From Cylindrodendrum hubeiense (taxonomy: Eukaryota > Ascomycota > Sordariomycetes > Hypocreales > Nectriaceae), in contig JAANBB010000065.1 in assembly GCA_014621425.1 (NCBI GenBank), positions 62,001-126,000 on the forward strand: 64,000 bases of DNA. Reading direction: 5' to 3'. The notes under the pieces are model-generated. The model was given only the letters and a program-made list of their open reading frames with translations, did no database searches and had not been told where the DNA came from. The position numbers and the translations under genes were made by a program. Shown piece after piece: positions 1-64,000 of the stretch (position 1 is the first letter of the stretch; each line of letters starts with the position of its first letter).

Positions 1-1774
1 CCATAATTGAAACACGAAACGCACTCGCTGCTCCAGAGGGTTTGGTGGAGTAACAGAGCAGAATGGTAACGGATCAGCCTGGTTTTCCCCAGAGCACTTA
101 ATGTTTCTGGCGCATAGCTCATCAGACTTTTATACGGTGGCAATGCTTCCACTATTTCTTTCCCTCTCAATGAGACACGTGAAATTCGGGACAAGGATTG
201 AAAGTCAAGAAGGTTGAGGGTGATGAGTAGGAGCTCGGTCGGTAGGAGGTCGAGGTGGCCAAGCGAAGCAAAAGAAGTCACCCGGCTTATCGTTGAGTAA
301 GTCGCCGGGAGGATATTTCGTATCATTCCACTGATTCCCTGTTCGAAAGGGCAGGTGGAGTCTGTGACGGTCTGCTGAGAGGAATTTTGCCGTAATTGCA
401 TGGCTGCGATGAACCTCGATCGGAAATCGGAAGAAGAAGCAGTCTGCCTGTTAGGAGGGTTTAAGGGCTCAAAATACAGGGGGTTGTCGTTGGGAAGAGG
501 CGAGTGTGATATTGAAGCCTAGATGATGACTTGGGCGTGTTTTAGAGTGGGTAATAATGGTAGAGATGCTGGTGAGATGGTTTGATGTTGTTTCCAGGCT
601 GGCTCGACAAGTTCACGGTCACCAGGCTCCAGCGTATTTGTCAGACCTATGCAGCCCCACATTGCCAAGTGTCTATCTCACATGCTGTGGTGACACTGGC
701 TTTCTGATTTTACAACGCCAAAATAATGGAAATCGCTGAATTGCGCAGGCGGGATTAAAATAATTTGCCATGATGCGAGAATTTTAAATGAGTTAATAGT
801 AAGAGAGGACACGAAGGCGATCTCCCGCAGCTAAAACGCGCTATCGCCTAGGGCTGCACATACCCCACGCAAATTGGTTGCGGAAGGCTTCTTCAGTGAG
901 AGGACAAAGGCTGGCTCGCTCACTGTCCCGGGGATTTAATCTGAGTCTGTGATAAATGATTCAATCATGAACACATTGTGATTTTATATCGTGCACGCGC
1001 ACATCTAGGCGTTTAATCGGTGCACTTGTTGAAAACCAATCTGTCAGCAGTTGTGGTGTGGACCAGAAAGAGAATGCACGAGGACCTGGTAGGTTTATGC
1101 ATACCGTCGTTGATCAATGCCATACTTAGGGGTTCAGGGACCTTGATGCACATTTTCTCATTGTTTAGCTGCATTGAAATATCCTTTTTGTGTTGAAACT
1201 TCAAAGCGCCTCCTCTGTGGTGCATTTTCCAGAAGCCAAGCCGGAACCAGGGACATTTCTTCCATTCTGTCATCCGGAGTCTGCCATATAATAGCCCGCT
1301 CGGTATCCCTACCGCATTCGTCGTAAAATTCCGGTGGAAGTCATCCCATCTATTAAACAAATGGGTCAAAGTTTTAGCGATACCACCGTTCAGGTCAGCC
1401 CCCTGTTTAGACCATCTCGATTCGAGCGACGAGCCGCGCAGGACCCCGGCGACAAACAAACCATGCAACTTTAAAACCGCTATGGTTTCGGTAGATCATC
1501 GAACATCCTAGATGATCAGTCCATGCTGAGTGTGTCCCCAGATCTTTCCTCTTTGAAAATTATCCACCCGCCGTTTCGCCTAGGATAACCTTCAAAACTC
1601 CACCAATCGCCTATTTCTCCCACGCGCTGAACTTGAAACGCTCCGGAGTGCCAAGGCCAACCGAACAACGCAACCGAGTTTGAATGGCGGGTTTTTCCAC
1701 AGGGCCTGCAGTCCTTCATTCCGACACACCGTTTTGAATCAATTTGGTGACGAAGGTCACTCCGGTGGACAATC
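1..1774. other. Intergenic region, no gene seen
   Basis: No coding stretch with convincing amino-acid composition or splice signals was found on either strand. The longest open frames here (for example 1013-1468 on the minus strand) give low-complexity, unrecognisable peptides. The right end probably holds promoter sequence of the LPMO gene. Confidence 0.5.
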
Positions 1775-1782
1775 GTATTTAA
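1775..1782 (+). promoter_or_regulatory. TATA-like box of the LPMO gene
   Basis: TATTTAAA lies about 119 bp upstream of the ATG at 1901, a plausible distance for a fungal TATA element followed by a leader of about 90 nt. Confidence 0.4.
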
Positions 1783-1900
1783 AGATGGCAGTCTCTCATG
1801 ATAGAGAAGGAATCAGACCAGCTCTCAGCCCACAACCGATCAACCACCAGTGAACTCTTCTTTTCTTCAATTGGCTAGTCCATTTTTAAATTATACCAAA

Positions 1901-2751
1901 ATGCATGTCCTCGCTTCAATCCTTACTTCCGCGGCCCTGGTGGCTGCCCACGGCTACGTCGAGGAGGCAACCATTGGCTGCACGACCTACGAGTTCTACA
2001 ACCCCAACACGGATCCTTACACGTCGCCCACTCCCGAGCGCATCTCGAGATCAATTCCCGGTAACGGCCCAGTTGAGGATGTCACCTCCATCGACATCCA
2101 GTGCAATGGTTACACCGCTGGAGGCGTGAATGGCAGCGAGCCCGCGCCGCTGCACGCTACCGTCGCCGCCGGATCCACTGTGAACCTGCAGTGGACTCTC
2201 TGGCCCGAGTCTCACATGGGTCCCGTTCTCACCTACATGGCTCAGTGCCCTGATACCGGCTGCGACGATTGGGAGCCCGAGTCTGAGGTTGTGTGGTTCA
2301 AGATCCAGGAGGATGGACGTGACGGAACCTCCGACACCTGGGGTGCTGTGAGTTTTCCTCTTCAACATCTCTGATGCAGCAAATACTGACTAAATACAGA
2401 CATCTTTGATGGAGGATGACAACGCCGGAGTCGACTACACGATTCCCAGCTGCATCAAGGCTGGCTACTATCTCGTGCGCCACGAGATCATTGCCCTGCA
2501 CGCCGCGTACCAGTACCCCGGAGCTCAGTTCTACCCTGGATGCCATCAGCTCAAGGTCACCGGCGGTGGCAGCACTGAGCCCACGGACCTTGTTAGCTTC
2601 CCCGGTGCTTATTCCGCTACTGATGCTGGTATCACATATGACGCCTACAAGGGTGAGTTTTCCAATGCCCACGATACCGACCTATTTACTGATGCCTCTT
2701 GTCGCAGCCGCCAAATATGAGATCCCCGGTCCTTCCGTCTTCACCTGCTAA
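1901..2751 (+). CDS. AA9 lytic polysaccharide monooxygenase, secreted
   Basis: Copper enzyme expected to cleave cellulose or related glycans oxidatively outside the cell. Three exons (1901-2347, 2400-2652, 2708-2751) join in phase to give 247 aa. A 16-residue signal peptide ends in ...VAA, so the mature protein starts with His17 (HGYV), the first half of the copper histidine brace. His105 in the motif ESHMGP is the likely second ligand and Tyr194 in QFYPGC the axial tyrosine. These features match family AA9 (formerly GH61). The protein stops soon after the catalytic domain, with no CBM1 and no serine/threonine linker. The ATG at 1901 is preferred over an upstream in-frame start at 1850, because it places the signal peptide at the N-terminus. 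Substrate and regioselectivity cannot be told from sequence. Confidence 0.93.
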
Positions 2752-3429
2752 GTCGCCTACTCACTCGCCCTCGAATGGGATTGAATGAACTTCATGATTT
2801 TTACATGCTGGTCTTCATTGTATATAACAATGTTCATGTATATTGGTTGGGACATAAGTAAATAAAACGTCCCTGAGCTGTCTCAAACTCTGTTCTCTTT
2901 CCCATCGCCATGTGAAGTGCAAATTTGTATAAAGGTTCCCCGCCATCACTAACAGTTAAATAACTGAGAAATGGGATCCAATTCACGTATATACACTCGT
3001 GCACGCCTTCCTCTCAGGCGATGTTGGCTCATGAAGGCATGGGCACATCGGAGACAGTTCGCCCAATAGTGGCGAAGTGCTTAGGGTAGGTGAAACATTG
3101 ACCAACGTAAACATGCGACCATTTGACATCAGAAACGACCTGGCCTGGGAGCATGGATCAAACCCATGGATCATATGCGCAGGGTGCTGTAGTAAAACGA
3201 TTTTAAGTTCTAAAACAGGACATTGATTGAAACCTAATCCTACCACACCATGTTTCTTTAAGTGTAACATTAGTAATCCATAGTCATCGCAAAGACCACC
3301 ACCGCGATGCGTTACTGAAAAGTACAAATACAATAGAATTAAGAACAATAGGAAACTAGAAATAAGATAGTAGACTTAATTTACATGATATACACCCCGA
3401 TGCACCGAACTACCTAGCACACTGGACAA
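2752..3429. other. Convergent intergenic region
   Basis: This is the shared 3' flank of the LPMO gene (plus) and the CorA-like gene (minus). It is AT-rich and I see no gene in it. Confidence 0.5.
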
Positions 3430-5005
3430 TCAAGATGTCTTTCTAGTCCCAGTAGAGCTAAACGTCGCCACTCTCGCTTTCTTTACAACTTCGACAACCT
3501 CTCCCGCCGGATGTTCACTATGTGTCCACCAGTGCCAAATAATGGCAAGAATTGCGACAACGATTGTCAAGGGAATCGAAATCCACCACATTGTCCAAAA
3601 CAATGGTGTGGTCAAGACGTCCCACTTGTCATTGTGAGGCTGGGCCACAAATAACTGTGAACCGACGACGGCGGCAACTCCAGTAGTCGGGAGGAAGATC
3701 ATTGTAATGGCTGCGATGATTTTCATCGAGTTGGAGTCTTGGATCATCACCATGGAATCCTGCTGAGTAACAAGATTGAATGACAGCGTGATGGCATTGT
3801 CAATTCGCTTCTGTAAGCTACCAAGGCGGAGTTGGCTAGAGCGGAAGAGCGATCGTCGGTACTGGAGACACTCATGAAGTTGCCTAAGAATCTGGTCGCG
3901 ATTGGTTTGTGGCGGGATCTGCTGGTGATTGCCAATGTTCTGGATTGTCGAGTCGACAAGCATCATGCAAGACTCAAGGGCTTCCGCGATGTGGATAATA
4001 TGCTTGGCGCAATTGTGCATGGCTGCGAAAGGAATTTTGGAACTCATCTTTCGTACTCCCTTGCTGTTGGAATACTCGAGAATTAACTGCGACGATTAGA
4101 TTCGAGTAAAAGAGGAGGGATGGAAGAGCATACGTGTTCAAGGGGACCGAAGACATTGTTCATCTTCCAGACTGTATCATCGACCTCGTAGTACAGCCCT
4201 TCGAAGATCAGATCAAATAAGATGTACGGATCGCTTGTGACGTGCTCCCAGGCCTTAGCATTAATGAAATCGATGAGCCTATCCCTCACCCTCGGCGAGG
4301 CACCGAAGCAGGCCAAGGTCACGCACCCATCTGGGCCAACTCTCAAGAAGAAGCCAGTGCGATGCCAGCTGTAATCGGCCTGCGGTAGAGTGGATACGTG
4401 GTATCCCATCGCCGCGGCGCGGTTGTCTACCACTGGAGTATTGGTCCCCTCATGTCTGATGTCGATGTTCTTGCAGAGGAAATGGAACCAAGAGCAAGAG
4501 CCATTCTTGTCGGTGCTTCGACCGAAGCTGTGGCTTACAGACTGGAGTCTCTCCTTTGTGAAGTCGCTCGGGACACCGAGGATGTCGAACATCTCGAGTG
4601 TTTGTGTAAGGGCATCTCTGCGAGGAAGGTCGAGCGGCGCAAACCTGGGTTCTGTTAGTCAACCTCGGAACTTCGACCTTTTGGCAACAGGGCCCCAGCA
4701 TTCCAAGACTTTTGTACAAAAAGTGTTGTTTGAAGCGTGCTGTAGGAGTGTAGGAGGTTTGGACTTACACAATTCTCACACTTGCCTTGGACCGAAGGCA
4801 CTGGGCATTGCTCTCCAGATGCCAGTAACCGTCTGGGTGATCTAGCTCTAAGTCAGTACAAACATAATCCGGACTAAACTTCTCCCCTACCATGGGACAC
4901 CTCGAAGATGTTGAGCATCCATTGTGGAAATGCAATCCCGACAGGTGTTCCAGTTGCCTCTTCCACAAACGCTTGGTAGGGGCTTTCTCTGTCCGTCCAC
5001 GACAT
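3430..5005 (-). CDS. CorA-like two-TM membrane protein, divergent
   Basis: Four exons on the minus strand (5005-4891, 4841-4769, 4644-4134, 4086-3430) join in phase to 451 aa. The C-terminal third has a long helical stretch and then two predicted membrane helices: one around SMKIIAAITMIFLPTTG and one around MWWISIPLTIVVAILAI. That is the layout of CorA/Mrs2 magnesium channels. The GMN motif that normally ends the first helix is not present; the segment reads FLPTTGVAAVVGSQLF instead. This is common in a large group of fungal CorA-like proteins whose transport activity is unproven. The N-terminal half has no motif I recognise. Start chosen at MSWTDRESPYQ, because all later exons stay in phase from it. 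Family call good, function uncertain. Confidence 0.8.
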
Positions 5006-6405
5006 GGTCAAAAATGGGTTATGGACCGCGGAGAAAGTAAAGAAAGACGAGGTGTAAAGCTTGCAGAGTCATGTCACGAAATCCAGCCGACAAAATCGGG
5101 CTGTCGCCTTACCCGACTTTTGATATGCTGCATGCATCACTCCTCAGCCGCCCCACCGTTCAGGGGCAACCCAGCTCGGCGGGCCAAGCTTCAACGAGGC
5201 AAGGCAACCTTTGGTAGCATTCCAACAGCTGGCGTTCAGCTACGAAGGACTACAATCTGTCGGATGTGCGAATACCTGCGAGGCGCTGCAGGCTGCCACG
5301 CCGCCTCAATGTCTGGACTGGCGCCACGTCTCACTAACGGGCGCTACAAAACTCACCCACCTCCGTGAATGGGCGGTGGCTATGGCGCCTCGGTCTTGGC
5401 AGGAATAGCTCGGGATGCCTGGTTCCCGCCATTGGACGTATACGAAAATACTCTAAAAAAATCAACTCCTATACTTTCTGGCGAACCCGGCGACCTGGTT
5501 GGGTTACATGGGGCGATGCCATTTTCAGGACTGATCGACCAGGGTTTTAATTCGACAGCTGAGACTCGATCAGACACGCGGGGTCATCTGAGGTCTGTCC
5601 GCCATGCATGTCTTACGGATGGGACATACCGGCAGGCATCATACCCTCACTGTCCGCTAAGAAGCCATAAGGCTACCAATCACCGTCTCCGGGTGAGGCT
5701 CAAGCTTTCGCTAGCTTTCTCTTATTTGCTGGGCCGGCAAATACCGTCACCCCTGCAGAAACAGTTGTGGCTGTCAGTTGAGTCGAGCTGAGCATTAGCG
5801 ACTATTTTTATTGAAGTAACCCGACGGAGGCGTCGTGCCCCGACCGCTCTGTCACACGTAGTGGCGTCTAGATGCATGAGCTATAACTGCTTTTTCCAGC
5901 CCTCTATTTGCACCTCGCGCCACGCCTGGCTCAACAGCCAATGCCTTTGATGTTGTACTATGGAGATGGTGTTCCCATAGCCCTCTCCGCGGAGAATGCC
6001 GTTTGTGGCCGCCCTATCATCATCAACGAAGCATCATGAGGCTGCATGCAGGAGAAGGGAGGGCGTCACATGCACGGCAGCCTGATACCGATCCGACTGG
6101 TCCATGCGTGGAATTGCAGCTGGCCGAGCAGGGTCTAGGTCTACCGGTGGCGAAGCGCCTGCGTACTGAAAGATTAATGAAAAGCCACTTTCTTGCAGTC
6201 CATGGGATCTAGGACTTTCATCAAGGCCCAGCTCATTTCCCACTACGAGTTGCTGTGATACCAAGCTCCGGTGGCTACTTATCCGCCCGTTCATCTCAAA
6301 GAGCGCCGGCGCCTTGAAACTTGACCCCTTTTCTCTTCCCGACTCTTGAGTCTTAGACATCTACACTCATCTCTCCCTGTCGCTTCGGAATCCCGTACTT
6401 AAACC
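5006..6405. other. Intergenic region, no gene seen
   Basis: About 1.4 kb between the CorA-like gene and the HET-like gene, which diverge from it. Open frames here look random. A CT-rich stretch near 6360-6400 precedes the putative ATG at 6406. Confidence 0.45.
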
Positions 6406-9400
6406 ATGGTGGGCCGCCATTCTTTAGACCTGCTTGATCATCACTCCTGCTTACAACTCTCAAGGCTCACTTACACGGAGGGTTCTTTGACCCAAACGCC
6501 CCTGGCAATGCAAGTCTTGGCCAACCATCGCGAGATGTCCGTAACTCTAACACGCTGTTAGTACCCGCAACAAAGCCAACCCCCACCACCGTCACACCAA
6601 GCCCACGGCGGTGCTTACACACCAGGCAGTTCGGTCGTTGTAAGAAGCCCTTTCTTATCTGGTCGTCTTCTCACTCTTGTTAACGTTGAATACTAGTCCT
6701 ATCAGAACCAGCCCTACAATTACCAGGCGCAGCCTGTTTCACCTGTTCACAGCCCTCTATCAAACACCTCCACCCCATACGGAACCCCTCCAGGGCAAGA
6801 ACAGTATCCCTTGTCACCGGTCCATACTCGACCAAGTGCGGGTCAATATCAGCAGCAAACAATGGTTGGTAACCCGTTAACCCTTGTCCCCCGAGCAGAG
6901 CTAACCAGGACAGGAGTACAATGGACAGCAGGGTGTCTATAACCCAGGGACGGGCCATAGCCAGCCGGAAGGAACAATGGTAAAGCTCTTCCGCGGTTGC
7001 TTTTGTGTGTAGCCTCAAATTGAACGTGTTTTAGCAGCCGAAGGGTCTTACTATAATACCCAACCAGTTGACTCCCATCCACGACTCAAATGTAATGACC
7101 CTGATTTGATTGCCGTAAGACTGTGCCGGATTGCTGACGACTGACCATAGAAAGCCGAAAAGGAGTTTCCCGTCAGCCTCAAGGGTAGCTTCCACTTCAC
7201 CGAGCCTCGTACGGTGTGGAGATGGCGTAACCCTATCCTGTACCAGAAGCCCGGATACGTGTTTAACGAACCAGAGCGCCAGTTTAGACACCGCGACTAT
7301 GCCGGTCGAGTGTCTCAAAAGGCCCGATCGGATCGCTATCTGCATCACAACGATGGCTACCTGCGCAACCTCTATGTAGCTTGCACGGACGAGATTTATA
7401 CAGGAGCAGGGACCTCTACTTGGAACAGAACGTATGTGCGCAAGGTCGCTCCATTGAAGGTCCGCATTGCCACATGGGTGATCGACTTTAGCTATGATCC
7501 GGAGAGCTGGGAGGACTGGGGTATCATGATCCTTCGAGCTCTGCCAGCAGCCTTGGCCATGACTCTTGTTGTGAGTATTCGGCCCATGCTGAAATATGGA
7601 TGACGATATTGACAGTTGCAGTTCTGGGACAGCAAATCGAGATTCTACCAGCGGCAATTGTACTACGCCCCTGTGTTGTACAACTACCATGGCGATGCTA
7701 AGGTATGGAGCAACATGCTCGAGAATCACAAGGGAATGTCTCTCCTGGCCCGGAACAACCAGGTATACCGTCTCTTACGGCCTCGCTACCTGTGTTTCCT
7801 TCGCGAGCCATTCAACGAGCAGAATTGCGGAGTCGATGTGCAAAACGTCCAGGACTGGGATAACAGCCAAGGGCCAGATCCCAATTTGAACTACCTCTTC
7901 GTTGCATACTCCACGGAGCACTTTTCGCATTCCGTTGAACAAGACATGATCGCTCTGCATCACATCGCTGAGACGGCCTGTCGCGCTGCTAAGTTGCCGG
8001 CGTATTGGATTTCTTGCAGTTGCATGCGGGACCCTGCCGAGCTGGAGGCAGATGTAAGTGTCGTATAATCGATAGTATAGAACGCTGGCTGACATTTGTA
8101 GATCTATCGGATTTCAGACGTCCTTCGCGGTGCGCACAGTATGGTCATCGCCGTTGGAAGGGGAAAGACTGCCACATCCTCCTCGGGTAAAGTCACCACT
8201 GAAGCCTTGCTTCAGGAATGGGGCAGCCGGATGTGGACGTTCCCTGAAGTCCTTCTTTGTCCTGGTCGTAGCATCCAGGTCTACACCCGTGATGGCAATC
8301 TTCAAGCACCACTAAACGTGGCCAAAAATCAGTTCGCGTCCCAAGTCTGGACGTACATGGACGCTGATGTCGCGAGACACTTGATCGACCATTACCTAGG
8401 AAGCATTACTCTGAGCCGGCTGGAACTTGCTGTTCTAGCGTTAAGGTGTCTGTATAGTCGACATACTACTGAGTACTTCCAAGGTGACCAAGCCTATGCT
8501 CTCATGGGGCTTTTGCGTCTGCGACCGCAGATTGATTCGACGGATACTGCCTTCCAGGCCTTCTCACGATTGTCTCTTGCCAATGACTCTGACAAGCTGC
8601 TGGAAAGATACATTTGCACCCTCCCACTGGAGCGTGATCAGCCATGGTTTGACATGGAAGATACCTACCAGTCATCACTTTGGGATATCACGCCCCATTG
8701 CGAGGTCGCTGGTATTGCGGACGATGATACCGTTATCATCGATGGCGCGTGGGGAATCTCCGTTCGGTGGAAGACCTTCTACTCAGTGTATTGGTCTACT
8801 GGACCTTCATGGAAGCGATTCGTTTCTGAGATGTTGCTGGAGTGGAACGGTGCGCTTTTCATCGTCGCCATCACTCTCTTCGCAATTGGAGCGCCGGCTG
8901 GGCCGTCTGGTGCAGGCATGATTATCGTTGGAGTCATTTTCTTGTTCATGTTTCTGTACGTCTGGATCATGACGCCAAAACTGGTGCGGATCATCTATGG
9001 GGGCAAGTTCTGCGACACTCAGGCAGAGATGTTCGGCTTCGAAGGCCATCTGAATGCCGCCACCATCGAGAGGGCCATTTTCGGCGGCAATTTCGGTCGA
9101 TTCTCATGGAGTCCTAATGGGAGTCCCCTGAGCCGATCGATTGTTAATGAGCACGGAGAGCGCGTGGGCGTTGACCCATACAAGCACCCCGATATTCGGA
9201 TGAAGGTCGAGGCGGCCAAACAAGCTCGACCCGGTGACATGAGGGTAAGAAGCCCGGGTTATTCTAGCTGACAAGACCTCCGCTAACTTGACACAGATCT
9301 TCACACTGGTGGATACCTACAACATGCAACTGACGATGTTTGAGGCAGTCAGGCCGCCTGTGACTCTGATGTTCTGTGCCACTGAGGGAGGTATGCAGCG

Positions 9401-9563
9401 GGCGATCGGTTGCTCATATGAATGGGAGTCACAGACCATGTACCGCGAGACGGTTCTTAGACTTCCAACGACTTCCCTCAATCGTATGGACCGAGTTCCT
9501 CGATTCCGCATGGGGATCCAGCGTCGCAACTACGCCTCTGCGCCGCGAGCTGGTCAGGTTTGA
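6406..9563 (+). CDS. HET-like fungal membrane protein
   Basis: Large multi-exon gene. The solid part runs from KAEKEFPVSLKG (7152) to the stop at 9563, with introns at about 7570-7612, 8055-8101 and 9245-9297, all in phase. The middle has features of heterokaryon-incompatibility-type domains: YLFVAYSTEHF, then DIYRISDVLRGA, WTFPEVLL, and GDQAYALMGLL. After it come two adjacent predicted membrane helices (about 8850-8970) and a cytosolic-looking tail. The N-terminus is rich in Pro, Gln and Tyr (YPQQSQPPPPS, SYQNQPYNYQ) and is broken by several small introns. The start at 6406 is tentative: it needs a first exon holding little more than the ATG, joined to the exon at 6562 through an intron ending in CTAACACGCTGTTAG. 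The junctions at 6980-7151 are ambiguous. Biological role unknown. Confidence 0.7.
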
Positions 9564-9942
9564 GGTGGAGCATGCCAGGTGGAGTGTGGCGGCTGGAAGT
9601 GTGGCGTATTTCCTGATGACTGGGGACTGGTTCTACCAAACGTAATCATTCGTTATTTATTTCTTTAATCAATTTAATAATGTTCAGCTGAACCCATCTT
9701 CAGTCATGCGTGATACTGATGGTCCCGTGAATGTTGGCTGAATGTTGGCGGAGGAGAATCTCCCGATTGTCCCGCGCAAGTGGGATCAGCTCTTATCGAT
9801 AAGGCTCCAAGGCGGCAGCGAGAGCGGGGCAACAGCTGCAACCGCCAACTCCCAGCGTCACCATCCGCAACCCGGAAACCGCCCAACTCACCCTCTCCAT
9901 CTACACAACCCCACGCTTCCCAGGAAGAGTAGGGTCGCCACG
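9564..9942. other. Short intergenic region before csn5
   Basis: Holds the 3' flank of the HET-like gene and the promoter and leader of csn5. A second frame open to 9645 reads plausibly for about 30 residues but has no splice link to the upstream gene. Confidence 0.4.
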
Positions 9943-11030
9943 ATGGAGACGGCTCGCACATCATGGGGTAGGCCTCACTGAACCCTCTCCCCCCTCCCCC
10001 CTCCCTCAAACCAACCGCTAACCCCGCTGCAGAGCTGGACAACAATGTCCAGCTGATCGATCCCAAACGTGACGCGCTCTACAACTACGATGCCGACGCC
10101 CAGAAGACCATCGCCAACGCGAAGCCATGGACCAAAGACCCCAACTACTTCAAGCACGTGCGAATCAGCGCCGTCGCCCTCATCAAGATGACCATGCACG
10201 CCCGCTCCGGCGGCAACCTTGAGGTCATGGGCCTGATGCAGGGTTACATCGACGGAGACACCTTCATCGTCACTGATGCCTTCCGCCTGCCCGTCGAGGG
10301 TACCGAGACCCGAGTCAACGCCCAAGGCGAAGCGAACGAATACTTGGTCGAGTACCTGGACCTCTGCCGTGCCCAGGGCCGACAGGAGAACGTGGTGGGC
10401 TGGTACCACAGCCATCCCGGCTACGGATGTTGGCTGAGCGGAATCGACGTTGAGACCGAAGCCATGCAACAACAATTCCAAGACCCTTTCTTGGCCGTCG
10501 TTATCGACCCCGATCGCACCATCAACGCCGGAAAGGTGGAGATCGGCGCCTTCAGAACGTACCCCTCCAACTACAAAGCGGACTCGAGCGCAGCCACTTC
10601 AGACGGCTTCCAGGCGGTACCACTCGCCAAGGCAGCCGAATTTGGCGCCCACTCCAGCCGCTACTACAGCGTCGAAGTTTCCCACTTCAAAAGCTCTCTC
10701 GACTCTCACCTCCTCGAGCTGCTCTGGCACAAGTACTGGGTCCAGACTCTCAGCCAGAGCCCGCTACTGACGAACCGCGACTACGGCAACAAGCAGATGC
10801 TCGACCTCAGCTCCAAGATCAAAGAAGCCACAGCGAGCATCACTCGGAGCAGGGCGGGGCAAGGCATGATGATGGGTGGTGGATCCAAGGGCACCGACAA
10901 GGCAGTTGAGAAGCTGGCCAAGGATACCAACTTGATTGCCAGCAAGGAGAGATCGGGACTGATTGCTGGCCAGGTCAAGGCCAATGTTTTCAACAATCTT
11001 GGGGCGAAACCCTCAACAGCTGAAGATTAG
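9943..11030 (+). CDS. csnE: COP9 signalosome subunit 5 (JAMM deneddylase)
   Basis: Catalytic subunit of the COP9 signalosome, which removes Nedd8 from cullins and so controls SCF-type ubiquitin ligases. Two exons: 9943-9967 (METARTSWG) and 10033-11030, giving 340 aa, the usual length. The MPN+ (JAMM) zinc site is intact: Glu72 (LEVMG), His134 and His136 in [14 protein letters not shown], Ser144 and Asp147. The tail contains the CSN5-typical region after the MPN fold. The upstream intron begins GTAGGC and ends CTGCAG. No neighbour shares this function. In Aspergillus this subunit (csnE) is needed for normal sexual development and secondary metabolism, so its presence near a metabolic cluster is probably coincidental. 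Identification is very secure. Confidence 0.96.
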
Positions 11031-11373
11031 CGGTCTGGATTTATGGGAATGCTTGTAGCATAAAGTAACGGCATAGATGGCGTTCAGAGGTGAAATCGAG
11101 AAGCCCAATGTGGCTCTGTTGTCCAGGGTAGTCCCGTTCATGCTCCAGGTCAAGCTCGTCGTGAACCGTACCCAACCGAGACAATTTGTCACTAAGCAAT
11201 CTTGGTCGCACCTGACGTACGTTTCAGCTTTAAACTCCATAATTCATCCGCCAGCACTGTGTCTTTAAACACCCAATTATCACGCTGTTGCTAGCTCTAT
11301 GTCTCGAGGGAGATTAATCTCAACGCCTCGCTCAATAACATATATTCCTTGTCGGGTCCGTCTTCATAATCCT
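11031..11373. other. Convergent intergenic region
   Basis: Shared 3' flank of csn5 and the esterase; no gene seen. Confidence 0.45.
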
Positions 11374-12360
11374 TTACAGCTTCGCCTCCACGGGCTTCGC
11401 CAGCGCCCTTCTCACCCACGCCGCTCTCGTCTCAATGGAAGCCTGCGAACCAGGGTGGTCCGGAACCAAGAAATCGAACAAATGGAAGCCGCCCTGCCAA
11501 ATATGTAGCTCGACCTGGACGCCTGCCGCCCATAATTTCTGTGCGTATGCAATGCTCTCATCGCGGAACAGCTCCGCTGAGCCTGCGTTTATAAACGCAG
11601 GTGGCAGGCCCGCCGCATCAATTATACGTGCGGGTGCAGCCAGGGGACTCACGTCGGATTTCCCGGCTGAAGCACCCAGATAGGCCGTCCAGGCTGTGAC
11701 GTTGGAGCCGCGCGACCAGCTGCCCTCGCCAACAAACTGGAGGCTCGAGTTTGTCTCCATGCGGTCGTCTAGCATAGGGCTGTCGAGCAATTGGGCACAG
11801 ATTTTGGGGCCGTTACGGTCGCGAGCGAGCACGGTCATGGCAGTCGCCAAGCCACCACCAGCACTTTGTCCAGCGAGCATCAAGTAGTCGGGATCTATGC
11901 CCAACTCCGCGAGGTGCTCACCAATCCAAGTAAGGCCAGCATAACAGTCGTCTAGGGGTACCGGAAATGCATGCTCCGGCGACAGACGGTACTCGACCGT
12001 GATGCAGACGGCGCCCACTTCCTTTCCCCATCGCAGGACCTCCTTGAAGCCCGTGAAGCGGTTACCGCAGATCATGCCGCCGCTATGGGAGTAGTATATA
12101 CCCGGGCTTCGAGAGCGTGAGGACGCGACGCCGGTGGGTCGAAAGATGGAGAGTATGACGGGTCCATGGGGACCTGGGACGGATCGCTCCTCGTGGGTAA
12201 AAGACTCGCCAGCAAGGGTGCTTTCGAGGGTGGCGGCCGCGTTCTGGGCATCGCGCAGAGCTGGGATGAGCTCTGGTGGGATATCCTTTGGGAATTGAAG
12301 AACATCGAGAAACGCGGCGAACTCGGGCTCGTACGGAGGCTTGGGGATGTTTGCAGGCAT
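11374..12360 (-). CDS. HSL-type alpha/beta hydrolase (esterase/lipase)
   Basis: Single-exon gene of 328 aa. The fold is alpha/beta hydrolase of the hormone-sensitive-lipase group (Abhydrolase_3). The nucleophile elbow is GQSAGGG. The acid is probably the Asp in LFRDESIAYA and the histidine that in GGFHLFDFL. The usual HGGG oxyanion motif is altered to HSGGMICGN, keeping two glycines. No signal peptide or membrane segment is visible, so a cytosolic carboxylesterase acting on short acyl or acetyl esters is likely. Upstream on the minus strand (12361-12550) lies the probable promoter. It sits just outside the central cluster and lacks the cluster motif CGGCTCCAC, so I do not count it as a member. 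Confidence 0.88.
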   Translation of the reverse strand: MPANIPKPPYEPEFAAFLDVLQFPKDIPPELIPALRDAQNAAATLESTLAGESFTHEERSVPGPHGPVILSIFRPTGVASSRSRSPGIYYSHSGGMICGNRFTGFKEVLRWGKEVGAVCITVEYRLSPEHAFPVPLDDCYAGLTWIGEHLAELGIDPDYLMLAGQSAGGGLATAMTVLARDRNGPKICAQLLDSPMLDDRMETNSSLQFVGEGSWSRGSNVTAWTAYLGASAGKSDVSPLAAPARIIDAAGLPPAFINAGSAELFRDESIAYAQKLWAAGVQVELHIWQGGFHLFDFLVPDHPGSQASIETRAAWVRRALAKPVEAKL

Positions 12361-14296
12361 GGTGAATGGCGGTATATGTCGTCAATTACTGGTTCTACAG
12401 TTCAAGATGAAGAGGAGGATAAGTATAAGTACACCAGGCGAGCTTATACCAATATACGAGCGAGCTTAGCCTCTTTTGTTGAGACTAAAAGGAGAGAAGA
12501 GATAGGAGTAGATGGCGCGAGCTGAGCTGAGCTTGGCGACCAACGTGGTTATACTTCTTTGGGCGCCTAAGCTTCTCCGCATCCCTCATGAGGTGGGGAA
12601 CCCCCAAGGCATGCCTCTGGATCTCCGGTGCATGTTAGATCTATCGTGTGGGGCCTAAAGTGCCGAGGGCCCTCGGGTTTCCGGGACGTAGGAGGTTGGA
12701 GACGGGACCCGGAGAGAAGTGGGCCCCACATCCGGATACCGACCCTCGAGCACACGTTGAGCGTTAAAAGGATCTCTGGAGGGGGCTTTGACATGGAAAG
12801 CTTGTCAATTTTAAGGCTGTGGTTATCTCGATTCTTATTTGAATCATATGCAGGCGTGTGTTGGACGCAACAGTGCTTTCTGCAGCATTTCGGCATGACC
12901 AACATATTGTTGATGGCTGACTGATGCAGCCCGGCTTGGCGAGGAAAATGACATCCGGCGGGGAGGCTGAACGTCTTCCGGCAGGCGGTCGAGATTGAGC
13001 TAGCCAGACCGGGCAATGTGCAATATCCCTTGTTTTACTCCGGAATGCCCGGGGGATTTAGATGACGCGCCTCAGCTCATTTAAGACTGATCCCGATCAG
13101 GACATTGGACGACGATGGAAGCGGTGTCTTTTCCCAGACTATAACCATTCGCCGGCGCCGCGTCGTCCACGTCTCTAAGCCCACCCACCCACCAACCGGA
13201 TAGATTGTCAGTGGGTCTTTGGATCATCTTTCCTCAGTTCTGCATATTTTTATCTCGAGGACCTTTGCGGACTGCATGTGGCTTGAGGCTGGCCGGGAAT
13301 ATATTGGAACTTGCATCTCCTCCTTAACCAACCAGACAGCAAGTATGCCGCTGTATGGATACCGAGAGAGACGAGAGGCTACGATTTGCTCCCTGAAGAA
13401 GTGGTCAAGCAAGCAATGTATTGGACTGTCTCAGATGACGATTTCTCACACTAGACAATTTTTGTTTTCTTTTTGTCGGCATTAAGATGGTATCAGCAGC
13501 ATTAGGCTGCACGCTCTTCGTGGCTGTCACAGCCCATGACCAGGCTGAGTGGCAGCGGCTGGTCCAGAAGTAAATAATCGAAGGTCTTTAAGCTACACCT
13601 AATTCGGTTAATCCATAAATATCAGCGCTTCACCGTTAATCTTCAGCACCTGTAACCCCTAATCTTTAGCACTATAGACACCCTCTGTAGTCGCCATTGA
13701 GCATCCCCTGTAGTACCCAGAAGGCCCTTAATTTCCAACACACTTAGCCTCTACGGACCTTGTCGCATGTGCAACCGCATATTAGCACCACGATCTTGGA
13801 GTCTTTCTCAAATTCCAAAGAAGACCTTGGAGTCCCCCCAGTGTTGGCAGCTATCATACAAGTTAAAACCCTTCCAATAGTGGCCGAATTTGGAGCTGAA
13901 AACAAAAGGCTTGCGGAAAAGGGGACGCTCATCACCCTTAACTTACTCCGTTGCTAGACGACACCTATTGACGGCTGAAAAAGACATGGCAGTTTGCGTG
14001 AGGTTACAGCACATGTCCCACATGGCCATGGGCGCTGGAATAGAAGGCCGAACTTACATCCACATGCGAGATGTATGGTGGGGACTGCAGCACTGTACGG
14101 CCCTGGATTTATGGCATCGGATGCCTCCACAATGTCAACGAGGGCCCCGAAGTGGTACACGACAGCCCGGAATCCCCCACACGGCATCTCCTCCTCTTAT
14201 ATCGGATACTCTAGAAACGAAATAAAAGCCACCGGCTCCCAAATGCCGAATCAAACAGCAAAGGCTTACACTCGACGAGATTTTACACTTGCCACA
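12361..14296. other. Intergenic region at the left edge of the cluster
   Basis: About 1.9 kb without a gene I can support. Around 13610-13730 there are short imperfect repeats (TAATCTTCAGCAC / TAATCTTTAGCAC). A TATA-like TCTTATATCGG lies near 14195, about 100 bp before the P450 ATG, and CGGCTCCC, a one-base variant of the cluster motif, is at 14233-14240. Confidence 0.45.
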
Positions 14297-15970
14297 ATGG
14301 CATTACAACTCAACAACGTTCCACTCTTTGCTTTAGGAATTATAACTACCTTCAAAGTTATCTGGGCCCTCTACAACGCTCTCTTCTCTCCTCATCGCCA
14401 CATCCCTGGCCCATTCCTCGCTCGATTCACGGATGGTTGGTATTTCTATCGTGTGTGGAAAGGTCACTTCGCACGCGACAACATTGCATTGCATAGGAAA
14501 TACGGCCCTATAGTTCGTTACGGCCCAAATCGCTTCAGCTTTGATCACCCCGACGCCGCAAAAATCATCTATGGAATTGGGACAGGCAAAAACTTTGCCA
14601 AGTCACCCTTCTACCGAGCGTTTAGTGTTCCAGACCCAGAGCTACCATCAATCTTCGCGCACGAAAATGTGAAGGAACATGCTGCTCTACGCAAGAAATA
14701 CCAGGGCACACATGCTATGTCGGCCCTGGTTTCGTATGAAGATTTTGTGGATGAGTGTTCAGATCTATTTGATCAACGTCTCAGAGAAATGGCGACGCAG
14801 ACAACTCCAACTGACAAAAAGTCAACCGTTGATATATCCCATTGGTTTCAATGTTACGCATTTGACGTCATTGGCTTGATCACATACTCTAAGCGGCTTG
14901 GGTTCCTCGACCAAGGGGCAGATATAGCAGGAGTCATGGCCTCCTTAGAAGGTTTCATCCAAGCCGCCAGTTTGATCGGTATATATCCATGGGTTCACCC
15001 TATCTTGTTTGCTATCCGCGACTGGTTTTCTGGCAAATCAAAGACCGGAATCGGGTACATTATCCATCTCACCCAAGATCTCATTACTACTCATGAGGCA
15101 AAGCCTAAAAATCTGGATCTCGAGAACGAGAACTCGTCACGGATGGACTTTCTATCAAAATACATGGCACGTCACCGTCAGGACCCACAGAGTTACAATT
15201 CATGGTATGTTCTGAGCGGATGCGCTTCGAATATGACCGCCGGGTCGGACACAACGGGGATCAGTTTGTCAGCCGTCCTCCACTTTCTGCTTCAATGTCC
15301 ACATACGGCTCAACGCCTACGACAAGAGGTGGATGAATGGCAAGGTAAAAATGGAAAGTCGAGGCATATCAGCTACAGTGATAGCCAGGCCATGCCATAC
15401 CTCCAAGCAGTTATTAAAGAAGCCTTGAGGCTTCATCCAGCTACTGGGCTTCCGCTAGAGAGGGTGGTACCCGAACAAGGAGCAACTATCTCAGGGCAGA
15501 TGTTTCAACCTCGGGTAAGTCAAATTCCGACTTCCGGTATTATGAAGTGATAATGAGAGACTTATTGACAAACTATCATTAGACTGTTGTTGGTGTCAAC
15601 ACCTGGGTGGAACATTCGAACCTCTCTACCTTCGGGCCTGACCCAGAAGTATTTCGACCAGAGCGTTGGCTTGACAGCGACCAGGATAAAATTGACCAGA
15701 TGAATCGTCACTGGATGCCGGTAGGTCATACTCGGCAGTGCATAAAGGTCGCTAATATTGATACTATTGCAGTTTGGCATGGGCGCTAGAACATGTATCG
15801 GGAGACACATCTCGATTCTAGAAATGTCAAAGTTGATACCTCGGATTGTGAGAGATTTTGACTTTGAGCTGCCTGGTGGGAAATACTCGCAGACAAACTA
15901 TATGGACGCCCCTAGCTACTGGTTCGTAAAGCCGAAAGACTTTAGGGTGTACGTCAAAATCAGACAATAG
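14297..15970 (+). CDS. Cytochrome P450 monooxygenase 1
   Basis: Membrane-bound heme monooxygenase, expected in the endoplasmic reticulum. Three exons (14297-15514, 15583-15720, 15773-15970) give 517 aa. An N-terminal hydrophobic anchor (PLFALGIITTFKVIWALY) is followed by HIPGPFLARF. The oxygen-binding I-helix reads TAGSDTTGIS, the ExxR motif is KEALRLHP (Glu375), then FRPERWL and the heme loop FGMGARTCIG with Cys460. It resembles the pisatin-demethylase-like fungal P450s. The frame is open 303 nt further upstream, but the ATG at 14297 begins directly before the membrane anchor and lies after a TATA-like box. It is the leftmost likely member of the cluster, and its promoter has only a variant of the shared motif. 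The substrate is unknown. Confidence 0.93.
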
Positions 15971-17635
15971 TGCGGGTGAAACTTCTTGGTAAATACTGTA
16001 AGGAATGTACAGGACGAGGTTGTACATCAATACTCTACCGGGTGTTGATGATAGCTGCGATGGAACATTCGTCACCGGTTAGGTTCATATTAGCTTCAAC
16101 TTCTTCATCACTACATATTCAGTGAGCTCCATTTGTATAGTACAGTTAGTCTCCAATTTGATAGGGCAGTTGATGATAAATTTTCCATGAAAACAATCCG
16201 TTTGACACCTCGCCTCCAACCATTTTCGATGCTAGTTGGGGTTGCTTTCTCTCCGAAACGCATGGGGAAAATACAAACAGGAGTGGGAATTTCCAAACCG
16301 CGTCAGCTTAAAGGCTTGCATTTCTTTTGGGACTAAAGTCCTTTGGTACCCAATGCATTAATCGCTTCACTTCCGACTTGTAAGTAACGGGCTGGTGCCA
16401 TAATGATAATTTATTTCATGAAATCCTAGATATGAACGATGGAGATATATGGTACCACTCTTGAACAATAATACAAGCAGGAGAATAAGATAGGAATTAA
16501 ATAAAATCCCAACCTAATAGCGCCTCAGGCCCCTCAATCTCTCGTTGTGTTTGTTGCAACATGGAGTCTGAGGTGGCTATCTGCACCTACATTTCAGCGT
16601 TTAGCTACTACACATCCTCGACCATTTCATTACGATTCTAGGGCATGAACTCAAGGCTCTAGAAGTTCCGATTTGGTTCCTGCCTACAAACAAACATTAT
16701 TTCCCCACCGGCACCGGCTGTCCACTCGGAAACATTTCGGGAGCTGTGGGGTAATAGCGCCGTGGTGTTGGGAGCCCGTTAGCTGATTTCTTTTCGGCTA
16801 GCGATATGTGGAACACTTGGGCCACAATAAACCATGTGTAGCCTGTTCCCATCTTTCACTCGCAGTTTTAAACAAAAGCAGTCGCTTGAATACTTCCAGA
16901 AGTGTCATTTCCCGCAGAGTATAGGATAGGCACACAGGAATAGACTAGTCATTTCGGATCGAACTGAGGACAGCGCATGTATTCCAGTACCAGCCCTGTC
17001 CCTCCCCAAGAATAATGTCTGCAGTTCTAACTCGGCGTCGTGAAAGGGGTTCCGAATTGTACGTATAGAGGAAGGGATTATGACCTGTGTTCTTAAGACC
17101 GTAGACAAGCTTCCACGATGAGGCTGTCAGCATTCAGTAATGAGTTACCCTTAATTACACCCATTCAATCTCGCAAAAATACCTTTGAACCGTAACTGGA
17201 CGCTGGTGTTGCTATCCATATGACTGAATGTCTCCACCAATTAAATCACGACCTTGAGTGCTAGCAAAGTGCTCAGAGTTGAATCCAGCGACCAGCCAGT
17301 AAGAATAGACTTGACCTTGATATCGATATCATTAACTCCGAACAAAATTTCACACATCTTTCTGCATTAGAAAACTAGGAACCTCGGTTAACAATACTAC
17401 TTTGCTGTAGCATAAAACGGCTTTAAGCTGGTGGTAAGTCCGGTGGGGCTGAGCTGGGCCGGTGGAGATTTACGTGGGAAGCTTCGGGGAGAGCAATGAC
17501 TTATAGCACCGGCTCCACAGTTCTGTCAGACTGTATGGTAAGGAAGCCAGGGAAGGATATAAAGCTTCATATCATGATACTCTGGAGCCAAATTGACAAA
17601 TTATTACTGGACTTAAATCACCCTCAAACACTACA
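15971..17635. other. Intergenic region with promoter of hydrolase 1
   Basis: About 1.7 kb, AT-rich, no coding stretch seen. The right end holds a GC-richer patch (17425-17520) with CCGGTGGGGCT, GGCCGGTGGAG and the exact cluster motif at 17510-17518. Confidence 0.5.
17510..17518 (+). promoter_or_regulatory. Cluster motif CGGCTCCAC (hydrolase 1 promoter)
   Basis: Exact CGGCTCCAC, ending 118 bp before the ATG at 17636. One of seven intergenic copies in the cluster. The CGG triplet fits binding by a Zn2Cys6 factor such as the one at 42292-45211. Confidence 0.65.
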
Positions 17636-19723
17636 ATGTCTTTGCAAATAAACGGTGTCAATGTGGCGATCGGCCCTGTTCTTGCACCTGAAGACAAGGC
17701 AGCTGGCGCATATGATCCCTTGAATCCTTCTACAAAGGTCATTACCAAAGGTCACCGCCGGACCGAAAAGAGCAGGCCATTTGACTCAGACGTCACATTC
17801 GAGAAGGATGTTCCCCTGCCGATGCGAGACGGCGTTAAGATTTATTGCGATATTTTTCGTCCAGTGACCGACGGAAAGACCCCTGCCATCATAATATGGA
17901 GTCCTTATGGAAAAACCGGCAATGGTGAGTGAGATCCGAGTGCGATTCTCGTATGATCGGGGAAAGTATGGTGGCGATTGTGCAAACAAGTTGCTAATTC
18001 AGCGATAATATGCAGGTCCCCATGGCTTGGATATGATTCCTGGACGGTTTGGCGTTCCCAACGACCAGGTCAGTGGCTATGAGAAGTTTGAAGGCCTTGA
18101 CCCTGCTGTGTGGCCTGCACGAGGATATGCGATTGTCAATGTAGACCTTCGAGGTTCCTGGGATTCAGAAGGAATTGTTCCGTAAGTACAGGAGGACAAC
18201 ACCCCGCGTATTTGAAATCTGCGAACTGATTTTGAGGCAGTTGGTTGGGAGAGCAAGACGGCAAGGATGGTTATGATGCCATCGAATACATTGCAAAGCT
18301 TGACTGGTGCTCCGGGAAAGTCGCTACTGCGGGAAATAGTTGGCTTGCCATGTCGCAATGGCACATTGCCGCCCAGCAGCCTCCGCACCTCGCTGCGATT
18401 GCTCCCTGGGAAGGAGCCGCTGATTTCTACCGCGACACCCTTTGTCGTGGCGGCATTGAGTATCCATATGACACCATGTGGAAACTGCTTGAAAATCTGA
18501 TGATAGGGAGAACAGGGGCAGAGTCGGTCATCACGATGCTCAAGAAGTACCCCTTATATAACGAGTATTGGGAGGACAAGCGTGTGAAACTTGAAAAGAT
18601 CAAGGCGCCAGCCTATATCTTGGCTAGTTACTCCAGCTCACTCCACACCACCGGCTCAATCCGCGCCTATAACGAACTGGGGAGCAGAGACAAGTGGTAT
18701 GTTTGCACCTGACCTTGCGGATTGTAGTCCTCTTTTTGCTGACTGCTGCAGGCTCCGAATTCACGCTAGGCAGGAGTGGTCCGATCTGTACTCGCCTGAA
18801 AGTGTCGAAGATCTCAGCAAGTTCTTCGACTACTACTTGAAGGGAATTAACAACGACTGGACCAAAACCGTACCAGTCCGAGCTTCGATTCTGGGATTCA
18901 ACAAGGCAAGTAGTGATGAGTTTGGCTCTATTACCCAGGTGCTCTACTACCAACGGTATGAGTTTTAAGCTAATAGATCATCCAGGCACCCGTTATCAAC
19001 ATTCCGTTCCCGTCTTACCCCGTTCCCCAAACTTCGTACAAGAAGTTGTATCTGGGCAGCAATGAGAAACTCAGTGAGAGTCCAATCACCGAGAATGGAA
19101 GCGAATCCTATAACGCAGAGTTCGTCCCCAAGCAACCAGAAGGTGATGAGGAGGAGATCATATTTCGCTACAAGTTTCTTAAGCCTACCTGGCTGCACGG
19201 ATACTCCCATCTCGTCCTTCATGTCGCCAATGACAGCCACGACGACATCGACGTATTTGTTCAGATCAAAAAGCTGGACTCTTCAGGAAAGCAGCTGGTC
19301 AACATGAACGTGCCCCTAGATAAGCTGATCCCCCCGGCAAATGACGTATCTGAGGTCCACAACTCCTGCTTCCTCAAGTATACCGGGCCGACAGGCTCTC
19401 TGCGAGCGAGTCATGCCATTTCGAAGGTGACTCCAAAGCCTGGAAATTTGACCGGTGACTGGCCGGAATATACACATGAGACACGAAAGCCTATCCCTGC
19501 GGGTACGATCACAAGGTTGGAGATCCCTATCTGGCCTACCGCCATCAATTTTGACGCTGGTGAGTCGCTTGCAGTCAAAGTCTCTGGTCATTATATGAGC
19601 TACATGGAGTTTGACGTCTTGTACGGCACCTCGCACAAGAACAAGGGACGTCATACAGTCCATTTTGGCGGAAAGTACGATAGTCACCTGGTTGTTCCGT
19701 TGATGGATCCTGTGTCGCAGTAA
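17636..19723 (+). CDS. CocE/NonD-family hydrolase 1 (S15-like)
   Basis: Predicted serine hydrolase of the CocE/NonD group: an X-Pro-peptidase-like alpha/beta core plus a C-terminal jelly-roll domain. Known members hydrolyse esters or amides. Five exons (17636-17924, 18016-18181, 18241-18696, 18752-18905, 18986-19723) give 600 aa. The entry motif DVPLPMRDGVKIYCDIFRP and the nucleophile elbow AGNSWLA are clear. The segment RRGIEY-like after APWEGAADFYRD is also typical. The fourth intron starts with GC rather than GT (AAG|GCAAGT, 18906-18985). This joins GFNK to APVINIPFPSYP, as expected for the family; reading straight on ends in a spurious stop. No signal peptide. It has a clear but not close paralogue at 31699-33716. 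Natural substrate unknown. Confidence 0.9.
18906..18985 (+). other. GC-AG intron in hydrolase 1
   Basis: Donor AAG|GCAAGT, acceptor ATCCAG|G, branch-like GCTAATAG. Splicing here is in phase and restores the conserved domain, whereas GT donors nearby do not. Confidence 0.75.
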
Positions 19724-20003
19724 ATATATCTTTTAGATGTGCGCATAAAAGAATACGGGTTTGATTAAATTCTGGTTGGTGACTCTTCTTTGCAATCTAC
19801 CTAAAGTGACAGACCATTCTTTCGTGTCATTGTTGTTGAATTAACGTCGTGAGGATTGTCTTAGAGCAGTCCACAAAATCACCTGTGGGCCCAAGCTATC
19901 GAGCAATTAAAGAGCCCCAAATAACCAGGGATGTTGTGGAGCCCGATATCCGTCAGCGGATTGTCAGGGCGGGTGTCGGCGTACCCATCTGTATCAACCA
20001 GCC

Positions 20004-20012
20004 AAAAAAAAA
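20004..20012 (-). terminator. Pol III terminator of tRNA-His
   Basis: Run of nine A on the plus strand, i.e. nine T on the transcript strand, 6 bp after the discriminator base of the tRNA. Confidence 0.85.
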
Positions 20013-20018
20013 TTGTAA

Positions 20019-20108
20019 TGCGGTTAGCAAGACTCGAACTTGCGTCGCCAGTGAATCGTAGATCTGTCAACCCACAAACTGGAGTACTGACCCCTATACT
20101 ATAACCGC
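20019..20108 (-). tRNA. tRNA-His (GTG) with an 18-nt intron
   Basis: The minus strand folds as a full cloverleaf. The acceptor stem GCGGTTA/TAACCGC is perfect over 7 bp. The D arm is GTAT/GTAC. The anticodon stem CCAGT/ACTGG is perfect, as is the T stem GCAAG/CTTGC with loop TTCGAGT. Box A (TAGTATAGGGG) and box B (AGTTCGAGTCT) fit. The anticodon loop reads TTGTGG, then an 18-nt intron (20054-20071) at the canonical position after base 37, then C. Without the intron it is 72 nt including the discriminator A. The anticodon GTG (20075-20073) assigns histidine. A T9 terminator follows. Confidence 0.88.
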
Positions 20109-20268
20109 TTAATACTGATTGTGTTTTTTCTCGTGTCATTGAACCGTACTTAACCTTTCACAATTTTCGGTGATCATTAGATTACAGGCCACCGATGCAT
20201 TCAGATTGAGTTATTTTGTGGAGAGCACCATCGTAGGAATCTTAACTCGACTCTCAATTGTAATCTGG

Positions 20269-22080
20269 TTAATGAAGTTCATATCCCAATATTGCCTGGA
20301 ATGCGCTCTTGAGCAGTTGCTCGTGGTCCTTCTCCGTCGCCTCCCCTCTCCAAGCAATGAACCCGTCCGGTCGAACAAGAATGACCTCACGGCTGTGAAG
20401 CCGGCATTTCTGCGCAATCTTTCCTTGGGGGTCCCGTAATGGTGAAGATTTGGGATGCAGGGCATACGTATCAATAGTTAGAGGCAGTCGATTGGTGGCC
20501 TCGATCCATGGTGAGCTGGCATCGATTGAGACGAGGACAAAGTTCTGTTTGATCAAATCGATCGACGAAGTGAGCTTGGTCGAATCTGAAGAATCCTCAA
20601 GAAGCACGTGGGGAAACCTAGACCCAGGCACTGCTGTAGGAGAGTGTGGATCATCCCAGAGCTGGATTGGTAGCTGATACTCTGCTTCAGGGACGAAGGC
20701 CCCGGCGGGATACCGATAGCCTAGCTCGATCGCAATATCATCTACTTCTGGCGCTGGCGGCTGTCGCAACACGACTCGATTCTCGAATCGATTGTAGGCC
20801 TCGAGCACAGTGAATTCGTCAATAGGTTGCCTCTCAATGCTGTAAGATGCCAACAACGAATGAGACGCCTTGCCTGTTAAGACATATGCTAGCTTCCAGG
20901 CAAGATTATGAGCATCCTGTGAGGTTAGCAACTGATCAAGAGCTATGGATGAAGTCGATAACTTACTGCTATTCCTGTGTTTCCTCCCAAACCACCAGTA
21001 GGTGGCATAATGTGAGCAGCATCACCCGCTAGGAAAACGCGACCGCCTCGACTCTCGAACCGATCCGCAGTATACGCTGCCATCGTCCAGTAGTTGAAGG
21101 TTTGGATTTCGAGGGGTATGGACCCTTCCTCCACACCAGCGCAGTCAAAGAAATACTGCTTGGCTTCCTCAACGGAGACTGAGCCAGGAGGGAAGTCGAC
21201 TTTATCGCCGACGTTATTCACCATCAAAAGTCCTTCCTTCCCTCCGTTCTCCAAGCGAAACCCCCCACCAATCTTCTCATTCATTACATAGACCACTCCG
21301 TGGACAGCTCTCTTTCCCAGATAGGGACTGAGGTCGGATTTGAAGCCGACGCTCAGGCTGTTGCGTAGAACACCGGGCCCCTCCCACTTCATACCTTCTT
21401 TCTGCCGTGTAGCGCTGCGATTGCCATCACAGGCAACCAGATAGGATGTCTTATACTTCTTGATAGTGCCTGTGGAAAGATCTTTGACCACCACAATGAC
21501 ACCATCATCTTGCTCTTCGTAGAATATTACCTCTTGTCCATGCAACTGAACACTGTTGAATTGGTCTGCATGTGCACCGAGTACCGGCTCAAACATGCGC
21601 TGAGAGATCCACACCCAATTTGAAGGTGTGACTTCTTTGACCTTTTCCGAATCATGCTCTTGCAGGTGCTTGATCACCTTTCCTCCGATGAGGCTTTCTA
21701 CCAAGAGCATTCCGGCGTTCAGGTCAAATTCCTTTGCACTCTGATCCAAGGTAAAACTTTCGAGGCCCAACTGGCGGAGGATCTCACTTGTTCGGAAGTT
21801 CAAACCAGCCGCTCGGGGATGGGTGCCTGCCGCTGGATGACGGTCGAAAGACACGGACTTGATCCTGGGAATATTTAGCGCTTCTGCAAGCCTCGATGGT
21901 CCAGCATGTTGACACTTACCCGTGATAGCCAAGGAGAAGGCCCAGGGTCTTGCCGACCATGCTTGAACCAATGATAATTACCGGCCATTGCTCCACTTCG
22001 AGCGCAATGTTGGAGTGGTCAAATTCAACGAATGAATTCGAAGAAGTCTCGTCAACCTGACGCGTCGTAGTAGAAGTCAT
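20269..22080 (-). CDS. FAD-dependent monooxygenase 1 (PheA/TfdB type)
   Basis: Aromatic-ring hydroxylase of the phenol-2-monooxygenase/TfdB group. Three exons (22080-21920, 21864-20967, 20916-20269) give 568 aa. The FAD fold is visible as PVIIIGSSMVGKTLGLLLG near residue 40, the DG motif as YLVACDGNRSATRQ, and the second FAD contact as FLAGDAAHIMPPTGGLGGN. The last ~170 residues form the thioredoxin-like C-terminal domain typical of this group (ILVRPDGFIAWRGE). The dinucleotide motif is unusual: GSSMVG instead of GxGxxG, so the second glycine is serine. The promoter (above 22080) has GTGGAGAGCCG at 22294-22304, the cluster motif with two extra bases, and not the exact 9-mer. Likely hydroxylates an aromatic intermediate with NAD(P)H and oxygen. 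Confidence 0.9.
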
Positions 22081-22787
22081 GTTTCTGAATTATTGTTTCT
22101 AAATGCTGCTCATCTGCTCTGGAGTTCTGTCTGCACGTGAGGAAACGATGAGACTGATTATTAGTGAAAGCTTGACCCTACATCCGTCTTTAAGCAAGCC
22201 ATTATTTGTGGAGATATCAATGACAGTCGTAGTGGTTGCTCCGGCTATGCCGGCCGTCGGTAGTCGCCGAATCATCTCCACAAAGCTTTACCCGGTGGAG
22301 AGCCGAAATTGTTCGATCAATCGGGGCACACGGTAACGCACGTAAACACATCCCAGTTTTGTGTTGCCGTCCTCGGAATCTCAATTCCGAGTTGCGGAAA
22401 AGGCGTAATACGTAAAAATACTCGAAGATGTCGAGGCTTGCGGGCTGGCCCCTGAGGTTTGATTCCATTGGTTCTCTTGAGCTCTCAATCAAAAATGGAA
22501 AGAGATCCGATGCCGTATAGGAGTTGAACCATAATTTACAATATAAGAAGTGGAATATGCTGAGGCTTGCGAACTGGCCTTGAAACTTCGTTTATATTGC
22601 TCCTAGTCAGAATGTGAATAACTCGATGCATCACATGTATTTAAGCACAATAATAACACCGGAAGAAAGAGGAAGTAGAAAAAGTAATCCCACAAGGATG
22701 TAAGCAGATGATTGAGTAATAGAGATAAATTGGTCAAAACTATGCAGTTCTTTGCGGAATTACGATAACCTGTAACCAACAACCTGT
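22081..22787. other. Intergenic region between the two monooxygenases
   Basis: Promoter of monooxygenase 1 and 3' flank of monooxygenase 2. Contains GTGGAGAGCCG near 22294 and a direct imperfect repeat (GAGGCTTGCGGGCTGGCC at 22433 and GAGGCTTGCGAACTGGCC at 22562). No gene seen. Confidence 0.5.
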
Positions 22788-24428
22788 CTACTGGGCAACT
22801 ACACTAACTTGTGGTTTAAGGGAGCTGTCTGCCCTATACTTGATTCCTCTAGCACCTTCAAGTTTCTGCAGCTCTCGCAGGGCATCGCGGATGGGGTATG
22901 AATCCCAACAGTACTCAAACATGTCCTCAGGAAACTGTGCGTCAGGGGCAAACTTCCGGAGGTCGTCCATCATCTCAGCGCGCCTTTCGTTATTTACCCG
23001 GGACATGAACATGACGGTTACTGCCCGTTCATAACGGACCTTGTTGTACATCTCAAGCCTCTGCGTGATTTCTTTTGGTGTTGTATCTCGAGGGAACAAA
23101 GCACCAAGGGCTGCTCCATCCTCAAGGGATTGTGCGCCACCCTGGCCCTGGTCTTTTTGAGTTTGTGAGTAAGCACTTCGGTCGGTATGAGGAGTAGAGG
23201 TTACTTACGGGGGAGCATGGGATGGGCGGCATCACCGACAAGGACTGCTCTCTCTCTGTAAAAGACCTTGGGAGGGTCTCGAGTTGCCAAGCTCCAGAGT
23301 TTCAAGTCCTCAGCCAGACTGCACATTTCGACAATTTCTGGACAGAACTCTTTATACGCCTCCATCAGGTCTTCCTGCTTTCCCCCAGCAAGCCACGAAG
23401 ATTCTCCGGCCTCATCAGTATCATCTGCTGGATGCATCGCAACCACATTGAGAAGAGTGCCCTTGCGGCAAGGGTAGATAACTAAACGACGATCGTGTGC
23501 CAAATAGACTTGTTGGCTGTCTAAGCCCAATTTAGCAAACAATGGCCCTGTGAGTGGATTGGAGTTTATCTTATCAACGGGGACCAAGAAACGGAAGCAG
23601 TTCTGGTGAGTGCTTTTCTGCAGCTGTGGCTCTAGACTCACTGCTGCGACGACACGAGACTATTTGTCAGATTAGAATTAATCTCGGAGCCGCGAGTGAG
23701 AGAAGAGACTGCTGCTCACATGAACCCCGTCAGCTCCAATGAGGAGGTCGCCGCTATGGCTCTCCCCGTTTTCGAGCACGATTTCTGCGGCTTCTGCATT
23801 CTGTCTGAAGGGTTACTTGATGTTTGCCAAATGAAACGACGGCAAGGCAGCGTCAAAGGGAAGATACGACACGATATGCCTTGACAGCGAAAAAGAACGT
23901 ACCGCGGATACTACTCGAGCAGACAGGTGAACCTTTAGCCTTTCCCCGTACCGTTTGTCGGTAGCCAGTTTCCTTAACGTGTTGTGCAGGTCGACTCGGT
24001 GCGACAGAAGCCACTCGTCTTTAGTGTTGAGTTTCTCGTGAAGAAGATCGGTTTGCTGGGCATGCATGGGTCAGCTTGTAGTAACGGGCTCGCTGGCTTT
24101 CTCGTCTGGAATTACTTACCGCAGCAGTGAAGATATGTTTCCCTGTCTTGTCATGGAGATTGATGCCTTGACAGAACACAGGATTCAAATCATCGAAGTC
24201 ACAGCCCCAAGACTTGAGAACCCTAGTGGCGTTGGGGGGGATATGAATAGCGGCTCCCACTTCGTTGAGAAAGGAAGATTGTTCAAAGACCTTCTTACGT
24301 TAGCATCATTCGTCACTGTGATGCGAAGTTGACAGACATACCTCGACATGATGGCCGGCACGGGTCAGAGAGATGGCGCTCCCTAAACCGCCTAGACCGG
24401 CCCCAACGATGATGACTTTGAGTGGCAT
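22788..24428 (-). CDS. FAD-dependent monooxygenase 2 (salicylate-hydroxylase type)
   Basis: Class A flavin monooxygenase of the salicylate hydroxylase/UbiH-like group. Six exons on the minus strand give about 435 aa. The N-terminus MPLKVIIVGAGLGGLGSAIS carries a perfect GxGxxG. The DG motif is LLIGADGVHSR and the GD motif is LVGDAAHPMLPHQGQGGAQ, formed across an intron that starts at the second proline codon. Introns lie at about 24341-24291, 24113-24050, 23905-23804, 23719-23660 and 23212-23157. The last two helices end in ...SVVAQ. No membrane anchor is visible. It shares a divergent promoter containing the cluster motif with the SnoaL-like gene. It probably hydroxylates or oxidatively decarboxylates an aromatic acid in the same pathway as monooxygenase 1. 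Confidence 0.9.
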
Positions 24429-24666
24429 ATTGAATAAGAGTGCAATTGACAAGTGTTGTTCGTAGTTGGGGGTTCAAAAGATCAAGCCAACAGCGTAGGG
24501 AGCAGTAGGAAAAATGCTGCGGCATCTCATGCAGACCTTCCGCATCATAATGTACTCACCAAGCTACCGGGTCTGCCTCTCAACTTGCTGAACGCCACTA
24601 CCCTAGCAGGTGATTCACATTGACTTCTTTGCAGTTACGCTCCAGACGGATTGCCAAGTGTGGCCT

Positions 24667-24675
24667 CGGCTCCAC
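24667..24675 (+). promoter_or_regulatory. Cluster motif CGGCTCCAC (monooxygenase 2 / SnoaL promoter)
   Basis: Exact copy in the divergent promoter, 239 bp from the monooxygenase 2 start and 250 bp from the SnoaL-like start. A second CGGCT follows directly, and a near-copy TGGAGCCG in the other orientation lies at 24700-24707. Confidence 0.68.
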
Positions 24676-24924
24676 CGGCTCTGGGCGCCCCGGCACATTT
24701 GGAGCCGGCCCCCCACACCGTGACTCCACAGGATTCCCCGAGCCGGGAGCGATTGAGGGCGGATGTAATGGGGTTCAATCACACAAAAGGTGCACACCTT
24801 TCTGCTGTTCCCGAGCAACACATTACCTTTGCTCACAAGAAACATCCCAACGACACCATTCCAAATCGATCGTGTCAACCGCACCACATTCTATTCTTTT
24901 CACTTTACTCACCAAACACCCACC

Positions 24925-25458
24925 ATGGTGAGCGCCGATCAAATCAAGGCTATCTTTGAGCCCATTAGCCAGGGTGACATGACCACTTTCTGGCCCCATG
25001 TGGCCGAAGATGTTGACTGGACAGTCAAAGGTATGGATGTCCTAACGCGAAACATACTAAGGGCCGCTTGATGATCGAAAGGAATATCTGACTAACGAAT
25101 TCTCACAGGCACTTGCCAGATTTCTGGTCACTATAAGTCCATTAAAGAATTTCAACAGGGAACAAAAGCACTGTCCTCGACCTGGGCTGGTCCCCTTCAT
25201 CTTGTAGTTCAGAATATCATCGTGGATGGCAACCAAGCAGCTGTGGAACTCAAGGCAGTCAATACCAAGACCAAGAGCGGCGAGCCGTTCCCGAACGAGT
25301 ATACGTGGATTCTGAGTTTCAACGAAGAAGGCAAAATTGCAACCGTTCGCGCGTACATGGACACGTGAGTAGTGATACACCAACATCCCATCCTGATGAC
25401 TGCTAACACTGAAGGCTATAGTCACCTTGTAACTCATGTTATTAAGGCAAATCCTTAG
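24925..25458 (+). CDS. SnoaL-like / NTF2-like small protein
   Basis: Small alpha+beta-cone protein of 132 aa in three exons (24925-25030, 25109-25364, 25422-25458). It begins MVSADQIKAIFEPISQGD, has the pocket-forming strand FWPHVAEDVDW, and ends VTHVIKANP. This is the layout of SnoaL-like and limonene-epoxide-hydrolase-like proteins. In fungal aromatic-polyketide pathways these act as cyclases, isomerases or accessory ring-modifying enzymes. No signal peptide. It is transcribed divergently from monooxygenase 2, with the cluster motif between them, so the two are probably co-expressed. The exact reaction cannot be read from the sequence. Confidence 0.87.
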
Positions 25459-25925
25459 TCGGCGAGGTTCACTGTCGAAGTTTGCTGCGAGTAGAAAAGA
25501 TTTGGTAAATTTGTGGAATATTGCGCAGCCGCCTTTGGATCTTATTGTTGATGCTTGATATATTAAAATACATTTGAACTTACACCCGACGTCGTACCTA
25601 TGTCAAAAGTGAATGAGATTATGTTTGCGTAAGATAATTATTCTTTAATTCGACTTGGCACGACCGTGCTCTTACTCGATTTCTTCCGAAAAGCTGCGCT
25701 TAATTCTCCTTCGCTCATTTCTTTTACCACTTTAGATCATATAATCCCAGCCTTAAAGCCTGTCAAGTTCATAACCTTTTCCTGCTACTTCTCTAGGTTG
25801 ACGGTATCCTCTTCAATGCAATGGACATGAACATGGTACTAATAGTGTATACAGCTCTGGGTGATCAATGTCTCAACTATCCCATTGAAAGCTATGGAAA
25901 AGAATAACTATTATCAAGAGCGAGT
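25459..25925. other. Convergent intergenic region
   Basis: 3' flanks of the SnoaL-like and cupin genes; AT-rich, no gene seen. Confidence 0.45.
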
Positions 25926-26500
25926 TTATGATCTTGGTAGGTATTTAGTAGGGACACCGGATTCTCCAACTTCTGAACCGTTCACAATAGGCTTCTGTGA
26001 GGGTACCAGAACAAATATGACACGCGCTGGTCTATCGGTGTTGTTGTTCCATTGATGCATAGTCTGGGAAGAATCGGGTTCGTCAACGGTTGCTATGGAA
26101 GGAAGAAGAAATGAGTACCCACAGCTTGTTGGACAATAACGTCGCCAGCACCAACGGTTGTCCGTGAATCGTCTTCCATGAGGAGTTCTAATTCCCCTTC
26201 CAGGACGATACCGTAATCCAGCGAAGCGGTTCTATGATTGTGTCCTTGTGAGTTCGGCGGAAAGTCGACAACGCGGATCAGCGAGCCCGAAGCATAGATG
26301 TCTCGTTTGTCAGGTTCGACTGGGTCGCTGTCCCTGAGTTCGGCAGGGTGTTGAAAGTTTTGCCACAACGTCACGGCGTTGCTGCCAAATCCAGATTGAA
26401 GCTCGATTGACTCGTCAAATAGAATTGTCGACTTGGAAGACTTGTGGGTCGTAACCACCCGCCTCAAAGGAGTATCACTACTAATACCCATGATTATCAC
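25926..26500 (-). CDS. Small single-domain cupin
   Basis: Cupin_2-type beta-barrel protein of 171 aa (168 if the second ATG at 26491 is used) in two exons (26500-26123, 26063-25926). Cupin motif 1 appears as HNHRTASLDYGIVLEGELE and motif 2 as GAGDVIVQQATMHQWNNN, the latter formed only after splicing. Metal-ligand candidates are the two His of GHNHRT, the Glu of VLEGELE and the His of TMHQW. Small cupins of this kind are frequent in fungal aromatic polyketide clusters, where some catalyse dehydration or decarboxylation. The cluster motif lies 184 bp upstream. Stopping at the unspliced frame near 26093 would lose the second motif, so that reading was rejected. Confidence 0.88.
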
Positions 26501-27297
26501 CTGCTTGTACGATAATAGTAAAGAATATTTTGTCTCTCCAATGTAACCCCGATGAATAAAATGGACCTCAGCTTTAATATTTAGACGAAGCTTGACGAGG
26601 TATTTATTTAATGATTGGTTTCGTGATCTTACACACCTATCAGAGCATTAGTCAAATTCAAGTTTAGTGCTCGGGTGACCACACGGCTCCACACCATTAC
26701 CACCGCCGGTATCTATTTCGCAACCTCCCACCTTCATGTACAGCGGAATGTGGGGAAATGAGACAGACTCATGTTCCCGAGTCGGCTGAGTGGGAGATCA
26801 TGCATTGCCCACAGACCGTATCGAATCGTAGGGCAGTCCCCGGGTTGACGAAAGACTGTGCCGATGGTATGTCGGCATTGTGGGCTCTCTTGAAAGTCGA
26901 GATGGATCATGCCACTGTACATCGAATAAGCCTTCAACCGTGAAATTATTAGCTTGCTGATCTCCGGTTGCCCAGCAGACCGTTGCAAATTTGTGGGGGA
27001 TCTGTGTAGGAGGTAATATCGCACAAGAAAGGCTGGATAGCAGGCGTTTTGACGTATGAGATACAAATAAAACTAAACTTCACGGACAGACTTATTTCAG
27101 CGCACCTAGTGCCTTGGTAAAAGAAAAATTAAATTGGAACGGAATGGCTCAGTTCGTCCTGATCTCTTGTAGAATTGCAGGTGAAAAAGACTGAGAATTG
27201 GTGATTCTGGTGCGCTATACTATGGACACATCTACCTAGAAGAACTATGGTAACACTCCGTCACTTTAAGCCAAAGCTCAAATTCCAAATTCTTGAA
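26501..27297. other. Intergenic region with cupin promoter
   Basis: Cupin promoter with the cluster motif at 26684, then the 3' flank of the ALDH-like gene. No gene seen. Confidence 0.45.
26684..26692 (+). promoter_or_regulatory. Cluster motif CGGCTCCAC (cupin promoter)
   Basis: Exact copy, 184 bp upstream of the cupin start at 26500. Confidence 0.65.
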
Positions 27298-29067
27298 TTA
27301 CGACTGCGTGAAATAAAATCGAAGACCACGATTGACAGTGAAAGAAACTCCGGAGACCGCGACAACGGTCATAGCAAGTCCGATAAGCAAACCTCGTTCG
27401 AAATAGGACAGTCTCCCTCCCTTTGGTTGGCGAATCTCCCCAAGTCGCAGCTTATGTGACAATATGTGCCAATTAGACTTGCTATCATCAGACACCTTTT
27501 GAACAGCTTTGAGGGGTGTCTGGGCGATAGTCTTGTGGATTGAAAAGTCTTCCTTGGTATACGCTAGCTCGTAGGAACCCGCGCACGAATGATGATCGAT
27601 TGTCACTAAACACAGATTATAATGTTAGAAGAATTGCTTCGGCATTATAGAGAGTAAACCTACCAAGAGATCTTTGTGGAATCTGGTTAATAAAGACATT
27701 GAGAGTATTAGAGAAAGCTCCAATGTAGAAAGAAGCGCTCGCTTCAGCGAAGACATAGGTTGCCTGAGAAGCTTCTTTTCCATTCCTACGAGATTAATCA
27801 GCACAGAAGACAACTGAAAGGGTATCAATCTTCAAGACGACAGAATTGCGCGTACAGTTTGTGCAAAAGATCCAGACCATGGTCTAGGCTTCGAATCGGG
27901 ACGAACAGGACACCACAGCCAGTTGTGGCAATAGATCCGGCCACAACACGGATTCTGTCGACTGTAATTGGGCTGAAACAAAATACGGTAAGTTGAGGCC
28001 TTGGAAGTATTCCTGCGAATATTGGGGCTGTCTTAATCACTTACTCTGAGCTGTTGAGTGCAACAACGGACGGGATGGAACTGGGAGAATGCTTGGGGAA
28101 CTTTTCCACCAGCGAGGGAAAGGTGGTCGTCAGTGTTTTATACAGCGCTTGGATCTTATTCTGACCACCATTAACTTGCAGCGACTCGGTCCCATTCGCG
28201 ATCGGACGATGCAGAAGATTCTCAAAGTCGGTTATCACCGCCTCATCCACAAAGCAGAGCCGAGGAACTCGTAGCGGATTCTGGCGATGGTTGCGCAAGG
28301 CCACTTGATGAATATGAGACGCCACTGTCTCCAAGTCGTCGACGCTTCGATCGATGAACACAACAGGAAATCCAGCAGGCGGCGTGAAGATACGCACTAG
28401 AGGGTTACACTCGTAGAGAAGCTTGAGTAGAGCCCCCCTCTCGTCGAGGTTCTGGAGCACAGCAACCCCGAAGTGTTTTGAGCCCAGCTGTTGGCGAGTG
28501 TTCGAAGAATCATCCTCGGTAACTCCCACGGCTTCTTTGTCCAAGCTATCCTCGATGATCTTTTTCAACTCGGCACTCGTAGATGGAGCAGCTCTCGGAG
28601 CAAGAACAATGGCTCCACTTCCGGCAGCAATAGCTGCCGCCAGGGGAATCAAGGAGCTTGAAACGGGAGCGTACGGAGACGGGTCAATCAATGTTGGACC
28701 CAGTGGCACAAGAGTACCTCCGCTGGAGCCTTTTTTCACAGATCTCTCTCCCGCTAGAGTGCCAGGGAAATCCAAGCTATCATATAGATATTTGACAGCG
28801 TCTAGCACCACTCTCACTTCCTCTGCAGCGCTTTCTTCAGTGGTTTGCAGGTCTGTTGTGATGTTAAGCGCAAGCCGAAGGGAAATGACCTAATATCATG
28901 CTAGCAGAGACCATACCTTTCCGAAGTGCATCGACCAGCGTTGGCGTACATTTTTTGAGGCCTGTATGTAGGGCAGCCAATTCTTTTTTGCGTTGCAGGA
29001 CGTTCTCTAGGCGACCCTCCGTCCACGCCGTGTTGACGGACCTGTACAAATTGGCGGTAGCACTCAT
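27298..29067 (-). CDS. Aldehyde-dehydrogenase-like protein, probably inactive, C-terminal TM
   Basis: Five exons on the minus strand (29067-28917, 28852-28045, 27972-27856, 27785-27664, 27605-27298) give 501 aa, the length of class-3 aldehyde dehydrogenases. The ALDH3 plan is recognisable: VSSSLIPLAAAIAAGSGAIVLAP (cofactor fold), RVVAGSIATTGCGVLFVPI, the swap region ATYVFAEASASFYIGAF, and a C-terminal hydrophobic anchor (LLIGLAMTVVAVSGVSF) as in fatty aldehyde dehydrogenases. The catalytic parts are not: where LELGGKSP is expected it reads IFTPPAGFPVVFID, and where xxxGQxC is expected it reads RNHRQNPLRVP. Glu and Cys of the active site therefore appear to be missing. It shares a promoter with the LigB dioxygenase. 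Either a scaffold or pseudoenzyme, or an enzyme with a different chemistry. Confidence 0.8.
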
Positions 29068-29235
29068 ACTGTCAATAATTTATGAAAGCGATGATCATAA
29101 ACTTTGATAAAGATGAAGTTGAGAAGGCTGTCCACTGTTCCAAAGGTAGAATTTTGGGTATTTCTTTGCAATCATTTCGATGGTTCAAGGTCAGGAATAA
29201 TATTGCACTATGGTTCCATGCGCTCAGCATCGGCT

Positions 29236-29244
29236 CGGCTCCAC
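29236..29244 (+). promoter_or_regulatory. Cluster motif CGGCTCCAC (ALDH-like / LigB promoter)
   Basis: Exact copy in the divergent promoter, 169 bp from the ALDH-like start and 130 bp from the LigB start. It is preceded by another CGGCT (29231). Confidence 0.68.
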
Positions 29245-29373
29245 AATGGGGCCGGCCACTCCGGAGCGTGGAGTCTCCCATACCCCATGTTAGAAAAGGG
29301 TCTGTTGTAAGTGCAACATCTTTGGTGCTAACTATACTCTGCTGAAAAGATATCAATTAAGGACGCAGACAAG

Positions 29374-30351
29374 ATGGGAAGTATTCCGGAGAAGAAAGGT
29401 GAGTAGGAGCATTGCAATTCCAACGTTAGATGACGTACTAATCGTCTCAGGACCGACCCCGGTGTTCCTGCTTGCGCATGGGTCGACGATGATGTTGGGG
29501 GAGGAATCTGAACCTGCAAAGATTTGGGAGGAAATTGGCAATGAAGCTTTGCGCCGTGGCGTAAAGAGAATTGTGATGATGGTACGCTCTGCCCTGTTTC
29601 TAAAAGTCTATGCCAACTAAGACCGTGTGCTGCTGAACAGGGTGCCCACTGGGACACACAAGGCGATGCTGTTGACGTTAGCATGAACCCAAACGCGCAA
29701 AAGGATCCCGTTGGGAGTGTCATGGAGGCTCGATACATGCCATACACCATGGTACCGGACCTAGAGGGCGGGCAACGAGTGATTGATATGCTTCGAGCGG
29801 CTGGGATTAATGCGAGGGAAAACCGGAAGTTCGACTGGATTCATGACACATTCCTGATCTTGATCCGCATGTTTCCTCACTGTATCCCGCTGCCGGCAAC
29901 CATCGTCTCCATGAACGCACGCTACGATCCGCATTTTCATCTCAAGATCGGGGCCGCCCTGCGCCCTCTCCGCTACGAGGATACTCTAATCATCGGCAGT
30001 GGGGGTTCGGTCCACAACCTCTATCGAAATCATTGGCAGCAGATGATTCTGTACCGAGACAACTTTGCCCAGCCAGTCCCCCCAGGGGACTGGGCGCTAC
30101 AGTTCCGACAATCCGTCCAGGATGTGCTGACAGAGAACACGGGCCCAGACCTTCGAAGAGCCGTAACAAAAATGATGAAACATCCGAGGTACAAAGATGC
30201 CCACGGAACCGATGATCATTGGATGGCCACTCTGTTCGCAGCCGGAGCAGCTGGGGATGAAGAAGACATTGGTCCTAATACGTTCCTGGGAGAGTGTTGG
30301 GAATTGGTCAACATGTGTAACAGTCAGTATCAGCTGGGTTCTTGGAATTGA
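29374..30351 (+). CDS. LigB-family extradiol ring-cleavage dioxygenase
   Basis: Class III extradiol dioxygenase of the 4,5-DOPA-dioxygenase/LigB type, an Fe(II) enzyme that opens catechol-like rings. Three exons (29374-29398, 29451-29581, 29641-30351) give 288 aa. Metal and catalytic histidines are in VFLLAHGS, MMGAHWDTQ and SGGSVHNL. A C-terminal DDHWMATLFAAGAAG corresponds to the conserved HxxPL.AxGAA region. The second junction joins VKRIVMM to GAHWD exactly at the family motif, so the splice model is secure. The gene is divergent from the ALDH-like gene, with the cluster motif between them. It is the strongest clue that the pathway handles a catechol or dihydroxyaromatic intermediate. Confidence 0.92.
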
Positions 30352-30796
30352 GAATTGCTTGTTGTTGTTCCCCACTCGAAAGCGTAAATATAGTCTTCAA
30401 TAAAGTTGGTATTGTCCTGTAATGTGCAACTTGTATCTAGACATCTTCTATCTCGGCATAGTGGTTGTGCTCCCGTCCAAAGCCGCAAAAGACAAAGCGA
30501 GCAGAGGCAGTCAAGCAACAGAATAATGCACTAGTGAGGAGGTATATATTAATTTAATTCATCAATGGACCCTTGAAGGTGGGCTCAACTGCAGATAACT
30601 TCTACTCGTCTTTATTCGCGGTATCACGGGTAGGTATGTCAGCCGAAAGCACGTCTCCACGACTTGCGACGACGTCCTATGCGTATTACATTCTCAACCT
30701 ATTTCAACACGTATCTATTCTTGATCCCCAGTGACTCGTACCAGTCGCATGAGACTTGAACATGTTGTGGTGGGAGGTTTTGACATCAACTACCAT
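30352..30796. other. Convergent intergenic region
   Basis: 3' flanks of LigB and the small membrane protein; no gene seen. Confidence 0.45.
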
Positions 30797-31305
30797 TCAC
30801 CATTCGCCGCCGATCTTCGACTTTCCGACATCAGTGAATCGTCCGATGGTGCAGCGCCAAGCAAGCGACCAACCCTACGTAGCACAAATTAGTCTTGGGC
30901 TTTTTGAAATAGATCTGAATGCATTTTAGACTGAGTGAAACATACCGCCATGAATGAGCACCCCCAAACCATAAAACCTCCGATGACGCGGAATAGAGGC
31001 TTTTGCATCCGCTCATTGAAGTCGAGCTCCCGGTTGATCGGGCGATAGTCGGGAACGTTTCGAAAGTTGTCAGTCCACCATTCAGGGTTTGTCACAGGAT
31101 AAGGGACAAGAGGATGAGGAGCCAATGTAGCATCGAAATCTGCCGGCTGAGCCTCTCTCCGTATGTTGCCCGCTACTGTCACAAAGCCGATACGGCTTTC
31201 TCGTGCATTTGTTGATGTAGAATGCCGGATGTCATAGTCAGCCAGCAACCTCAGTGTATCAGGGTCGTCAATGCTGGCTACCGTTGTGCCGCGCGTCGAA
31301 GCCAT
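30797..31305 (-). CDS. Small one-TM protein of unknown function
   Basis: Two exons (31305-30946 and 30874-30797) give 145 aa. I do not recognise the family. The N-terminal ~95 residues are soluble and rich in charged and Pro residues (VPYPVTNPEWWTDNFRNVPD). They are followed by one hydrophobic segment (LFRVIGGFMVWGCSFMAGW) and a short basic tail ending in KSKIGGEW. The donor GCG|GTATGT and acceptor GTAG|GG give this tail; the frame that continues to 30831 does not match the phase. It is divergent from hydrolase 2 and shares its promoter, which has a near-copy of the cluster motif (ATGGAGCCG, 31502-31510) and a CGG/CCG inverted repeat. Membership of the cluster is an inference from position only. 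Confidence 0.65.
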
Positions 31306-31452
31306 GGTATGCAGGAGAAGTTAGCGAGGATACAAAGGATATCGAAATCAATCTCAGAAGATCAGCCCAGGAGCAATTAGAGACAGTACCATCAATTGAA
31401 CGATAGAGAGAACTGGACTAGTGGACTAGACAAATCACGTTGGGGGGCGGAG

Positions 31453-31482
31453 AGCTCGGCTGGTGTGGGCCCGAGCCGAGCT
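31453..31482. repeat. Inverted repeat AGCTCGGCT-N12-AGCCGAGCT
   Basis: Perfect 9-bp arms at 31453-31461 and 31474-31482 in the divergent promoter of the small membrane protein and hydrolase 2. The arms carry CGG and CCG triplets facing each other, the arrangement bound by dimeric zinc-cluster factors. Confidence 0.6.
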
Positions 31483-31501
31483 GTGACGGCTATGCCTTGA
31501 C

Positions 31502-31510
31502 ATGGAGCCG
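31502..31510 (-). promoter_or_regulatory. Near-copy of cluster motif (ATGGAGCCG)
   Basis: One mismatch to GTGGAGCCG. Lies 189 bp before the hydrolase 2 start and 197 bp before the small membrane protein start. Confidence 0.45.
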
Positions 31511-31698
31511 AGGAATTCGAACCCACATCGTGGAGACCCGCGGAGCGGATTTAGTGAATGTTGTGATAAGGCGTCTTCTTGGTTCAACGAGTGCGAAATC
31601 ATTTATTTACAGCCTAAGATCTTTCACGAATTGGTATCGTTGTCAAGCTTTTTTCCTATCTTAATTATACACCTGCCATAGCAACTTCGACACACACC

Positions 31699-33716
31699 AT
31701 GGCCGAGAACAAGTACATGGAAATTGATAAGGATGCATTTCCGTACATCTTTTTGAAAAATGTAGATATTCCGCTCAAGTCGCATGAGAAGGGTATTCTC
31801 CGCGGCAATGTCTACCTACCCAAGGATGCGGCACCTTTTGGGTCCAAGAAGTATCCCGTCGTTGCCACCTACGGCCCGTGTGAGTTCTAATACGCTTCTG
31901 TCACCACAGCTTTGACATACGAGTTCCACTAACATGGGACAACAGATGGAAAGGATGTTCCTTATCAGTCTTTTTACAAGAAAAGCTGGGACCAGGTGAA
32001 TCCGGAAATGAAGTCTGACCATTCAGCATGGGAGACACCCGATCCGGCATTTTGGACCCAGCAGGGCTACATTGTCGTGCGTACTGACGAGAGGGGTGCT
32101 GGGCAAAGCCCCGGTCTCCTCGACACCATGTCCCAGGGCACCAGCGAAGCCTTTTTTGACGTGGTCGAGTGGTGTGCTGAACAGGAATGGTCCAGTGGCA
32201 AAGTTGGCCTTCTTGGTATCAGCTACTACGCCGGCACACAGTGGAGGGTTGCGGCTCGAAAACCCAAGGGGCTAGCAGCAATTATCCCGTGGGAGGGAAT
32301 GAGCGATTATTATCGCGACCGTGTGCGTCATGGTGGAATTCTTTCAGATCGATTCATCAGTAAGTGACCTTCCATCGTCACTATTTCCCTTTGTTGTTTC
32401 CTCGTTAACGCCTCGGCTCGCCATCAGAATTCTGGTGGACCAATGGCGTCCAGCCCAACCAGTATGGTATGCCAGGCCGCGCAGCTCGGAAATGGGGTGA
32501 AGATACTCTCGAAGGTGATCTCAATGAGGAGGCTCTGCTTGGTAATCGCCGAGATCAGACTCTAGACACAGCAATCCATAAGTTCCGGGACGAAGAGTAC
32601 TATCGCACTCGGGACTTCGAGCCGGAAAACATCGAAACCCCCCTGCTCAGTGTAGCAAACTGGGTAATAAGCATCCCCCTCAGATAACCCGCACACTACT
32701 GACTTAACCGTTCCTGAAGGGTGGCATTCTGCTCCACTTACGTGGAAACGTACTCGGTTGGATGCGCGCTAGTTCAAAATACAAGTTCTTGCACTTCATT
32801 GTGGGAAGACACGATCTTCCATTTTATTATCAGCAATCAGCAGCTCTACAACTGTCTTTCTTCAATTCATTCTTGAAAGGCAATGATGAAGATGGTTGGA
32901 AGGCGGGCAAGCAACCTAAAGTAAAGCTATGCTTGCGCAAAGGTGACGCTGGTGTCGATGATCCAGAACGCGAGCGGAGCTTCCCGACTAGGGATGAGAC
33001 TGACTGGCCGATCCCGGATACTCAATACACCAAGTTCTTCCTCACAGATGACCGTAAACTTGCGACTGAGCCAGCAACAACACTATCGCATGTGGCCTAT
33101 GATGCACTGAAAGGGTACGTTATTGCCGAAGTCTGACGGATAATTTTAGTTGCTGACTCTGCTGATGTACAGTGATCCTATCACCTTCAATTATACGACC
33201 TCATCACAAGTCGAGATCACCGGTCACATCGTTGCCCATCTGACAGTCTCAGCTTCGCGGAAGCTGCCTAAAGGTCCCGCTCCGTCGGATATCGACCTCT
33301 TTGTCACCCTCCGGAAATTGGACCACAACGGGAAAGAGGTTTTCTACACAGGAACGATGGGAGACCCGGTTCCTCTTGTCAAGGGATGGCTTCGAGCTTC
33401 TCTGAGAAAGGTGGATACAAGCAATCCTTTGCACCGAGACTTCCTTCCACATCGCAACTATTTCAGCACCGAGGTTCAACCAGTTGAGGAGAACCAGAAG
33501 TACGAGCTAGACGTCGAAATATGGCCCACAAATGTAGTTCTGGAGCCGGAGGAGACACTGGTGTTGGAAATAGCAGGCCATGATACACAGGGTGTTGGGA
33601 AATTCTCGCATGAGCATCCAGATGATCGCAAGCAGGAGGTATTTGACGGGCAAAACACGATTTACGTTGGTGGGCAGTCTAGCTGGCTCATTTTGCCCGT
33701 CATTCCATCGAGGTAG
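31699..33716 (+). CDS. CocE/NonD-family hydrolase 2 (S15-like)
   Basis: Second serine hydrolase of the CocE/NonD group. Five exons (31699-31879, 31946-32359, 32428-32663, 32720-33114, 33173-33716) give 589 aa; all four introns are GT-AG and in phase. Visible parts are the substrate-entry strand GILRGNVYLPKD, RTDERGAGQSPG, the nucleophile elbow LLGISYYAGTQW, IPWEGMSDYYRD, and LHFIVGRHDLPFY near the catalytic His. A C-terminal jelly-roll domain ends in SSWLILPVIPSR. It has the same architecture as hydrolase 1 (17636-19723), but the two differ clearly around the active site (GISYYAG versus GNSWLA). They probably act on different esters or amides of one pathway rather than being recent duplicates. 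Confidence 0.92.
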
Positions 33717-34195
33717 ATTTTCATGAAGCATCATAGAACTATAGACAAATATGACTGTCGATTTCCTCTCTACCATACCGTATGGCCCCGATATTTTTGG
33801 CTTCCCCAGTTGAGACGGCCGGAACCTCGTTTAGGTGTAGCGCACCATGGTACGCGAGATTTGCATAATGTTGGATCTATTGAGTCCCTAGGGCAAATTG
33901 AGATCACCGTGCAATAAATCTTTCATTCTGATTTGGTTCAACTAAGCATTCGCATAAAATTCGAATGCATTCCAGGTGCTGTGTTCTTGAGGCAGCACAT
34001 TTTGTTATTACTTGGATCTGGCTCATTACGTAGCTCCAATTAGGGCCTGATTTGGCGTTGAAAGAGTTTCAATATCCCACTTCTTATCCAAAGCGAAATG
34101 TAGAAAGAGCGAAGACAGGAGGTAGCTCGGCAGTAGTGAGTCTGCCTCTTGAAGATAGTCTTTATTGGGCCTTCTGCCTGTGAACTTATATTAAG
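33717..34195. other. Convergent intergenic region
   Basis: 3' flanks of hydrolase 2 and the MFS gene; no gene seen. Confidence 0.45.
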
Positions 34196-35910
34196 TTACA
34201 GAAATCTCTTGACACCATATCGGGTATGTATGTAATGGGCCCGCTTCCGAAGATATGGGCCGAAAACCAATAAGACAATAGATAAACCCGCAATCACCGC
34301 CCACTGGATAATGGCCATGTCAAGGAATAGTTGCTTCGGCCCAACCCTCACCAGCCAATTGGACGCTGTCTGCGTCAGCCCAAACGGAATGAGGTGGGTG
34401 ACAGCATTCATCAAAGCCACGACCTCGGAAGAGTCATTGGGGTAGCTGTCAATCGCAAAAGAAAGGATAGTACTTGGGATGAGCATCAGACTGGCCATTT
34501 CCATAGCATATCCGACTGCTGGCCCGACGTAAGAGCCATTGGCGTAGGTATATCCGAAGATGAGGAGCCCAGGCGAGCAAACCAGGAAAGGAATCACCAA
34601 CGTAAGCAAACGATATTCGGGCATATGCTTACCCTTTCGCCGCCCTATGAAGGCCGACATGGCATCCGTGAGGGGGCCAGCGATGGGGAATGCTATGGCA
34701 ACGCCGATCAGGCTCGTGGCAACCCAGTTGCCCAATTCAGCGGGGCTCCATAAGAATGGGGGTACGGCAAACATCTGGCTTGAAAGCAAGGAGATTGTGG
34801 CAACCCTAATAGCACGTCAATAATGCGGCGATTTAAGACGTTCGAGCGTAACATACCATGCCAAGGCGATTCCCCACATGCCTGCTGCTAAAAGTACGAT
34901 TGGATCAAACATGTACTCAACCTGGAGAAGGAAGGACAAGAACCACTGCCTCGCACCGCCACCACGGACATGTGGATGACGAAGGTAGAAGCTGTTTTGC
35001 TGCAGAGTGCGGAGTGAGCTCTGGGCGCGAACAGTCCCGCCTGTCTGACTGATGATAGCCTCATCGACTTCTGCAGCAGTAGCCCCGGCTTCTATTTCTT
35101 GGTTGAATGCCGTCTCCGGACAGAAGAAAAAGTATGTGACGAAGTTGAGTCCAGACAAAATGGCCAAAAGGATAAAGAACCACCTCCACCCATGGGCCGA
35201 GATGAGATGACCGGCGATAAGAGGACCAAGTTGAGAACCGACGCAAAGACTTAAACTATAAGCAGCCATCGCCTTGGAATAGTCCTTCTCAAAGAATAGC
35301 TCTATATAGAGTTAGATAAGCGATAGCCAGGGTCGTCGCCGTCTTACCTCCAATTACTGCGGGGCCGACTGCTTGAACAGCTCCAGCACCAAGCGCACCT
35401 AAGACTCTGGACCCGAGTAGGCTATTAACTGACTGGGCTTGAGTAGCCCAAATACAGCCAGCAATAAACACGAGCTGAGACGACAACAGGACCGGCCGTT
35501 TACCAAAGACGACCGCAGTTGGGATCCAGATAAAGGCACCGAGGCCAAAACAAAGGACTGAGTAGGATATGATTCCACTGATGTCACTGTAGCTAGAGTG
35601 AAACTCATAAACCAATGCGCCGAGTCCAGATGATATTCCAGCCTGTGCCATACTGTAAGTCACCTATGAAGCTAATGGAGAATGAGGGACTGTACAGAGT
35701 AGAAGTTTCCATCGAATACTGCTAGGCATAGGTTCACGAGAACCATCGCCTTCAGAGCACCATGCCAGTTCTACAGCGACTGTTATTAAACGTAGGCCGT
35801 TGCTTTAGAGAATGACTAACCTTGGGATGATCTCTCAGCTCATTCTTTGGGGTGGACATATACTCAATGTTTGAGACATCTGCCTTCTCGGCATCTGAAT
35901 TGGGTTCCAT
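34196..35910 (-). CDS. Major facilitator superfamily transporter
   Basis: Polytopic transporter of the drug:H+ antiporter type, about 511 aa in five exons (35910-35821, 35770-35696, 35663-35348, 35301-34857, 34805-34196). The start MEPNSDAEKADVS leads into the first helices. VVFGKRPVLL between helices 2 and 3 is the family signature region, and GALGAGAVQAVGPAVIG and SQLGPLIAGHLISAHGWRWFF follow. The central loop (EIEAGATAAEVDEAI) separates the two six-helix halves. The intron after FYS is only 32 nt in this model. A 62-nt alternative (donor GTATTC) removes ten more residues, so that exon border is uncertain. The exact cluster motif is 226 bp upstream. A likely role is export of the pathway product or import of its substrate. 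Confidence 0.9.
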
Positions 35911-36135
35911 AACGATGAGTTTTAATTATGCCTCTGGGTAGTATGTCTCTTCACGAGCAAGTTCGATAACACCAGAGCTCTTATTGATGGTGAGAGATCA
36001 TTCATCACTAGCGGAGGTTTGCTTATATTTATATCACCGATTTCATTACCGACACATGTGATCCTGTTCACACTTGGAAAATGGCAGTCCGTGTGGGGAG
36101 TACCCCTCAATTCCCCGTGGGGAGCAGGCTAGCTT

Positions 36136-36144
36136 GTGGAGCCG
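36136..36144 (-). promoter_or_regulatory. Cluster motif GTGGAGCCG (MFS promoter)
   Basis: Exact reverse-complement copy of CGGCTCCAC, 226 bp upstream of the MFS start at 35910. Confidence 0.65.
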
Positions 36145-36849
36145 GCATCGTTCTCGCATTCAGGTTCGCTAATGTAAATATCAAGGTCGCTAATCCAGCT
36201 ACGTGTTAGCTTATGGGAGAGTGGGATAAGCTAATGGAGCATCAGAAGTATTTAGAATCGGTCCAGACCCGATGCTACTTTGGTAAGCAGTTCCAGCTCT
36301 CTGGAGCCGGTTTGTAAGCCAGTCAGTATCGAACTGTACGAGTACGAGATTCCCATAGCTATGACCTTGATAGAGTAGCACGAAGAGGTCGTTTCTAACA
36401 GGCGAGGGTTAAGAGCGAGAAGACTCAATTTGGGACGAAGTTCCAGGCGCGCTTGAGCAGTACATGTACGTATTGGAGAAGTCTTGCTATGTATCCAAGG
36501 TTATACGACGCTCTGTTCTCACTAAACCCCGGCCAATTTCCCTACCAATACACCTTGATAATCCCTACAAGGCGTATCATTGGGGCCGAGGCTAAGACAA
36601 CATTATCTTTGGTACACGGCCGAACCATATCCACTGGCCCCATCATTCATGATCAAAACTTCTCAGGCCATTTCGGCCTCATTGCTGGAATTGAGGGCTC
36701 GGCTACCAGTACTCAGTCAAATGATGAAATCTGATCCCTTCTAAATTCCTCTCACGGAATGCTCCGCTAACATTTCCGATTCCTTGTGCTTTTCTTATGT
36801 ATATTTCCTCCCTGAAATAAAAGCTTAGTTTATTTTCATTAGTGCCCTT

Positions 36850-36858
36850 CGGCTCCAC
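36850..36858 (+). promoter_or_regulatory. Cluster motif CGGCTCCAC (Dabb promoter)
   Basis: Exact copy, 211 bp upstream of the Dabb start at 37069. Confidence 0.65.
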
Positions 36859-37068
36859 GTTCACGTCCCGGAACCCCACGGCACCAAAGAGGAGCCGAGC
36901 ACAAGGCGGATTCCGATGTTCCGTTTGTAGTTATGCTCTTTTCCCTCACTTTTATTTGTCACTTGAACACTCTTTAGCGTTGACATAGAGTTCCCCTAAA
37001 TATTCTCAACAGCATCTATCCAACATCTTATCCACGATTTCTTTGCAAAAAGCGACCAAGTCTTGAAA

Positions 37069-37646
37069 ATGAGTATCACTCGTATTGTTCAATTGCAATT
37101 CAAATCTGGCGTTGATACCAATCTCGTCGAAGATGTACGTCCAGCACACTGCATTTCTTTCCATGATACAAACTTGGGTAAAATACTCGTATTGACATAC
37201 GCATTCTCAGTTATGCTCGCAAATCCGTGGCATGAAGGACAAGTGCCTTGATGCCAACACCAATAAACCATATATTGAGTCCATCGGGGGCGGTGTTGAT
37301 ATCTCTATTGAAGGGCTTCAGGTAAGAATGATCTCTCTTAAAAAGTCACTTCATTGTGCCTAGCTCGCCTTTTGCTATACTGGGACACCTCTGGCCTTTT
37401 ACACCCGCGGCAGTCGTTTCTCTCGTCAACATGGTGCGACTGATATAATTTGTTTCATTCATGAAATGGAATCATAGTCTCACATCTCAGTAGCACGGTA
37501 TCACCCACGCATTCATTATAAGCTTCAATAATAGAGCGGATCGCGACTATTACGCTCTCCATGATCCTGCCCACCAGGCCGTTATCCAGGCACTTCAGCC
37601 GGCAATTGACAAGGTTCAGATCATCGACCTTGTCACCAGTGATTAG
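37069..37646 (+). CDS. Dabb (stress-responsive A/B-barrel) protein
   Basis: Short protein of 109 aa in three exons (37069-37134, 37211-37321, 37494-37646). It has the dimeric alpha/beta-barrel pattern: the first strand ITRIVQLQFKSG, helix LCSQIRGMKDKC, strand ESIGGGVDIS, strand THAFIISFNN, and the helix with DPAHQAVIQALQPAIDKVQ near the end. These match pfam Dabb. The family includes olivetolic acid cyclase of plants and several fungal polyketide-cluster proteins, so a cyclase or ring-shaping role is conceivable. Each exon alone is too short to be noticed, and the gene appears only after splicing. The cluster motif lies 211 bp upstream. Confidence 0.85.
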
Positions 37647-38480
37647 TTAATTACAGAAGGTCTCGTACTGTTTTCTAGGGGTGCTTAAGACTGCAATTAC
37701 GCGTTAAGCCATATAAGTCATGCCCATTTCTCCCAAGTCAAAGGATATGGTCACGCAATCGAGATCTTCTAGAGTAGAGAGTACCAATACTACACAACAG
37801 ATGTTTACTACATGACATGGCGAAATATGAAAACTCCCCACCTTCACATGGTGTCTATCTAGTGGTTACTGTCCCGTGTGACGAACAAGTCACTCAAATC
37901 CAGTGCGTAAAACAACCATAAGAAAATGTTCGACTCTGTAATACCCGGGAGGTACTGTATCGATTAACGAAAACCAAAATAAAGTTAAGTTAGCTTCCTG
38001 TTGAGCATTACAAACATTAGCATATTGAGATCTTCACCCGGAACAAGTTTGGCTATTGCTCGGATGACCTAACCCCAGTATGGTATGACGGGAAGATATT
38101 AGCATCACAACGAGTACCAAGTCAATGTAGATAGCCCCATCTCAACCGAGACATTTCGGAACTTGCGGAATCAAATTTATTCTTACAAATCTGACGGGAC
38201 ACCGATTCTGCAGAGATCTTCCTTACTCATAGACGGGTATCCCCACGACTTCGGAAAGACGTGGGGTAGCGGGAGGGGCATAAGCCGAACCTCTCCGCCC
38301 CACATGATGACATTGAAACACGACCATCAAAGCCAATACCTCTGTAAGGGACACTTGAATAATAATCTTCAGTCAAACTGTTGAATTCTCAAATCCCATT
38401 GACTGCAACAACGTGGGGATCAGTCCAGCATTTCAATCACTAATACTTACACGCCTAGTACTGCCTTGAGCTCTGGAACC
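37647..38480. other. Intergenic region with P450-2 promoter
   Basis: AT-rich, no gene seen. No exact cluster motif; the nearest look-alike is CCGCCCCAC at about 38296, two mismatches. Confidence 0.45.
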
Positions 38481-40326
38481 ATGGCGATTATTAGTGAGAC
38501 GGCGTCGCTAGCATGGCAGTACTTACCTGCTATACTGAGCCTGCTAGCTATTCTCCATCTTTTCCGCAACTACTTCAAGCCCGGAGTGTCAGATGTCCCA
38601 GGTCCATTCTTGGCTAAGATCTCCAATGTTTGGAGGTTCATCGATGTCGCCAGGGGCAGGGCTCAAGAAACGCATCTCCGGCTGCATGAAAAGCACGGGC
38701 CTTATGTGCGATTGGGCCCAAATCTCGTCAGTGTGTTCGATTTAGATGTGTTGAAGTCCATCTATGGTATCAATAAGGGGTACACGAAGGTGGGCTATCC
38801 TGGAGTTCCTGCAGGCATACCATTGTCGTTGCTGACATTGGGCTCAGACAAGCTTCTACGAGGTCCAACAGCAACTTGCTAATGGGAAGCCAACTCAAAC
38901 TCTCTTCACCACCTTGGATGAAGACTTCCATGCTAAAATGAAGCGGCCTATCTCCTCGGCCTACTCTTTGAGTAGTCTCACTGAGTTCGAAGTCTTCGTA
39001 GACAAAACGATTGGGGTAATGATGCAGAAACTAGACGGGTTTTCTAAAGACGATAAAGTCTGTGACATGGCTATGTGGCTCCAATATTGTACGTTTTTTT
39101 AAATTCTGGGTTTTGAGATCATATGATGCTTGGAATTGGCTAACCCTTCACTAGATGCATTTGACGTCATCGGCGAGTTGACTTTCAGCAGAAGTCTAGG
39201 ATTTCTCGACGAGGGTCGAGATATAGATGGCATTATCAGCTCTTTAGAAAAGATGCAAGATTATTCAGGGAAGGTAAGACTTTCAAGGAAGCAACATGTC
39301 CATTCCAACGAATGATAAGCCTATCTCCAAAGTGCTGACAAGACTGATAATCCTACCTCTTAGATTGGGCAAATGCCTTGGCTGGACTACCTCTTCATCA
39401 AGAACCCCATAAGGCGCATGATAGGCGGCGGCTCAACAGGGGCAGTTGCACGCTTTGCGCGCGAGTGCCTCGTCGAGAGGCTGAAGCATCAAGATTCGAG
39501 TAAATCAGACGGATTAGCGCGTCGAGATTTTCTCACTCGCTTCCTCGAGGCCAAGGAAAAGCATCCAAATATAGTCACCGACGCCCAAGTTTTCTCATAT
39601 ACGCTCAGCAATGTCAACGCTGGATCAGATACGACAGCCATCTCTCTCCGTGCTGTCATCTATCTCACGTTAAAACATCCTAAGGTTCTTGAGAAACTCT
39701 GTAAAGAACTTCAAGATGCTAGAGATGCAGGCAAACTATCTATCCCGGTAACGTGGAAGGAGTCACAAGAGCTGCCATACCTTGATGCTGTTGTCAAAGA
39801 AGCTCTTCGCCTTCACCCCGCTGTTGGCCTTCTTTTGGAAAGAATTGTGCCCAAGGGAGGCCTTCAACTACCGAATGGCCCTTTGTTACCTGCAGGGACT
39901 GTGGTTGGGGTGAACCCCTGGGTCATGCACCACCATCCCCTCTTTGGAGAAGATCCTAACTCGTTTATTCCGGAACGTTGGCTTTCCAGAAATGGCGAAT
40001 CGAAAGAAGATTTCGATACAAGGAGGCAAGAAATGGCCGGTGCCACTTTTACCTTCGGAGCTGGTCCTCGCACTTGCATTGGAAAAAACATCAGTCTCAT
40101 GGAAATTTACAAGCTGATCCCATCCCTTCTACACACCTACAAGGCAAGTTTCTTTCGACATTTCTTGGCGGGGTTAAGATACGTGCCACAGGAGAGCAAA
40201 AGGCTCGTTAACATGAATCCTGGGATTTAGATCGAGTTGAACGACCCCTGTGCTGAATGGGAAACGTTCAACGCATGGTTCGTTCGACAGACAAACATCA
40301 ATGTAAAATTAACAAGAATCAGGTAA
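38481..40326 (+). CDS. Cytochrome P450 monooxygenase 2
   Basis: Second membrane-anchored P450, 514 aa in five exons (38481-38789, 38848-39088, 39155-39273, 39364-40143, 40231-40326). Features are the N-terminal anchor LPAILSLLAILHLF, DVPGPFLAKI, the I-helix NAGSDTTAISL, ExxR in KEALRLHP, FIPERWL and the heme loop FGAGPRTCIG with Cys461. The last intron begins with GC (AAG|GCAAGT, 40144-40230). Splicing it joins HTYK to IELNDPCAEWETFNAWFVRQ, the expected P450 C-terminus, while reading through gives an unrelated 29-residue tail. It belongs to the same broad group as P450 1 (both pisatin-demethylase-like, with DTTxIS I-helices), but the sequences are distinct. No exact cluster motif lies in its promoter. 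Confidence 0.93.
40144..40230 (+). other. GC-AG intron in P450 2
   Basis: Donor AAG|GCAAGT identical to that of the hydrolase 1 intron, branch-like GTTAACA, acceptor GATTTAG|A. The unspliced frame stays open and would mislead annotation. Confidence 0.75.
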
Positions 40327-40815
40327 TCCGAAGCATAGTTCAGGAGAGGTCCGTTTTGTGGCCAACAGAATCTGTTAAGCCGACATCAGCATCTGATTAG
40401 CACATATTGCGAGGGTTACTTTAAAAACAGAAGAACAAATGGCATTTAACATTAACGTTTGTATATAACTCAAAACTCTATCCCTAAATAACTATGTCAC
40501 ATCATGAAGTCGTCGTCATTATCAGTATCATAACATCATCTCGGTGATGTGTAGATGGGATGGCTTCCTGGCCTGACCTCCGCCCATCCGCGTCATCTCA
40601 TCCACATTCACCTTCCATATGCCTCCTCACCGTCAACTGAACTCAAGAACTACGTATAATCTAAGAATTTCCGTTGAACAAGATCTTAAGGTGCGTTGGT
40701 TTCATATGGAAAGCTTTTCAGCCAATTGCAAGCAGTCCGTCTTATTTACTCACAGGGAACAAAGCTATGTACAGCCCTCCACAAACTCAATATTTACCAC
40801 TTCCCTCAGACTTCC
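40327..40815. other. Convergent intergenic region
   Basis: 3' flanks of P450 2 and the glutathione S-transferase; AT-rich, no gene seen. Confidence 0.45.
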
Positions 40816-41665
40816 TCAATGTTGAGTCAACTTAGCGAGCACTGTCTTAGTAGCTGTTCGCTGGTTCACCCTGTTCCACCAAGCCTTAACATTCTTTCGA
40901 GAGTCGATTTCATTAGACAATTGCAGGCGGTGCTGGATGAAGCCGATCCATGGAACATGGAACAGATCAATCAAGCTATAGGTCTAGATATAACAGGTTT
41001 AGCAAGTGACCCGGTGCATCAGGTTAAGGAAGCAAGTCATTCGAACAACGAACCTTTCCGGCAAGATAATCCTGTTGAGATAAGGTATTCTCATAGTAAT
41101 CAAGCACTTTGCTCAACTGAGCCCTCTGTTGGTTCACGGTAGCTTCGTCGGTCTCTCCAATCCCAAGGGCCCTACGAAATGTTCGTAAGCTGACCACAAA
41201 ATACTCAGAGTACTACAGATAGCGGGGCATACTTCTTGAATATTAGTTCAAAGGCGAGCTTTTCGACAGCAGATTCGAAATAAGAGGCCTCAACGCTGGC
41301 TGCTTGCTCGAATAATGCCAAAGCTTTGTTGTCCCCTGTCGGTGGACTTAGCTCGGACGGATACCGATTCACCAGGTAACGGCAGATTGCCCGTGACTCG
41401 AAAATATTGACATCGGCATCCTGAAATGCGGGGACCTTGGCGAATGGATGGCGTTCTTTGACGTACTCCGGGTCCTTGGTGTTCTGTAAGCAAATGTTTT
41501 CGGCCCCGATATCTGTCTCAGGGGAGCTCATTGCAAACTCACTTGGTGCTCTCCTTTCTCAAAATGCAAAGTGTGAAGCTCGTATTTGATTCGAAGTTCC
41601 TCCAATAGTAATAGGACCCTTTGCGTCCGGGTGGACAAAATATTTCCGTAAACGATAGTCGACAT
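40816..41665 (-). CDS. Glutathione S-transferase
   Basis: Cytosolic GST of 219 aa, the normal family length, in four exons (41665-41543, 41483-41233, 41171-41054, 40983-40816). The N-terminal thioredoxin fold begins MSTIVYGNILSTRTQRVLLL and contains PFAKVPAFQDADVNIFESRA, with the cis-Pro (VPAF) and the glutathione-binding ESRA. The C-terminal helical domain shows LDYYENTLSQQDYLAGK, then YSLIDLFHVPW, which corresponds to the conserved N-capping region. It looks like a fungal GTT/phi-type enzyme. In a tailoring cluster it could add glutathione to an epoxide or quinone intermediate or protect the cell. The exact cluster motif lies 193 bp upstream. Confidence 0.9.
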
Positions 41666-41857
41666 GGCGAACGTATATGGAGTCAAATGATTTAGTAAGA
41701 TAGTGATAAAATTCAGGGGTTAAAGACTCACACATACACACTCACACTTAAGGTAGACGGTCCTAAGTTATGTAAGGGTCTCGGACTGGAATAAGGCACG
41801 GGCTCTAAGTCTAGAACGGCTGGGTAGATTGTTCCTGGTGGGACCCGGTGGTACCCG

Positions 41858-41866
41858 GTGGAGCCG
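41858..41866 (-). promoter_or_regulatory. Cluster motif GTGGAGCCG (GST promoter)
   Basis: Exact reverse-complement copy, 193 bp upstream of the GST start at 41665, within a small direct repeat (GGTGGGACCCGGTGGTACCCGG). Confidence 0.65.
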
Positions 41867-42291
41867 AGATGGCTGACACCCTGGCTTTGATCGTAGCGAC
41901 ATTGAGCATGGTTGGGGACTGGCACGGGGGCTTGGGGCACCATGCTGAGACCTGTTCTGTTTTTTACAATCTAGTACGTTTTTAGTTACTGCATGGAATG
42001 GAGCGAAGTTGTTTGTAACGGAGATAACGTAAGACTTGCACACTGTGGGCTCAACACGCAGTCCATAGGCGATCAATCAAGGCAGAAAGTTGGTACTGCA
42101 GACCTTTACCTCAAGATGAATGTGGTGATATTATGAGAAGAGAATTTTAGCGGAAAAGTTCAACGGCCCCTGGCCTGGTATAATTTGTATCGCAGTGGTA
42201 CGTCCTTCATATGTGCTAGTAATCGAAATACCCTGTTGATGAGATGCTTATAATAATTCGGAGCCAATACTGGGTTCAACCAGCCGACGCC

Positions 42292-45211
42292 TCATGTGTT
42301 TCTTCTAGATGTGGATATCTCGCTGGCTCGGAGACGTGTGAGAAGGTGGGAATAGGTAGAACTGATTCCCCATGCCTTCAGGGATCTCATAAGCACGACG
42401 GCCTCATCCAACAACTTGCACCGACCTTGAGCGCAGAGAAGGTTGCTAATCCCTGGTAACTTGACTCGACTCCACCCGGACTCGATCCAATCGGTGTTTT
42501 CCATGGCATCCAATGGCTTCGGCCCCAGGACCACAGTTGGCGCCGGTGACGGGTGTAAAAAGCCGTCATGGAATCGCTCGCCCAGCATCGAGTATATCCA
42601 AAGAGTGAAAACTGCTTTGAGCAGAGACACAGGCGTTCCAAAGTGCATGCAATTATTTGAACGAACCGCTTGCAGGACTCGCGCCGCATAAAAGCATGCG
42701 AGCCTTCCCTGGCCTGCAGCGTTCCTCCACTGCTCTGCCATCTGGACTAACGCTTCATCCTCCTCTTTACCGTAGATAAAATTCACCATAATGGGGGTCA
42801 GACTGCGTTTTGGGGCATTGTGGATCATCAAAGCCGTCAGAGCCATGACTTGGTGGGTCGTTGCGGCTTTGAGCTCATCCATAGGTTGTTCCAACTGCTC
42901 GTTCTCGGTCATGCTCAACAGGGCTTTCAATGCTCCTTCAGCCAGTATTTTGTCGTCATGCGCGAATCTTGGCATGCCGGGATGGCCGGCTGTCTGATCA
43001 TTGATGACATCAGAAAGATGCTGGAGCATAACTTGCTTCCCAATTGTATTGGTCTTCACCCAGGCAGTTTTCCAGCTATTGTCGGTAATAACCCGTTCCA
43101 TTGTGCTGGAGTCTCCAGGGCCTTTGTATTTCCTTTAGTCAGCACCACTTTATCTTCCTCGAATATGACTTTTGGAAGAGTAAGGGCAAGGTCGTTTCAC
43201 AACTTACCTTGAGTGGTAGAGAAACTAGCCCAACTTTGAGCAGTTGAGGCGCCCCAGCGGCTGTCTGGTTGGGGGAGCGAGTTTTGCAATTCGGCCAGAG
43301 TCATCAGGCGACTGAGGTCGAAATGGCTCTTGAAGGCGGAGTCTGTAAGCTAGAAGCATCATTTAGCCCATGTTCAAGCATGAGAGCATGAGAAAACAGT
43401 AGTCAATCTGTTCTTCAGATAATCTGTCTCAAGCTTACCCAGATCGCAAAGCCGGTACGACGGCGTTCTTCATCGAGCAACCATATCTGCCACTTCTGTG
43501 TGAGTGGTAACTGAAGCTGAGAGAACTTCTGTATGGGGAACATGGTGGTGAAAAGCCTTTTTCGCCGACCAAGAGTGACAGGCACCGACTGCAAGATCTC
43601 TGCAATTTCGAGAGTCCTTCGATCGCCGGCATACGCCAAACCCAAGTTATTGAGGACGATGGTTTGAGTCATCCATAGCTCACGACCGTTTTGGTTTATT
43701 TGCTCGCACTGTTTTCCGAGTCAGGGCTGCCCAACTCTCTTGGAACTGTGCAGGGAGAAAAAAGCCCCAATATTCTGCTGTGGACTCACCAGGACCGAGG
43801 TTTGCCGACGGATCAGCTCATGCATGGCGTTGGAACATGTGTGCGCATCTTTGAGTTGGGAAAAGTGAGCACCAATGGCCGCGACAGTAAAAACTAACAA
43901 CCAATGGGTGCCAGGAGCTGAGAAGGATGGTTTATGAAGAATGGGAAATACGGGATGGAAGAACTCAAAGTAAAGTTGTACCCAGGCATTCAGCACTGCT
44001 GTTGGTGGAATTCGCAAGTCGACGAATTTCGGGTAGGTTGGTCCATCTTGCATCTGACGAGCATATTGAGATACCCTTTTACCAACCTCCTCAGAAATAT
44101 CTTCCACGTGAGCCAGATTTTCCTGGTCAACGTCTTCCAGGGCGACGTGGGAAAGGTCAGGAAAGACGAGCTGAGCATCGACCTCGATCGAAATTGGATG
44201 GTACTGCCTCGGCTCCACGGCATCCTTGTCAATCGCTGGGGAATGGCTGCGACTGTAGAGTTCTGCCACCGCCGACGGGTCCATGTTCGAGATGGGAGGA
44301 GTGGCTGGAGCGACGACCTGGGGAGGTCTGAATTCGAGGGAGTCTAGCCAGAAACCGTTGAGTGTCTCAAAGACGGGCTCATGTTGTAAAAGCGACGGCA
44401 TCAAGCTGGCCTCAAGGTCATAATCGAGCCAGCTCCCGCTGTCAAGCGTATCTCCGAACAAGAATGAGGGCGTCGAGATTGTCGTAGTTGGATCGAAGCC
44501 AGCCAATATTGTGCCCACTTCGAGTGGCACGTCTGATTGAATCATGTGAAACTCTGGCATGGAGGTGACCGGCTCCACTGCCTCCTGGTCGGTCGGTTCG
44601 CTGTCTCCTTTCTCCTGCGTTTTCTGTGGAGACCAGGGTGCAGTCGGCATTTCAGTCGGCATTTCATTGTTTACCTCTATCGTATCGTTTGCACTATTCT
44701 CGTGGACGGTGGTTGATGGCGATATGGGAGAGGGATGGAAACTCTTGCGTCGCTTGGCCGACTTCTCGGAGGCACCGTCGGATGTCTTCCGCCTCGAAAA
44801 AGGCTCGTATAAACATTCGTAGTCATGTCGGAGGCACCGCTGGCACGGTCTCTCGCCATTGCATCGAACCTTGGAGGTGCTGCAGGACTTGCAGGCCTGG
44901 GCAACGCGCCGGCGCTCGCTCTGCCGTTCGCTATTATTCCCGTTGTCCTCCTTATCCGCATGAAGATGGATGGCCGTGTGGTGGCGGGCGAGCGAGTCCC
45001 TGCGCGTTGGTCAGTATTTAATTCCCAGGGCCGTGAAAATGCAGCAGATCCGCAGTCCTCACACTCGACCAAAGCTCTGCCCGCACTCAGAACAGGTGAA
45101 CGGTTTCTCTTTGGTGTGTGTTCGAAGATGGCGTTGGTAATGCTCTCGGCGCTGGAATGTAGTATTACAAGTGCCACAAGATAAATCGGCTTGAGTAGCG
45201 ATGGGAGTCAT
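42292..45211 (-). CDS. C2H2 + Zn2Cys6 transcription factor, likely cluster regulator
   Basis: Nuclear regulator of 864 aa in five exons (45211-45063, 44999-43790, 43702-43439, 43349-43208, 43121-42292). The N-terminus has two C2H2 fingers: [21 protein letters not shown], and [11 protein letters not shown] joined by splicing to [12 protein letters not shown] Zn2Cys6 cluster follows with perfect spacing (CKSC-6-C-5-C-2-C-6-C, residues about 75-105) and a basic linker (SAKRRKSF). An acidic, Ser/Pro-rich region comes next, and then the fungal-specific transcription factor domain ([20 protein letters not shown] onward). The Zn2Cys6 part should read CGG triplets, matching the recurrent CGGCTCCAC. 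The extra C2H2 fingers could read the TCCAC part; this is inference. The gene stands at the right edge of the cluster. Confidence 0.92.
44210..44218 (+). promoter_or_regulatory. CGGCTCCAC copy inside the regulator CDS
   Basis: Exact copy within exon 2 of the transcription factor, where the coding strand encodes AVEPRQ. It may be a chance result of coding for VEP. Confidence 0.3.
44570..44578 (+). promoter_or_regulatory. Second CGGCTCCAC copy inside the regulator CDS
   Basis: Exact copy within exon 2 of the transcription factor (coding strand AVEPVT), 360 bp from the other. Confidence 0.3.
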
Positions 45212-48200
45212 CGTTATCGGCTCATCAGTTCAAGCTCTATCCTCTAGCAAGTCAGAAGAAGAATAAAAGCAGCTGGAATGCGGCAGGTGGGGAGGAGGAT
45301 GTAATTAAGGATCGACCGGAACTTCGGAATTGAGGACCAGGCCGGCTAGGAAGCTTGTGGGGTAGGCAACCCCACAGCACTAAGGTGGGAGGCTTTGCGG
45401 GGTAGACAGTAGTGTGCTATTGCACTCATTCTGATAGTTGCCAGAGTATTCACTTATTTATTCCATCCAGTATAAGATTGTAATTTCCATCTCTGTAATA
45501 TCCATTGGTTAATTTGTATAGATAAGTTCAATGGGAGGGGGATATCTCTGCGATGCCAGGGTTATGGGCGCGACTCTTTGGGGTTAGGTTTAATACGGAA
45601 CCCAGGTTATAATGAGCAGGGAACTCATCCACCGCGTATTTAGGGAATACTGAATGCCGTTAGTGCTTGGCGCAAGTGCCGTTTTCTTAGTCAAGATGCA
45701 TGCATATGTTGCATGCATCCGCACCTTGTTGCTGAAGCCCCAATGTGGACTGGGTACACGGTGTTTCAACAAAATGTACACCAACAGAGAGATCAATAAA
45801 CCGGCTTACGACTTCGCGAGTGGCTTCAAGAGTAACCAGGCTCATGGAGGGAGGCAAAACACTCCGGCTTGACGGAAGATTCAGGGATGTAGTAAATATT
45901 TGTGCTCAGCGAATCTCGACCCGCAGCAATTGTCACTACAGCAAGTTGAGTTCGAAAAAATTGTCTTCGTCCTCCCAAACAGGTGGGAGCGCATCATGGC
46001 GCTTGCTTTGCAAATCATCAGTATTAAATTGTGTAGAATGTCCTTCTCCATCCTCAACGAGACCGAGAAGAGTTTGAGCTCGCTCATCTTGACAAGAGCC
46101 TTTCTAGAGTTAGGGTTGGCGGTGCTCAAGGCTGCAACAATAGTGCATAGCTACAATGGCATAGCTTACAAGATTAGTTTCCTAGGGGTTGGGGATTTAG
46201 TTAAGAGGATTGGCTTTTGTTTGTACCGGGCTGCTTCCAGGACTTGTCGCTGAAGAAAAAAGGGTCAATGATGAACTCTTTCTGGTGCAGGCGCTGGGTG
46301 GGCCGTGGGCTGGGAGAAAGCGGCCCAGGGGGAACTAGGCTACAAATTGAAATAATCACGTGCGCTGCAGGGGACTGACCCTTCAGCGAGCCTGTGAGGG
46401 CCCTGTGGAAGGGAGGCCAAATATCAACATTATCACCAGTCAGAACTCACATTCGAAGGACAGAGTCATCATTGTCGACCTATCCGTTGCCTTCACTTTT
46501 CCACATTTCAGCTCCGCCATAGCATCAGTACGGGGAGACGGGCGCGCAAAGAGAGACCGTTGGTAATTAGCAAAAGCTAGAGTTGTGGACAAGTATACTT
46601 TTGGACGAGGAAATCAAGACCCTTCATACCACCGTTCCAATTCCGTGCGTACACATTCCTAATCCAGACACACCACAATATGATGTGGAAGGGGAAAGCG
46701 GAAGGGGAAAAGATTACAAAGGTTAAAACCACCACCGCGCATGGAGCCAGACAAGCTGAACTGTGAGCGAGCCAGTGAAGGCGGCAGGTGGTTAATGCAT
46801 TGGAAGCGGAATGCGACGCGGACTACTCAGCTAGAACTAATACCATAGCAGGCTGGTTGATGCGATAGATGATCTGGCATCTGACAGGCTCTAGATATGC
46901 ATCGAGCTGGTATCACATAGACACACGCGCACACGAGGGCATGGAAAATTCCGATGGAGGCCTTCAGTTGGCGCAGACTATCGACTAAATGGTGCCGAGA
47001 CACGGATGGATGCGGCGAAGCACATGCTTCCAGACCCAGCGCAATGAACTGATGGCCCCGGTCGACCATCCCTCCCGGAATCGCCAGACATCGAGCCCCA
47101 ATAACCGGGGCGCTCCATGCTGCATCCAGCTAGCGGCATCGAACTGCCCTGGCCGCTATTGGACGCTATTGACAGGTTCCAGCTCAGCAGGTATCTCTGG
47201 AGATGATGCTGGCTGGGCGAGCTAGGTACTGCACGATGGAGCGACCCCGGGCGGCCTGAGTGCCACACCACGTACCTGGCGTTAATAGGCTCGGCCCACC
47301 CCCGTCGCATCAATTACAGTGGATGAGGTACCTGGTGTACTTTGTGGTGCGTTGATGGTGCGCTTGGTGGTGATCGTGGTCAATTCCGTCAACTTTTGCA
47401 TGGTTCTGTCATGGGGAGCCGGCGCCGTGACGTCATGAATCATCATCGTCCCTCTCGGCCGCCGAAGCTTTCCTGATCATGACAATGGCTGCGATCAGCA
47501 CGCAGATTGACGCGAGTGGGCGCGGGAAAGCAGGGCACGCGAGCATCATCGATAATGTACTTGAAGCGTGCAGCGGTACGCGACGAGATTGCATGACGCG
47601 TAAATAATTGGAGAACTACGGAGCTTGCGGTAGACGACGCCCACGACCGTTGTGCAGCCGAGCTCAGCTTCAATAGCCCTCCCCCCTCTGAATTGAGTCA
47701 CGCTCCCTTGGGTGTGGGTTTGATGGATGGGGCATCGGGCCCAGAAACTGGGGGAGGCTGGGTCGGGAGCTTATCGGATTCTCGGTCCCAGCTAGGCATG
47801 GGTCTAAATCTCTGAGACGGTGAGATGGGCTGTGGGCGGCTCTACCAGGTAGCTGGATGTGAGGGAGCGGAATCCTTCACGAGGGGCCCTCGGGGAATCT
47901 CCAGGAGGGATGCCACAGGCGAGAGACACGGCGAGGGCTGAATGCAGCATGAGTTCGCGCATCCCGTTCTCTGTCTCGGCGCTGTATGAAAGGTGCGCGC
48001 ACACGGCGTGTGTGAGTGCGATCATGTGTGATAGTTTTGCATCTCGGTGAGCTGCGTTGGGTGGGGGATTGGATGCACATAATGCACAGTCTGGAACAGC
48101 ATCGTCAGCGACCAACGGAACGGATGCACCAGGCCACGGCGATGCAGCATGGCGATGCCGCATGGCCAAGCAGTGCTCCGTCCTGGCGACCTGCCGCTGG

Positions 48201-49326
48201 GTGCGCCCATTCACACAAACGCCCAAGAGACAAAACCCACCAAGCACGGCGGCATCCGTTGTCTGACCTGTCACCAGCACAGACACACACACGCGAGGCG
48301 CATCTCCAAACATGCGCTGGATATTGGGCCCGTCGCAGGCTAGATTGGGCATTGGGCCCCTCGAAGGCTAGATTGGATATTGGATGCCTCCGCTGGCCTC
48401 CGCCACAGCAGCACGACAGTTCGTGGCGACATGGTTGAAGGGCTAATTACCGAGTAGAGGCTATCGAGGAGAGGCTGCCGAGAAGAGGCTGGAGAAACAG
48501 AGCAACTTAGCCGGAGAAACCCTCACCGGAGACACGGGTCTAGAATCAATCCTCCTCAGCCGCCACATCGAGGCGCAGGACGGGAAAATCAGAAACACAG
48601 ACCCTCCACATGCGAGACCTCTAGATGCAACCAAAACAAAGAAAAGTTGTTTGTCTGACCCATCCTCCAATCTAGCCGTTGCGGGCGGCCAACGACACAG
48701 CCAGACCCGGGTGAGACAATCTGCACCCTGCAACCAAGGGCAACCACCGCGCTTTGGAGGAATAACACAGCATCGGGCCACCCAGCAACGCAGAGTCGCT
48801 GAAACAGCCCGCCAGAGCAAATCAAAGCCGATGCAAAAGGTGCCATGGCAAAGTCCCATACACCGCGCAGCCGAGTCGAGAACGTCAGAGACGCCCACGC
48901 GAGGTGGTGGGGGCCGCGGTTCCCTGTGTCGCTGCAACCCTTGCCCAGCTGGCTTGGCCTGGCGCTGAGCTAGCCTGCTTGACACGCGCGGCCCCCTGCT
49001 GGCATCTGCCCTTTTTCGTCTTTTTTTCGTCTTTTTCCTGTCCTGGCTGGCGCGAGGATGGAGGTACGGGAGTACTGGAGTACTAGAGTACTTTGTGACT
49101 AGCATCCCAGGTACCTGAGACGGGGCTCTTAGCGCGTAGTTCGCTGGCCATGGAGCTAATACCGGTACTCCGTAGTGGATGCAGTGATGGTATTAGTGGT
49201 GGTAGTGGTGGTGTTGGTGGTCTCAGCGGCGGTAGTTCTGCGACATATGGCCGATGACGTCCACGATCAGCGCTTCTGAGCCGGCCTCGCCCTTGCCCAA
49301 CGTCACTGGGGCCGGAATCCAGCTTT

Positions 49327-49400
49327 CCCTGTCTCGACCTTCCCTGCACTAATCTTCCCTGTCTTGGCTTTCCCTGTCTTGGCTTTCCCTGTCTTGGATC
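49327..49400 (+). repeat. Tandem TTCCCTGTCTTGGC-type repeats
   Basis: About five imperfect units of 14-16 bp (TTTCCCTGTCTCGACC, TTCCCTGCACTAATC, then TTCCCTGTCTTGGCT repeated), about 400 bp upstream of the HAM1-like start. Confidence 0.7.
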
Positions 49401-49565
49401 TTGCGGGATACGCCATTGTCCTGTCCTAGCTTGCAGCTCTCTCCCGTCACCGTCTCCGCATCGGGACTCCCCCAAGTATATGTAATCCCCTTCGTCCTCG
49501 ATCCCCTTTGCTTCGTGATTCATTCCTGCCTTATTCCCTCCCATCTCTAACTCCGAGGAAGATCC

Positions 49566-49745
49566 TTATACCCCATACCCAAAAGGAATAATACCAACCG
49601 TCCTGTGATACCCATACCCGCCTCCACCCAATACCCTTCCGCCTCTCACAATCGACCTTTCCTTACCACCCAATACCCCAGATACCCTCAATCTCTTTTA
49701 CTATTAGAGTCACGATACCCACTCCCGACTCAATACCCTTTTGAC
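49566..49745 (+). repeat. Recurrent ATACCC hexamers in the leader
   Basis: About ten copies of ATACCC in roughly 180 bp directly before the ATG at 49775, in a strongly C-rich strand. Probably core promoter or 5' UTR of the highly codon-biased gene that follows. Confidence 0.55.
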
Positions 49746-49774
49746 GGCTTGCTTAATCACATATACCCGCAATC

Positions 49775-52349
49775 ATGACCGCCAATGTCAACAACCCCAC
49801 CAACGATGCCGTGAAGGAGGCCGACATCAACCGCAAGCTCCAGATCTACGGAATTGCCACGGCCTTCCAGAACGGCAAGGTCCCTTCAGTAAGCACCGTC
49901 CTCTCAATGCTTCCGATTTTCATTGTACTAACGATGCCCTCTCCAGAATGACCAAATCGACATCGCCCTCAGCAGCTTCCTCGCTTCCAAGGCCCTCTCA
50001 AACCCCCCCGACAGGCTCTCCGACGACGGCAAGAACCTAGTAAAAGATACCCGAGACGTCATCCAGCAGGCCAAATTCCTTCTCCTGTCCAAGAATGAGG
50101 GCAACCTGATCCAGGACTTCGTCTGGCAGACAACCCAATTCGATCCCAAGAGCATCAAGGCTCCCGGTGCTCCCGTCACCAAGGATGCCGCCAAGAAGGA
50201 CGGCGAGGACGCTCTCCAGGGCTTGAGAACTCTTGGTACACTGATCATCACCAATGGCCAGTTCCGAAAGCTCCTCCAGGACTTCACCGTCCTCCTGCGA
50301 GACATTGCCGGCGATGCTGCCACTACCGCTGCTTCCCAGGTTCGCCCTACTGAGGAACAGCTGGCTGCGATGGACAAGGCCGCTGAGGACAATACTTGGC
50401 ACGAGAAGCCCAACTTCTCCAAGGAGCAATTGAAGAAGCAGGCTCAGGGCATCTATGGCGGAAACGCAAAGAAGGATGCGAAGGAGACCGCCGCTTCTGG
50501 TCTCGACGCCGCTAACCAGGGCGACGCCATTGCCGCCGCGAACGCCGCTCTCAACACAGCTGAGCAGAAGCTCGATAACGTCGACGAGGAGACCAAGAAG
50601 AGCATCCTGCAGCGCAACGAGGAGTATCGTCGTCGCGCCCGCGAGTACCTCGACAAGAAGCTGCCCAAGGAGCGCAAGGACCAGACCATCTTCCGTCTCA
50701 AGAAGATGGTTCTTGAGTGCCAACAGCACGAGGACTACTCGCAGGCCATCCAGACCCTCCTAAGCCTTGCTGAGAACTACGGCAAGCATGGACGCACTCT
50801 CGGTCAGGGAGGTGCTGGAACTGCTAAGGAGGCCCGAACCGGATTTGCCGCTGCCGAGGCTGACTTGCGCACTCTCATCGAGCGCTTCGCCAATGGCACT
50901 TCCACCGCTGATCTGTGGGAGTCTATCGGCCAGATCTACGAGGATGCCGAGAAGGACCAGGAGCTTCGCGACTGGTTCAAGGCTATGGACCAGTACATCA
51001 GACGCTGCCTTCTTGAGCAGGGCTTCATCCTAGACGATGCGTCCAACCAGCAGTGGAACCAGCTCTACGAGCGAGGTCGCTACCTGCTCCGCGAGAAGTA
51101 TCGCACCCACACCGACCGCGTCCTCGATGAGATCAAATTCGTCGCCGATCAGTTCGACAAGGATGCCCAGAACAAGGCCTTTGCCCAGTCGGTTGCCAAG
51201 CTGTTCAAGGACCTCGGCAGCGATGTGGACGGCAAGCCCGTCTTCAAGCCCCATCTCATCAAGGACTTGACCGAGGTCATCCTCCCTTCCGTCTTGAAGA
51301 ACATTGCTTACATCCCCATCCCCCGCATTGAGTTCTCTGACCCTCAGTTCGATGCCATCATTGAGAACTTGGTCCTCGAGAGCGACAACTTCATGCCTAA
51401 TGTGCTGGAGATTGCTAGCGAGCACTACTTCCGCTGGGGACGCAAGAAGATCGCCAACAAGAATCACCAATCCTTCGAGGTCAAGGTTGCCGGTATCCAG
51501 ATGGACCTGCGCGACGTCAGCTTCCACATCAAGCGCAAGCAGGGTTTCCCTGCCATCACCGACACCGGTGTCATCGACATTCTTCTGCCCGGCGATGGCT
51601 TCTCCTTCAAGATGAAGGTCTCCACCGCCCACAAGAAGGACAGCCAGAACTTCTTCAAGGTCGAAAAGGTTGACGTCGACGTCAAGGGCCTGAACTTCAA
51701 GGTCAAGAAGTCGAGCCACAAGTTGCTTTTCGCCTTGGTCAAGCCCCTCGCGCTCAAATTCATGCGCAAGCCGCTTCAGATGGCCGTGGAGAAGGCCATC
51801 AAGGAGCAGTGCAACAACCTCGATGCCCAGTTCTTCAAGATTAAACAGGAGGTCGACCGCGCCACTATTGAGGCCAAGAACGACCCCAAGAACGCGCCTA
51901 ACATCTACAAGCGCTACTACGAGGCTGCCCAGAAGGAGTTCACTCAGAAGAAGGCCAAGGCTGAGAACGCTGTTGCAGACAAGAAGGTCAACCTTGCTTT
52001 CGTCAAGGAGGACAGCATCTTCCCCGCCGTCAGCCTCCCTGGCGGCATCAGCACCAAGGCCTCCGAGTACAAGGAGCTGGCCAGCAAGGGCGAGAAGTGG
52101 GAGAGCCCCGTCTTCTCCATCGGTTCAGCCAACAAGAGCACGGATATTCCTGCCGCACCCAAGATCCAGCGCAAGGCCCATGCCGTGAGCAACGGAAACG
52201 GCACTCATGCGCCTGGCAACGGCACCCTCAACGGAAACGGTGCTCTCAACGGCACCAACCGCAAGCCTGTGAATGGCAACGGCGCGCAATTCCCCACCAA
52301 CGGCCACACTGTTAACAACGGAACTCTGTTTCCCGGCCAGACCGTCTAG
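49775..52349 (+). CDS. HAM1-like fungal protein
   Basis: Two exons (49775-49888, 49947-52349) give 838 aa. The sequence begins MTANVNNPTNDAVKEADIN and has a long helical, lysine- and glutamine-rich N-terminal part, then a C-terminal beta-rich part (VLEIASEHYFRWGRKKIANK, VEVAGIQMDLRDVSFHIK-like strands). This matches the fungal HAM1-like N- and C-terminal domain pair, named for hyphal anastomosis and distantly related to lipid-binding TULIP-type folds. The end is an Asn/Gly-rich low-complexity tail (NGNGTHAPGNGTLNGNG). Codon use is strongly biased to C-ending codons, so expression is probably high. The exact molecular role is not established; lipid binding is inferred. Confidence 0.85.
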
Positions 52350-53841
52350 AGGATCTGGTGATGAGGACTTAGGTGATGGATGAAAATGGTGGAGGATGAG
52401 ACGATTAAACGCTATACCCTTTTCGACGCCGCATGACGTTTCCTGTTACTGTGTTATTGGTTTGTTTTTGATACCACGTTGGAGGTAATTAATGATGATG
52501 GTTTGGAGCGACTGGAGCTTGGTTATAAATCAGGTACTGGTCTAAAATTAGGTTACTTTTCCTTTGTTTACGATTGCGAATGGAACGTTTATAGGTTCAA
52601 ATTGATACTTGCACTCAAAATCAGGATCTCTATCCTCCCTTCATTTTCAACGTGATGAACGTGACCAAACTGAGGACATTTGTCAACCCCGCCTTGCACT
52701 TGTTTTCAACTAACCCGTCTTCCTGTATATTTTCAGAAAGCCAAGATGCAGTAGGAACCAAATGAGACATAGGCTCAGAAAACATCAAGAAAAAGGAACA
52801 AGGTCGTGGTCCAGCTTGGTGTTGATAATGTTGATATGCAAGAGGTTGAACAAAGATCAAGCTGATGAGTTGTTAATAAACCCGACGCCCGTCAGTTTCC
52901 TCTATCTATAACCCTTGCAATTCTAGAGTTGACTATATTTGACGTTGCGAGAGCTAATTGGACCTCGGTTCTTTACACGCTGCACTCCTACATACAGATA
53001 GATAATAGCTTCCAGCCCCAAGAGAGACGGAAGCGACAAAAGTTATTCTACACTGTCCGGACATGTTCGTAGTAATACTGCAGATCCCTTGATAAGTGAG
53101 TGAGTGATTGTCCATTCTGATTATTTACCCTATCAAAGCCAGATCTTTCGTACCGTCTGTCATGTCCAACAGAGGACGATAATAGAGAGAGTTCAGGCTG
53201 AGTCGGGGTCCGAGCGCTCTAAAGAGCACTGTGTTTTCTCTCTCGGAAAATCCAAATTAAGGTGAGCATTTCCTAAATAAGCATGAAATGATCAGTCTTG
53301 TTACTGCGACCAGCTAACTGTGCGCCTGATCCATGACCTTGGTCAGCGTCTCTGCCAACCGCTAAACATAATCAGTGTGGGGGGCGAGGTCTAATGATCA
53401 TCGACCAAGACAGAAGGAGCCTAGCCCCTGCGAATTTTGCCCAGAGGCCAGCGAGCGGCCCGCGTGACGACGTCACTCCACAGTGAATGAAGTAGGTACC
53501 AGCAGCCTGGAGCATCACACGCAATCAGCGGCCAAGTGGGTGGCGGCCTCTTCAAAGCCACCCTCCAACAGCTGCAAATCCACAAACAGGCTGTCTGCTA
53601 AGTCGGTAGGCAGTCTTGACGTACCGGCCATAAGAGGCGACAATAATAGGGAAGGAGAAGGACGGTTCCGGTCCCTCCTCCTGCCTCTTTCCCATTTCAT
53701 TCCCCCCTCTTGTCTCTCCTGGTCGTCTCTCATCTCGCAACTTACCCCACGTACTTCATTCAGCCTCCGCAAAAACAACCCCACCACCGCCACCGCAACA
53801 ACCGCAACAACCACCATCTTGATGCCCCAGAACATCCCATC
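52350..53841. other. Intergenic region
   Basis: 3' flank of the HAM1-like gene and promoter of the PXB gene. A CT-rich leader with CCACCGCCACCGCAAC repeats precedes the ATG at 53842. No gene seen. Confidence 0.5.
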
Positions 53842-56169
53842 ATGACGCCTGCGTCCCTCTCCCCGGAGCAGACGCATGCGCTCTTCGACATCCTCACCCA
53901 CCATGAAACCTACGCAGAGATCGAGGGCTTCAAGTTCCCGGACGCCGTCACCGGCTATGGCCCTCCCTTTGCCAGGAAGACCGTCTTGCCCCAGCCTGCC
54001 TTGGCCAGTCGGTCGACGACGCCCGCCAATTCAACCCCCGGCACTCCTCGAGTGAGGACCCCGGTTCCATTTTTCAAGTCCAGCGCAGAGAAGAAGGACC
54101 GCGAGGGGGAGGAGGAGGTGCCAGAGGAGACGCCAGAGGAGGCGCCAGAGGAAGAAGATTCCGAGCCGTCAGCGTCACCGCTGTTGCAGACCCTGGTCAC
54201 AAAGTTCGTCCTTCTGCTTCCGGGAGTGAGGGAGCTTCCTCGCGAGTTCTGGTCAGTACGCGTGCAGGGCCTTCTGGCGAGATTGGGCGAGGCAGAGCTG
54301 TCGGAGAGCTATGATAAGGGTGCGCTTGGCACCCGGAAGGTGTTAGCCACAGCGATGAGTGGGTGGATCGAGATGATCGGGCGAGGTGCTCTCGGAGGCG
54401 TGAAGAAGAGGTCCCTTCCGGAGACCAAGGACAGCGAGCTCAAGATCGATGACAACTATGACAACGCCAAGGCTGAGGATCTGGCGAGAGCATGGGACGA
54501 TGTGGTCGAAGGACATGTCTACGGAAGCCTGGTCGACGACCTTTACGATCACCTCAGCAAAACAGATGACTTAGAAGGCCACTCCCCGGTTGTAAAGGCT
54601 GCAGCCGAGTATGCCGTCATTCAGTATATCCCCCATATTACGTCCTATTCCAACCCATGCTAACCGCAGTGCAGCTTCGCCACCTTTCTCCATCACATCT
54701 TCGTCCTTTCTCCAGAGGGCCAATATCTCCTCAAGCTCATTGAGAACGTCCACAACCTCATCCCCTACAAGATGGTCAAGCAGACGCTGCGGGTCGGTAA
54801 CGCTGCCACTATGATGAGCGCCATGATGCGCCTGCTCCTCGCCAAGCTGAGCGTCACAAGCATCACCAACTGGGTCGGGCTGACGGCCAACGCTGACGAC
54901 GGCATGAATCTTCTCCAGAGGATAATATCCCTGGTTCTGTCGTGGGATTCGAGCGAGTTCCGGAAAGGCGCCGACAAGATTGAAAAGGCCAAGGATCGAC
55001 CCAGCGACGAAATGCTGCAGGCCATTCGCAACTACATCGCCCAGGGCCGTGACGAGCATGAGACGGTGCGGGCCGCCAGCACGGAGCACTCTCAGTCCAT
55101 CATCACTGCCATCTTCAACGCATCTGACCCGGAACTCACCGCCTCTTTGACCGAGGAAAAGCATGCCCAGTGCCTCGAGTTCTATTCCGCTCTTCTCTCG
55201 GTACGCGACCGCGAAAGTATCACCGCTGCACTATGCCGACAACCACCTGACCTCTTCACTGCGACCGTCAAGGACCTCTTCGCTGCCTATGAACCCATAA
55301 TCCGATCAGTGCACTCGGGGGTAGATCTGCGAGAGCATGTCGACGCCGGCCAAGCCTTCATTGACGATTTCATCAAGAGCAGCAAACCCAAGAAAGTCGA
55401 GACGGGTACTTCTACGCCGTTGGGAGGGATGCGTTCCATGATAAATGGCGACTCGTCAAGCAAGCCAGGGAAGATGCCCAGTGTCAACGATTTCGTGGAC
55501 CTCCTGATGAGGAATCGCTCGGTCATGTATAAGTGGATTCACGCTTTGGCAAAGTGCTGCCCCGAGGTGTGGGAGGAAATGAGGAAATGGGAAAACGACG
55601 CCATTGTCAAGTTCCGACAAGAACGAAAGCCTCGCAAGTCGTCTGAGGCTGAAAAGAAGAATCCCGAAGACACGGGCGCCGACGAGCAGAAGAGCTCTGA
55701 GGCTGAGGAGAAAACTACTGATTCAAGTCCAATGGAGGACCGCCTCAATGAACTCTTCCAGTCCCTCCCTCCAACCTCTCAGCAGCCCGTCATCTCGGCA
55801 CTCGATGCCCATAGCGCCTACCTCTCCACCCTCTCCGATCTCTCTATATCCCGTCTCCAGCGCATCCTTGACACGACAGATTCCAACTCTGACAATATGG
55901 CGGGACCAGGCATGTTCCTCTCGCGATGGCAAAGCATTCTAGAATCTACACCCATCACACCGGGCTTACCATGGGGCCCTGTTCGATGCGGCAAAGACGT
56001 GAAACACGCGATGACGATGGGCAAGACGGGAGTGGCAGGCATGGAAAAGGCAAGGGAGGCAGCGCTTCGGCTTGCAGAGGAAGGGCCTGAGGCGCCGGAT
56101 GTAGACGTAGTAGTGAAAGAAATGGCGGAGGGGTTCCTGAAGCTGCTTCAGGAGCGTGGAGAGCAGTAG
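53842..56169 (+). CDS. PXB / DUF3818 protein without a PX domain
   Basis: Two exons (53842-54623, 54675-56169) give 758 aa. The N-terminal part (PEQTHALFDILTHHETYAEI to about residue 200) matches the PX-associated (PXB) domain. After the splice (AEYAVIH|FATFLHHIF) comes the helical DUF3818 domain (LIPYKMVKQTLRVGNAATMM). In better-known fungal relatives a phosphoinositide-binding PX domain lies between the two. Here I see no PX signature (no RxxxF..L..L stretch), only an acidic linker (EEEVPEETPEEAPEEEDSE). It is therefore either a PX-less paralogue or strongly diverged. Probably peripheral to membranes and trafficking. The start at 53842 is chosen over an upstream in-frame ATG at 53710, because the upstream part is a His/Asn-rich translation of leader sequence. 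Confidence 0.83.
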
Positions 56170-56502
56170 ACACTCCGGCGAGTTGGACATCAGAGAGGCC
56201 AATTGTCGCCCACGAGAGGTGCCTTACACATAGAGATCATGTCACGAGTATAGAGAACAGCATGAATGGAGCATATGAATAATGGCATGACGTTTTAGCA
56301 ATTCAAGAAAGCTGAAAGTTGCCAGTATACTTGAAGAAATGCAACGACTTGATAGTTTGCTGTTCATGGCTGCCAATACATGATGCTTGTTTCAAAACAA
56401 TGGACACCTCTCCCCATTTGAGGTCATTCTGGTTGCCATCGTCCCCCATCCCTCTGGCCGCAATGATCTGTACCACCACGGAGTTGACGTTCGAATCCCT
56501 GC
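56170..56502. other. Convergent intergenic region
   Basis: 3' flanks of the PXB gene and the TAG-interrupted gene; no gene seen. Confidence 0.4.
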
Positions 56503-57870
56503 TCAGACGAAGAGAGATTCCTCGGCCGATCGCCGCCGGGCTGGAATCTCAACACATATCCGCGACCGCCCTCTTCCCAAAACTGTCCGATCCAACCTGC
56601 CCGTGGTATACCGTCTCGGGGAACGGTCCCGTAACACAGCTCGCTCGCATGGTGACGAGCTCCTGTTCCGCCCTGGGAATTCGCCATCATCGCTTGCGTT
56701 TGATGGACTGGGCTGAGAGCGAGGTTCGCTTCCGCATGCCCTCATCCATGCCGGGGGGTCTATTTCGGGTGTTGCCGGTAGTGGCTTGTTGATGTTCTGC
56801 TGGGATAATGTCCACTTGATGTTGTCTCCCCGCATCCTGTGTGCGAACTGCACGATGGCTTCTGCAGCGCCATCTGGTGAAGATTCCATTTGTCCCACAC
56901 GATATGCCAGACCGTTGATATAATCGTCCACCGAGTCAGTCGCCGCCGGGGTCTCAGAGAACGAAGGGTGAGAAATGAGGTCAACCATCGGGATGACTCT
57001 CAGGTCTTCTCGGTCCTCGCCTCCGACAGTCTCATCGTCAGAGTCGTCCTCAGAGAATCCATCCCCAAAGTCCAAATCCTGATCATCGATGATCTCGGGT
57101 TCTGGCTGTGGCCCTCTAGGCCGGCTAGGCATCATTGAGACGTTTCTATACTGCGTCAGCTCCAGACGAGGCTTCCACAGGAGCTTGATTGAAACGCCAG
57201 TCGCTTCCTCGAGCGTGCGCACGAACTTGCCGCATGTAGCACAGTTCTTTCGTGAAAAATACACTTCGAAGCTGGGCCGGGTACCGTTCTCCTAAAAGGC
57301 ATGCCGAAGGCTTTGAAGATGATGCATGGTGACGTTGTCGAAGTCTTTGGTGATGTTGAACATAGCCAGCAGAACCATGATGCCGTGGACTGACAGCTTC
57401 AATTCGACATGCGAGCCCTGGAATATCCCGTCGCGACTAAGGATTCTTCGCCTCCCCGGGGTGTCAAACGGGCGCTCCATGGTCAACCCAAGCAGTCGTC
57501 CAACGGCAACGGCCCGCGTCGTCCATACCAAGTTAGCCAGCACGCCGGGGCGCGCATCAAGCATATCGCCTAATTTACCCGCGCCATGGCCGCTCTCGGC
57601 CGCAGTGAGGACGACGCGTTCTCCAGTGGGTGTCACGAGTGCGAGAAACCCAGTGGTCTTGCGGACGATGCGTGCCTCGATATCTGACCGGGATAAGAGA
57701 ACTTTCGCGCGGGAGTGGGTAAACTTGAACTCCAGGTTTGGCCCGATGACTTGGACGGTGACGGTTGCCTCCTCGGGGTTAACAATGTGGTGAAAGTAAA
57801 AGAACGGAGATGAAGCTTGGTTTGAGGATATGAAGGTAGGGAGGGGACGGTCGGCTTCGAGATTCGACAT
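56503..57870 (-). CDS. Uncharacterised CxxC-motif protein, frame interrupted by one TAG
   Basis: I do not recognise this family with certainty. From MSNLEADRPLPTF (57870) the frame runs 192 codons to a TAG at 57294-57292, then continues in the same frame for 262 codons to a stop at 56503. Text on both sides reads as one protein: ...LQSLRHAF / ENGTRPSFEVYFSRKNC... The second half has RKNCATCGKFVRTLEEATG, a CxxC pattern reminiscent of fungal deaminase-like proteins, then an acidic stretch and an Arg-rich tail. An intron ending in CTTTTAG would remove the stop, but its best donor (GTCACC, 57336) is poor and has no good branch site. Upstream (57900-58200) there are in-phase exon candidates (LSLPKVLSRGFYRQSG with a GTGAGT donor) but no ATG. 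The gene is either mis-modelled or decayed. Confidence 0.55.
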
Positions 57871-58844
57871 GGCAATGATGGATATTTCAACGTTCAAGAT
57901 GTTGACCTTCGTAATGCCTGACTGACGATACTAGATGAGAATGAGCGTCTGAACAACGGCATAAGAGGAGAACTAATACCTTGTGGAACTCACAAATCCA
58001 CGGGATAACACTTTGGGGAGGGAAAGAAATACTGCGAGAAACACTTGTTGATGCGTTAGTCGCTCTTCGGGCCTTAGGTTCGCAGTATCGCTCAAGAGGC
58101 GGGAAATCGTGTTGAGCTGTCCGAGTTCTCGAGCATCTGTACTTACATGCATCCACACTATCTCGCCTCGCACCACCAGGCGGTGCACAAGCCTGAATCA
58201 CCGCCAGACTTGCACGAAGAGTTCAGACAGAGAACGAGGGGTATAACATGACGAAGGGAACATAAGACACCATGCAAGGCCGCTGCCCGAAGATGCCGAG
58301 AGGGTTCACATCCGTGTGGTGTGTGGTGGAGTGAGAATGGTGATGTAGGAGCGTGAGCATTCCGCTGAAGTGAGATGTGAGAAAGAAAGAAACAACTCCG
58401 GAAATGAGAGATAAACAAACAGCTTAAGAGGCACGAAAGAGAAAACAAGCCGCGTATGAAGAGCCGTGAAGTCTGACCGGCCGAGGTGAGCCGGGATTTA
58501 GTCGAGGTGTAATTGGATATCGCCACAAGAGACAAGCCTCCATACAATAACTAGACAAATAGGAGAAGGGGAAATAAAACTTCACAAACGAAGGGACAAG
58601 CGATTCAGAGCTCGATGTAATTATGAGAGTCGAATACATCAATAGGTCAGCTGAAGCCTCGTTCACATAAAGACCAGGACCAACATCAGCAAAGGCATTC
58701 ACAAAGGTGGCACATCAACGTTGAATTGACAAGTTCGGACGGGTCCAAATTGAGTAAACCGAATGGCCCAATGTCGGGGGAATCTCATTCATACATGACA
58801 AAATCTATGACCGTACGCCCTAATCCATGCTCCCCGCCAGATTT
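57871..58844. other. Region upstream of the interrupted gene
   Basis: Holds possible 5' exons of the interrupted gene on the minus strand: about 58022-57991 joined through GTGAGT...CATCTAG to 57940. A well-formed intron (GTAAGT...GACTAACGCATCAACAAG) lies at about 58146-58042. Nothing else is supported. Confidence 0.4.
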
Positions 58845-59639
58845 TTACTCGTCATCCTCCTCCTCCTCCTCGGCCTCAGCGGTGGTCTGGGCAATTCGGT
58901 CCAAATCACGCTGGCCGGCCTGGGTGATGCGGCGGCCACCCTTGTCCTCGTCCTGCTCAAGGACGCCGATCTTCTCGAGGGCCTGCATGACCTTGCGGTC
59001 AACGGAGCCGGAGGCGTCGACGTGGTGGGAGGGGGCGTTGCCGCGGTTCTTGGCGGTACCGTGGACCTTGCGGAGACGGCCGACACCGACAGTCTTTCTG
59101 AGGTAGACGTGGCGGGCGATGGAGGCGGCACGGACGTAGAACCAGTCAATGTCCTGGGGAGGGAGCTCCTTGGCGGGACCGGTCTTGACGGTATCAACCC
59201 AACCTTGAGCAGCGTTAGCGGGTTGTCACGATTTCTCGTGCGTCGCGGGGAAGGGAGCGCAAAAAGTGCAACATACCAGGGATGGGGAGCTTTCCCTGAC
59301 GCTTCAAGAACGCAGAGTAGGCAATGATGAACTTTTGCGCCTGTGCAGCAAGAGACCCATTAGCATGATTCCGTCGTCAGAAGTCTTTCGACCCCCTCGC
59401 GCCTGCTCCTCAATCTCGTTGTAACCATGGCCCGCGAATTGCAGCGGCCGACGCAGCGCTTCAGTTAAGCCCCGACGCGCTGCGGCAGCGCCGTTATTTG
59501 CGATCGTGGCGGCATCGGAAGATTGTATTGCGAAGTCGTCGAAGGGTGTCGGGTTCGGGTATTTTTTTGGGTTCTGTTGGTTGTTTTGGTTTCAGGGAGT
59601 ACCTACATCGACATCGCGCACGGTAACTCCGCCGGCCAT
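58845..59639 (-). CDS. rps19: 40S ribosomal protein S19 (eS19)
   Basis: Component of the small ribosomal subunit. Three exons (59639-59607, 59340-59277, 59203-58845) give 151 aa. The first exon is only 11 codons (MAGGVTVRDVD), followed by a 266-nt intron, as is usual in fungal ribosomal protein genes. The second exon begins AQKFIIAYSAFLKRQGK. The third contains GPAKELPPQDIDWFYVRAAS, YLRKTVGVGRLRKVHG and SGSVDRKVMQALEKIGVLEQ. The acidic end is AEAEEEEDDE. These are unmistakable eS19 features. An unrelated long frame on the opposite strand of the same region is a shadow. Expected to be strongly and constitutively expressed. Confidence 0.97.
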
Positions 59640-60376
59640 TTTTGCGGTATTGTTGGGGGGGTGGAGGGAGGGTGGTGCGTTGGGTGATTGATTGTCGAAG
59701 CGTGACGGTTGGAAAGCTCGATTCGTGGTGTTGCGATTGCCTCGAATTGGTGAACTTTTTTCGGGGTAGGGCTTGTGGCCCTAGCGGGGAAACCATACGC
59801 GAGTGACTAAGCACCGTGCTTTTCTCACAGTGATACTTTTTTCGCACCGTCGGATGCACTGTGGGGCGCAAGTGGGGCATCCCCCGCCGGGAACGGATGC
59901 TTGAGATTCCGGGACAAGAATAGCCTCTCTTTGAATAGAAGTCGGCATGTTCCATGGACGTACCGGTAACACCAAGTCCTCCTGCGTGTCTCACTTCGGC
60001 GTCATTCGTTCTACTATGCGGGCTCATAATGACGTGGTTGAAAGAGGTCGTGTCGCCCAAGACCAGGAACTGTGCTCCGCCAACTGCAGTGTAAACGGAT
60101 TCACGACTTGATACAAACAACCGATGCATAGCGCTCTCGGCCAAAGAAACGACCACTTTATGCACAAAAGACGAACTGGTAGATTTGAACAGCTCAGGAT
60201 TATATTCGCGGAGTGTTACTGGTAAAGTATTAAAGAAAGCCAATGCTGACAGACGAGGTATCATTGTTCAAGCAGTCTATGAGCATTACGAAAGAAAGGT
60301 CCTATATCCATCTAACCCGATTCCTGGAAACCAGAAAATTTCCAATCCGATATTAACGTTGTATATCTTGTTCATT
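59640..60376. other. Intergenic region, rps19 promoter side
   Basis: Promoter of rps19 and 3' flank of the zinc transporter. Overlapping open frames show no family features. Confidence 0.45.
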
Positions 60377-61516
60377 TTAAGCCCACTTAGCCAGGATGGC
60401 CATGACAGCAACGCCAAACGCCACGCAGGCAAAGGCGAGCAGAAGAATCTTGATAGGCGCGCGGCGCATGTACGGGTTGAACATGAACTCGTGGGCGAGG
60501 AGCTCGACGAGACCAGTGTACATCAGGATACCGGCGCTGATAGCGTCGAAAATACCATTGACGAGTTTCTGAGTGTTGGCGTTGTTGGGCTTGGCGCCAA
60601 TACCGGCAGCAATACCAATAGGAGTCGACAGGGCATAGATGCCGGCGAGGAGGTAGGGCACCCATTTCCTGTTCTCGGGCCAGGGGGCGACGGCCAGACG
60701 AGAACCCAGACCCAGGCCCTCAAACATCTGGTGGAACACGAGAACGACAAGGAGGACGACAAGCTCGTCAGTGGTACCAAGGGTGAGACCAATGAAGACG
60801 CTGTGGAACACGACACCGAATTCGAGGATGAAGATGGCGAGAAGCTGGCCACCGAGGCTGGTGGAGTCACCCTCCTTGTGATCACGCTTGTGTGCGAGGT
60901 GGCTCTCGCCGCCGGGCGCATAACCCGCTTCGGTAGGTCGGGCTTCCGCGTCGGTGGTCTGGGAAAGCTCTTCGCTGGTGGAGGTCTTTTCTGGCTGCTT
61001 GGCCGCGATGAGGTCCATGGCAGGGTCCAGTTCGACGTCGATATCGCCGTGGCTGTGGCTGTGGTCGGTGGCGTCGTCCATCATTCTGCTGGCCAGCATC
61101 TCAGCGAAGAACATGACGATGACAGTCATGAGGGCAATGGCCTCGGCCCAGTCGTATCCGCCCATGCGATCCTCCAAACACACATCGGTCAGGTTCTCGA
61201 CGGCGGGGACCAGCAAGTGCATGAAGGCCGTCGCGATAATGACACCAGTACCGATGAACTTGGTGATGAAGAAGGCGAACTTGGGGACAGGGATCTTGCT
61301 CTGGCGAGCAAGGACAATGGGGGAGAGGGCGCCAAAGAGGGAGGCAGCCATGATGATGAAGATGGAGCCGATTCGAAGCCCTCGGTCGGTGAGGTCGACG
61401 GCATCGCCGCTGCAGTCTACTGCGTCCGCCATGGTGTCGTCGGGAGGATGTTGCTGGTGGGAGCTCAGGGAAGGATGATCAGAGGCAAGCCCGAAGGTTT
61501 CGGGGAGTAGTGCCAA
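60377..61516 (-). CDS. ZIP-family zinc transporter
   Basis: Plasma-membrane zinc (or iron) importer of the ZRT/IRT family, single exon, 379 aa. If the second ATG at 61432 (MADAVDCSGD) is used it is 351 aa, closer to known Aspergillus Zrf proteins. There are eight predicted helices. A cytosolic loop between helices III and IV carries HSHSHGD and a later SHLAHKRDH. The metal path in helices IV and V reads VVFHSVFIGLTLG and VFHQMFEGLGLG, both intact ZIP signatures. The C-terminus ends just after the last helix (MAILAKWA), as in the family. Whether it is the acid or the alkaline type is not decidable here. No operon-like partner is present. Confidence 0.92.
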   Translation of the reverse strand: MALLPETFGLASDHPSLSSHQQHPPDDTMADAVDCSGDAVDLTDRGLRIGSIFIIMAASLFGALSPIVLARQSKIPVPKFAFFITKFIGTGVIIATAFMHLLVPAVENLTDVCLEDRMGGYDWAEAIALMTVIVMFFAEMLASRMMDDATDHSHSHGDIDVELDPAMDLIAAKQPEKTSTSEELSQTTDAEARPTEAGYAPGGESHLAHKRDHKEGDSTSLGGQLLAIFILEFGVVFHSVFIGLTLGTTDELVVLLVVLVFHQMFEGLGLGSRLAVAPWPENRKWVPYLLAGIYALSTPIGIAAGIGAKPNNANTQKLVNGIFDAISAGILMYTGLVELLAHEFMFNPYMRRAPIKILLLAFACVAFGVAVMAILAKWA

Positions 61517-64000
61517 GGGAGAGACTTTGGTCTTATAAGTTTGACAGCCAGATGCGGAGAGCTAAGGCAAGGGTGCAGTGAAACGCCAAGGACGCCTGAG
61601 GAGGGCTATTCCCGATAAGAAGCGAGCGAGCTGTGCGATTCGAGAGGCCGATGGATGCCAAGAAGCTCGGCACGCGGGTTGAGGTCTGTGTCACTTGGAA
61701 GCGATGTCTTGGCTGCAGCAGATGGATCGATGATTGAGGCTGAAGTGCGACTGGTTTATATTCTCAACTCCAGCGCTTGGGATGAGATGAGCGGATGGGT
61801 TTTTCTGGGTCCGTGACGAACGGGTTTGCGAGCGAGACACCCTGATGGCGCAGGACCAGGACTTATAGGATTGGGGGAGGAGTGGCCGCGCAACCGAGTC
61901 AAATGCGGTCCAGGGCGTGGATAGAGTTAAGCAAGCGGGCCTAGGGGATACTGGGCGCCCAAGACGGAAGCACGGTGCCGAAAGATGCGTCGACCGTGGG
62001 CGTGGTGTTGCTGCGAGGAGCAGGGAATGGATGGGGGGGGGACGGGTTGATGGAGAGGATGGAGAGACTAAAAACGGCCCCGAGACAGCGTAGAGCAGGG
62101 AAGCTGACAGACGGCGCAGGGTCCAGTGTCGGGTCCAACGTCACCGAGTGCGACGAGGAGGAGCGGTCGTGGGGGTGGGAATGGGAGGATGGGTAAGATG
62201 GGTTAGAAAGATGCCGACTTGGTTGGATGCACAAGATGGCTTTGCGGGTTTCCTCAGCTCAGAGACTGGACGTCTTCGAGTCCGGTGGCGCACGGGGCTG
62301 CTGCTGCGATGGGCCTCCGCTGTGATGCGTGAGATGGGCTGGCCCGTCGCATGAACCTTGTCGATGAGTCTATTCGTACGCGTCTATCTGGGTTGGGCCA
62401 TCCAGGCCCCTCCAGCCCCTCCGACGGGATGGAAACGGTGCAACGACGACGATGAGTTTTTCGCAGCCAACGCTCGAGGACTTCTTCCCGTTGGCCAAAC
62501 TAGCAGGTGCTAAGAGGCCCGAGTGACGCTGAGCCCTTTTTTTGAAAACCTTTCTGATGCGAAAAGATAGCCCGGGTGAGGGCAGAAGCTGGGAGCTGGC
62601 CAAAGGGAGCGACTGGGTTGGCTGAGGTTTAGGTGGGTCGGATTAAGGTGAGAACCTTGATGGCCACGGCCTGCCAGGGATTCCCGGCGGAGAGGCAGAG
62701 CCTGACAACACAACGGCGTGTCATTCGTGCGCTGCGAGTAACTTGCAAGGGACGGAACCTTTTGGATGCGCATAAGTCTGTTTTCGGCTGTCGCCGGCCA
62801 TTATCATTGCCATGTCTTGGAGTCGACTGTGAATGTCTGTGATGGTTTGTGATGGTTGTGATTGTCTGACTATCGACTGGCTATCTGCCAAGTCTTTGGC
62901 TAAGTTTTGGCTATGTCTCTGCTGTTCCCGCCCTGGCAATCACTCTGTCTCTGATAACAACCCTTCACTCAGGCCATATGTTGATGGCCAAAAGAGGGGG
63001 ACCCCGTTGTCAGATGTTCCCTGGGTGCACCTTTCACCGGTGTGGGCTACGATACCCCAGCCCATCGTACTCTCCGTCCGTCGCAAAGAGACCGGGCTCA
63101 GGCGTGAAGTCCTCCACAGAGTGTGGCGTCGAGAGCCGCCCGTCCCCACCATCAGCTGCGGGAGCCTCTTAGAGCCGCCAGATTCGGGATCTCCCTCGAC
63201 TTCCTCGCCCTGCCATTGGCCAGCCAGCCCTCCATCCCACCTCCCATCAGCCACTATACAGCCACCATAGCCGGCGAGGTTCTCGATGCCATCAAGGTTC
63301 TCATGGCGCATCGGGCGGTATGTATCACCTCCAGTAATCGACCACGCAGCGTCTGCGCAGTGCGTGCAAACGCCAGACCCCGGATGACGCGGCATTGTCC
63401 ATCTCATCCCACGCTTGGCAACAGTTGTTCCAAATCCAAACGCTAGTCAGACCGGTTTCCATCCATCGCCCGCTTGTGCGTGTAAGTGACACATCGTCAA
63501 CCAGACAGGACACCCTCCGAGATGATGAGGAGAACGGCCCATCGCCCGTCACAATTCGCAACCATGTCAGGATGTCAGGACGCCAGGATGTCAGGAGATA
63601 CGATGCCGATCAGGCAAAAGAACCGAGTTGACGATGCATTTTTGTTCCGATGCCGTGCGGAGTTCAAATCGTTACCGAGTACTTTCGTATGATGACGGCG
63701 CCCTTGTCTCTAATCCCTCAAGCCAATATTCTCCAACGCCAGTCACATGGCCCGCAGTGCTCATCCTGCCCAAGCCCACCCTCTCCAGCTGGAACAGAGA
63801 AACCAATGGCCTGGAGCTGAGCCGACGAGGCAGTCCACTCCGGTCACGTCCCCCCACACCCTGTTGTCATCGCCCGGTAGCCATTAACGGAGGTAATCCC
63901 ATCGGCCAAATCGGTGACCGTGGTGGACCGTCCCGCTCGTCGTCACAGCGCGTCCGAGGCTGGCTGGAGCCTTTCATGCGCTGGTTGGCCCTGATCCTGG
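61517..64000. other. Right-end intergenic region
   Basis: About 2.5 kb upstream of the zinc transporter, GC-rich, with short open frames overlapping on both strands and no recognisable product. A short direct repeat AGGATGTCAGGA occurs twice near 63570-63596. Confidence 0.45.

Follow-up and report, generated by a model that had tools for sequence, protein, structure and literature searches.

The cluster and its shared promoter word

The window (the whole 64-kb stretch of Cylindrodendrum hubeiense DNA that was analysed) carries a gene cluster with 15 modelled starts and a regulator gene at its edge, and the most frequent 9-mer in it is CGGCTCCAC. An earlier note had reported nine exact copies of this word and no others, and an exact count over both strands finds precisely these. 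Seven of them lie in promoters:

17510..17518, + strand: exact 9-mer CGGCTCCAC, hydrolase 1 promoter (start ATG 17636)
24667..24675, + strand: exact 9-mer, divergent promoter of FMO2 (24428, -) and SnoaL (24925, +); extended form CCGGTGGAGCCG on the - strand
26684..26692, + strand: exact 9-mer, cupin gene promoter (26491, -)
29236..29244, + strand: exact 9-mer, divergent promoter of ALDH-like (29067, -) and LigB (29374, +)
36136..36144, - strand: exact 9-mer, MFS gene promoter (35910, -)
36850..36858, + strand: exact 9-mer, Dabb gene promoter (37069, +)
41858..41866, - strand: exact 9-mer, GST gene promoter (41665, -); extended form CCGGTGGAGCCG at 41855-41866 on the + strand

These seven sites precede nine start codons because the FMO2/SnoaL and ALDH-like/LigB promoters are divergent, and each site lies about 126-258 bp from its start codon when measured to the far end and 118-250 bp when measured to the near end, the latter being the range originally given. 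The remaining two copies lie inside the regulator gene, at exactly the positions first reported, and both read as in-frame GTG-GAG-CCG codons of that gene:

44210..44218, + strand: exact 9-mer within the regulator gene; read in frame on the - strand it encodes Val-Glu-Pro of the conserved stretch DAVEPR
44570..44578, + strand: exact 9-mer within the regulator gene; read in frame on the - strand it encodes Val-Glu-Pro, residues not kept in homologue P0001

Since both are in-frame codons, and one falls in the DAVEPR stretch that is kept in the closest regulator homologues, these copies are weak evidence for sites and are probably coding coincidences.

The word itself is real and well beyond chance. 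Dinucleotide shuffles of the window contain a mean of 0.57 copies and a maximum of 2, against nine observed, and the genome as a whole (47,533,381 bases, 47.5 Mb) holds 414 copies, equivalent to 8.7 per Mb or 0.56 per 64 kb. Among the 375 of these 414 places that were listed (100/112, 84/84, 100/127 and 91/91, the other 39 including the window's copies at 24667 and 41858), no other stretch of ~31 kb was seen by eye to have more than three. With Poisson figures corrected both for window position and for the choice among all 131,072 9-mers, nine copies in 27 kb give 0.0012 and seven copies in 9.2 kb of hand-set promoter intervals give 0.0026; the seven promoter copies alone over the full 27 kb give a doubly corrected figure of 1.5, so that the case for CGGCTCCAC rests on promoter placement. 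In shuffled cluster promoters the mean is 0.06 and none of 500 shuffles reaches the seven observed. The earlier note had named equal frequency of the word in unrelated promoters as grounds for refutation; in the sample used here it occurs in 0/56 background promoters. The sequences around the nine copies are unrelated by eye, which argues against duplication, and reversed controls showed no significant enrichment. Concentrated in the cluster promoters and rare elsewhere, as is expected of a motif for a pathway-specific regulator, CGGCTCCAC has the appearance of a binding site for the regulator that the cluster itself encodes.

A regulator with two kinds of zinc-binding domain

The regulator gene is organised as follows:

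45211-42292, - strand: regulator gene (whole), at the cluster edge
45063..45211, - strand: exon 1, encoding C2H2 finger 1 (contacts R,E,H,R) and the first half of finger 2 (Pfam zf-C2H2)
43724..44999, - strand: part of exon 2, encoding the rest of finger 2 (contacts R,D,S,R), a Zn2Cys6 domain (PF00172) and the start of Fungal_trans (PF04082) (Pfam)
42292..43723, - strand: rest of the regulator gene (open reading frames)

Pfam and the spliced reading together give two tightly spaced C2H2 fingers, both intact, followed by one Zn2Cys6 domain near the N-terminus, the architecture of the dual-specificity C2H2 + Zn2Cys6 transcription factors; the piece 42295-43134 has no Pfam match. According to passages of Shelest 2017 (PMC5415576), 140 of 191 fungal genomes (73%) encode such factors, among them the melanin regulators Cmr1/Pig1 and nine members in A. 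nidulans. Unlike the Cmr1/Pig1 case, the enzyme cluster here does not resemble a melanin cluster. For Cmr1 the same passages describe domain deletions only, in which the Zn cluster is needed and loss of the C2H2 part reduces output.

Scanning 76 homologues of the regulator identified eight that match the pattern for both fingers and the Zn2Cys6 domain, and in 8/8 of these the finger contacts R-E-H-R and R-D-S-R are identical to those of the regulator. One homologue, P0001, is from Ilyonectria robusta; another, P0013, is from Penicillium riverlandense. Confidence is low over the AlphaFold model of P0001 as a whole (pLDDT 47.3, pTM 0.25), and only its linker and its two domains were read; residues 71-84 between the domains have pLDDT below 50, and the domains themselves are mostly at 66-87. 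A genome search with the regulator's DNA-binding region returned 121 matches (E no higher than 0.01), two of them its own, and several dual paralogues in the genome have finger contacts similar to those of the regulator.

The predicted C2H2 word and an abutting CCG

By the finger code, the contact residues R-E-H-R and R-D-S-R predict GTG-GRG, finger 1 taking the 3' triplet of the target, and the code would favour GGG at least as much as GAG. This prediction, GTG-G(A/G)G, predates the word counts given below, at a time when the 9-mer was already known and the promoters had already been read by eye. The other strand of CGGCTCCAC is GTGGAG-CCG, that is, the predicted C2H2 word with an abutting CGG triplet. 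The earlier note had matched a CGG core to the Zn2Cys6 factor at the cluster edge; the domain is indeed present, but the two C2H2 fingers beside it predict the other six bases, so that this match accounts for only a third of the word. In passages of PMC3077364, a published helix, RSDSLLR, serves as finger 1 on a 12-base target whose last three bases are GTG.

The background for word counts comprised 200 kb of genome (about 0.4%) and the 30.7 kb of window flanks. Each background promoter was taken as the 300 bp upstream of the first ATG in an open frame of at least 200 aa, a definition under which starts split by introns may be misplaced; the intervals and starts for the cluster were hand-set. 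GTGGRG lies within 300 bp of 15/15 modelled cluster starts versus 19/56 background promoters, and with an abutting CCG it does so at 10/15 versus 0/56; these 15-gene counts take divergent promoters twice, and 12 merged 300-bp intervals that count them once give the same picture. There are 35 occurrences of GTGGRG in the cluster promoters versus 8.8 in shuffles (0/500 reach 35), and GTG ranks first of the 64 N1N2N3-GRG words, with 35 versus 14.0 from the non-coding background and 14.2 from the promoter background. GTGGGG is only seventh among 6-mers relative to the non-coding background (19 versus 6.2), and GTGGGGCCG is absent from the cluster promoters (0 copies). An abutting CCG stands 3' of GTGGRG at 7/35 cluster sites versus 2/267 background sites and 5' of it at 6/35 versus 5/267, with smaller excesses of CCG or CGG at other spacings (for example, CCG 10 bases 5' of GTGGRG, 3/35 versus 3/267; CGG 3 bases 3' of it, 4/35 versus 3/267). 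The stress word AGGGG is not enriched, being present in 4/15 cluster and 22/56 background promoters.

Further candidate sites and cores in the cluster are:

14233..14239, + strand: 7-base core CGGCTCC, promoter of P450 gene 1 (14297, +)
22292..22300, + strand: CCGGTGGAG (CCG 5' of GTGGAG), promoter of FMO1 (22080, -)
24701..24707, - strand: second CGGCTCC core, FMO2/SnoaL promoter
31504..31510, - strand: CGGCTCC core (as CGGCTCCA), between a small ORF (31305, -) and hydrolase 2 (31699, +)
36303..36309, - strand: CGGCTCC core (as CGGCTCCA), MFS/Dabb intergenic region
36891..36897, - strand: CGGCTCC core near the Dabb start
45357..45375, no strand assigned: inverted pair GTGGGG-N7-CCCCAC, regulator gene promoter

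This core (GGAGCCG on the other strand) is within 300 bp of 12/15 modelled cluster starts versus 1/56 background promoters, and in the merged 300-bp intervals 4/11 cores lack the GT. It is absent from the promoters of P450 gene 2, FMO1 and the regulator, and from five convergent 3' regions (0 copies). The cluster-specific promoter word proposed for a nine-gene regulon stands, but with the core before 12/15 and GTGGRG before 15/15 modelled starts the regulon is probably wider, and would add both P450 genes, hydrolase 2, FMO1, the small ORF and the regulator itself, whose inverted GTGGGG pair makes autoregulation possible. The earlier interpretation is partly supported: it pointed in the right direction but was incomplete.

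A proposed composite site and its alternatives

We favour, with a probability of roughly 0.6, the reading that CGGCTCCAC is the cluster's own cis-element, a composite site recognised by both domains of one dual-specificity factor, its most likely reader being the protein encoded at 45211-42292 (-). The C2H2 pair would read GTGGRG, with finger 2 on GTG and finger 1 on GRG, and the Zn2Cys6 domain, tethered by about 24 residues, would read the abutting CGG triplet, which adjoins GAG in the 9-mer but GTG in other copies. Because the Zn2Cys6 domain is C-terminal of finger 2, CCG beside GTG would be the simplest arrangement; in the 9-mer it is instead next to GAG without a spacer, so that the linker would have to loop back. 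This counts against the composite reading, as do the promoters that lack the core, the cores that lack the GT, the CCG and CGG excesses at other spacings, the seventh rank of GTGGGG and the absence of GTGGGGCCG from cluster promoters. Physical binding would be strong at sites with both halves, through simultaneous use of both domains, and weaker at GTGGRG alone; the genes that the regulator would activate, roughly 15 in number, extend from P450 gene 1 to GST, and through the GTGGGG sites in its own promoter it would activate itself as well. The predicted target of its DNA-binding region is GTGGAGCCG. The site sequences fit a role for both domains in DNA binding. For the fuller picture, in which one protein simultaneously sets two DNA readers of unrelated zinc-binding types on a 9-bp element (C2H2 on GTGGRG, Zn2Cys6 on the abutting CCG, on either side) and the combination marks a whole gene cluster, we would offer even odds.

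The same regulator might instead use one domain only, either the C2H2 pair, in which case CCG would be incidental or would belong to a partner protein, or else the Zn2Cys6 domain, reading CGG and its flanks, and this is the alternative we take most seriously, at clearly longer odds. Zn2Cys6 factors commonly read CGG, and GTGGRG sites that have no abutting CCG are themselves enriched (20 versus 6.0, p 7e-6), a result that also counts in favour of the composite reading. Several A. nidulans relatives of the dual factors have damaged C2H2 fingers (passages of PMC5415576), but contacts unchanged in all eight homologues with both fingers are unlike those of decaying fingers. The CCG abutment is also far above background on both sides, and the core GGAGCCG discriminates better than GTGGRG. 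As at classical Zn2Cys6 sites, there is a CGG triplet and the cluster regulator adjoins its targets; unlike at classical CGG dyads, no single fixed dyad accounts for most promoters and the conserved neighbour is the C2H2 word. The best dyad is a direct repeat with 6 bp between (8 versus 1.9, p 0.0008, or about 0.05 after 63 tests); it has the lowest p of 63 spacings and is itself contained in CCG-GTGGAG-CCG, but it occurs in 5/12 promoter intervals, and a classical CGG dyad was rejected as the main reading.

It is unlikely that two proteins share the element, with CreA/Cre1 carbon repression acting on GTGGAG and a Zn2Cys6 factor on the adjoining CGG. Carbon repression would suit a catabolic cluster, and CreA finger 1 contacts resemble R-E-H-R. 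GTGGAG is moreover a perfect match to the CreA/Cre1/Mig1 consensus 5'-SYGGRG-3' (passages of PMC5795998). CreA, however, should not prefer GTGGRG alone, and the other SYGGRG words are at background, with 20 versus 20.4 in shuffles, 12 versus 11.8 in merged 300-bp promoters and 11/15 versus 34/56 promoters (p 0.28). With only GTGGRG enriched among SYGGRG words, and with CCG abutting it, CreA was rejected as the main reading.

That an unlinked transcription factor reads the word, the neighbouring regulator not being the reader, is more improbable still. The many C2H2 and Zn2Cys6 stretches in the genome and the dual paralogues with similar contacts would supply candidates, but the other listed copies (375 of 414 places seen) are ungrouped by eye. 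Both copies examined on contig C340 share a single 243-aa open frame, and of the first eight copies of the 10-mer, six are inside open frames of 130 aa or more; there is thus no sign of a wider regulon among those examined. On contig C146, CGGCTCCAC is at 21595 only, among listed places, far from a dual paralogue at 170815. Chance, base composition or duplication we regard as very improbable: the word was chosen after the fact, FMO2 and SnoaL share one site, as do ALDH-like and LigB, and the doubly corrected figure over 27 kb is weak, but the promoter shuffles, the 9.2-kb figure, the unrelated flanks and the reversed controls all speak against it.

Dual-specificity factors are said to deserve experimental characterisation (passages of PMC5415576), and among the titles and abstract openings listed, and in passages of PMC5415576, PMC10617112 and PMC12426039, no DNA site recognised by a dual C2H2 + Zn2Cys6 factor is given. 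If the composite reading is correct, this widespread and poorly characterised class would gain a defined composite target, predicted from finger residues and met by promoters, and finger residues with an abutting CGG might serve to locate the regulons that other dual factors control. A short oligonucleotide and a small protein make the dual-domain reading and its composite word directly testable. Among the 40 listed of 169 literature matches for the literal 9-mer, none has a title that concerns a fungal promoter motif; one abstract prints the 9-mer inside a primer.

Distribution of the shared 9-mer

An exact count recovers, at the positions that the earlier note had read by eye, all nine window copies of the 9-mer CGGCTCCAC (other strand GTGGAG-CCG; 7-base core CGGCTCC, or GGAGCCG) and none elsewhere, where shuffles give 0.57; it is the commonest 9-mer of the 64 kb. 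Seven of the copies lie in promoters and precede nine start codons, as had been claimed. The window is part of a contig of 143,940 bases (C612) in a genome of 47.5 Mb that holds 414 exact copies, or 0.56 per 64 kb, and 799 of the reversed-reading control. Among 375 of the 414 places listed, inspection by eye finds no other stretch of about 31 kb with more than three copies. A close pair on contig C340 lies within one open frame of 243 aa, and six of the first eight listed genome copies of the 10-mer fall inside open frames of at least 130 aa. The two window copies outside promoters, in the regulator gene, are both in-frame GTG-GAG-CCG (Val-Glu-Pro), and the one at 44210 sits in a DAVEPR stretch retained in the regulator homologues P0001 (Ilyonectria robusta), P0004 and P0061; coding accounts for these two copies better than regulation does.

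The 9-mer occurs at 763 per Mb in the cluster promoters and 8.5 per Mb outside the cluster, a 90-fold difference. For nine copies in 27 kb, the Poisson figure corrected for both window position and all 9-mers is 0.0012. It is 0.0026 for seven copies within 9.2 kb of promoter and 1.5 when the seven promoter copies are taken over the full 27 kb; given this range, the count by itself is good but not overwhelming, and the case is carried by promoter placement and by the tests of GTGGRG and CCG presented below. The core has 12 copies in 11 hand-set promoter intervals (9.2 kb), with at least one in eight of them, and is absent from the 2.9 kb covered by five convergent 3' regions. It lies upstream of 12 of the 15 modelled starts of the cluster, compared with nine for the exact 9-mer, the three gained being P450 gene 1, hydrolase 2 and a small ORF:

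30892-31305, minus strand: small ORF of about 138 aa from ATG, no Pfam match

By eye, a probable membrane segment lies towards the end of this ORF, and its promoter core is common with hydrolase 2.

The regulator and the word its fingers predict

Exon 1 of the edge regulator (45063-45211, minus strand) encodes finger 1 of a C2H2 pair and the first half of finger 2, which is split by an intron (donor GTGAGG, acceptor CAG) and whose spliced stretch of 22 residues matches P0001 letter for letter; in exon 2, Pfam identifies a Zn2Cys6 domain followed by the start of Fungal_trans. With these domains, the regulator is of the dual-specificity C2H2 plus Zn2Cys6 type described by Shelest 2017 (PMC5415576). 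At helix positions -1, 2, 3 and 6, finger 1 carries the contacts R-E-H-R and finger 2 carries R-D-S-R, and these residues are the same in all eight homologues, of 76 scanned, in which both fingers and the Zn2Cys6 domain were found by pattern; P0020 yielded finger 1 alone, and the other 67, many of them partial or without an N-terminus, gave no pattern match. Under the canonical C2H2 code, these contacts read GTG-G(A/G)G. PMC3077364 gives RSDSLLR as the finger 1 helix of a protein with a 12-base target ending in GTG. The prediction was made after the promoters had been viewed by eye and before any words beyond the 9-mer and its window neighbours were counted; GTGGAG was already known at that time, since it forms part of the other strand of CGGCTCCAC.

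Among 6-mers of the cluster promoters, GTGGGG ranks first when compared with a mixed background (19 versus 4.2) and only seventh when compared with a non-coding one (19 versus 6.2), and GTG is first among all 64 N1N2N3-GRG words (35 versus 14.0 for non-coding and 14.2 for promoter background). GTGGRG is found within 300 bp upstream of all 15 modelled starts, including those of P450 gene 2 and the regulator, whose promoters lack the core, compared with 19 of 56 background promoters. Sites without an abutting CCG are still in excess (20 versus 6.0). Reversed controls show no significant enrichment (GRGGTG, 0 versus 1.85; GCCGAGG, 2 versus 0.46, p 0.12). A general enrichment of CreA words (SYGGRG) was considered and rejected, as the other such words are flat (20 versus 20.4 in shuffles, and 12 versus 11.8).

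We note an inverted pair, GTGGGG-N7-CCCCAC, at 45357-45375, about 150 bp upstream of the regulator start; no other inverted GTGGRG pair spaced by 0-25 occurs in the 12 merged promoter intervals, and autoregulation through it is possible. Dual or paired-finger paralogues elsewhere in the genome have similar contacts, for example:

G000:C146:170815-171126: paralogue L031, contacts R-E-H-R and R-D-V-R

Because of this similarity, site prediction from finger contacts could extend to these paralogues.

A candidate composite site

The excess of CCG around GTGGRG peaks at spacing 0, with CCG abutting on the 3' side at 7 of 35 cluster sites versus 2 of 267 in background, and on the 5' side at 6 of 35 versus 5 of 267. 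Smaller excesses are seen for CCG 2 bases 3' (4/35 versus 4/267), CCG 10 bases 5' (3/35 versus 3/267) and CGG 3 bases 3' (4/35 versus 3/267). Ten of the 15 cluster promoters contain GTGGRG with an abutting CCG, and none of the 56 background promoters does. The double form CCGGTGGAGCCG has nine copies in the genome, two of them in the window. Ordinary CGG dyads were also tried, at 63 spacings, and leave most promoters unexplained; the lowest p belongs to CGG-N6-CGG, the spacing contained in CCGGTGGAGCCG.

We favour, at a probability of roughly 0.6, a composite site in which the C2H2 pair would anchor on GTGGRG and the adjacent CGG triplet would probably be taken by the Zn2Cys6 domain, which begins about 24 residues past the fingers. 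In the P0001 model both domains are fairly confident and the intervening residues 71-84 have pLDDT below 50, so that the Zn2Cys6 domain might conceivably loop to either side of GTGGRG. Two observations keep our confidence from going higher: GTGGGGCCG is absent from the cluster promoters, a poor fit since the finger code would favour GGG, and the CCG of the 9-mer lies on the side away from the Zn2Cys6 attachment, which also suits the mechanism poorly. The earlier note was right to read the cluster as a regulon with a shared 9-mer, and its account of reader and site was incomplete, wanting the C2H2 fingers and the GTGGRG half. The composite site offers a new, testable model for a known regulator class.

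Gene content and surroundings

Pfam matches to single exon pieces identify two P450s, two hydrolases (PepX_C or Peptidase_S15), an FAD_binding_3 monooxygenase (FMO1), SnoaL, cupin, LigB, Dabb and GST; the scanned pieces of FMO2, ALDH-like, MFS and the small ORF have no Pfam match at 0.001, their names having been given by eye. The LigB extradiol dioxygenase, monooxygenases and hydrolases, with none of the 20 scanned pieces (part of the window) pointing to a large synthase, suggest a role in aromatic catabolism or detoxification. In Penicillium riverlandense, the regulator homologue P0013 and the LigB homologue P0091 each lie on a contig of 5,656,217 bases, a hint that regulator and LigB travel together, which suggests a conserved cluster in this distant genus. 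Two further features lie within and downstream of the cluster, the second apparently unrelated to it:

20019-20108, minus strand: tRNA-Thr (TGT), 90 bases, between hydrolase 1 and FMO1
49932-52346, plus strand: gene downstream of the cluster with HAM1-like N- and C-terminal domains (Pfam)
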